From positions 1 through 42,385 of the forward strand of contig JADIIU010000109.1 in assembly GCA_027603945.1 (NCBI GenBank): 42,385 nucleotides of DNA, in the 5' to 3' direction. The DNA is from Terramyces sp. JEL0728 (lineage: Eukaryota; Chytridiomycota; Chytridiomycetes; Rhizophydiales; Terramycetaceae). The position numbers and the translations under genes were made by a program. Numbering within the stretch: position 1 is the stretch's first letter; every line of letters starts with the position of its first letter. Under the pieces are notes generated by a model, which did no database searches, was not told where the DNA came from, and worked only from the letters and a program-made list of their open reading frames with translations. Positions 1-42,385 of the stretch are shown one piece after another.

Positions 1-55
1 GAACTCGCGACCCCAGGATTTGCAGTCCCATGCTCTACCACTGAGCTATCACTCC
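1..55 (-). tRNA. tRNA-Cys (GCA), partial at window edge
   Basis: On the minus strand this is identical to the first 55 nt of the complete tRNA-Cys copy at 134-204. It covers the 5' acceptor strand, D arm, anticodon arm with GCA in a CTGCAAA loop, variable region and the start of the T arm. The last 16 or so bases lie outside the window, so this is a cut by the window edge and not a broken gene. Confidence 0.9.
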
Positions 56-133
56 TTGGATGATTTTCGATGCGGTAGATTATTACCGTTATTTATTCTT
101 ACAAATAGTGAAAATGAGCGATTGAATCAAAAA

Positions 134-204
134 GGAGCGAGCGAGGATTGAACTCGCGACCCCAGGATTTGCAGTCCCATGCTCTACCACTGAGCTATCA
201 CTCC
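134..204 (-). tRNA. tRNA-Cys (GCA)
   Basis: A 71-nt cloverleaf with a seven-base-pair acceptor stem (GGAGTGA with TCGCTCC, one G-T pair), a D arm reading AGCTCAGTGGTAGAGC, an anticodon loop CTGCAAA giving anticodon GCA, and a perfect T stem. There is no intron and no encoded CCA. On its own strand it is followed by TTTTTG, a normal Pol III terminator. It is a tandem duplicate of the copy at 1-55, 78 bp away, and a third copy lies at 3444-3514. Confidence 0.95.
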
Positions 205-313
205 ATGCACCAACGAAAAACATTTTTCTCGAGAAACAAATTCATTGCTGTACTTAATGAAATATTCTGGTTTCGCTCTGCAAAAAGCATAATTCGCCTA
301 TAAAAATTGTTTA

Positions 314-745
314 TTAACCGACTAAACCTCCTACATTACTAGATGGCTGGCCGTTTGGATATTTAGTTTGAAAATCTTTCTCACGTCTAAACATTAGGAT
401 GTGTGGTTCAGGTTCTAATTAGTATAAACGTACTGTGAATCATGTAATGTATCCAACCTGGGCTCTGTTTAACTCCGAATTGCCTCCATTCATGTTCAGC
501 CATCAATCTGCCCTGAGGCATCCACTTTGCTACATTAAATCCAATCAACCTATTTGCTTTGGAACGTTTACATGTCTATATTCGTATTCGTCGTCGTAGT
601 AGCGTGGTGAGTAATAAATATCGTCTTCCTACATTTAATCCTTGATTACGTATTTCATAACATCCTGATCCCTTTGTTCTGCTTCGTTGCTTTTCCTTGA
701 TCTGTTCCCAAAGGAAAACTTGCCATCGCTTGAAATGGAAGACAT
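314..745 (-). CDS. CKS1: Cyclin-dependent kinase regulatory subunit Cks1/Suc1
   Basis: A small adaptor that binds CDKs and phosphorylated substrates in cell-cycle control. The gene is split by three tiny introns at 629-649, 530-549 and 415-433 (21, 20 and 19 nt). Spliced, it gives 123 residues. The family signatures are all visible: IYYSPRYYDDEYEYRHV, then the HEWRQFGVKQSPGWIHY block with the conserved W and G, then PEPHILMFRR, the last beta strand. The N-terminal 32 residues are serine-rich and poorly conserved, and the tail after FRR is short. The ATG at 745 begins MSSISSDGKF. Because no exon exceeds 101 nt, single-frame reading misses it. It is divergent from RPA12, with 302 bp between start codons. 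The identification is very secure; the C-terminal dozen residues are less so. Confidence 0.93.
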
Positions 746-1047
746 TTTTGTTACTAGCACCAGATGGGAAAAAATGGTTCTGGACAAAAATCGAACCACA
801 AAGAAAAGAATAGAAATACAGCAACTATAAAGCCGATATGGCCGACTGCTGGATTATTTGATTTCGTATTGCGAGTGCGCATCCAGAAAGCTGCTGATCT
901 AGTATAAAAAACCACTTTTTGAAAATCATCCGGAATCGAGTTGTTGAAGATTTGTTGAACAGATTCGACTCGCAATAATCTAATTTTTAGGCTATAGCAA
1001 AATATCTGCCTTGTGTTTTTTTGAAACTTTTTCAAACAAAAAAAATT
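746..1047. other. Divergent intergenic region CKS1 / RPA12
   Basis: 302 bp between two outward-facing start codons, so it must hold both promoters. I see no RNA gene and no conserved reading frame. Open frames across it are shadows that run into RPA12 on the opposite strand. An A-rich run lies immediately before the RPA12 ATG. Confidence 0.6.
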
Positions 1048-1470
1048 ATGAAGGAGCATTCGTTGGTATTTTGCCCCGACTGTGGATCTTTGCTGGACCA
1101 GCCGTCGGGAGAAGATGATCATGTAGAATGCTATTGTTGTCGCACAGTGGTGCCAGCTTCTCGTAATTGAATTATAATGTAGAATTTGAATCCGTTGAAA
1201 TTGTAACTAAAAGCAGGCCAGATGTATTTTTAAACAAACCGAAAATCGCTGTGGAAAGTGCAGATAGACATAAGCATTTAAAGGAAGGGGCAACTGTAAT
1301 TGACAATAACTTTAGATTCAAGACAAGTGCCCTAACTGCGGCCACCATGAAATGGTTTTCCATACAGCTCAGCTGCGTTCTGCTGATGAAGGGCAAACGG
1401 TATTCTACAACTGCGTAAAGTGCGGGTAAATTTTCGTTAATCTAGTCACAAATACAGCATCAACTCTTAG
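1048..1470 (+). CDS. RPA12: DNA-directed RNA polymerase I subunit RPA12
   Basis: The TFIIS-like small subunit of Pol I, acting in RNA cleavage and termination in the nucleolus. Three 20-nt introns (1163-1182, 1296-1315, 1426-1445) leave 120 residues, close to the 125 of yeast. The N-terminal zinc ribbon shows CPDCG and CYCC. The C-terminal ribbon shows [10 protein letters not shown], then [19 protein letters not shown], which contains the invariant RSADEG with the catalytic acidic pair, and ends HKYSINS. Without splicing the frame breaks after residue 39, inside the third ribbon and at the end. All three introns begin GTAA and end in TAG, with TAAT or TAAC just before. It lies 70 bp upstream of CFAP100 on the same strand. 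Confidence 0.95.
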
Positions 1471-1540
1471 TCTAATAAATTAATATCTTTCAAATCACAT
1501 TATTTCTGTTATACAGTGACGCAATTCTGCTTTCACGAAA

Positions 1541-3306
1541 ATGTCAACGCAGATAAAACCTCCAGCAACGAAAAAACTGAATGCAGGGCCAATTGCCCCT
1601 AAATCAATTGGTATTTGAATGCTAATGATAGTCACACCGCGAAGTCGCATTTTGAAACTTCCAGAAATACATAGATCAGGAACTGTCGGAGAGCTGGATA
1701 GCAATCCGAAAAAGATAGAGCACGAAAACCCATTTCATATGCCTACAGATGTCGAAGTCTTTGCACTAAGGGAAAACGACAGGAATTTGAAAAGACAGAA
1801 AAAACAAGAAATGAATAACAAGAGTATTTATGAAAAGCACTCGTCAAAGAAAAAGAATTTCAAAGCATTGCTGGCAGAAGATCAGGATGATATTGAATTT
1901 TATAAAGGGATTCGAAAGAGGGATGTTGATAAAGTATTGGCAGCTCGACAAACGCGCGGTAACAAAAAAGCTGATGGTAGCTGATAGACATTTAGGAAAA
2001 GAGAATTTGCAGGATTTCATTGACAAAAAAAGGGAAATGTTTCTTGTCCACTATGCGCTTGGAGTGAAGCGAGACGAAATGCGTAAATTAGAAATGATTG
2101 CTCAGGTAAAAATATCTAATTTCAGAGAGAGGAGCAGAAACTATTGGATGACGAAAAAGCACTAGAAGAAGATGCAGCAAAATTTGACGCATTTTTAAAA
2201 GAGAATGATAAAAACTCTGTTGAAGCAATCAAAAAAGCAGAAATGGAAACAAAGGCAAAGCTGGAAAAAATCCAAGAAATCAAAAAGCTGAATGTGTCAA
2301 TTATGAGTATTCGTAGCGACATGACAAAGAACGAAGATCAACTCAAAGATTTGCAAAGGTACAGGCAATTCCTGGACAAGTTGACTCCAGCCGAATTCTT
2401 GGCCGCAAACAAGGTTATTTCATTGTAACGTAGAAAGAAGTTCAAAAAGATGACCAATCAAAGCTAAAGAAAGGCGGTTCTCAATCAAAATTGCTTGAAT
2501 CCGACGATAAAAAGAATGCTGCTGCAGACGATGACGACTTCCTTGATGCAGATCAAGCTTTGATTTATTTTAAAACCCCGGATCAATTACTAGATATATT
2601 TGCTGAACTGGAAGAAAATAATTTGGCAATGATTCAAAATTGCCAAGAAACTGAAGAAACCTTGGAAGAGTTAAAAGCCAAAATTGCCGAAACCACAGCA
2701 AAAATGGAAAATGAAACAGCAAACCTCAACCAGCAAATAGAGTTTTTGAATATTGCAATTGCAAAAGAAGAAGAAAAGGCGAAAATGCTGGAAGAAAGGG
2801 CAAAGTAAATTCATCTTAATTTAGGATGTTTACTTCCGGCGCAATGGGCGGCGACTCTCAAGAAAAGATGCTGGATGATTTGAATCATAAAGTAAAAGAA
2901 GTATATAGAAGATGCCTTGGTGACAATGATGGGGATCTATCTACATTGCAAATGCTTACGAGCATCGAAAATAGACTGGAACAACTATTCGAACAAATCG
3001 AGCTAATGCCTCTGGATAAAGTAGAAGAAGCTGAAAAAATGAAAGATAAAGAAAGAAGACAGCGTTTAAGAGAAGAAAAGTTGGAGGCCCAACGAGCACT
3101 GCAAGAAGAAAGAGTCCAGAGAGCTTTGGAAAGAGCTCGTGCGCCAGTAAAGAAAAAGGTAACTATATTTAACGCAGACTGGCAAACCTGTGGTGTTTCG
3201 ATCTGCACCACCGCAAAAAAAGAAACTTGAAGAACACGATACTAAAAAGAAGGAAGAAGGTGATGAGCCATTAATTATAGAGGATCTGGAGTACTACTGG
3301 AGCTGA
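1541..3306 (+). CDS. CFAP100: Cilia- and flagella-associated protein 100 (CFAP100/CCDC37)
   Basis: An axonemal coiled-coil protein linked to inner-arm dynein regulation (the MIA complex in algae). Six introns of 19-22 nt lie at 1611-1631, 1959-1980, 2106-2125, 2414-2433, 2805-2824 and 3159-3177. The spliced protein has 547 residues, against about 611 in human. Family blocks in order: NPFHMPTDVEVFALRENDR near residue 60, a basic coiled coil, FIDKKREMFLVHYALGVKR with RKLE, then EEDAAKFDAFLKENDKNSV and ETKAKLEKIQEIKKL, and YFKTPDQLLDIFAELEENNL with the following NCQETEETL. The C-terminus is charged coiled coil. It shows that the organism builds a motile flagellum, so a zoosporic life stage is expected. 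The start ATG begins MSTQIKPPATKK. Confidence 0.93.
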
Positions 3307-3443
3307 AAGCATGTTTAACTAATAAATTATCGAGTCATTAAAGACCGCATTTTTAATATTATTGCTGTTTCGCATTGTTATCTAGATTAGCGATATTATT
3401 GACTCAATTTATGTAATATAGCAAGGATGAAAAACCACTTTGT

Positions 3444-3514
3444 GGAGTGATAGCTCAGTGGTAGAGCATGGGACTGCAAATCCTGGGGTCGCGAGTTCAA
3501 TCCTCGTTCGCTCC
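3444..3514 (+). tRNA. tRNA-Cys (GCA)
   Basis: The third copy of the same 71-nt tRNA, with one C-to-T change in the T stem that turns a G-C into a G-T pair. The anticodon loop is CTGCAAA. It is followed directly by TTTTTT, the Pol III terminator. It lies between the 3' end of CFAP100 and the 3' end of the convergent 466-residue protein gene. Confidence 0.95.
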
Positions 3515-3584
3515 TTTTTTCCAACTTGGAATTGTTTTGCTAAAATCGAAAACATGATTGAAACCAATATTTAAAAACATGCGT

Positions 3585-4985
3585 TTAATACTTTCTGAAT
3601 TTGGCCTGAAGTTGGGAGACAAGCAGCTTCAAACTGTTTACCAGGGCATCCAGGTTTGCATTGAGCATGGTCAAGCTGTGGTAGAACTGCACCCGCAAAC
3701 TTTTCGATAAGCTATTCAAGTACGATAGCCAGTTTTGCAGTGTGACGGCGCTGTACTTGGCTGCGGAATCCAATTGCCGGATGAGATATCCCAGGTACAA
3801 TTTGTAAGTTTCAAATAACCCAAGCAAGTATTGGTCAATCTGATAATCTACATAAAGCTGTTTCAATTTTCTAAATCCTTCCGCAACGTAGAACTTTGCC
3901 AATAACAGCCGACTAATCAAAGTAGGTTTGATTAATGTCCAAGCTTCAAACAGCTGTAAAAATACTGGCCGCATTAGAATTGCGATTTGATTGCTAATGA
4001 GTGCAAGTTGATATCTAAATTGTCTGATAAAGAAGCTGGTGATTGTGAATGGGAATGCTAAAATTGTCCAATACGATTCCACAGCGAATTTGATTCCCGA
4101 AAAAGATACTTCAGCCAGAACTCTGCATTTGTCAATGATAAACAAGAGATATGGCATTATCAAAGGCCGATATGTCTTGTCAAACTGTTCAAGAACCAGT
4201 ATTACAGAATAGATGAATGACTTTACCACTGGCCAAATTCTTAATGCTACTTGCTTGGACTGTTCATACAACGGCACCAACTGTTCGTCATATACCTTGT
4301 TGTAGAGGGCCAAGCAGAAATTGGCAGATTTTATCCAAAAGTTCCAAAACATTCCAGAATACTTGTATATGAGGGCTTTAGTAGTATTGTATATATAAGG
4401 TCCATGTTCATTTATCAGCCGATAGGTTTCAATCCAAAATTTCAACGTGTATTCTATAATCTTTTCTATAACTGGCGTAACCACTTGAGATATCGGGTCC
4501 AGAATGTATTTTGAAAACAGTCTAATTGATAGCCTTACCCAACGAATTTGAGCAACGATAAATTTGAATACCGCGTTGGCTAGTGACCGGAAGAATGGCC
4601 CTAGCGAAATCAACTTTAGTATAAAAAAGTGAAGCATCGATAGATATGAATGAACAAATATCCTAGTTGCCAAGTAAACCGTCAATGGTCCAAAGAGAAT
4701 GATTTTTTCAACTTTCGAATCCAGTGGCCGAGCTTGGGCATTCATTGTCGGTAATTTGACTGAATTAATGAATACTAATGATTCCGTATCAAAATATTGT
4801 CCAAATTCCGATAAAAAGTATTCCTTCATTGTTCGAAATGCAGCGTATATCATTACACAGAATAAGAGGGTTATATAGAGCGATATGAGGGTTGTAGTGA
4901 TAAAGAATAGTGATACGGGGTTGAGTAATATGAGGGCAGTTGTTACATGCAGTAGAATGGAACTACCTGCGTTTGGTTTCGACAT
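3585..4985 (-). CDS. Hydrophobic protein with repeated amphipathic helices, unknown function
   Basis: An uninterrupted frame of 466 residues from the ATG at 4985. I do not recognise a family. Residues about 9-50 form two membrane helices, and about 90-130 hold more hydrophobic helix. The rest is a long run of aromatic- and leucine-rich amphipathic helices with few acidic residues (for example FWNFWIKSANFCLALYNKVY), without cysteine motifs or catalytic signatures. Such a composition suggests a membrane- or lipid-surface-bound protein, perhaps of lipid droplets or ER, but that is inference. It lacks the introns that most neighbours have. It is convergent with the tRNA-Cys at 3444-3514. Confidence 0.75.
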   Translation of the reverse strand: MSKPNAGSSILLHVTTALILLNPVSLFFITTTLISLYITLLFCVMIYAAFRTMKEYFLSEFGQYFDTESLVFINSVKLPTMNAQARPLDSKVEKIILFGPLTVYLATRIFVHSYLSMLHFFILKLISLGPFFRSLANAVFKFIVAQIRWVRLSIRLFSKYILDPISQVVTPVIEKIIEYTLKFWIETYRLINEHGPYIYNTTKALIYKYSGMFWNFWIKSANFCLALYNKVYDEQLVPLYEQSKQVALRIWPVVKSFIYSVILVLEQFDKTYRPLIMPYLLFIIDKCRVLAEVSFSGIKFAVESYWTILAFPFTITSFFIRQFRYQLALISNQIAILMRPVFLQLFEAWTLIKPTLISRLLLAKFYVAEGFRKLKQLYVDYQIDQYLLGLFETYKLYLGYLIRQLDSAAKYSAVTLQNWLSYLNSLSKSLRVQFYHSLTMLNANLDALVNSLKLLVSQLQAKFRKY

Positions 4986-5359
4986 TTTTGTTTGAGGAGA
5001 AATTTATTTCGTGAGCACATGTCAATATCTACTTGAGAGCCAGAATCCAGAGTCTTCAGCAATTAGGGAATTGTTTGAAATACTCTCTTGATCTATGGCT
5101 GGCGTTGCGCAGCTGATACCACCACTGGATGAATTTAGCTTTCCGTCATTAATTTTATAAATTTGCAAATATCAGCCAGTATATAGGTAAATTCAAATTG
5201 GTCGGACAGTTCAAGTCAAGTCCGGACATATCATGCGTCAAGGATACAATGATCGAGCAGCACAGCTCTACCGACAGACTAGCAATGAGTCATTCAGAAC
5301 TGGATATTCTCCATGCTGGATTTTTTCTTTCCAAATTCTTTCCTGTAATCACAAACTAA
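4986..5359. other. Divergent intergenic region before the SSXT gene
   Basis: 374 bp between the start of the 466-residue protein (minus strand) and the start of the SSXT protein (plus strand). It holds a 61-codon open stretch on the plus strand (about 5175-5359) that ends in TAA directly abutting the next ATG, and a possible upstream exon from the ATG at 5094. Joining these would need a 31-nt intron without the usual branch motif, so I do not call a gene. No RNA gene is seen. Confidence 0.5.
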
Positions 5360-6088
5360 ATGCAAAACAAAGAAATTGCAACAATTCCTGAATTTAATCA
5401 TTCAACAATCAACCAAGTACTAGAAATTAATCGCAACCTGATACAGATATTGACAGAGTATCAGAATAATGGCTGGTACGGACAAGAGTATAAAATCTAT
5501 TACCAACGGCTTCAAACCAATTTGCAGTTCCTAGGAATAATTGCTGACTCATTACCTCGCATACCTCCTAATACAGAAAAGAAGGAGGATACAGCTGCGA
5601 TCAAGGATAGTCAGAGCCTGAAGAGTCAAAATTCTCAATTTGCCTATCAACCTCAAATACCTGGCTTAAACCTAAAGGGCATCACCAGAAGGGACATAAT
5701 TACGTCTTTACCTGCGCCAACTATGGTATTGGTGGACGGTAAATCTATCCCACCGTTTGTTGGAACCAATCCGCAACAAGAGCTATCTTATTCAGGGTTA
5801 AAAATAGTCGATGAAGATGTCGCAAGAGACCTGATGACAAGCACAATAGGAAAGAGCAACAAACAGCAGGTATACTCCTGGTCTAGCGACAGGAGCGACA
5901 GTGAAAGTGAAGACAAGAAGGACGATACAGAGACAGATGTCGAGGAAAAAAAGGACTTTCAGTGGAATCCCCCTCCAATAGAGAATATCGACAACGCATG
6001 GATCAACCATAAATGGGACTTGCCCGTTTTCGATTCCCTTTCGAATAATGCTGATTTGGACAATCTGTTTTCAGAATTCGACCTCTAA
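5360..6088 (+). CDS. SSXT (SS18/GIF-like) domain protein, probable chromatin coactivator
   Basis: 242 residues without introns. Residues about 10-64 match the SSXT domain of SS18 and plant GIF coactivators. STINQVLEINRNLIQILTEY aligns with the family pattern of a helix ending in an LIQxIxxYQNxG motif, followed by YYQRLQTNLQFLGIIAD, where the domain typically ends in a NLxxLAxIAD-like motif. In animals this domain tethers SS18 to SWI/SNF (BAF) ATPases. The rest is disordered: an acidic DSESEDKKDDTETD stretch near residue 175-195 and a C-terminal patch with WNPPPIENID and DNLFSEFDL that could be an activation or docking segment. The QPGY-rich tail of SS18 is absent. Role as a remodeller subunit is inference from the domain. 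Confidence 0.75.
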   Translation: MQNKEIATIPEFNHSTINQVLEINRNLIQILTEYQNNGWYGQEYKIYYQRLQTNLQFLGIIADSLPRIPPNTEKKEDTAAIKDSQSLKSQNSQFAYQPQIPGLNLKGITRRDIITSLPAPTMVLVDGKSIPPFVGTNPQQELSYSGLKIVDEDVARDLMTSTIGKSNKQQVYSWSSDRSDSESEDKKDDTETDVEEKKDFQWNPPPIENIDNAWINHKWDLPVFDSLSNNADLDNLFSEFDL

Positions 6089-6224
6089 TATATCCAATTT
6101 AATATCCATTTTTATTTTGAATCCAATTTATTGGTCAGTGTAAACGAGTGATTTCAAATGGTCGATACGAGCTTTTTGTTCTGCTTTTACTTTAGGATCA
6201 ACATATCTACATTTAATATACTAA

Positions 6225-6419
6225 TTACGGGTTCCAGAAGTTGTAGTAAAGGAAACCTGCCCAAGCAGCAACCGGGATAGCCAAACGGTACCTGTATTTG
6301 AAGAAAAGACGGTCAGATAACTCTCCAAGTGTAGTTGATGAATTGACTCCAGAAAGGTCTGGGAGGATTTTTGTGGATGAGTGACGAACTAGTTTAGGAG
6401 CGAATCTGATTGGATTCAT
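6225..6419 (-). CDS. Small single-pass mitochondrial membrane protein, unassigned
   Basis: 64 residues from the ATG at 6419. The N-terminus (MNPIRFAPKLVRHSS) looks like a mitochondrial presequence: basic, hydroxylated and without acidic residues. The C-terminus RLAIPVAAWAGFLYYNFWNP is one short membrane helix ending four residues before the stop. This layout is typical of accessory subunits of respiratory complexes or of ATP synthase, but no subunit-specific signature is visible. An upstream in-frame ATG at 6503 would add 28 residues; I prefer the internal one because it starts the presequence. The same strand carries ATP synthase subunit f 263 bp upstream. Confidence 0.65.
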   Translation of the reverse strand: MNPIRFAPKLVRHSSTKILPDLSGVNSSTTLGELSDRLFFKYRYRLAIPVAAWAGFLYYNFWNP

Positions 6420-6682
6420 GATGAGAAAAAACTTTTTTGAAAGTGGAAAAGAAACCAAATTATACCAGTAAGTGCTAAAGAACTGCAGCAAATGATGCTT
6501 CACAAGTTAAATTGATTTGCAGGACATGGCTCAGCGAACACGGGAAAGTTGCACCTCAATTCATTTGGTAACGTATCTCACCATATCCAAATCACGTTAT
6601 CCTCCTCAATAGCTTACCTGTTCCACAAATTAATTTCAAATCCAAAATAAAATCTGTTCCAAAAACATATATTTTAATTCGA

Positions 6683-6908
6683 CTAGTGGAATTCGTATCT
6701 TGGGTGATCTACAATTAGCCAAGTATTTACAATGTCCACCTTTAAAGTAAGTTGCGCAGTATCCGATTGGAACCATGACTGCTAAAAAGTGTAATAATGG
6801 GACTGGTGAGTTGGTTTCAACATATTTTTCGAAATAGACTTCAAAGAATCCTTTTGGAGCTTGCTTTGCTTTGTTTCCCTTTGGGATTAATTTGTAGAAT
6901 GACTTCAT
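6683..6908 (-). CDS. ATP17: Mitochondrial ATP synthase subunit f
   Basis: A small Fo peripheral-stalk subunit of the inner membrane. One 22-nt intron at 6709-6730 moves the frame so that the protein ends YFKGGHYHPRYEFH, 67 residues in all; reading through the intron gives an unlikely tail. Family features: FYKLIPKG near the N-terminus, GFFEVYFEKYV, then LLHFLAVMVPIGYCATYF as the single membrane helix, followed by a basic and histidine-rich matrix or intermembrane tail. Yeast and metazoan versions are 88-101 residues, so this is a short form. It is divergent from SEC21. Confidence 0.8.
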
Positions 6909-7110
6909 TTTTGCAAAAATTTCTGGGTGTGCTTGTGGGTACTTGCTGGTAAGTCTTCCTAATAATTACTTGATAATATACCAATTTCGCGGAGAGAAGA
7001 AACTCTAGGCGGGATCATTGTTGAAGAAGAGCGGGAGATTATGTTGATGAAACGCATTTTGCAAGTGAAAAAATTTTGGATACGTGGCTGTTGCTTTTTA
7101 CTGAATCTCA

Positions 7111-9949
7111 ATGTCAAAGAAGAATGATGACGACAAGGGTAATTGATTTTAACACAGATGCAAATCCGTATATGAATCTAGAAAAGAGCGCAGTGTTTCA
7201 AGAGGCCCGCGTCTTCAACGAGTATCCAGTCAACCCAAAGAAATGCCGTATTGTATTGACAAAAATCGTTTATCTCTTACAGACACAGTCATTCCAAACA
7301 AAAGAAGCAACAGAAATCTTTTTCTCGATTACTAGACTGTTTCAGAACCAAGATGCAAGTGATTTGACTGACTTAGGTAATTTAGTCGTAATTTTAGGTT
7401 CCATTAAGACAAATGGTTTACTTGGCAATCAAGGAGTTGGCTTCGGTTGCAGAGGATGTGATGATGGTTACTTCATCCATTACAAAGGACATGAACGCAA
7501 AAACAGATTTAATATACAGACCAAATGCTGTTAGAGCGCTGACAAAAATTACTGATGTACAATAACACTAATGTAGGCTTCAATGATGCAAGGGATTGAG
7601 CGTTTTATCAAGCAGTCGATAGTCGATCGCAATCCGTAACTTGTTATTAACAAAGTGCTGTTGCAAGTGCTGCGTTGGTTTCTGCGATTCACTTGTTCCC
7701 CATTAACAAGGATGTTGTTAAAAGATGGGCAAACGAAACGCAAGAGGCAATCAATAGCAAGGGGGTGTCTGCACAATATCACGCTCTTGGACTGTTGTAT
7801 CAGATGCGAGCTCACGATAAAATGGCCGTCATCAAACTGGCACACAATTATGCCAAGGTAGTTTTACTTAATATCAGGGATCGCTAAGGTCTCCACACGC
7901 CGTATGTATGCTGATTAGATATATATGGAAAATCATGGATGATGAATCGCCTCAGTAATAGTTTTCTAACGATTGAACTCACTCCCTGTACGAATATTTG
8001 GAAAATTGGTTGAGACACAAGAACGATATGGTTGTGTTAGAAGCTGCCCGAGCTATTTGTAATTTAAGGGATGTTACCCAGAAGGAGCTTTTCCCTGCGG
8101 TATCTGCTCTGCAACTCTTATTGGTTAATCACAAAGCATCGCTCAGATTTGCAGCAATCAGAACTTTGAATGTGTTGGCAATGACACATCCTGCTGCAGT
8201 GTTCCCATGCAACCTTGATTTGGAAAATTTAATCACCGATTCAAACAGATCAATTTCCACATTTGCAATTACTACTTTGCTTAAAACCGGAAATGAGCAA
8301 AGTGTTGATCGCTTAATGAAGCAGATTGGAGGATTCATGTCTGAAATTTCAGATGACTTTAAAATTATCGTCGTAGATGCCACTAGAACTTTGTGCCTCA
8401 AATTCCCCGCCAAACACGTATCTATGCTGGCATTCTTGAAAGATATTTTGAGAGACGAAGGCGGCTATGAATACAAGAGGGCAATTGTTGAGGCTATTTT
8501 TGACATTATTAGAAATATTCCCGAATCTAAAGAATCTGGTAAGCTGTTATTAATGTAGCGTTGGAGCATTTGTGCGAATTCATCGAGGATTGCGATTATG
8601 CGAAACTTGCTGTTCGTATTTTGCATGTGTTGGGTGCAGAAGGTCCTAAAACGAAACAGCCAACAAAGTACATCAGATACATCTACAATCGTGTTATTTT
8701 GGAAAACTCGGTAGTAAGGGCTGCTGCTGTGTCTGCCTTGGCACAGTTTGCAGAGCACTTGGATGATGCTCGTGAACGCATCAAGATTCTTTTGGAACGA
8801 TGCACTGACGATAATGATGATGAGGTGCGCGACAGAGCTGTTATGTATTTGCGTATTATCAACAACAACGAGTTGTCAAGAAAATACGTTGCAAATGATT
8901 CATCATATTCGTGGCAAGCACTGGAAGCATCTCTCAATCGTTATGTTCAAAATCCATCCGAACATTCCGCTCCATTTGATATAACCAATATCCCTGTTAT
9001 AAGCAAGGCACAAGAGCAGTTGGAAACTCAGCGTAGCTAGTCTTTAATTATAGGTAAAAAGGCTGAAAAGAGCGAGCTGAACATCTCTGGCGCAGTTCCA
9101 GTCAAAGAAGTTGTCGAAGAAGAAGCTGTACATGACTACGCAACAGCGATGACTGAAATACCTCAGCTTGCGCAATTAGGCAGATTATTCAAATCCTCTG
9201 CTCCAGTGCAATTAACCGAGGCAGAAGAAGAATATGTCATTTCATGCATAAAACACGTTTTCCCAGAACACTTTGTGTTTGAAGTACTGCAGTTTTAACG
9301 TTAGTTCCATTGCAAAAACACTTTGAATGATTGCATTTTGGAAAATGTTCGGGTTGCGATGAGTGTGGAAGCTAGTGAAGATGAGTCTATTCAGTTCCTG
9401 GTGCCTCAGTTCTGTATCCCCGCCGACAAACTATTGTTTGACACTCCCAGTTCCGTATATGCTGTATATAAACGGGACAACAATGTCACTCCAACCGGCA
9501 AATTTAGCGTTACCCTTGAATTTGATCTCCACGACTGCGATCCAGACTCTGGAATTGTTGACGAAACTTCCTATCCTGACAAGTACCAACCTGAATCTGT
9601 TGATGTATACACTGGTGATTATATACTTCCAACTTATATCTCCTCCTTTGAAGACAGATGGGAAGAATTGCCAGCGTCAGCAACAGAAACTTTTGCACTT
9701 GCAGATGTCAAATCAATCAAACAGGCAGTTACACAGCTGCAAGAGCAAATTGGTATGCGTCCAATTGACGCTGTAATTAAAGAAGCTCCCCGCACTCAAA
9801 TATGCATGGGTGGCACATTCATCGGTGGTGAAGTGTGCTTGGCCAAAGTCAATCTAGTGCTATCTCCGAGTGAAGGAGTGACTATGCAGCTCAACGTCAA
9901 ATCTGGACACGAAGAGCTGAGCGACAGAATCGCCAACTCTGTTGAATAA
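7111..9949 (+). CDS. SEC21: Coatomer subunit gamma
   Basis: A subunit of the COPI coat for Golgi-to-ER and intra-Golgi vesicles. Nine introns lie at 7139-7157, 7355-7397, 7557-7576, 7636-7655, 7858-7877, 7955-7975, 8539-8558, 9033-9053 and 9284-9304. The spliced product is 877 residues (human 874). The N-terminal adaptin trunk shows [19 protein letters not shown] near residue 15, [12 protein letters not shown] and [20 protein letters not shown], and HEAT-like repeats continue to about residue 530. The C-terminal appendage domain (about 600-877) shows [18 protein letters not shown]. Two introns are odd. The one at 7355 begins GC and has the size of two introns. The one at 7955 must end in TG for the frame to continue. 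Total exon length is an exact multiple of three with these choices. Confidence 0.93.
7355..7397 (+). other. 43-nt intron that looks like two abutting introns (22 + 21 nt)
   Basis: Inside SEC21. The whole 43 nt must go for the frame to continue from LFQNQD into VPLRQMVYL. Its first 22 nt begin with a classic GC donor (GCAAGT) and end CTGACTTAG. The remaining 21 nt begin GTAATTTAG and end TAATTTTAG. Each half has the donor, branch-like motif and acceptor of a complete intron in this window, with no exon base between them. Confidence 0.7.
7955..7975 (+). other. 21-nt intron with apparent TG 3' splice site
   Basis: Inside SEC21. The donor GTAATA and branch-like TTTTCTAAC are standard for this window, but the intron ends GATTG. 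Removing it joins DESPQ to [12 protein letters not shown], as expected for gamma-COP. No AG lies between the branch motif and the needed frame, and TAG, TAA and TGA codons block read-through. A single-base error or a real GT-TG intron would both explain it. Confidence 0.6.
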
Positions 9950-10006
9950 ATGCATTCTTTCTGCAAGCACGTTTGTATTTGGTAATTTAAACGATTTATT
10001 AAATGA

Positions 10007-11294
10007 TTAAAGTTCATTTTCAACGACAGCAGCGACACCCATACCGATACCGACACACATTGAAATCAAACCGTATTTTTGCTTTTGTCTTCTGAGCTCA
10101 GGAAGCAAGGTTGCAATTTGACGTGCACCAGTGGCACCCATAGGATGTCCAAATGCAATAGCACCTCCTTTTGGATTGACCTTGTTGACATCAATTCCTA
10201 ATTCTTTTACACAATATACAGCTTGGGAAGCAAATGCTTCGTTGATTTCGTAAACACCGATATCACTTTGTTTCAATCCAACTTGTTCCAAGACTGCAGG
10301 GATAGCAATTGCTGGGCCAACACCCATAATTCTTGGTGGAACACCAACAGCGGCATAGCCTAACCATCTTGCTTGGATCTTTAATCCAAGTTTGTTTGCC
10401 AAGCTACGGCGCATCAACAAGACAGCAGCTGCACCGTCAGTGACTTGTGAAGCATTACCAGCAGTGGTGGTGCCGTCTTTCTTGAATGCAGGTCGGAGCT
10501 TTGCAAGACCTTCTGCAGTGGTTCCACGGATACCGTCATCCGAGTCAACAACAGTTCCATTTGAAAGGGTAATTGGTACAATTTCGTCCTTGAATAATCC
10601 TTCCTTTTGTGCTTTGGAGGCCAAAGAGTGGGATCGTAAAGCGAAAGAATCTTGCTCAGCTCTGGTAACGCCAAATTCGGCAGCTACGTTTTCGGAAGTT
10701 GTTCCCATAGGAATGAGACTAGGGTTAAAAACATTATTACACATCGGCAGCTGGTCCGTAGTTCAATACATCTTCGCTGAGGTCGGATGGCATAGCTCCA
10801 GGACCATAGTACATTGTCATGGATTCTACACCGGCACCGATACCACAGTCGATGTATCCAGCCTGGATTGCAGCGGCAATCGCACCACATGTAGCTAAAC
10901 CACTGGAGCACTGTCTGTTAACAGCACAAGCAGCAGTAGTGTCTGGGAATCCGGCGTAAAGGGCAGCCATACGAGCAGTGGTAACACCAGCTCCAGGCAT
11001 CAAAACATTACCAACTTGAATATCTTGGACGATCTTTGGTTCGATACCGGTCTGCTCAATAATTCCCTTTAATACTTTTGCCATGATAAACTCTGGGTGG
11101 GTTTCACGGAATCCTCCCTTTCCAGCTTTAGTGAGGGCAGATCGAAGTGCAGAAACAATTACTACATCGTCTGGTGATTTTGGTGCCTTGGCTAATGAAT
11201 TAATTACGAGGCTACCTTTTGGAACACCTGCTCCAGACTTTGGTCCTCCCAAGTGGGAAGAGATGCTTTCAACACGACGGTTAGCTGATGCCAT
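10007..11294 (-). CDS. POT1: Peroxisomal 3-ketoacyl-CoA thiolase
   Basis: Catalyses the last, thiolytic step of fatty acid beta-oxidation. One 22-nt intron (10719-10740) joins GPAADV to LIPMGTTSENVA; the product is 421 residues (yeast Pot1 417). From the ATG at 11294 the N-terminus reads MASANRRVESISSHL, whose RVESISSHL fits the PTS2 peroxisomal import signal (R-V-x5-H-L). Catalytic features are present: NRQCSSGLA with the nucleophilic cysteine, GGAIAFGHPMGATGAR with the histidine, and CVGIGMG with the second cysteine. Two upstream in-frame ATGs would push the PTS2 inward, so I choose the nearest one. It is convergent with SEC21 (57 bp). It pairs functionally with the Fat1-type synthetase at 18345-20477. 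Confidence 0.95.
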
Positions 11295-11378
11295 TTTGAT
11301 GTTCTTTTTTCTTGGGGGTTTTATACTCATTGTCACATGCTGCCCCAAGCATGAGACAGAGGAGAAATTCTCTTCGGC

Positions 11379-11394
11379 CCTCCCGCATGGGAGG
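11379..11394. promoter_or_regulatory. Perfect palindrome CCTCCC-GCAT-GGGAGG upstream of thiolase
   Basis: Six-base perfect arms around a 4-bp spacer, about 85 bp upstream of the thiolase ATG. A CGG lies just before it and CGGCCG follows within 15 bp. TATAAAAC boxes lie on the coding strand on both sides. Fungal beta-oxidation genes are often controlled by Zn2Cys6 factors binding CGG-type inverted sites, so an operator role is plausible but untested. Confidence 0.4.
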
Positions 11395-11534
11395 TGAGAA
11401 CGGCCGTTTTATATCTCAATATAATATTCTGAACCCAGCCGTGTTCCAATTGGCTCTGTATTGTTCCATACCAGAGCTGAATCTATCGAATTATATCATG
11501 GAATGTACATTGATGATCAGTTTTATTTTACAAT

Positions 11535-14500
11535 TTACAACCAGGGCTTTCCTTCACACACAAAATATCTGGTTCCTTTTGTTAACCCAAATTTATCATC
11601 AGAGTCGTTGGCAGTGTGCGTGTCTATTTTTATGACGAATGCTAATATCCATTCACGTTTTTTATATCTGGACTGGAATCCACTGTGCGAGTTTAAATCC
11701 AGGAAATAGTTTGGACTGTCTACGTGGAATGCTGCCCAGACCTTTGGGTTTTTGGTTGGAACAAAGAGACAGAGATCATTTGGTTGGAATCTAGCTTAAA
11801 TACTGCGTACCTTTGGAACGATATGCGACGATATATTTCGGTTTTGAAATGGTTATATGAATCTTTGAGTTCGGCAACGATATTTACAGGAGAGGTTGAC
11901 GAAATTTGCATAGATTTGTCATAGATGGATTTCATTAGTGAGCTCATTGCACCCAGGTACTGATCGAGATCTTCTGGGAAAGATTCAATGTCAACATCAA
12001 GCAAGTCAGAGAATTTCAACCTGAATGAGTTTGATGGCGTTTTGAGGATAGCGTCAAGGATGTTCCATTGAGAGTACTGGATTTCAAATTGTTCAATACA
12101 CAATCTTGCGACTATTGCCCAGTCTTCAAGTGCATTCTTGTAGGCAATCAATTTGGAATCTTTTTCATGGACCATAGTCTGAAGCGCATTTACTTGTGGG
12201 TTGTTGAGGATTTTCGAATGCTGTTCTTGCAATTTCTTTTCTAAATCTGAGCTGTTAGTCTGTGCTTCGAGTAAATTGGTTTCTAAAGTGTTGACTTTTG
12301 CTTGAACAGCCTCAATATTTTGCTTTTGCGATTCTATTTCATTTGAAAGTGTTTCAATTTCTTGTTTTTGATTTGATTCTATTTCGCTCTTCTTTTCCAA
12401 GAGGATATTGACCGAGTTACACTCAGCCTCCAACACAGCTTCGTGAGCCTGCACTCTTGTCAGTTCTACTTCATTTTCACGTAACTGCCCTTCTAAATCG
12501 TTAATCTTCTGTAGCAAGGTAACAATTTCATTGGCAACAGTCTAATAAAAAAGTAAATTACCTGTGCTTCGTTACTAGCGCCAACACTGTCACTTAATGA
12601 AGCCTTGTAGCTCGCCAACAGAGCCATTTGACTAATTACATCATCCTCAACCTTTCTCATTATTTGTCTGAGATTGTCTGCGTGAATTGAATCGGGTATC
12701 AAAATGGAATCGAAATGAACAACGGAATCATCTGTAGATTTCAAGGTATTCAAACATGAACTCAAATGAGTGGAGACTTCAAATAACAATTTCTTTTGTT
12801 GCTCCTTTTCAGTTCTAATATCATTTAATGTGCCATTTAACGTTTCATTATTGCGCAACGACTACAATAAATGATCAAGTACCGATATATATAATTCTTC
12901 CACCTCTTTCTTTTCAGATGCTGCTGTTGCTACTTTACCTTGTGCTTGCCCCAACTGAGACGTTAATTTCTTGTTTTCCTGAATAATTTGGGATATTTGT
13001 TGCCGTAAATTGGCAGAATTCGCCTTTTCCTTGTCGAGCACACTTTCCAGCTGAAGTACCTTTGATATTTCAACTGGATCGTCCTGTGACTTGTGGTAAT
13101 TCTCTTGCAAAAGCAATTCCAAACTTTTAATCCGACTCTCATAAATTTTGACGGTGTCTTCTAGCTTCAAGTAGTGATTCAGCTGATCAGAACTCTTAGT
13201 GGGCACTTTTTGATCCATTGGCAAAGTTAAATCTAAATTATCTCATATTTACCTCCCATACGAGATGCAGACAGCTGCTGTTTGAGTTTTTTGTTTTCTT
13301 CCTCCAATTTGCGTGTTCTATCTGTAAGATTAGATTTTGAAACAATTTTTTCAAAATCCAAAGCAATATTATCCACTTGAGGAACCATTTTTAGCATAGT
13401 TGCTTGTAGTTTTGATATTGAGTCGGAACCAACACTTCCTTCGTGAGTGATATGCGAGTTTCTAATAGCAGAAACCAAATTTTCAAAGACTGTAATGTCT
13501 TCCAAGACCAAGTTTGGCAGGGTATCTTTGGTATTGGAAACTGAAATTTCGCAGTATGGAGGTGGGTCATCTAACCCTGAGATTAATCCATTGGGAAGGT
13601 ATCGAGAGATTTCAATTTTAAATGTTTCTCTTCTTCTTTCTTCATTTGCTCGAAATTGTGACAGAATATCCGCCATCTCTTTTGCTTTTTTGATGAATAC
13701 TCTAACATACTCTTTCCTTCTGACAATTTCGACCAGCGCTGCACCCCACGCCGGCGCCATTCGATGGACATGCAGCAATTGGAGTAGAGCGTCCGATTGG
13801 ATATTTAAAGCATTTGAAAGCGCTGTTACGGTAGGTATTACGGAAGCAATTAGTGATTGGTAGTGAGAAATGGTCTGCAATCTACCTTTCAACACTTGGG
13901 TCAAATGCACCTGTATAAACCATAAATTACTTTGGAGTCTGAAAAATAAACAACTGTTTCCCGTACATATCGATCACATTGTGTAATTTCTGGAATGTAT
14001 TCGTCAACATGGATTCTGTAGAGATGTTCAATTGCTTGAAATTTTTGATTACTGGCAGGACTATAAGATTCAATTTCTCTACAGACACTCTCTACTTTAA
14101 TAGCATCCCGTTCAAAATTGATTTGTCTGGCCTCCACCTTCTGTATTACTTCCTTTACGGAGTTCAAAAGATTTTGCAGTTTCGGTATACTACATCAAAA
14201 ATCAAATACTCTATTCCAGTCATTCTAAGCGCATCTGAATCGCTGCCCAGTTTAATGTCCTGCATAGTTTCCACAAGCTGCGATGTTTTCACCATCAAAT
14301 GCTCGTGAGCCATTTGGCATCTGTTAACCCACGCGAATAGTTTGTCTTTTGGAACAAAATCGTCCAACTTTCTACTTTCTGCTACTATTGAATTATGGAT
14401 GGGGATTTGATTGAGGGTGTTTAGATCAGCTGGGAAGCTCAGTTAGTGTAAATTTACCTTTGTAGCAGCGCAGCATGTTTCGCAAACTCTTTTTGTGCAT

Positions 14501-15133
14501 GCTGATTGAACGCTTGAAAAGTTTCTAGAGCGGAGCTTGATTAGCACTGTATTACCGGCTGTGACCTTGCAAATTTTGTGCAGCTAGTGATAACGCAGTG
14601 TCTTGAATCAATTGTTCATCCAAGAGCTTTTCACAGGTCGAACAGTGCTTTTTTACAATTTTCAACAACTCCTACAGTCAGAAATGGGTTTACTTTGCCA
14701 TAGTTTACGTGAGATCTAAATGCAGCCAAGTACGATACTGTTAAATCCCCCCACTGAGTTGAAATTTCCTCTGGCGGTACAATAATTGCTTCCAAGACAG
14801 CTTTAGTTTAACCCAAGATCTTACTTGTTGATGGAACCGGTGGTTCAATATCGATCGACATATGAGGCGAAATATGCCCGGCATTTGGATCAAGAATTAG
14901 ACGATTAAACAAATACAAATCCTCCTGAACATTAACTGTAGAAATACTTTTGTATCTAGAGATTTCAACTGTGTACCATTCCCTCCTAGGATAATCTGAG
15001 CCTCGATTGGTATCCCAGCTAATTTTTCAATATCCATCTGCAATTCCGATAAACTTAAATTAGGTTTGTTTAACCTGTTGTAAGATTCTTTAATTGGAAT
15101 CAACACTCCTGCTTCTGCTTGATATATTTTCAT
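11535..15133 (-). CDS. ATG11: Autophagy-related protein 11 (FIP200/Atg11 scaffold)
   Basis: A scaffold for selective autophagy that links cargo receptors to the Atg1 kinase. Twelve introns of 20-24 nt lie at 15054-15074, 14925-14947, 14801-14824, 14672-14693, 14536-14555, 14438-14457, 14190-14209, 13911-13930, 13233-13252, 12862-12882, 12542-12561 and 11791-11810. The product is 1115 residues. The N-terminal ubiquitin-like region includes MKIYQAEAGVLIPIK and AGIPIEAQIILGGNG. SYLAAFRSHVNYGKELL and SFPADLNTLNQIPIH match the family. The conserved central block is LLHVHRMAPAWGAALVEIVR with YLPNGLISGLDDPPPYCEI. Coiled coil fills about 590-980. The C-terminal claw domain reads PNDLCLFVPTKNPKVWAAFH, followed by DSPNYFLDL and EWILAFV. 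The start codon choice is moderately sure. Confidence 0.92.
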
Positions 15134-15379
15134 GAGATTGAGAAAGTTTGTTTTGCCGAAATTTGTCATCCAGCTCATTGATAGGGAAACAGCAATGCTC
15201 CTTGCTAAGAGTGGATTGGGCACCACCAGAGGATTGGACTCTGCTTCAAACTAGGAGAATTTTGAAAATAATCCAATTAAATTCAAGCAGTATTATTTTG
15301 AATTCTAGTGAGATACAATTTACTAGTGTACTATCATTGTACTTTAAATTGAACACGTCACCAAACCACTTACTAACAA

Positions 15380-16592
15380 ATGGACATTGCATTTTCAGAT
15401 TTTGAAAAAGAATCCTTTGCAGTTCTCACACTGATATTGGAGTATTGGCAAAAGCACTACCTGAACGAATCAATCGTTGCGGAAGCGTTGGATAACCATG
15501 ATCTCGCCAGTGTGTCAAATCCAAAATCAACGAAAAGTGACAAGCATTCTGAAAGTGAAAATAACGGATCGGACAGTGATTTGATGCTATTGAATCCAGC
15601 AAATACACTACCATCTAATGAAAACGCTCCTCTGCAAGAAACTTCAGAACCAGTGTCTCAATCTATCGAGACTGCCCTCCCTGAAGTGGAGCAGGCCAAC
15701 GGCAGCACTAGTGAGAATATCGCTACTGAATCAGCCATAGAGCAAATAGAACAGATTTCCGAAATCTCTGCAGAAGAGACCTTATCGCCGAAACCAGAGA
15801 TAATCGACACTGCAATTCCACCTGTAGACCCATCTCCGCCTGCTGAAATGCCAACTATGCTAGCAGAACCAACGCAGGAAATTCCAAGCGATGAAGAAGT
15901 TGTTTCCGTTTCATTCGCCCCAAAAGCAGAGGAAGTAAAATATAATCCAGCCCCAGTTGAAGAGCAAAAGGAGGTAGAATCAGATGAAGAACCAGAAGCA
16001 CCAAAAATCTACGAGACAAGACCTGATACCCCTGAACATCCGGAAGTAGAACCAATCCCCGTACACGAACCAGAACCAATAGGGAAAATTAGAAATCCTC
16101 AATTCAAATATGGCAAGATGGCCAATGCCAGAACAAAGCAAAACGGTGCCTGGAACTTCCACACTCTAAATAGGACATCAGACCCAGACATTGTAAAATT
16201 CCAAACATTCTTTTATAGACCAACCTCACTCAAGCCCATTCCTAGAGCTACTGCTTGTGTCTGGTTTACATTAAAGAAAAGAGTAACTGTTATTAATACA
16301 GGAAAATGAAGTTTGGGATGTGGAATATAGATTTGAGCATCAATATCAAGTACACAAGGTTCAACTTCACTCAAGTGCAGCTTACAACGGCTTAAATTTC
16401 GATGACGAATTTAAATTGAAGATGTATGGCGAGGAGCTTGCTTCACCTTTAAAGAGATTATCCTACATTATCGAAACAAAAATTAATGCAGGCGAATTTG
16501 CAAAGTCAAAAGGTTTGTTTAACCTGTCAAATGATTTCAGTCCTTACCAACCGGCTAAACCGAGCGACTCTTCTAATGCTGTTGTCGTTTAA
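15380..16592 (+). CDS. Acidic, largely disordered protein, unknown function
   Basis: One 19-nt intron (16283-16301) gives 397 residues. I do not recognise a family. Residues 1-40 form a helical, aromatic segment (FEKESFAVLTLILEYWQKHY). Residues about 45-245 are low-complexity, rich in Glu, Pro and Ser, with many acidic stretches. The C-terminal 140 residues are compact and conserved-looking: GAWNFHTLNRTSDPDIVKFQ, YRPTSLKPIPRATACVWFTL, then EVWDVEYRFEHQYQVHKVQL, suggesting a small beta-rich domain. It is divergent from ATG11 with 246 bp between ATGs. Function cannot be inferred from context. Confidence 0.8.
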
Positions 16593-16641
16593 CTCTGTGT
16601 AGTGCTACTTTATTAAAATAAAAGGTTTATCTACAAGGATA

Positions 16642-18063
16642 TCAATTTCTCTTGGGCTGAAGTCTGAGAATATAAGATTGGCACCTCGATTCTACGTGAT
16701 CTCTATGCCTGACACCTTCAATGTAATTACCACAGTACTGGCATTGCACTACTTCTGTTTCGCCATCCGAATTTCTGCCAACAGTTGAATAATAATCTGG
16801 GTAGTCCACGGCTGGTTGATATCCAGAAACGTTACTGGCCGAATCTTGTCTTAAACTTTGGTATTGTCCAGGAACGCTAAAGGTATAGCTATTTTCTGAA
16901 TTTAGATTAGAAGCTGGAGGAAAGTTTTGCTGGGAACCCGAGTGTTTGATAGAATTTCTTGCTGGTAAACCCGGCTGATTTCCAATTGTTTGGCCAGGGG
17001 GGACATAACTTGGTTGTTGTGGATATGGAGGCTGAGGCTGTTGTGGATATGGAGGTTGAGGAGGTTGAGGATATCCAGAGTTTGGATATGCATTAGAATA
17101 TTGTCCAGGCTGTAACATATGATCTGGAGCAGAGTAGTAGTTAAGAGGCTGATTTAAAGATTGGTAATTGGCGGAAGCCGGAGCTCCGAGTTTAAGCGTT
17201 GGCGGTGATTCTGTGTTTGCATTTGGTACAGGCTTTGTTGCAGGAGAATTTTGCACGGATTGTCTCCCAGTATGAGCAAAGGAAGATTGGGACAAAGACG
17301 ATTCGCTTCTTTTTGGCAAGTTGTGACTACCGCCAGAGCATTCTTTCATAGTCCGCAAGAAATCTTCTTTAATTTGCTTGGTGATTTGCGAGCCTAAAGT
17401 AAGCTATCTTAGTACCAGTGTACGGCGGCAAATCGTCTCCAGGGCCAACAGCTCCTTGCGGGATTTGATTTGCCATTTCTTTGCCAAACTGTGCAATAAT
17501 AGAGGCTTTGACTGCGAAATCCGCCCATCCATTGTACTGTAACATAACAGCTTCCTTATACAACGATCTTTTGGATGCTTCATAAATGCATTCAAAATCC
17601 AATAATTGTTTATGCAAGCCATTAGAATCAGACTCCAACTTGTCATATGGCTCTCCCTTTTTTTGAGCTTTCTTGAATTTCTCATTTGCAGCCTTGTATT
17701 TCTTGTCCAATTCATGCAATTCCTCTGCTTTCTTTTTAATATCTTTCAGTTTTTCGCGGTAAGCTCCATATGCGCCTAATATTATGAAGCATGTACCAGA
17801 AATATCATACAAGATTTTTTGGATTTCCTCTGCAAACATCGAAAAGTGACTGGTCATATCCTTCAAGTCAAAGTGCTCCGAATCTCCCCACTTGGTGATA
17901 TATTTTGAAGCTATGTAAGTCTAGATATACTTTCGCCAACTTCACGGCCACACTTTCGGAATAATTCGATACAGTCTTTTTCTTCTTCAATTAGCGTAGC
18001 TAGGGAAGGGTCGTGAGACTGAACTGAAATAATACCCCTACGCAGTCCTTGAAAGGCAGACAT
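16642..18063 (-). CDS. Pil1/Lsp1-type BAR protein with C-terminal zinc-binding motif
   Basis: Eisosome proteins Pil1 and Lsp1 curve the plasma membrane through a BAR domain. Two introns (17911-17930, 20 nt; 17394-17415, 22 nt) give 459 residues. Residues about 20-215 fit this family: a helix, then KYITKWGDSEHFDLKDMTSH (compare the WG and D-rich segment of Pil1), AYREKLKDIKKKAEELHELD, a long coiled coil, then FAVKASIIAQFGKEMANQIP and PGDDLPPYTG, like the GYGK...PGETRPAYDG end of the yeast domain. After it comes a Pro-Gln-Tyr-rich tail with PQPPYPQQ repeats, and finally CQYCGNYIEGVRHRDHVESRC, a likely C2HC zinc site absent from yeast Pil1 (about 340 residues). Confidence 0.72.
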
Positions 18064-18092
18064 TTTTGATTTTCAAATTTGGAATCAAAAAT
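18062..18092. repeat. 10-bp inverted repeat at the PIL1-like start codon
   Basis: ATTTTTGATT at 18062-18071 is the exact reverse complement of AATCAAAAAT at 18083-18092, separated by 11 bp. On the minus strand it forms a potential hairpin in the mRNA leader that ends at the AUG itself. AT-rich, so chance is possible. Confidence 0.35.
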
Positions 18093-18344
18093 ACCCATTT
18101 TTACCTCTTCGTGGCTGTACACAGTAAAGGTACTGCACCTCCTATCCACACAGCCAGTAGAGGTAGAACGGCATCTAAAAAGATTAGTCACCATCACGTT
18201 CTTATTAAGCTCTGCATAATGTCTGTTTGAACAAGCCAGTCAATATTAATGTCTGGCCAACGTTGAGAACTAGTCCGTGTTGGTAAGGATGACCTTATTG
18301 GATTTCGGACTCTGATCAATTGAATGCCCTATCAAATAATACAT

Positions 18345-20477
18345 TTAAAGTTTTATTGTTTTCAGTTGATCGTGCAGTCCAGTGGCCATTTTTACATATT
18401 TTTTATCTTGAAGTAGATACAATTCATCGCTTATGGCATTTGGATTGCAGCCTTCCTCACGCAATACAGTTTTGATTTGCTTAAATGTCCCAGTGGAGTG
18501 GGAAGCACCAGCAATTCGAATAAAAACGGGGATCGCGTAGGATGGTAGCGCTAGAGAAAGATATTGGAACAAATCATCAATAAGAAAACCATCGGCTACA
18601 CATAAAGCTGCCATTCCTGCACGGCCATCATGTCCAGGTGCGTGGACTCCATATACGTTTGCTTCGGATATACCTGGAATACCGGTGAACGCTTTTGCTA
18701 CTTCAAGAGTGGATACATTTTCGCCCTTCCATCTAAAAGTATCTCCAATACGATCAACAAAGTAGATAAAATCATGTTTGTCGTATTTAACAAGGTCTCC
18801 ACTTTTAAAATATGCATCTCCGCTTCTAAAAACGTTTCGCAAAATCTTTCCTTCTGTTCTTTCAGGTTCCCCTTTGTAACCTTTAAAATCTGCTTGAGGA
18901 TCTCCCGGTTTAATTTGCCCGATAAACTCTCCTGTTTCTCCCGCCTTGCATTCCTGGCATAAGCCTTTTGCATTTCTAATTGCTTCTCCGGTTACAAGGT
19001 CCACCTTGACGACAATTCTTTTACTCATCAAGCTAAATTATACATAATATACCCTGTAAGTAACCCTAGACGACCTACTGCTCCTACTCCATAGTTGTTA
19101 TTTTCTTGAACGTTGAAAATCCCAATATTTCCTTCAGTTGCAGCGTATAGTTCAGCAATCTTTCCAATTCCAAATCTTTTCTTGAAATCCAGCCAAATGT
19201 CAGCCCCAAGTCCATTTCCTGCCATAAATTTCAATTTGTGATCTTTGTCTTTCGTACTAGCGGGGGTATTCATCAGATATCGACATAATTCACCAATATA
19301 TTGGGCACCAGTTACATTGTACCTCTTGCAATGCGACGTAAATTGCGAAGCAGAGAACTTTTTTGACAAGATAACTGTAGTACCGTAATTCACCATCGTT
19401 CCAATTCCAAGGATAGAAGCAGACGAATGATACATTGGAAGACAAATGTACATGCGATCTCTAGAACTTATTCCAATCATAGAAGCCAGCACTTTTCCTC
19501 CTACAAATAACCGAGTGTGTGAAATTACTGCTGCTTTGGGCATCCCCGTCGTACCAGATGTGTAGACATATATTGCTGGATCCGTTGGCTGTATGGTTTT
19601 TCGCAATTCACTTGGAGGTTCAACAGCGGTCCCTTTCGATAAATCCATTCTTTTAAAATTTTTAACTTGTCCTTCTCCAAAATAGAATACATCAAATTCA
19701 GAATAGTCGATTGTTTCCAAGTTCGGCAAGAGATACTCGTGGATGATGATTGTTTTTCCAGTTGAAATTTTCAAGACGTGTGCTAAAGAGTTACTTTTCA
19801 GATTCGTATTGATAAATGCACATTCCGCGCCAATCTTTAGAATGGCATACCAAGTTGCAAAGTATTCAGGTGAATTTTCCAGAATAATTGAAACAGTGTC
19901 ACCACATTTGATTCCACTTTGCAGCAAAATAGAGGCAATTCTATTGATTTCTCTCGGTAAATATAAACGTACCTTGATTCAGCTCGTTAAATGTCACTGA
20001 ACGTCCATCAATCATCACTATAGCTTCTTTGTTGGGATATTTCCTGACAGTGTTCAACCATTCATCCACTGTGAAACTTCCTAATGTACCGAATAATACC
20101 TGATACAGCCGAAATAATTTAACTTTAATAACTGACGATAACATTTTTGATATAAAGGAAAGTTCCGACGACAAATTGTAAGGATCTGGCTCGCCATTGT
20201 AATTCCACAATGTTGGAAGAGTAAAATATCCTGAAATTATCACAAGCAACTGTAAAGCCAAGATTGAGACCGCAGGAAATGGTACTACTACTTGTGCAAT
20301 CTCCAACCAGCTGAATATGAACAAAATCAAAAACAATAATATTTGGCCATTAAAAGTGCGATTGAATGCAGCACTCAATCGACAGTATCCAACAAATGCT
20401 AGGAGTGAAATGTGTTGCATGTCGCTGAGGTAATTCGCAAGCACTGCTATAATCAGGCATTTGTCTAAAATCTCCAT
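18345..20477 (-). CDS. FAT1: Very-long-chain acyl-CoA synthetase / fatty acid transport protein (Fat1/FATP family)
   Basis: Activates long and very long fatty acids to CoA esters using ATP. Two introns (19951-19972, 22 nt; 19033-19052, 20 nt) give 696 residues, a little longer than usual. The N-terminus (about 20-110) has several hydrophobic helices. The AMP-binding signature YTSGTTGMPKAAVISH lies near residue 300. The FATP/VLACS motif is present near residue 540: YFKSGDLVKYDKHDFIYFVD then RIGDTFRWKGENVSTLEVA. The C-terminus is TIKL; an IKL ending is also known from yeast Fat1 and is PTS1-like, so peroxisomal location is plausible. The first intron ends CCGAGAG, a weak acceptor; the frame and the family match (ELNQEINRIASILL) support it. 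Confidence 0.93.
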
Positions 20478-20818
20478 TTTGCGGAAATTCGCAAACTAAT
20501 TTGGAGTACTCGTAAAACAAACTTGTGAGATCGACAACCATTGCTAGCTTGAACCTTTTTGGTAGACATTAAACAAAGTTGATACGATTGAATAGTCTCG
20601 TCATGAAGATCGCAGAGTCTCAAATATTACCTAATTACCTGAAAGTTAAGCAGATCACACTGTTTGGCATATTTCAAACACACGTCCAAGATCTGCGAAA
20701 TCCTAGCTAGAATCTATTCGCTTCACAATCACTTGTATCTTCAGTAAACATATCTGTGCCATCTATGGTATATTTCTGCTTATAGGGGTGAAAAATGGCG
20801 GCCACATCACGTTAAAAG
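20478..20818. other. Divergent intergenic region FAT1 / HTH-like gene
   Basis: 341 bp between two outward ATGs. The plus strand holds a 36-codon open frame from the ATG at 20603 that resembles nothing I know, and a six-codon upstream frame (ATGGCG...TAA) at 20795 just before the next gene. TCACGTTA lies 9 bp before that gene's start. No RNA gene is seen. Confidence 0.5.
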
Positions 20819-21669
20819 ATGAATCGTCTCTTGCACATTCTTACAATGAATAACCAGATTTTGATAAATCAAAAGCCGGACACGGACAAAGCGGAGCTAC
20901 TAAGACAGGAATCTCTCATTGCTAGAAACGTGCTGAAGATTTGCAACACCAAGCTCTTTAACGATATTCCATTTGAAACAAAACAACAAGAATTCAAGAA
21001 TACGTGTAACGCAATACAAACTATTATTGTTCATAAGTTGTACCGATGCATGTCTGGCAGCTTGGAAGGTTATTTTAGAAAGAGGTGGAATGTATCTAGG
21101 GCAACAACTTACCGTTTCGTGGAATGTGCAGCGATTCTAAAGGTAAGCTCAAACTCATCCAGGAATTGTCCGATATGCCCATTATTCCTCACACGGAACG
21201 CATCTGCAGGCGACTGAAGGCTTGTGTCTGGTTTGATGGTGTGAAGCTGCGTGATTTATGGCAAAGGATACTAGATATTACCAATGGTGATGAATCGCAT
21301 CTGAATTACATCAACATCGAAGAGTACGCCGCAAATTGTCCCGCTGTTCATAGAAAGCCAAAGAGAAGGCGAGACAATGCTTCTGAAGACGAAATATTAC
21401 CAAGAAAATCCAGAAAATTCAATACTGTTGCTCCTCCAAGAGATCTCAATGATGATATCGTGGAACGCACGTACAATCAATATGTATCCTCCTTTGAAAA
21501 TATACTTTCAAGTGGGTATCAACTGCAAAGCAAGATTAAAGACAAGTGGGTTGAAGCGGAACGATGGGGAGTAATGGCCAAAGATACAAAACAAGTCCAC
21601 GAATTCCGTCTCAGCTCCCTAGATCTACTACTGCGCGCTGCTGAATTGGCGTATTCAAACATCTTGTAA
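20819..21669 (+). CDS. Protein with bacterial-type HTH-like domain, unknown function
   Basis: 276 residues after removing one 20-nt intron (21143-21162). Residues about 80-160 read YFRKRWNVSRATTYRFVECA, then AILKELSDMPIIPHTERICR and LRDLWQRILD. This arrangement (an RW-x-SRA-x-AYR helix pair, a P-x-E-R-x-R-x-L turn and a W-x-x-VL helix) recalls a putative DNA-binding domain seen in many bacterial, especially cyanobacterial, proteins and sporadically in eukaryotes; that comparison is from memory and needs a search. A basic patch (KPKRRRDN) near residue 185 may be a nuclear signal. The C-terminus is helical. Its stop codon is only 2 bp from the stop of the convergent methyltransferase gene. The first ATG is used; a second in-frame ATG lies at 20846. 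Confidence 0.75.
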
Positions 21670-21671
21670 CT

Positions 21672-22709
21672 TTATAAATTGTTTTTATTTTTCAACTGTA
21701 TTCTACTCTTGAACAAGTAGTGAACAATCAGCCAGTCGTTGCCCCCATTCGAACCAAAGATTTCTGCTACCATTATTGCAAAAAACCGCCATCTCTTAAA
21801 CCACACATAGGCGTCTTCTTTATAAACGTCATTAAAAATCTCAAGTATCGAGTCTTGATTATTATCCATGTTTCCAACCCAGCTATTGGCTGTACGAGAA
21901 TAATGTGTCCCAGGGAATGTATACCTCGATTCCACAACCAAATCTTTTTGAAACCACAAAAACAAATCCTCTGAAGGTAGCGTTCCTCCTCTGCAAAAGA
22001 ATTTAAACATCCACGAGTCTTGCTCTGGCGCAACCAGTTCAATTGGGGTATGTTTGTGGCAAAATACTTGAGTGTACAAACGACCTTCTGGTTTCAACCA
22101 TCCCGAAAGCTTTTCAAATAGCAATTCATAGTTCTTCATGTATTCTAGTACTTCTACCGCATAAATCATATCAAACTTTGTTTCTGACTTGAAAGTACTA
22201 ATATCTGCAGCAAAAACGTTGATTTTGTAAGATAAATTGGCAGCTTTTGACCTAATGAATGCGATTTGAGAAGCGGAATGTGTTAGCGCAGTGATTTTAC
22301 AATTGGGATAATACTTGGCAATATAAAATACCAGCGCTCCCCAACCACATCCAATGTCTATTACATCCATTCCGTCTTTTAGTCCGCTATTTTTACAATA
22401 AATCTCCATCATCAGCAATTCCGATTTTTCCAATGTAGAATCAGGTTCAAAGTAATTGGCTGAATACTTTAAATTCGGTCCTAAAAAGTTTTGAAAGAAT
22501 GTAGTTGGGAAATCGTAAGGCGCATTGGCTTCATCGGTATCTACAGCAATATTTTGTGCTCTTAAATTTTGGATGAATTCTGTTTTTTGTTGAGCGATTT
22601 GAGCTGGTGATGCATTTTGGCTGCTAAAGAACAGTACGATTCTAAAAATGAGCCTAATTATGATATCGGGGATGTATTTGGATTCAATTAATTGCTCAGC
22701 AATTGCCAT
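21672..22709 (-). CDS. SAM-dependent methyltransferase, cyclopropane-fatty-acid synthase / coclaurine N-methyltransferase-like
   Basis: 345 residues without introns. Residues about 18-28 (IPDIIIRLIFR) and NLKYSANYF match the N-terminal region of coclaurine N-methyltransferase-like enzymes. The SAM-binding motif DVIDIGCGWGALVFYIAKYY lies near residue 115-134, followed by ADISTF and YAVEVLEYMKNYELLFEKLS. The C-terminal half keeps FCRGGTLPSEDLFLWFQKDL, GTHYSRTANSWVGNMDNN and the FKRWRFFAIMVAEIFGSNGG block typical of this branch. The family is widespread in eukaryotes; outside plants the substrate is mostly unknown (amine or lipid). I choose the ATG at 22709 because the family begins there; an upstream in-frame ATG at 22751 would add 14 residues. 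It is divergent from the Ecl1-like gene (188 bp). Confidence 0.85.
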   Translation of the reverse strand: MAIAEQLIESKYIPDIIIRLIFRIVLFFSSQNASPAQIAQQKTEFIQNLRAQNIAVDTDEANAPYDFPTTFFQNFLGPNLKYSANYFEPDSTLEKSELLMMEIYCKNSGLKDGMDVIDIGCGWGALVFYIAKYYPNCKITALTHSASQIAFIRSKAANLSYKINVFAADISTFKSETKFDMIYAVEVLEYMKNYELLFEKLSGWLKPEGRLYTQVFCHKHTPIELVAPEQDSWMFKFFCRGGTLPSEDLFLWFQKDLVVESRYTFPGTHYSRTANSWVGNMDNNQDSILEIFNDVYKEDAYVWFKRWRFFAIMVAEIFGSNGGNDWLIVHYLFKSRIQLKNKNNL

Positions 22710-22897
22710 TTTTTGAAAGGAAAGTTGAAAATTACGTTTTTCACAAGGCATAATAATCTGATCAAATAATGGCAGGAAAGTGTTGATAGCTGGTATGCGA
22801 TTTCGTCAGGTCTGAATTGATAGGGTTGATAAAGAGCCGGCCGCGCGGAATGATAAGCAAACACAGATATAAATTTCATGTCGCAATAAATAGTTGC

Positions 22898-23173
22898 ATG
22901 AATTATAACTGGTGTATAACTTGCGATAAAGCTACTTTTCCCGACACCACTTACTGCTCCACCCTATGTCAACAAATAGACCATAGTGGAAGCAGCTTGT
23001 CACAGAACCATGTAAATACAATATCTGTTACTGAGCTTGGGACGACCAATCCTTATGATCACGAATTACTGTCGTCGTCCTTCCCGTCGGTTGCCAGTTC
23101 AAGCTTTGGAGGATCCCCGATTGCATTTTATCCGATATTAGCAAGGAGGAAAACAAAACAGAATAAAGTATAG
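22898..23173 (+). CDS. Ecl1-type small zinc-binding protein
   Basis: 91 residues. The N-terminus MNYNWCITCDKATFPDTTYC followed by STLCQQID has the C-x2-C-x9-C-x3-C spacing of the fungal Ecl1 family, small nuclear proteins that extend chronological lifespan in fission yeast and respond to nutrient limitation. The rest is serine-rich and disordered, with a basic end (ARRKTKQNKV) that may be a nuclear signal. I choose the ATG directly before the zinc motif, as is usual in the family; an in-frame ATG at 22850 would add 16 residues. The 3' end is 26 bp from the stop of the convergent transporter gene. Confidence 0.65.
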   Translation: MNYNWCITCDKATFPDTTYCSTLCQQIDHSGSSLSQNHVNTISVTELGTTNPYDHELLSSSFPSVASSSFGGSPIAFYPILARRKTKQNKV

Positions 23174-23199
23174 ATTTGTATTATTGAATATGTACTTTT

Positions 23200-25448
23200 T
23201 TAATTAGAAGAAGGGTTTGCCAATTGGTAAATATTGACTCCAATAGTCATTACTGTAATTACAAAAGTAATAACAAGGACTATTCTAGCAACATTGTCGC
23301 CTTTAAACGGAAGCCAAGAAGGCACTGTCCTAAATGCCGGTGTTCTGAATTTGGGATGCATAGGAAGCGTGCCGATTCTTGTTAAATCTTTTGGGATATT
23401 ACGCTGCAGTGTGGCGAGATATACTTCATTTTTAGAATGTCTGTGGTCATCCAAGTCATTTAGCGGAATTCTAACCGTAGTATCAGGAATTTCCAATATA
23501 TCATTTGGAGAAAGGTGAGCTCGAGATGATGTTTCAGTAGCTTCTGCAGGAGCTTCGCTCCTTTTCCGTCCAAATGTAAATAATCCAGACATATTGCCCA
23601 TTCTAGACTTGGTGCCCATTGTCCCCATATTTTCTGTTTGTTTCCTTGCAATGATATCCTCCATGTCAGGATCCGGCACATCTTCATTTCCCCAAATTTC
23701 AGTAGAATCTAGAGTCTTGGAGCTTTCTTCTGGTAGAAGGTGCTGTTTCGAAGCTTCCGAGATAATTTCCCTTTGTTGGGAGGGCAGTAGTTCCAACGAA
23801 TATACAGATGTATTTGAATGATTATTTCCAGTTTTGTACATCCCAGAACTTTGCGGTGGCCGTAATCCTTCGTCCGGAATGCCCTGCACTGTGGCAGCTT
23901 CTGTAACTTTCAGTGTGGGGGCTTGCTTGCCCAAGTTGTCTAAATACCTTGAAACTTTGGATGAAGCCCGATGGATTGCACGCAACAGTTCCTTTTGGTG
24001 GTCAGTCAATGTTCTTTCAGCATTATAAGTTTTTCGAAAATCGACGCATTTGAAATAAATCAGCATGGGAAGGATAAAATTCGAGGTAGCAACAAATAAA
24101 GCAGAGGTAATTACTTGAAATAGTTGCAAATTGTCACCAGTAAGAAACGGAATTGACACAATCCAAGGTGTAAGGAAAGAGGCAATGCTAGCAATCTTTT
24201 CGCTCACAACTTTGTTTTGAACCAAATTTTCTCTGGATATAATCAACGAGACGGGGATTGATGGAATAAGCATCACGAATCCAAATGCATACACCGTGAT
24301 GGCAGTTAGCACTACAGGCTTGCCAGCACTTAGCAGATGGATCAGAATACTATCATTTCCAAGGTCTGGAAAACTAGCAGCCACTGCAATTAATTTAAAA
24401 TTACATATTACACCAGTTACAACATAAACTGCAGTTATTATAGACATGGATGTCCATACACAATGCTGAACGTTTACTTCTTTTTGCTATCGTTAAACCT
24501 CGACTACCTTAATGTTAATCCATGAAGGAATAATCGTTGTTGTTGCCAGATTCAACATTGCCGTGCCAAGCACATTGCCGTACGAAGCAACACTCGTGCT
24601 TGATATTGGAGGCATAATATACTTCATATGGAGCCCTTCTATCAACCCAGCTGAATTCCATTGCAAAATCATGAAAACCGAAAAAATAAATGATCCTAGT
24701 ATCAAGCAAAAGTACCATATTGAACCCAAATGTTATCATCCAAATTTACTAATCCAAGGGGCACTGTTAGAAAGAATACAACGACAAATCCAAGCGTAAA
24801 CAAAACAAATTCGTTTCCGAATGGCGACGGTAAATAATTTCCAGAGATATCAGTGTGAGTGGCAGTACATACCCATCCCTGTGTGAAAGACAGTCCACAA
24901 GATTTCCCAAATATCGTAACAAACAAATGATCTATTGCCTGCCGTAAAACAAAACGTACTTGTGCAGATAAAACTATCCCCTGGATCGCATTTGACTGCA
25001 ACGCGCCAAACAGCAGTCCCTGGCCTAACAGATGCTTCCATGGTTCAAAATAAAAGTTGATTAGTGTTCCATACTCTACATCTCCTTGAAAATGTTTGTT
25101 TCCCGGTATGGCCTGCATAGCTTCCTAAAGTTAAATTCAAATTACCTAAACTTAACCCGTATGTACGATAATAAACAAATTTGAGTATCCAGAAATAAAA
25201 ATCAATACAAAGTAACAGATTGCACAGTAAATTACTCCTGGCGATTGGAAATTTCCCGGAGTGAATGGAATACCTGGTCCTGATGCGCTGTTGAATAAGA
25301 GAGAAACCGCACCCCAAAATCCCAGTTTCTTTGATGTGATTAGCTTTTTATATGTTCCGACTCTTCTTGTATTGAGTGCATCCATATCACTCGAATTGTG
25401 GCAAAGATTTTTTCCACCCTCATTCGATATTATGCCTGAACTTTTCAT
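23200..25448 (-). CDS. Amino acid/auxin permease-type transporter
   Basis: A probable secondary transporter of the AAAP superfamily, with 721 residues after removing introns at 25125-25166 (42 nt), 24696-24715 (20 nt) and 24487-24507 (21 nt). Helix 1 carries GFWGAVSLLFNSASGPGIPF, the unwound G-x-G-I-P motif of the fold, and FIIEAMQAIPGN follows in helix 2 across the first intron. About ten to eleven hydrophobic helices can be counted. Between the last two lies a polar loop of roughly 190 residues (about 480-690) rich in Ser, Glu and Arg, probably cytosolic and regulatory. Substrate is not predictable. The first ATG is used; MDALNTRRV at 25385 is an alternative. It is divergent from the first receptor-like gene. 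Confidence 0.85.
25125..25166 (-). other. 42-nt intron that looks like two abutting introns (21 + 21 nt)
   Basis: Inside the transporter gene. The upstream half (25146-25166) begins GTACAT and ends TTAAGTTTAG. The downstream half (25125-25145) begins GTAATTTG and ends TTAACTTTAG. Stop codons follow if only one half is removed. Removing both joins YSNLFII to EAMQAIPGN, as in the family. The centre TTAG/GTAATTT is the same as in the SEC21 double intron. Confidence 0.7.
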
Positions 25449-25655
25449 TCTGGATATTGATTGATAACTGATATGTAGCTGCTGTTATTCGATGCGTTGG
25501 TGTTCACACTACTGCAGCAGAAGCAGTTTCAATGGGCTGTGAGCAAATGCCGCGAAATACTTATAAATACATCATGCAGAAAGAAATATTCAATCATACT
25601 ACAAAGTTGTCGAATGGCAGGGTTATGGGGTCACAGTGAAAAATTACGGCTGCAA

Positions 25656-25661
25656 ACGTCA
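25656..25661 (+). promoter_or_regulatory. ACGTCA element, receptor-like gene 1
   Basis: ACGTCA ends 13 nt before the ATG of copy 1. It has the same orientation and nearly the same spacing as in the other copies. Confidence 0.5.
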
Positions 25662-25674
25662 TACATCTGAAATT

Positions 25675-27183
25675 ATGATAATCCTATTGCTCCAGCCAGT
25701 ATTCGCTGGATATATAATAGAAACCCTTTGGAATAATCTTGATTGCAATACAGCACCGTACGCCGTTGCGATAATCAACGACACGACGACAACGACAATT
25801 ACTGAAATTGCAGATACATCGTCTCCAGTTCCTTATTGCGGCATGGCATACTCTGATGTTTATTCAGGATGTTGCTACCAGGTATTCAATTATATACAGC
25901 CTCCTTATTACTCCTTTGAAAGGCATTATATCCAGACGATTGACTTTACAGAATTCGCAAAGAGTGCCAATGGATACGAATACTGCCAGTTAAAGAGCGT
26001 TGATGGAGGTCTGATGTTTGGATACGAAGAGTATGACTATTTGGATAATAATCAATGCTTGGATAGTTATTTCAAATGTAATGGGAATATATTTTCAATA
26101 TACTCGGATTTGGGCTGCACAGGAACTGTTCAGGAAATGCATTTGAATAGCAATGATATCTATCAATCTCCGTTATACGGCAATATGACTTTTGGCAAAA
26201 TCAAGGCTACAAATGGAACCATTGCAATAGTATGGATGACATCTGATCAATTAGAAGCTCCGCCAGAACATTATACAGGATTTCTAAGCATTGAAATATT
26301 TGGATTGATTTGCGGCAGCATCTCTTTTTTGGGTTTCGTAGTTACATGTGTGTATTATGTAATCAAATTCCTTCGCGCGCCAAACTTAATTAATATGTGG
26401 TTGTGGTTGACACAGTTAATGTGGATCTTACGGTGCATCACTACGGTATTGTATGTTTACTATCTCCCGCCAACCGAGTTACTGAACGAAATCCAAGCCA
26501 GCATATGGTGCTTTTCGTGCATATGCACGTACATGTCATCCATGGTTAGCTCAAATATTATTATCCGATTATTCAACTGGCAACATCAGTGGAAAGCGTA
26601 CGCATTGTACTGTACAATCTCCACCGCCTCGCTGTTACTAGCAGGACCAACATATCTTTATTTTCTCTATTATAAAACTCAAGACATTGAATGGCTTCAA
26701 TATTTGTATTACTACGCCGTAAACAACATGTACACTGCGTTTGAAACTTTCATGTTGGTTTACGATGTACTCCCGCCAATTATATTCCTGTATAGGATGA
26801 GTAAAATCAACTTGAAGAAATTAAAAGACGATCAACTGACTCAATTTATCAAATGGAAGAGGATTTTGTGGTTTATCATGGCGCTAGAGGGAACAAACAT
26901 GTCGACCTATGTGTACATGTTCTGGCTCCAATATTATTCGTTACAGCTAGGCGGAGACGCTCAATTTGAAATGATTTGGGTAATCCAACTTATGAATTTT
27001 TGGATCCACAACGGGGTGTTGGTTCTGATTTTTGAATGTTTGAAAGAAATGATGAAATTAACATTGAGACAATCCAAAGACAGACAACAGCAACCAGATA
27101 AGCAAGTCCAGACTGCACATGTGGCCAGTAGCAACATGAAAGATACGGTTGTGGACCTTGTCAGCACCAAAAAATCCAATTAA
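25675..27183 (+). CDS. Receptor-like 7TM protein, copy 1 of the array
   Basis: 502 residues, intronless. The ATG at 25675 starts a signal peptide (MIILLLQPVFAG). The ectodomain (about 12-200) has eight cysteines at about 24, 55, 66, 67, 104, 128, 135 and 148, with YSGCC and SFERH motifs and several N-glycosylation sites. Seven membrane helices follow at roughly 205-232, 241-263, 285-309, 318-343, 362-385, 402-430 and 441-463, with signatures TQLMWILRCITTVLYVYY in helix 2, DVLPP in helix 5 and FECLKEMM at the end of helix 7. The tail of about 40 residues is polar. The N-out, seven-helix layout is that of a GPCR, but no known class signature is present; enzyme or channel functions are not excluded. 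Confidence 0.85.
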   Translation: MIILLLQPVFAGYIIETLWNNLDCNTAPYAVAIINDTTTTTITEIADTSSPVPYCGMAYSDVYSGCCYQVFNYIQPPYYSFERHYIQTIDFTEFAKSANGYEYCQLKSVDGGLMFGYEEYDYLDNNQCLDSYFKCNGNIFSIYSDLGCTGTVQEMHLNSNDIYQSPLYGNMTFGKIKATNGTIAIVWMTSDQLEAPPEHYTGFLSIEIFGLICGSISFLGFVVTCVYYVIKFLRAPNLINMWLWLTQLMWILRCITTVLYVYYLPPTELLNEIQASIWCFSCICTYMSSMVSSNIIIRLFNWQHQWKAYALYCTISTASLLLAGPTYLYFLYYKTQDIEWLQYLYYYAVNNMYTAFETFMLVYDVLPPIIFLYRMSKINLKKLKDDQLTQFIKWKRILWFIMALEGTNMSTYVYMFWLQYYSLQLGGDAQFEMIWVIQLMNFWIHNGVLVLIFECLKEMMKLTLRQSKDRQQQPDKQVQTAHVASSNMKDTVVDLVSTKKSN

Positions 27184-27257
27184 TATTTCTAAATAAAATT
27201 CGATTCTTGCACTTTGGTAGGAGCACTTTTATTTAAGCGGGATCAGTCTGCAAGTCC

Positions 27258-27263
27258 ACGTCA
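27258..27263 (+). promoter_or_regulatory. ACGTCA element, receptor-like pseudogene
   Basis: ACGTCA ends 5 nt before the relic ATG of the decayed copy, so promoter and start codon have outlasted the coding sequence. Confidence 0.45.
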
Positions 27264-27268
27264 TTTTT

Positions 27269-27415
27269 ATGCTTTTGTTGATAGGATTGGCAAACGCAAG
27301 TTAATCCTTATGGCCGGCTCTTGATTGTCAAAGCTCGCCAGCGGTTATTGCAGTGGTGAATGATACCTTTACGACGAGTTTGATCTTGCCGATTATCTAC
27401 ACCAATTCGTGCTGA
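27269..27415 (+). pseudogene. Decayed sixth copy of the receptor-like family (N-terminal relic)
   Basis: From the ATG at 27269 the frame reads MLLLIGLANAS, a signal peptide like that of copy 2, then a TAA stop, then on in the same frame SLWPALDCQSSPAVIAVVND and TFTTSLILP. This aligns with the first ectodomain segment of copies 1 and 2, such as TLWNNLDC and the following NDT motif. After a further stop near 27413 no similarity is visible. About 150 bp of the original 1.5 kb is left within a 392-bp gap between copies 1 and 2. Confidence 0.8.
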
Positions 27416-27559
27416 AATGGCAGGAAACTGAATACGCAGATGGTTTAATAAAACCCCCGGATGGTAATAAATAACACAAACTTTTACCGGTTTACTGCTA
27501 ATTTTCAAAGTTGGTGTTTCTTTCTCGAGCCTGTTATTTTTAGTTCTATAACAGAAATC

Positions 27560-27565
27560 ACGTCA
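27560..27565 (+). promoter_or_regulatory. ACGTCA element, receptor-like gene 2
   Basis: ACGTCA, within TCACGTCATT, ends 10 nt before the ATG of copy 2. Confidence 0.5.
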
Positions 27566-27575
27566 TTCAATCTTG

Positions 27576-29042
27576 ATGCTTTTGCTGTTTGACTTGGTTA
27601 GTGCCGAATATATAATGCAGTCGCAATGGGATACCCTGGACTGCAGCAATGCTCCTGTAATGATCGCCATTTTGAATGACACATTTTCCACTAATTGGAC
27701 AGTTTTGGCAGACGAAATTGCCCCCATTCCTACATGCGGGCTGACATCGGTTGCGTTATATTCTGGATGCTGTATTCAGATGACCTATTACGTCTCTGTG
27801 CCTTATTCATTTGAGAGGCACGAGATTGATACAATTGGATCAGACCAGTACCCCAAAGCTTCAAATGAAAACGAATATTGTCAACTAAAAAGTATTGATT
27901 CAGGATCGAGTTACGGCTATGAAGAGATTCTGTTTTTGGACAGTGATTCCTGCATAAACGATTTTTACCAATGTGAAGAGAATATTTTCTCCATATATTC
28001 AAATCAAGGCTGTTTCGGAACTCGCAGTACTGTAAACATCCTTGATGGAGGCGTGCATGCTGTCAGTGATTTTGGAAATGTTACTATCAGCAAGATCAAA
28101 CCAACAGATGGCACAATGCAAACCTATTGGACAACCTCAAATGTGTACGAGGGGATTCCCCAACATCTAGATGGATATCTACCCATAGAAATATTTGGGA
28201 TTATTAGCTGTGCAGTTTCTTTGCTTGTTTTTACAGTTACCTTTGGGGTTTACTTTAACAGACTTTGCAGAGTACAGAATTATACAAATATCTGGTTAAC
28301 TACATCGCAGCTCATGTGGATCACTAGATGTTTCTTGACGGTCATGAATAATTACTATCAAGCCGATACAGAGTTTGGCCAGCGAGTTCTGACTGGTATC
28401 TGGTCTTTTACCTGTATCGGAACTTACATGTCGACCATGATATCAGCAACGATGATTATTCGAATATTTAATTTAGCCCAGAACCATTCCATTTCGTATA
28501 TTCTCTATGGAGTGATTACTCTAATTTCTACGGTATTAGGAGGACCGACGTATGTCTATTTCGTGATTTACGAGACATTAGATGTGCCTTTCATGTACGA
28601 CTTTTACGAATTTTATGTAGATCAAATGTACTTTGGGTGGGAATTGTTCATGTTCATTTTCGACATTATTCCGCCTATTATGTACCTGATAAAGATGCAA
28701 GAACTCAACTTTTCAAAGCTAAAAGCAAATCAAACTGCACAGTTTTTCAAATGGAGGAAATTTGCCCTATTCTTTCTCGCAATGGAATTGTCCAACATTA
28801 TCAGCTACATGGTTGTCTTTTATTATCAATATTACTCGCTTGAGCTAGGCGGAGACCTTCAGTACGAATCTGTGTGGATGATCTTGATGCTGAACTACTG
28901 CATTCATAACTCAGTCATAATATTAATGTTTGAATGCTTGAAGGAGATGATGAAAGTTACCGTCAAGTCAAGTATCAAAAAAGAGGAAAAGAAGAAAACC
29001 GCTACAGACATCGCTACTATCAAAGACACAAGAGCAACGTGA
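27576..29042 (+). CDS. Receptor-like 7TM protein, copy 2 of the array
   Basis: 488 residues, intronless, the same architecture as copy 1 and its closest relative in the array. The ATG at 27576 starts the signal peptide MLLLFDLVSA. The eight ectodomain cysteines are conserved (LDC, TCG, GCC, YC, SC, QC, GC), as are YSGCC and SFERH. EYCQLKSIDSG and IFSIYSNQGC are nearly the same as in copy 1. Helix 2 reads TSQLMWITRCFLTVMNNYY, helix 5 DIIPP, and the end of helix 7 FECLKEMM. The cytosolic tail is short and lysine-rich (KKEEKKKTATD). Confidence 0.85.
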   Translation: MLLLFDLVSAEYIMQSQWDTLDCSNAPVMIAILNDTFSTNWTVLADEIAPIPTCGLTSVALYSGCCIQMTYYVSVPYSFERHEIDTIGSDQYPKASNENEYCQLKSIDSGSSYGYEEILFLDSDSCINDFYQCEENIFSIYSNQGCFGTRSTVNILDGGVHAVSDFGNVTISKIKPTDGTMQTYWTTSNVYEGIPQHLDGYLPIEIFGIISCAVSLLVFTVTFGVYFNRLCRVQNYTNIWLTTSQLMWITRCFLTVMNNYYQADTEFGQRVLTGIWSFTCIGTYMSTMISATMIIRIFNLAQNHSISYILYGVITLISTVLGGPTYVYFVIYETLDVPFMYDFYEFYVDQMYFGWELFMFIFDIIPPIMYLIKMQELNFSKLKANQTAQFFKWRKFALFFLAMELSNIISYMVVFYYQYYSLELGGDLQYESVWMILMLNYCIHNSVIILMFECLKEMMKVTVKSSIKKEEKKKTATDIATIKDTRAT

Positions 29043-29119
29043 AATAAACCGTGTGCGTTTCTTGACTACGCCGTTAACTGTACAGCGTTGTTATATCTTT
29101 TACTCTTTCTTGCACGTAG

Positions 29120-29125
29120 ACGTCA
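29120..29125 (+). promoter_or_regulatory. Second, upstream ACGTCA element of receptor-like gene 3
   Basis: ACGTCA, 58 nt before the ATG of copy 3, in addition to the proximal site at 29166. Only this copy shows two sites. Confidence 0.35.
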
Positions 29126-29165
29126 TGCTGTTGCCAATCTTCCATCAGTAGCACACGACTTTTTG

Positions 29166-29171
29166 ACGTCA
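29166..29171 (+). promoter_or_regulatory. ACGTCA element, receptor-like gene 3
   Basis: The site reads TGACGTCA, a full palindromic CRE, and ends 12 nt before the ATG of copy 3. Confidence 0.55.
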
Positions 29172-29183
29172 GCCAATTAGGAC

Positions 29184-30680
29184 ATGCGAATCGCGGCCAT
29201 AATTCTACCAGTCACAGTGATGGGAGGGTATACAATTCAATCTGGCTGGATATCACACGATTGCGCTTCTGCACCAGTGTCAATCACAATTTTTAATGAC
29301 ACAACCAGTACAAACTTGACAGCAATGGCAGATTATGATTCTCCAATACCAAGTTGTGGGATACTAAGCCAGGTTCTCTACTCTGGATGTTGTTTTCAAT
29401 TGCATGCAGAATATTCCGGAATTTACTATTCATTTGAAAGGCACGGCATGGTCGATATATCTCAAACTGAATTTCCAATGTTATCCAATGGACACACATA
29501 TTGTCATTTAGAATCGCTGGATCCAAACGCTTTATTTCCGGAGCTAAACTATTTGGCAAATAATCAATGTGTCGATAACTATTATATCTGTACACAGAGC
29601 ACTTTTACGATGTATTCGGATGCAAATTGCAATGGAGCGTCTCTGCAATATTCAAACAATGCTGGTTTGATTCCGGTAAACGAATATGGAAATTATTCAA
29701 TCAGCATGATCACGGTATCCACAGCGTCCATTCCGATGGTTTGGCTGACTAGTTTACCTTACCAACATGCCCCACTCCATCTTGAAGGTTATACGCGTTT
29801 GGAAATATTTGCGATAATTACAACGTCTGTAGCAACTATTGGGTTTACACTGTCATTTGCCTATTATATCCGAAAATATATTCGCCACAAGGTGCTGATG
29901 AATGGCTGGTTACTGGCGACACAGTTGGTTTGGATTTTACGGTGCATTACCACAGTCGTCTACGTTTATTACGATACAAAGGACGAAAATCAAAGCCACT
30001 TGATTACCAGTATTTGGTGCTTCTCATGTGTGTGCACCTACATGACTGCGATAGTCAGTGCTAATTTAGTCTTGAAAATACTTCAAATAGAATACCACAA
30101 AATCAAATCCGCAATTCTATATGCCGGGATATCTTTAATCGCTCTTGTTTGTGCGTCGCCGGACTGCTTTTATTTCATATCTTATATTTACCACGACGTT
30201 GACGTGATACATGCATTTTACTTTGCACTTTCGGATGAATTGTACTTTGGATGGGAAGTATTCATGTTTGCATTTGATTTGGTGCCGCCAATCATTATCT
30301 TGCAGAAGATGTTTACTATCGCTGTTGGCAAATTCAAAGTAGCGCAAAGGGAGCAGTTTTACAGGTGGAAAAAAGTAATACTTATCATGTTTATAGTGGA
30401 GTCAATCAATATTGCAGTCTACATTTCGCTGTTCTGCATACAATATTACACTCTGATATTGGGAAGCGATCTGGGTATTGATTGTGTGTGGTTGATCCAA
30501 CTGTTAAATTACCTTATCCACAATACCATTATCCTCTCAATTTTCGAATTTCTCAAAGAAATGATTAGTGCATTCATAGTGAAGCAAAAGGTGGAAATTT
30601 CAGTCCAGGCAAATTCAGCACAGGCAAATTCAGCACAGTTGAGCTCGACAGCAGTCTTCCAGTCTTTGAGTCCTGAATAA
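29184..30680 (+). CDS. Receptor-like 7TM protein, copy 3 of the array
   Basis: 498 residues, intronless. The ATG at 29184 gives the signal peptide MRIAAIILPVTVMGG before YTIQSGW. All eight ectodomain cysteines, YSGCC and SFERH are kept. Helix 2 reads TQLVWILRCITTVVYVYY, helix 5 DLVPP, and helix 7 ends FEFLKEMI. The C-terminus has a small internal repeat (QANSA three times, the last degenerate as QLSSTA). It resembles copy 4 most in the first 60 residues (YTIQS, SAPVSI). Confidence 0.85.
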   Translation: MRIAAIILPVTVMGGYTIQSGWISHDCASAPVSITIFNDTTSTNLTAMADYDSPIPSCGILSQVLYSGCCFQLHAEYSGIYYSFERHGMVDISQTEFPMLSNGHTYCHLESLDPNALFPELNYLANNQCVDNYYICTQSTFTMYSDANCNGASLQYSNNAGLIPVNEYGNYSISMITVSTASIPMVWLTSLPYQHAPLHLEGYTRLEIFAIITTSVATIGFTLSFAYYIRKYIRHKVLMNGWLLATQLVWILRCITTVVYVYYDTKDENQSHLITSIWCFSCVCTYMTAIVSANLVLKILQIEYHKIKSAILYAGISLIALVCASPDCFYFISYIYHDVDVIHAFYFALSDELYFGWEVFMFAFDLVPPIIILQKMFTIAVGKFKVAQREQFYRWKKVILIMFIVESINIAVYISLFCIQYYTLILGSDLGIDCVWLIQLLNYLIHNTIILSIFEFLKEMISAFIVKQKVEISVQANSAQANSAQLSSTAVFQSLSPE

Positions 30681-30735
30681 AATTGAATTTACTTTCACCT
30701 TGAATCCTATTTTGAATAATCAAATAATTTCCATT

Positions 30736-30741
30736 ACGTAA
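30736..30741 (+). promoter_or_regulatory. ACGTAA element, receptor-like gene 4
   Basis: The variant TTACGTAA, itself a palindrome, ends 7 nt before the ATG of copy 4, at the place where other copies have ACGTCA. Confidence 0.4.
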
Positions 30742-30748
30742 TCTGCTA

Positions 30749-32215
30749 ATGCTGCCAACATGGATTAATAGATCACCTTTTACGGCCGCAGGATACACGA
30801 TTCAATCAGTTTGGGATTCATATAATTGTAACTCTGCACCCGTATCAATTATGGTATTTAATAATACTTTGTCAACAAACCTAACGTACTATGCAGATCT
30901 GTATTCCCCAGCACCGTCTTGCGGTCAAGCAGGAGCCAGCATATATTCTGGATGCTGTTTTCAAATATACTCTCCCTTACTGTCAAAATACAAATCTTTT
31001 GAAAGACACGACATCACAAAAGATGTTTCGCTAGAGTATCCTGCCAATTCTAATGGATTTGAATATTGTACATTGATGAGCAATCTTTCTGACGGAATAG
31101 TACGCACAAGCATCTTGGATAACAACAACTGCGAGGAAGGATTGCTCCGCTGCAATGGAGACTTTCTTTATGTATATAGTCAAATGGATTGCCAAGGAGC
31201 CGCAACGGCATTTAATGTGTATAATAACTCAAAATTCAAAAGCTATTCTATAAGCAAAGAAAGAAGCATCAATGGAGCGATGGAAATTAAGTGGGTGACC
31301 TCTATACCCTATCAACCACAGCTGGCTCATCTCTACGGATACGCACCTTTAGAAATAGTGGCAATTATTGCATCTGCGCTGGCAGTACTGGGGTTTTTGC
31401 TTTCATCTGCATTTTGTTTGAAAAAATACATCAGTGTTCCCAACAGAGATCATTTGTTTCTCCTTGTGACGCAGATTATGTGGGAAAGCAGGTGTATACT
31501 AACTCTAATTTATGTGTATTATGTCTGCCAGACATATTTGGGCAGCCAAGTTATCCTGGCAGTATGGTCCTTGACGTTTCTTTGCAGTGTAATGTCCACG
31601 CTTGTCAGCGCAAACATTCTGCTCAAAGTTTTGAATGCGGAAAGCGATAGAGTGAAATCCTTTTGTTTGTATGCTTCACTTTTGGCTATTGCAATAGTAC
31701 TTGGCGGCCCTACTTTTTTCTACTTTATCTATTTTTTGGCTGGCGACAGTAGTTTTATTCAAAACCTCTACTCTTCGTATGTCGATCAATTATATTTTGG
31801 ATGGGAATCGTTCATGTTTTTATTTGATATTATCCCACCTGCAATTATACTGTTCAAGATGGCAGTACTAAAATCAAAAAACATTCGCCAAAAAGAACAG
31901 ATAGATGGATGGAAAAGAATAATCTATGCAATGTTTGTCGCAGAAGGAGTCAATATCATTACTTATGTTGTATTATTCACACTGCAGTACCACACCACCT
32001 TACTTGGAGGCGACAATCAATTTGAAAGTGTTTGGGTTCTGCAGTTACTCAACTTTTTTATCCATAACATGATCATACTATCGCTATTTGAATGCTTCAA
32101 GGAAATGATGAAAGTCACCATAATCCAGGTTGCAATCAATCCGAAACAGTCAGAAACGATATTACAAGGAGATGCAAACAAAGATACGCTAATTGAGTTC
32201 TCAATTAAAACCTGA
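30749..32215 (+). CDS. Receptor-like 7TM protein, copy 4 of the array, weak signal peptide
   Basis: 488 residues, intronless. The eight ectodomain cysteines, YSGCC and SFERH, and seven helices are intact (helix 2 TQIMWESRCILTLIYVYY, helix 5 DIIPP, helix 7 end FECFKEMM). The N-terminus from the ATG at 30749 is MLPTWINRSPFTAAGYTIQS, which lacks the hydrophobic core of a signal peptide found in copies 1-3. Either insertion relies on the first membrane helix, the true start lies elsewhere, or the 5' end is decaying. No alternative ATG in frame gives a better leader. Gene spacing is only 68 bp from copy 3. Confidence 0.82.
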   Translation: MLPTWINRSPFTAAGYTIQSVWDSYNCNSAPVSIMVFNNTLSTNLTYYADLYSPAPSCGQAGASIYSGCCFQIYSPLLSKYKSFERHDITKDVSLEYPANSNGFEYCTLMSNLSDGIVRTSILDNNNCEEGLLRCNGDFLYVYSQMDCQGAATAFNVYNNSKFKSYSISKERSINGAMEIKWVTSIPYQPQLAHLYGYAPLEIVAIIASALAVLGFLLSSAFCLKKYISVPNRDHLFLLVTQIMWESRCILTLIYVYYVCQTYLGSQVILAVWSLTFLCSVMSTLVSANILLKVLNAESDRVKSFCLYASLLAIAIVLGGPTFFYFIYFLAGDSSFIQNLYSSYVDQLYFGWESFMFLFDIIPPAIILFKMAVLKSKNIRQKEQIDGWKRIIYAMFVAEGVNIITYVVLFTLQYHTTLLGGDNQFESVWVLQLLNFFIHNMIILSLFECFKEMMKVTIIQVAINPKQSETILQGDANKDTLIEFSIKT

Positions 32216-32426
32216 TAGCTTGCTTCTATTGACACTGTAAAAGGCTCAACGAAAGGATTCTAAAGAGCAGATTTGACCATCCTGTTAAAGACAGAGATCC
32301 AATAGCCCCTGATACTTTGGCGACCCAAAAGCAAGTAGACTAGTGTTATATACAAGCATGATCCAAGTGCTTTCACGATAAATAAATTGGTTGTATAGCG
32401 TAAATCATTAGTATTCTATTTAAATC

Positions 32427-32432
32427 ACGTCA
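32427..32432 (+). promoter_or_regulatory. ACGTCA element, receptor-like gene 5
   Basis: ACGTCA, within TCACGTCACC, ends 12 nt before the ATG of copy 5. Confidence 0.5.
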
Positions 32433-32444
32433 CCTTATCCAAAT

Positions 32445-33905
32445 ATGTCAATGGATACATTAGTGGCACTAATATCATGGGAATATACTGTATGCAGCGG
32501 CCCTGCCACATTTGTAAGTATATTTGACGAATCACAACTTTCACCTGGTTTACTTTACTATGCAACATACAATTTGACAATTGGAGAGACATGTGGAGCT
32601 GCTTCGCTGCCAATAGCGGAAGGATGCTGCTTTGAGTCATACGATTTACCATCAACTAATGGAATTCTATCGTATGAAAATCATTACATCAAGCACATTG
32701 ATTATACATTATTCCCCCCAGAGTCGAATGGAAATCAATATTGTCGAATTATATCCGACGAGTTAGAGCTATATTTCCTATCATCCGATATATGTTTCTT
32801 TGATAATTTCAAATGCAGCAACCAGTCATTTGTATACTATCCAAATTCTGCCTGTCTAGGAAATCCACAAGCGTTTGAAGTGTCGAATTATAATGCCGTT
32901 GCAGAGCTGGAGCAATATTTTGGGAATCAAAGCAGGTTTGAAATAGTAACCATTTCAAATGGAGAATTGCATATTGTTTGGACATCGGTAATCCCATACT
33001 ATCTCGTTTATCTGGGTACTGGATCTCTAATTGAAAAATTTGCTCTGGCTTCATCAGTAATATCGGTGTGTGGATTCCTACTTACAATAATATTTTATGT
33101 GGTAAAGTATTTTCAAACAAAAAGATTGGTCCACGGATACTTTGTGCTGACTCAGTTAGTGTGGATCCTCAGAGTAATATTTACTATATTGCTGTTCTAC
33201 TGTCCCGCTTCTGAAGTTGAATCAAACGTTTTTTCCTCGATATGGAGTATCGTTGATGTGTGCACATACATGTCCGCATTGATTAGCGTCCACTTGATAG
33301 TTCAAATTCTAAATTGGGCCGATAATCTAAAGAAAAAATCAATATTGTACGGAGTGGTTTCTCTAATCAACTTGGTATTCGCTGGGCCATCGTATTTTTA
33401 CTTTATCTATTATTTCCAGGCTACATATGATTTGTTTGGCTATTTTTATGATTACTACAATGGGACGTTGTATTACGCGTGGGAAATATTTGCATTTGTG
33501 CTGGATTTAATACCTCCGATACTGCTACTTGGGAGAATCTCATCTGTCAACATCAGCAAACTAGAAAAGAAAAAATCGTTAGAGTTTATCAAATGCAAAC
33601 GGTATATTTACATCCTGTTGACAATTGACACAGCCAATGTGATTGGGTTCACCATAGAGGTTTTCTTCCAGTATCAAACGTTGCTGGCGGGTGGCGATAT
33701 CACATTCTATAGTGTCTGGATAATCCAACTGATTAACTATCTCATTCACAGCCTTATTTTGCTGGCGCTGTATGAAATCATGACAAAGATGATGAAGATT
33801 AAATTATCCAAAGGGACTGTAAAGATAGCAAGCGACAAAAAGACAGTGGTCAAGCCGCACTCCAAGAACACTGAAAGAGATTCTGAAAAGATAACAACCA
33901 AATAA
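32445..33905 (+). CDS. Receptor-like 7TM protein, copy 5 of the array (most divergent)
   Basis: 486 residues, intronless. The eight ectodomain cysteines are kept (VCSG, TCG, GCC, YC, IC, KC, AC) although the surrounding sequence is divergent: YSGCC has become AEGCC and SFERH has become SYENH. Helix 2 reads TQLVWILRVIFTILLFYC, helix 5 DLIPP, and helix 7 ends YEIMTKMM. The leader MSMDTLVALIS is short. The tail is strongly basic (DKKTVVKPHSKNTERDSEK). A possible outgroup copy of the array, with its own selective history. The 3' end is convergent with ARL1, 33 bp away. Confidence 0.83.
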   Translation: MSMDTLVALISWEYTVCSGPATFVSIFDESQLSPGLLYYATYNLTIGETCGAASLPIAEGCCFESYDLPSTNGILSYENHYIKHIDYTLFPPESNGNQYCRIISDELELYFLSSDICFFDNFKCSNQSFVYYPNSACLGNPQAFEVSNYNAVAELEQYFGNQSRFEIVTISNGELHIVWTSVIPYYLVYLGTGSLIEKFALASSVISVCGFLLTIIFYVVKYFQTKRLVHGYFVLTQLVWILRVIFTILLFYCPASEVESNVFSSIWSIVDVCTYMSALISVHLIVQILNWADNLKKKSILYGVVSLINLVFAGPSYFYFIYYFQATYDLFGYFYDYYNGTLYYAWEIFAFVLDLIPPILLLGRISSVNISKLEKKKSLEFIKCKRYIYILLTIDTANVIGFTIEVFFQYQTLLAGGDITFYSVWIIQLINYLIHSLILLALYEIMTKMMKIKLSKGTVKIASDKKTVVKPHSKNTERDSEKITTK

Positions 33906-33938
33906 AATACGTATCCGCATTAGAAATAATGTAAAGTT

Positions 33939-34484
33939 TTATTTGTTTCCTTGGACTACGTTCACCAACCAATCCAATCCTTCTGTCAATCCCTCCCCTG
34001 TTTTGGCACTACATTTAGAAATTGTCCAGGTTCGCATTTTCAGATCGGTCAATCCCAAGAAATCGCTAACTTCAGTGACACTCATTGCCCCTTCCATATC
34101 CTGTTTATTTGCAAATACGAGCAAAGCAGCGTCTTTTAACTCTTCTTCTTCCAACATCGCCATTAATTCTTCCTTGGAAGTCGAAATACGGTCTCTGTCT
34201 TGTGAATCGATTACATAAATTACAGCATCTGTATTAGCGTAGTAGCATCTCCAGTATGGTCTGATACTTGTTTGACCACCCAAATCCCACACTTGAAATT
34301 TGATATTTTTGTAACTAACTGTTTCCACGTTGAATCCTATCGTTGGAATGGTTGTAACGACTTCTCCGATTTGCAGACGGTATAAAATTGTGGTCTTTCC
34401 TGCCCCATCTAATCCTAGAATTAAGATACGGACTTCTTTGGAACCCCAAAGTCTGGAAAACATTGACGAGAACATTCCACCCAT
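33939..34484 (-). CDS. ARL1: ARF-like GTPase Arl1
   Basis: A small GTPase of the trans-Golgi that recruits GRIP-domain golgins. 181 residues, intronless. The ATG at 34484 gives [17 protein letters not shown] with an N-myristoylation glycine; an in-frame ATG 30 nt upstream would hide it, so it is rejected. GTPase motifs are complete: P-loop GLDGAGKT, switch [12 protein letters not shown], switch [23 protein letters not shown] and CSAK. The sequence is close to ARL1 of yeast and animals and not to ARF1, as seen in SSMFSRLWG, the [13 protein letters not shown] context and [10 protein letters not shown]. Confidence 0.95.
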
Positions 34485-34661
34485 GCTGAAAAGTTTGATG
34501 TGGGAAAAAAGCAAATGGAATTAGAAATCACAAGCCAGCTTTAAACAACCGAAATCGCTAGAATATTAGATAGATACTAAATGCGGTTAGATGACACTGA
34601 GCTTTCTCACCGTAAACAGCCATCGGAAATCTTACACGTAGACAAATGTAAAATGCATTTA

Positions 34662-35800
34662 TTAAAGCTTTGCGAGTGTTTTTGGAATTCCCAATGCATT
34701 TAATTCCTAAAATTAACCCAAGACATACCTGTCCAAAATCTGAAGAAGTATCCTTTTCATACGGTTTAGCTAATAGAGTTGTGATTGCCTTCAAGCACTT
34801 TCGTTCATCATCGGTCAACTCTACATTTTGCTTTCCAGCTGCCACGTAACTTCTTATTTCGGGTTTCTTGGCTGCTTCCAGTTTCTTGCCTGAAGCAATC
34901 AACTTTTTTAAAAAGTATTCTCCGGCTGGTTTGCCAGTCAATGGGTTATAAATCGAGCCAACTTTCTTTGAAAGCTATCGTTAATTCGAGTATACTGTTT
35001 CCAAAGCTGATGGAGAGGTTTTCAACTCTTTTACGACGGAATTCAAAAACTTTTTGAATTGAACCATATCTGGAGCTGAAATAGTTTCATACAATGCAGG
35101 AACAGCCTCGACTTGCTTTTCGTTAACTGGAGCATAGTTGGCATGCACATCTTCCTTTTGAACATGCATCGGGCGAGTATCAGTGTCTAAAGCTGAAAGT
35201 GCATGTTCCATATAAGTGTCCTGATCTGCATTATCTTGGATCGATGTGCTCTCGCGATAAATAGTGTACTGGATTCCTTCATCGAACGACAGGTATGGAT
35301 TGAGGTTTTCTGCAAGTTCTCTGTTATTGTATGCGGAAGCAACTGCAATTTCAGAAACTTCAGAATCAATGACTTTGCCAACGTTTGGCTTTGAAGACAA
35401 TGGCGCTCTGTTGATACGAGGTTGATCATTCTAAGTTAGCATTCGCTTACTGAATACTGTGAAACAGTGTAATCCAATTGCAATTCTAAATGATTGACTT
35501 CGTTATCCTCGTTTCCAACGTAAATGATTTCCTCCTGGCGTTAGCAATAGATACTTCTTCTGGAGCAACGATTTGACCGTCATTTGGCGGGTAGTAAGCT
35601 TCCATTGATACTTGTTCGATAAGCTCGTTGTCAATGTTGTTTTCGAGCTTTTGCGCCAGGTAGTAGTAGGAGGATTCGGATTTCGATTCCAATGGAGTAG
35701 CTTCCAAGATTTCCTGCAGTTGTAATTCGTGGTCGTTGTCTGCAGTCTCGGATTGAGTGCCGTACACTTGCTGTAGCAATTGCTCAACGTCTTGCTTCAT
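34662..35800 (-). CDS. Acidic protein of unknown function, five exons
   Basis: 351 residues after removing four introns of 20, 20, 21 and 22 nt (35535-35554, 35431-35450, 34975-34995, 34707-34728). The ATG at 35800 begins MKQDVEQLLQQVYG. I recognise no family. The first 250 residues are Glu/Asp-, Ser- and Tyr-rich and probably disordered. The C-terminal 100 residues look folded and helical: NPLTGKPAGEYFLKKLIASG, PEIRSYVAAGKQNVELTDDE, and an end with ELNALGIPKTLAKL. The last exon is only 45 nt. The regular splicing supports a real gene. Confidence 0.78.
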
Positions 35801-36153
35801 TGTAAGATAACCTTTTTTACTTTGCCAATTCAATTAAATTACAGTCACGTGTAGTGGGGGCGGCAGATGATTGGCATTAACTGAACCCAAACCAACAACA
35901 ACCAATAGTTCAGTCTCTGGAATGTTCTTTGGGTTTGTTCCTAAGGCGATCTCAAGTTGAGCACGGTGAAACATCTGGTAACCATCGTAGTGGTAGAAAT
36001 AAGTAAGTGGAAACTTGGAGGCATGAGATGATATCGATATCGACCTCCAACTAATTGGTTGCCCAAACTATTATCTTTTACACTGTTATTTGGGTGCGAT
36101 TTTTGAGTGGGTCCAAAATTGCAAGCCCAGCAAAAGAAACTTTCCATTTTGTG
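35801..36153. other. Divergent intergenic region with an unassigned open frame
   Basis: 353 bp between two outward ATGs. On the minus strand a stop-free frame of about 70 codons (roughly 36051-35841) encodes HYDGYQMFHRAQLEIALGTN and LLVVVGLGSVNANHLPPPLH before a TAA. It looks protein-like, but I find no start or splice joint that makes a gene. It may be a fragment of a lost gene. The plus strand shows nothing. Confidence 0.35.
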
Positions 36154-36891
36154 ATGCAAAGAAGAGCTTCAATATGCAGCGAAATGCCGAAATTGAGTAC
36201 GACAAATTTGCATCAAACCAATGAATCAAAAAGAAGAATGTCTGTCGATAGTAAAACGGTATCTGGCAGTTAATATAGCCAACAGCAAAATCAATATCAA
36301 GAATACTTTTGCAATTAAAATCGGAAGAATATCCTTCGGAATTGGAGCTGGAATTTGAAAGAAGAGTAAATAAATCATTGCCGGACATACCAAGGGACGA
36401 AGCAGACGATGTAATTAAAGTTTCATATAGATATCCATGAATATGTCACCAACATCACCGGCAAAATCGTACTTTTCTAGGACTTCAAGATTAAACCCCG
36501 AAAATAATGTAGGCGTTGCTAATATAGTATTCTTCAAGGTTAAGGGAAGAAATGCGCAGATCACCTTGTCCACAGTCGCCTATATCCTCAGCAATGAAGA
36601 GAAAGTTCTCGCATTGCGATTTCCCTCAAGATAAGAATGGCGATTTTTACAGACCTATTAAAAGGCTGATACGGAGAGATGGTAGCTTTTACTAATTTAG
36701 GTGTTTATCCAACCTATACCCACCATAGATCAAATAGCGGATCTAGTATAGTCACTGATGTATCAATGACTGGAACTCCTACAGCTGGTGCAGGCTCGCC
36801 ATTATCAGAGAGTCCGCGACTCGTCCCAGGTGCATTACCACTTAATCTCACTTTTGCAGGAAGTGAATTTTCAAAGATGAGACTAAATTAA
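36154..36891 (+). CDS. Small serine-rich disordered protein, five exons, unknown function
   Basis: 219 residues after removing introns at 36259-36278, 36411-36430, 36509-36527 and 36682-36700 (20, 20, 19 and 19 nt). The ATG at 36154 starts MQRRASICSEMPKL. The protein is basic, rich in Ser, Pro and Arg, and disordered. RRAS and KRRMS are PKA-type sites, and several SP/TP sites (MSPTSPAK, CPQSPIS, ESPRLVP) suit proline-directed kinases. No domain is recognised. A regulatory phosphoprotein is the natural guess. The gene is certain mainly from the four well-formed introns that keep one frame through otherwise closed sequence. Confidence 0.72.
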
Positions 36892-36951
36892 TATATTTTA
36901 TAGCATTCCTGAATCAATGTGATAATTGAAGAGCATTGTTGACTTTGAATA

Positions 36952-38650
36952 ATGAGGAATTTCTTTATGAAAGCTAAAGATTCAGTAGGAATTGCCGCAT
37001 TGGAACATGCCTTCCTGTCAGAGCATAAAGAATCTAGATTAGAGACACCTGTGGAAAGAGCTGAGAGGTTCTCTTTAATTGACAACCAGGCAAGGAACAC
37101 AGTTGCGACTGCCTCTACTGGAAGGATGTAACGATGAAAGGTAGATCCTCACTTATTAGCTTCCACACTAAATATTCCAATAAAGTCAAACAGACTGGGA
37201 AAGCTGCTATCGATAAAACTGTCAAATTGGAAGAAAGGAGATACAGATCAAAACCACTATCGGTTCAGGATAAATTCGATTATATCAATGTCCTTACTGA
37301 AAGATATTTGCACAATGCAAACAACCCAACAAAACAAGATGTTATCAACGCGCATAATGTAATTGGTATTCATAATAGAAATTTCTTTCTTCTCTTCGAA
37401 ATTTTGAACATAGAAAGAAAGCAAAGTTTCTCAGTGACCAACTTTCAAACAGAAGTCTGCAAAGTAGAAACTCTGAAACGACTTTATCGGACTACACCAT
37501 GCCTAGTATATTTGTAGATAGGAGAAAGAAAAAGGAAAATGATGGAGAGAGTATGATTGCGCGACTGTACTTTAGTCTTGGCCATAAACATCCATCCGAT
37601 GCACACAAAGCACTAGTTGAACACGATAAAAAACTACGAGCAATGAGGAAATCACTAGCAGTGGGAGAAGTATTTCAGATAATGAAATGCGCCAACAGAT
37701 CAAACTCGGATTTAATTAGTGTGGACGATTATTTAAAAAACTTGCCAGCATTTTCAAATCTTCCTGATTATGTTCTTGCTGATATGTGGAAATTGATTGT
37801 AGCAGAAAAATACGACAAAGGCGATGTTCTTTTTAGACAAGGTGATCCTGGTGCAAAGTGGTTTGTTATACTACAAGGCAGCGTGAAGCTGTTTGTCAAC
37901 AAAGGAATATCAACTAACGGCAAAGCAATTGTGAATTATCTTACAACTATGAATACCGGTGAAAAGTTTGGTGATCAAGCTTTGTTTAATGATTTGCCAA
38001 GAAGCACAACTGTCATTGCTGACAGTCAACCGACATACATGCTCACCTTAGAAAAGGTACATTTCCTAAAATTGATGGGAAAAGTACATGTGTACAATCA
38101 AAAGAATTTAATTGGCACCCTAAGGAAGTTTAGATTTTTACAAAATTTGGATAATGCAAGTTACAAAATAATTGCCGATCGAATGGTATCGCGTACTCTA
38201 CCGCCAGACACTGTTATTCTGAAGCAGAGTGCTTTTGTTGATACCGTATTTTTTATTATATCAGGCAAATGCGCGGTATATCGAAAGGTCAAAATTACGG
38301 CCAACTCTGGAAAAACTATTACAAAAAACGTGTATATGGGCTGCTATGGGCCTAATTCAACTTTTAATGAGCAGGCAGCATTCACTGACCGAAAGATGCC
38401 CTCGCCATACACAGTAATAGTCAAAGAGCCCTCTGAAATCGTGTCCATAGTTACTAATGGAGAATGGCTTAATCTGCGATTGAACTTTGAAAGCTCGATA
38501 TTTGCCACCATGTCTGATGAAGAAATTTTATACAAATACAGCATCTGCAAGGAAACGGAATCATTCAGAAAGTACCAAAACCGGTTCATAACTGACCTGC
38601 ACAAATCCAATAATAGTATCAAGTTAGCGGTACAGAATAATTTCGAATAA
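36952..38650 (+). CDS. Protein with two cyclic-nucleotide-binding domains (CNBD2-like)
   Basis: The core (37499-38650) holds two cNMP-binding folds. Domain 1 (about residues 225-340) shows DKGDVLFRQGDPGAKWFVIL, then GEKFGDQALFNDLPRSTTVI, the phosphate-binding cassette with R and T. Domain 2 shows PPDTVILKQSAFVDTVFFII, and its cassette (STFNEQAAFTDRKMPSPYTV) lacks the canonical arginine position, so it may not bind. A 20-nt intron lies at 37359-37378. For the 5' end I join an upstream exon from the ATG at 36952 through a 32-nt intron (37128-37159), giving 548 residues. The alternative is a start at 37134 with no first intron. Relatives are flagellum-associated in animals. Confidence 0.78.
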
Positions 38651-38692
38651 AACTAATTGGGGGTTTGAAAATTTTTTGCGTTCAAAAGACCA

Positions 38693-39427
38693 ATGAATCT
38701 CCTCTACTTTTGCTTCTCGTTCCTTTTCGGTATATTCAGCTAATCCCAGCGACTACTTTGGCGAAACTTGATCCATTTGATCTTGCAGACATTAAAGACG
38801 CCCCAGAAGTTGAATTTGTCCACGATTTCCCAAAGAATCCATTTTCACACTTCAACATCGATGAACAGGGTCTCGTTCGTATCAACATCACCAACAAATC
38901 TGATTTAACCAAGACTGTATTTGGTCTTACTGGAATTTATACAGATAAGGATGATGTCAAGAAAGTCATTGCCAAAATCCCAACTGAAAAAGTTCAAATT
39001 ATTGTTAAACCTGGAAAGACTCAGTTTTTGAAATATAAATTCATGCCGCAAGCTGAAGCAGGTGATTTTGGATTAGTTGTTTTGGTTGATTATTATGATT
39101 CTGAAGAGCCTGCTTATAAATCTGTTGGATGCATCGACACTATCAAGATTGTTTATTCTGATTCACTATTCGATTTGCAAAGGTATTTTCTTTTAATTTA
39201 GCATTTCAATTTATCTCTTGTTGATTGGCGTTGTTGTTGGTTTGGTTTATGTGATTGCTACACCATCTGGCGATTCAGACTCAAAGGCAACAAAGAAACC
39301 AAAGGCAAAGAAAGCTGCTCCACCTCCAGTCAAGAGGGAAGATTCTCAAACTGAAGCCAACATGGAATGGATCCCAGACCATGTTGCTAAAACTCATAAT
39401 AAGACTGCCGCAAAGAAAAGAAAGTAA
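38693..39427 (+). CDS. SSR1: Translocon-associated protein alpha / Irc22-like ER membrane protein
   Basis: 231 residues after removing introns at 38730-38749 (20 nt) and 39183-39201 (19 nt). The ATG at 38693 gives a signal peptide MNLLYFCFSFLFATTLA, interrupted by the first intron. The lumenal domain has HFNIDEQGLVRINITNKSDL and PQAEAGDFGLVVLVDYYDSE, an immunoglobulin-like fold of TRAP-alpha. A single membrane helix (IYLLLIGVVVGLVYVI) follows the second intron. The cytosolic tail is lysine-rich with EWIPDHVAKTHNKTAAKKRK, resembling the ends of fungal Irc22 proteins. TRAP assists the Sec61 channel in the ER. Confidence 0.85.
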
Positions 39428-39455
39428 TATAATTTTCTTTTTAATTTGAAAAAAG

Positions 39456-40637
39456 TTAAAGGCTTGCAATAACAGCGTCCGTGAATTGGGTGTTTGTTGC
39501 TTTACCTCCCAAGTCGCCGGTTCTAGCATTACCCTCGGCAATGGTTTTCAATACTGCCTTTTCGATTTCATCGGCATGTTGGTTTAATTTCATGTGTCTC
39601 AACATCATTACGGACGATAATAATAGAGCGGTTGGGTTGGCCAAATCTTTGCCAGCAATATCTGGAGCAGTTCCATGGACCTACAGTTAGAAAACACTTA
39701 CAGATTCAAAGATGCTTGCTTTCAAACCAATGTTTCCAGATGGGGTTAAGCCTAAACCACCGATTAAACCAGCGCCTAAATCGGACAAGATATCACCGTA
39801 TAAGTTTGGCATAACCATGACTGTATCTTTGTATTGAGTTGGGTCTTTTACTAATTGTAAACATACACTATCTAATAATAGTGCTTCCATTTTGATATCT
39901 GGGTAATCCTTTGCAACTTCTTCAGCTACATACAAGAATAAACCATCAGACATCTTTTGAATGTTGGCTTTGTGGACAACAGTAACAGTTGAACGGCCAA
40001 TTGATCTGGCGTAGTTGAAAGCATAGTGATTGACTCTTCTGCAAGCTTCTTCAGTGATCAATTTGATAGATTGGACCACTCCTGGTACTACTTCATGTTC
40101 GATGCCAGAATATTCGCCTTCAGTGTTTTCGCGAATGAGGACAGTATCGACATTATCAAACGGAGTTTTATACCCGATGATAGATTTGCAAGGACGAACA
40201 TTGGCATAAAGGTCAAATGTTCTTCTCAAAGTCAAGTTCATAGAGACGTGTCCTTTACCGATTGGAGTTGCAAGAGGTCCTGATATTAATTTAGAGTACC
40301 TTTTAATGCGACTTTGTTTCTGTTGACAGAGTGTAGCGCTTCATCTGGAATTGTGGTAACTCCGTTTTTGAGGAAAGGAGTAACATCGACATCTTCCCAC
40401 ACAATTGGAACCTAAATTACAGTCAAAATACATTGTTTGCGGCAAAGATTCTCTTTACTGATTGGGATATTTCTGGTCCAATACCATCCCCAGGAATCAT
40501 AGTAACAATATGTTTTCCGTCCTACTGTAAAATACCCCAGTACCTTTGTAAATGCACCGTCAGTAAACTCTGTGAATGAGCGAGAGAGAGGCTATATTAA
40601 ATTTGTAGAATACTTTTAATAATGCGCGGAACTTCAT
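39456..40637 (-). CDS. IDH2: NAD-dependent isocitrate dehydrogenase, catalytic-type subunit, mitochondrial
   Basis: Oxidises isocitrate to 2-oxoglutarate in the TCA cycle. Five introns (40592-40613, 40522-40543, 40412-40431, 40280-40299, 39681-39701; 20-22 nt) leave 358 residues. The presequence [14 protein letters not shown] spans the first intron. Motifs: [48 protein letters not shown] with the active-site [25 protein letters not shown], then [18 protein letters not shown] and [35 protein letters not shown] is of the Idh2 type, not Idh1. Its ATG is only 4 bp from the ATG of the divergent FMP32. Confidence 0.95.
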
Positions 40638-40641
40638 TGAG

Positions 40642-41269
40642 ATGCAAAAAAAAATTTCGCTTGGAATGTTTAGAACGGCGATTTTGAGGAATCACAACTT
40701 TGATACTTACAAATTCGTACAGCGGTTGGAAGCAGATGGGTTCAGTCGCGAGGGTGCTGAAGCAATAATGAATTCTCTAACTGAAGTAGTTTACGATTCG
40801 TAAGTTCATTGTAATGTAGATGCGCGAATCTAGAAAATTCATCGGTTACCAGGCCTGATTTTGATAAAGCTTTGTACGTAGCAAGAGTCGATTTGGCGCA
40901 GTTACGGTCCGAAATTTCAATGGTAACTGTGGGTTAAAATAGTTGGAAAAGAATGAGTTTTCATTATTAAAACAGGATATTAGGAGATTGAATTCTGAAG
41001 CTATGAAATTGCCAAGCAGGATTACTGAGGAAATTAAAAGGGTCCAGTCCAACGTGCGATTAGAATTATCGCTGGACAAAGCCAAGATTAGAGATGAACA
41101 AAATACGCAGGAAATGAAAATCAAGGAAGCTGCCTCAAGGATAGATACAGAAGTATCGCAATTCAAGACTCAAATGGAAACTATTCAGTGGGAATTATTC
41201 AGGACACTCTTCCCCATCTTTACCGCAGGTGGTGCTCTATTCTTTTCTTATTTACGTTTTATCAAATAA
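40642..41269 (+). CDS. FMP32: Fmp32/MCUR1-family mitochondrial coiled-coil protein
   Basis: 195 residues after removing two 20-nt introns (40800-40819, 40923-40942). The family (DUF1640, CCDC90) comprises inner-membrane proteins linked to cytochrome oxidase assembly and, in animals, to the calcium uniporter. Motifs: FVQRLEADGFSREGAEAIMN at the start, ALYVARVDLAQLRSEIS in the middle, a long coiled coil to about residue 165, and a membrane helix LFPIFTAGGALFFSYLRF at the end. The first ATG (40642) is 4 bp from the IDH2 start; an in-frame ATG at 40666 begins MFRTAILRN, an equally good presequence, and would leave 28 bp. Confidence 0.88.
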
Positions 41270-41300
41270 ACTATATTCTCTAGTGCCTTGGTGTTATATT

Positions 41301-41347
41301 CGTGAGTGTTGGCCTTGATCGTGAGTGTTGGCCTTGATCGTGAGTGT
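41301..41347. repeat. 19-bp tandem repeat, about 2.5 copies, upstream of GET4
   Basis: CGTGAGTGTTGGCCTTGAT at 41301-41319 is repeated exactly at 41320-41338, and the first nine bases recur at 41339-41347. It ends 55 bp before the GET4 ATG, so it lies in the promoter or leader. Confidence 0.9.
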
Positions 41348-41402
41348 GTATCCGGCGATCGAAGGGTAAATCTTGCTTGATTTTCACCTGAAATAATCTC
41401 AA

Positions 41403-42357
41403 ATGTCGGGAGCGCAAAAAGTTCTCCTAAAGCTACGCAAGAATGTGCAGGGTAATTGGCATTAACGAAAGATGGAGATTATTACGAAGCCTACCAAATG
41501 TACCACTCAGTGTCCCAGCGATTCATTAAACAGAAAAAACAGGATCAAGCTGTTTCTCTACTTATGGACGGGATCAAAACCATGAACCAGCATAACCAGC
41601 ATGCATCCGCACTTGATTTAGCAGACCGTTTGATGGAATTATATGCGACACCAAATACCGACGCAATTTCCCATTTAGCCCAAGTATTTTACACTTTCCC
41701 GTTGGATTCAGCTCAATGTGATTTGTTCATCAAGAATGCGTTGAAATGGTCCAAAAACGATAATTCTTTGAATCATGCATTTGGATGTCGATATGCCAAA
41801 GGTTAGTGCGGTTTAATGTAGATGGACAATATTATAACGCCGAAACCCATTTATTTAACGGGACATTGGATTCAATCAAAGTATTGGCAAGGATGGAATT
41901 GGAATTCAGCAAACTAGGGTACTACGATGACATGGGCTACTTTATTGCACGCGCGAGTTTGCCTTTACTTGCGCTGGGTAAATATTCTGAAGCAAAAACT
42001 TGTCTGGACCTATTCACTGCAGGGTTGGACTCGGATTTCCAAGTGGAAAATGTCAATGATACTCCAATTTCCAGACACAAATTGTACAATTTTACGCAGT
42101 TGCTAATTGCATTGATTGGGAGGAACCAGGGACATTTATTCAGCACCATCGTGAACAATTATCAAACGGAACTATCTTTTGATTCATTTCTGTTGGAGGT
42201 AACTTGTCTGTTAACATAGTGCGTAGCCCAAATCGGCAAAGTTTACTTTGGAATTGGAATCAAGCAAAAGCAAGCTAATCCATTTGCTGAAATTATGAAA
42301 ACTATGTTGAATCCAACTCAGCAGTTGCAGATCGCCGAAGATTTAGATATGGATTGA
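41403..42357 (+). CDS. GET4: Get4, tail-anchored protein targeting factor
   Basis: Get4 holds Get5 and Sgt2 next to the Get3 ATPase, delivering tail-anchored proteins to the ER. Three introns (41452-41471, 41802-41821, 42199-42219; 20, 20 and 21 nt) leave 297 residues. Family features: GDYYEAYQMYHSVSQRFIKQ near residue 18, LLMDGIKTMNQHNQHASALD, then YAKDGQYYNAETHLFNGTL across intron 2 (the repeat YAxxGxxxxAExHF). The end reads IGKVYFGIGIKQKQANPFAE, as in Get4 tails. All helical alpha-solenoid. It is complete within the window; only 28 bp follow its stop. Confidence 0.92.
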
Positions 42358-42385
42358 ATAAAGTTGTTAATTAAATTGGCTATTA

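Follow-up and report, generated by a model that had tools for sequence, protein, structure and literature searches.

Probable ultra-short spliceosomal introns (19-22 nt) of the chytrid Terramyces sp. JEL0728

The question raised by the 42,385-nt stretch of Terramyces sp. JEL0728 DNA analysed here (the window), which is a complete contig, is whether the segments of about 20 nt that interrupt its genes are genuine introns, and how a fungal spliceosome could remove them. The minimum size of an intron, and what fixes it, is an open question that this organism could inform. As far as the available parts of the cited papers go, ultra-short introns were earlier described in ciliates, in relic nuclei and in parasites; in some of these, splicing factors are lost or altered, and several lack a readable branch point. 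Terramyces appears to unite thousands of 20-nt introns, a readable and near-constant branch site and several conventional-looking splicing factors in a fungus, and it should therefore be possible to measure directly how close the branch can lie to the 5' site and the 3' site to the branch. Moreover its introns would be a natural substrate for spliceosome structures. Judging from sequence, we put at about 94% the probability that the segments are genuine spliceosomal introns of the U2 type, 19-22 nt long and forming the ordinary class of intron in a chytrid nuclear genome, with the geometric mechanism proposed below. An earlier note had read the window as that of a fungus with ultra-short spliceosomal introns; the sequence and orientation of the segments, their branch motif and their effect on the reading frame support this reading, and the host is a chytrid. 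A limited literature search found no description of such introns in a chytrid; they are known in other eukaryotes.

Sixty-eight introns were placed in the window by curation, and 66 of them measure 19-22 nt (7 of 19 nt, 33 of 20 nt, 16 of 21 nt and 10 of 22 nt, the other two being 24 and 41 nt). The ends are GT-AG in 66, GC-AG in one and GT-TG in one, and 63/68 begin with GTA, the shared start that the earlier note had described. Its count of about 66 introns, some 63 of them at 19-24 nt and about half at exactly 20 nt, was close to the curated figures. It had also pointed to coding lengths divisible by three; the short introns themselves hold, and the divisibility is weak evidence because every gene model forces it.

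Several of the genes concerned are recognised by Pfam. On the reverse strand CKS1 (Pfam CKS) is interrupted at 530..549 (20 nt) and 629..649 (21 nt), and ATP synthase subunit f at 6709..6730 (22 nt). On the forward strand introns lie in RPA12 at 1163..1182, 1296..1315 and 1426..1445 (20 nt each), in a CFAP100-like gene (DUF4200) at 1611..1631 (21 nt), 1925..1943 (19 nt), 2106..2125, 2414..2433, 2805..2824 (20 nt each) and 3159..3177 (19 nt), in TRAP-alpha at 38730..38749 (20 nt) and 39183..39201 (19 nt), in a CCDC90-like gene at 40800..40819 and 40923..40942 (20 nt each) and in GET4 at 41452..41471, 41802..41821 (20 nt each) and 42199..42219 (21 nt), the last three also compared with homologues. 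IDH2, on the reverse strand, has an intron at 39681..39701 (21 nt) whose junction is gapless against PDB 3blv, three more within the homologue alignment at 40280..40299, 40412..40431 (20 nt each) and 40522..40543 (22 nt), and one ahead of the aligned part at 40592..40613 (22 nt). SEC21, on the forward strand, is cut at 7139..7157 (19 nt), where the deposited protein P0001 also joins, at 7557..7576, 7636..7655, 7858..7877 and 8539..8558 (20 nt each, compared with chytrid homologues) and at 9033..9053 and 9284..9304 (21 nt each); its three irregular introns are discussed below.

Other genes were named by eye or only predicted. On the reverse strand these are a thiolase-like gene (named by eye) with an intron at 10719..10740 (22 nt), an acyl-CoA synthetase-like gene (by eye) with introns at 19033..19052 (20 nt) and 19951..19972 (22 nt), a permease-like gene (by eye) with introns at 24384..24404, 24487..24507, 24939..24959 (21 nt each) and 24696..24715 (20 nt) besides a joined pair, and predicted genes with introns at 6207..6228, 17394..17415 and 34707..34728 (22 nt each), 17776..17796 and 34975..34995 (21 nt each), and 17911..17930, 35431..35450 and 35535..35554 (20 nt each). 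A reverse-strand ATG11-like gene, named after the earlier note, holds introns at 11791..11810, 12542..12561, 13233..13252, 13911..13930, 14190..14209, 14438..14457 and 14536..14555 (20 nt each), 12862..12882 (21 nt), 14672..14693 (22 nt) and 14801..14824 (24 nt), and a 41-nt segment at 14936..14976 with uncertain boundaries. Predicted genes on the forward strand add 16283..16301, 36509..36527 and 36682..36700 (19 nt each) and 36259..36278 and 36411..36430 (20 nt each), and a cyclic-nucleotide-binding-like gene (by eye) adds 37359..37378 (20 nt). The weak calls are the 41-nt segment and the introns at 1925..1943, 12862..12882, 17394..17415, 36411..36430 and 37359..37378, in which the branch motif is absent or lies away from its normal position.

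Gene finders can invent short introns when they repair a reading frame, and such inventions are suspected among the ultra-short introns of Tetrahymena in the available part of PMC5014332, so that the segments might be artefacts of assembly or gene calling. This was approached with a gene finder that favoured no particular length or motif and allowed any GT..AG of 12-60 nt at a flat penalty. It called 140 introns in 242 kb, of which 93 were 18-23 nt long, and the other 47 showed no peak of length. In a similar run GT-AG gave 69 introns of 18-23 nt and the 15 control end pairs only 4-16 each; in total fit GT-AG (4290) was barely ahead of the next pair, GT-AA (4266), and the other pairs also used 54-98 'introns'. 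What sets GT-AG apart is the length peak. When any 3' pair was permitted at a penalty, 308 of 314 introns still ended in AG.

Homologous proteins speak in the same direction. Six genes (IDH2, CCT6, PP2A-A, TOP1, RPN6 and GET4) contain 36 introns, of which six fall outside the aligned parts and two at an insertion; at all 28 remaining junctions the homologues align with no intron-sized gap. The window proteins compared residue by residue were IDH2 (four aligned junctions), GET4 (three) and SEC21, the last against chytrid homologues. Seven-residue insertions in these alignments, which are needless for frame repair, proved in 3/3 cases to be GT..AG segments of 21 nt. Of the proteins deposited for this contig one was compared, SEC21, and it uses 7/10 of the curated junctions. 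In addition, between two near-identical loci (L036 and L037) both single-base indels within predicted genes fall in introns, turning 21 nt into 20 nt, with 121 intron bases at stake against 2354 exon bases. The absence of the length peak with other end pairs, the gapless junctions, the insertions and the deposited SEC21 all count against artefacts, which we regard as very improbable.

The real-intron reading also makes sense of the internal sequence. On both strands of the window 57 spans of the form GTA..TAAY(0-5)AG with a length of 19-22 nt were counted, where 60 dinucleotide shuffles gave an expectation of 12.6. Among the 93 introns of 18-23 nt from the unbiased run, 88% start with GTA and 79 contain TAAY or TGAY; the motif lies 5-6 nt from the last G in 72 of these 79, which bears out the earlier claim of a branch motif close to AG, and 13-14 nt from the first G in 70. 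The geometry thus appears nearly fixed: the presumed branch A, whose position is taken from motif placement, follows the 5' G by 13-14 nt and precedes the terminal G by 5-6 nt. The tight spacing seen with a trained model is partly built in by training, which the flat-penalty run avoids. In a set of 275 introns TAAY or TGAY occurs in 224, compared with about 95 when the interiors are shuffled, and inside genes the motif shows a strong strand bias (204 sense, 21 antisense). The segments therefore resemble U2-type introns in having GT-AG or GC-AG ends (66 and 1 of the 68 in the window), a motif complementary to the GUAGUA box of U2 before the 3' end, and a position on the sense strand of genes whose protein is restored on removal.

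These features of the segments also bear on another reading, namely that they are not introns and that the genome itself loses these short pieces of DNA during some stage of the life cycle. Eliminated sequences of Paramecium are narrow in length and large in number, and the segments resemble them in both respects. Internal eliminated sequences of the ciliate type, however, carry TA repeats at both ends and lie in either orientation; the common TA..TA ends are absent from the curated list, and the segments instead have GT..AG ends, a branch motif and one orientation relative to the gene (the 204 to 21 bias). The probability of DNA elimination is accordingly close to negligible.

The introns are not peculiar to one contig. 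Across 22 contigs, 245.6 kb in all, a trained finder called 311 introns, and 288 of them measured 19-22 nt, so that by this finder most introns of the genome fall below about 27 nt and within a narrow range. Introns of 19-22 nt were called in 21/21 stretches (the window and twenty 10-kb stretches), and the ultra-short introns are therefore a trait of the Terramyces genome. Extrapolation to a genome of 15 Mb gives about 17,500 introns. Only 6/282 introns called by the trained finder exceed 25 nt, and longer ones may be undercounted because this finder favours short ones.

As for the mechanism, each intron would hold just enough RNA to reach from the 5' splice site to the branch site. The 5' splice site would pair with U1 and then with U6, and the branch site with an unchanged GUAGUA box of U2, while the AG would stand at about the shortest workable distance past the branch A, too close for a polypyrimidine tract to fit in. 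The range of 19-22 nt would follow from the play in the two spans. The size limit may be set by the geometry of the shared catalytic core and not by a rebuilt machine, since the splicing factors found look conventional. U2 snRNA was found with a score of 140 bits and an intact box for pairing with the branch site, together with SF1, U2AF65 (below the curated cut-off in exon-by-exon matching), Slu7, Prp18, Isy1 and Cwc25, whose plug is intact and reads MGGGDLNLKKSWHP. The change in splicing parts for which the earlier note had suggested a check was thus not seen in U2, and SF1, U2AF65, Slu7, Prp18 and Cwc25 are present. U1 was not found in the searched Terramyces sequence by a search that was silent in its controls too, and a true U6 was not found there, two weak matches overlapping a predicted protein gene.

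Another possibility is that the introns are real but are removed by a spliceosome with special changes of the kind proposed for Stentor, in components such as SF3B1, Prp8, Yju2, U1, U5 or U6. The Isy1 model could be taken in favour of this: its first exons can be joined only if three introns are separated by exons of one and three bases, and because of this the N terminus may differ. Against it stand the ordinary U2, the intact Cwc25 plug and the presence of Slu7 and Prp18; in the available part of PMC9505925 the glycine plug of Cwc25, Slu7 and Prp18 are all reported as not found in Stentor. We consider an altered machine rather unlikely.

Some introns adjoin each other with no exon between. 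In SEC21 a GC-AG intron (7355..7376, 22 nt) is followed by a GT-AG intron (7377..7397, 21 nt), both placed by inference from chytrid homologues, and in the permease-like gene, on the reverse strand, the first unit (25146..25166) and the second (25125..25145) are 21 nt each. TOP1 has three joined introns of 22, 21 and 21 nt. The pairs may be related to stwintrons, in which an internal intron interrupts a splice site of the external one; their units abut as AG|GT and no splice site is split. Removal could proceed unit by unit or as a single intron of double length. A stricter proposal, which we hold to be doubtful, is that the spliceosome works like a caliper with fixed settings, 13-14 nt as far as the branch A and 5-6 nt more to AG, and can no longer remove much longer introns, and that longer stretches therefore survive only as AG|GT chains of complete 20-nt introns, such as the pairs and the TOP1 triple, spliced recursively with zero-length exons. 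SEC21 also holds an inferred intron of 21 nt (7955..7975) that ends in TG in place of AG.

Known systems were compared from the available parts of the cited papers. The earlier note had named ciliates and chlorarachniophyte nucleomorphs as precedents; introns are indeed very short there, and the list was incomplete, as mikrocytids (16-17 nt) and dicyemids have them too (PMC10245619, PMC2483917). Introns of Stentor coeruleus, whose branch consensus is weak and which measure 15-16 nt, share with those of Terramyces the very short and narrow length, AU-richness and GTA start, and the distance from branch A to terminal G is similar (5 nt in Stentor, with A at position 10 of 15); Terramyces differs in its 19-22 nt, its clear TAAY and its Slu7, Prp18 and Cwc25 plug (PMC9505925). 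The Bigelowiella natans nucleomorph is likewise intron-rich with a narrow range of 18-21 nt, but there the introns belong to roughly 300 genes of a relic nucleus, as opposed to a 15 Mb fungal genome, and a branch-point signature is not reported for it in the portions available, whereas the motif of Terramyces is clear (PMC10245619, PMC2483917, PMC5014332). Mikrocytid introns are also tiny, uniform and conserved in sequence; Mikrocytos, however, has 224 introns and a much reduced parasite spliceosome, against the 17,500 extrapolated and the several standard factors here (PMC10245619).

Among fungi and their relatives, Yarrowia lipolytica also ties the branch motif close to AG (a gap of 2 nt, 2-3 nt in Terramyces) without a polypyrimidine tract, yet its introns average about 269 nt and are compact at the 3' end only (PMC2483917). 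Encephalitozoon cuniculi has short introns (average 35.8 nt) with a TAAY motif, but they are longer and number about 13 per genome in an extreme parasite (PMC2483917). A weak or absent branch-point signature is stated for three ultra-short-intron lineages in the available part of PMC2483917, and because of its clear TAAY motif Terramyces is a variant of the ultra-short class found in nucleomorphs, heterotrichs, mikrocytids and Paramecium.

On the practical side, such introns damage deposited proteins of the Terramyces genome: the deposited TOP1 retains a seven-residue intron and stops within another, so that its C-terminal part is lost. The SEC21 protein of Boothiomyces has seven extra residues exactly at the Terramyces intron 9033..9053, a hint that Boothiomyces may share the trait.

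The assembly of Terramyces sp. JEL0728, a chytrid of the order Rhizophydiales, amounts to 15.0 Mb in 231 contigs, of which the window is one complete contig. Neither a conserved 16-base pattern for SSU rRNA nor a 5.8S rRNA search, whose controls were positive, found anything. The two strands of the window together contain 57 spans of the form GTA..TAAY(0-5)AG with a length of 19-22 nt, against 12.6 in shuffled sequences. Since circular reasoning had to be avoided, the gene finder was built without any preference for length or motif, its only inputs being coding composition, stop codons and GT..AG ends (a first finder based on codon scores was dropped as too weak). It was run on the window and on 10-kb stretches of the 20 largest contigs, one per contig, which is not a random draw. 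This unbiased finder called 140 introns in the range 12-60 nt; 93 measure 18-23 nt, and the remaining 47 were scattered with no peak. When the end pair was swapped, 69 introns of 18-23 nt were obtained with GT-AG and 4 to 16 with each of the 15 other pairs. The total fit differed little (4290 with GT-AG ends and 4266 with the second-best pair, against 3833 without introns), so the informative signal is the length peak. One gene read unspliced contains 33 stop codons, which is itself informative.

A model trained on this result, which favours short introns, called 311 introns in 245.6 kb, including 71 of 19 nt, 133 of 20 nt, 62 of 21 nt and 22 of 22 nt. Introns of 19-22 nt are present in all 21 stretches, with 2 to 62 per stretch. 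Restricting the count to complete genes leaves 282 introns in 133 genes, with 40 genes lacking any, and the genome-wide count that the earlier note had called for can be extrapolated from these genes of the sampled stretches to approximately 17,500 introns. The central claim of that note, that this genome has spliceosomal introns of about 20 nt, is well supported by the length peak, the control end pairs, the occurrence in every stretch and the protein homology described below. Residual 21-nt candidates in the spliced coding sequence showed no excess, a result that weighs little because the finder itself removes such segments.

The introns have a very regular geometry. Of the 93 short introns in the unbiased set, 79 contain TAAY or TGAY. 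Within those 79, the distance between the presumed branch A and the last G is 5-6 nt in 72, and that between the first G and the branch A is 13-14 nt in 70. The corresponding numbers in the trained set are 196 and 187 of 224, the motif being present in 224 of 275 introns (seven of the 282 were left out of this count) where about 95 would be expected with shuffled interiors. Inside genes (202 kb) the 19-22 nt motif unit occurs 204 times in sense and 21 times in antisense; in 40 kb of intergenic DNA the two strands together have 17. Genome-wide, the short introns have a GTAATT-like 5' splice site with about 21% G and 44% T at +5 and a preference for T at +6; the usual G at +5 is missing in most of them. 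The 3' ends (n=276) are TAG in 178 cases, CAG in 67, AAG in 25 and GAG in 6, and the base composition of the introns is 70% AT. Two longer calls deserve mention. A 45-nt call in locus L006, on another contig, ends in CTAATCTTAG and is no obvious double; if real, it argues against a strict upper limit on length. In the SF1 gene (L026, 656-2107) the 63-nt intron called by the finder seems, by eye, to include conserved coding sequence and to contain a 17-nt intron, GTGTTTATTAAAAATAG.

Genes are named here from Pfam or structure matches where such evidence is cited, and otherwise after the earlier note or by eye. Six spliced proteins were aligned to solved structures, two of them encoded in the window (IDH2 and GET4) and four on other contigs (CCT6, PP2A-A, TOP1 and RPN6). 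Together they carry 36 introns, six of them outside the aligned parts and two at a TOP1 insertion; at all of the remaining 28 junctions an intron-sized gap is absent. One CCT6 junction has a one-residue gap within four residues, and the GET4 alignment is distant, with several small gaps away from the junctions, one of them of six residues. The CPR protein gave no match to solved structures at the threshold used. The same alignments revealed three insertions of seven residues, two in TOP1 (L018, 3351-5725, residues 138 and 266) and one in PP2A-A (L006, 2082-3980, residue 54). Each is encoded by 21 nt that begin with GT, end with AG, contain a branch-like motif and lack an in-frame stop. Such predicted stop-free introns are invisible to the reading frame alone and show only as seven-residue insertions relative to homologues.

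Some of these units appear to stand back to back. Among 202 internal exons the finder called three of zero length, in the window at 25125-25166, in TOP1 (L018, 3351-5725) and in one gene of locus L020 (118-731). In TOP1 homology adds a third unit, giving a triple of 22+21+21 nt. Moreover, homology places a pair in SEC21 at 7355-7397, in which a GC-AG 22-mer directly precedes a GT-AG 21-mer; taking 7377-7397 as a lone intron left the frame off by one, which the pair resolved, and with the pair removed the protein reads like its chytrid homologues at this place. A strict scan for back-to-back units with a high score cut-off found none and missed the known pairs too, and therefore the evidence for the pairs comes from units of weaker score, from gene models and from protein homology. 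As read from the DNA, they are predicted pairs and a triple in which the exon between units is absent.

The deposited gene models bear on the same junctions. The Terramyces SEC21 model shares seven of the ten reconstructed junctions. The Boothiomyces SEC21 carries seven extra residues, NRDLKIG, exactly where Terramyces has the intron 9033-9053. Back-translated in the local frame, and from the deposited protein alone, they would fit a retained 21-nt segment starting with GTAAY and ending with ATAG. Both deposited proteins break at 7955-7975, in Terramyces a 21-nt segment with normal branch geometry that ends in TG and not AG. The deposited Terramyces TOP1 retains a 21-nt intron as RLQLMIG, absent from seven aligned chytrid homologues (of 120 listed), and terminates inside another intron. 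Two models in this alignment have additional residues, five in Homolaphlyctis at a Terramyces junction and four in Boothiomyces where the triple lies, in neither case seven.

Two pairs of near-identical loci on different contigs were also compared. L036 and L037 are 98.9% identical, with 16 substitutions in predicted exons; the two single-base indels within predicted genes both fall in introns, turning 21 nt into 20 nt, and 13 further indel columns, scored as exon where the locus was cut off, are overhang. L031 and L032 are 99.2% identical and, apart from a 10-column overhang, have no internal exon or intron indel, the single other indel being intergenic. The exon substitutions are transitions in 16 of 16 cases in the former pair and 13 of 14 in the latter, where all 13 run in one direction. 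These loci are perhaps haplotypes or duplications, possibly with a repeat-induced mutation bias.

Several parts of the splicing machinery could be recognized. Matches to Slu7, Prp18 and SF1 exceed their respective cut-offs and U2AF65 is clearly present though under its own, all four matches being fragmented as expected of intron-bearing genes. Isy1 is present and Cwc25 has an intact glycine plug. In the ciliate Stentor, with introns of 15-16 nt, Slu7 and Prp18 are reported as not found and the plug as missing (PMC9505925), whereas all three exist in Terramyces; introns of about 20 nt therefore do not require losses of the Stentor type. The U2 snRNA scores 140 bits. Of the genes that the earlier note proposed to inspect for changes, U2 and U2AF65 were covered: the branch-pairing box of U2 is kept and ordinary, U2AF65 is there below its cut-off, and no change was seen. 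The family search gave no match to U1 snRNA, and was silent in the controls also, nor a true U6; two weak sub-cut-off U6 matches were rejected, lying inside a predicted protein gene and taking in one of its introns. Upstream of the Isy1 match the gene model (L035) places exons of only one and three bases between three introns, and the N terminus of this protein may depart from the usual one.

Ultra-short introns are already known in other eukaryotes (excerpts of PMC9505925, PMC10245619, PMC2483917, PMC5014332). Among the papers listed in a limited literature search, with most subscription papers outside it, none describes them in a chytrid and none concerns the Terramyces genome, which makes this weak evidence of novelty. 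Short introns go unmentioned in the portions seen of PMC5364385 and PMC13391722, both on chytrid genomes; those of PMC3569864 and PMC7466969 gave no chytrid intron length, and a survey of 644 fungal genomes, as excerpted, rates a mean intron of 63 bp as relatively short (PMC8476143).

The window has other features. Five similar intronless genes stand in tandem at 25675-33905, encoding proteins of approximately 490 residues that by eye resemble multi-pass membrane proteins; the member tested had no Pfam match, and a similar protein is encoded in locus L016 on another contig. In addition, three near-identical copies of tRNA-Cys are found at 1-55, 133-204 and 3444-3515, one of them cut by the contig end.
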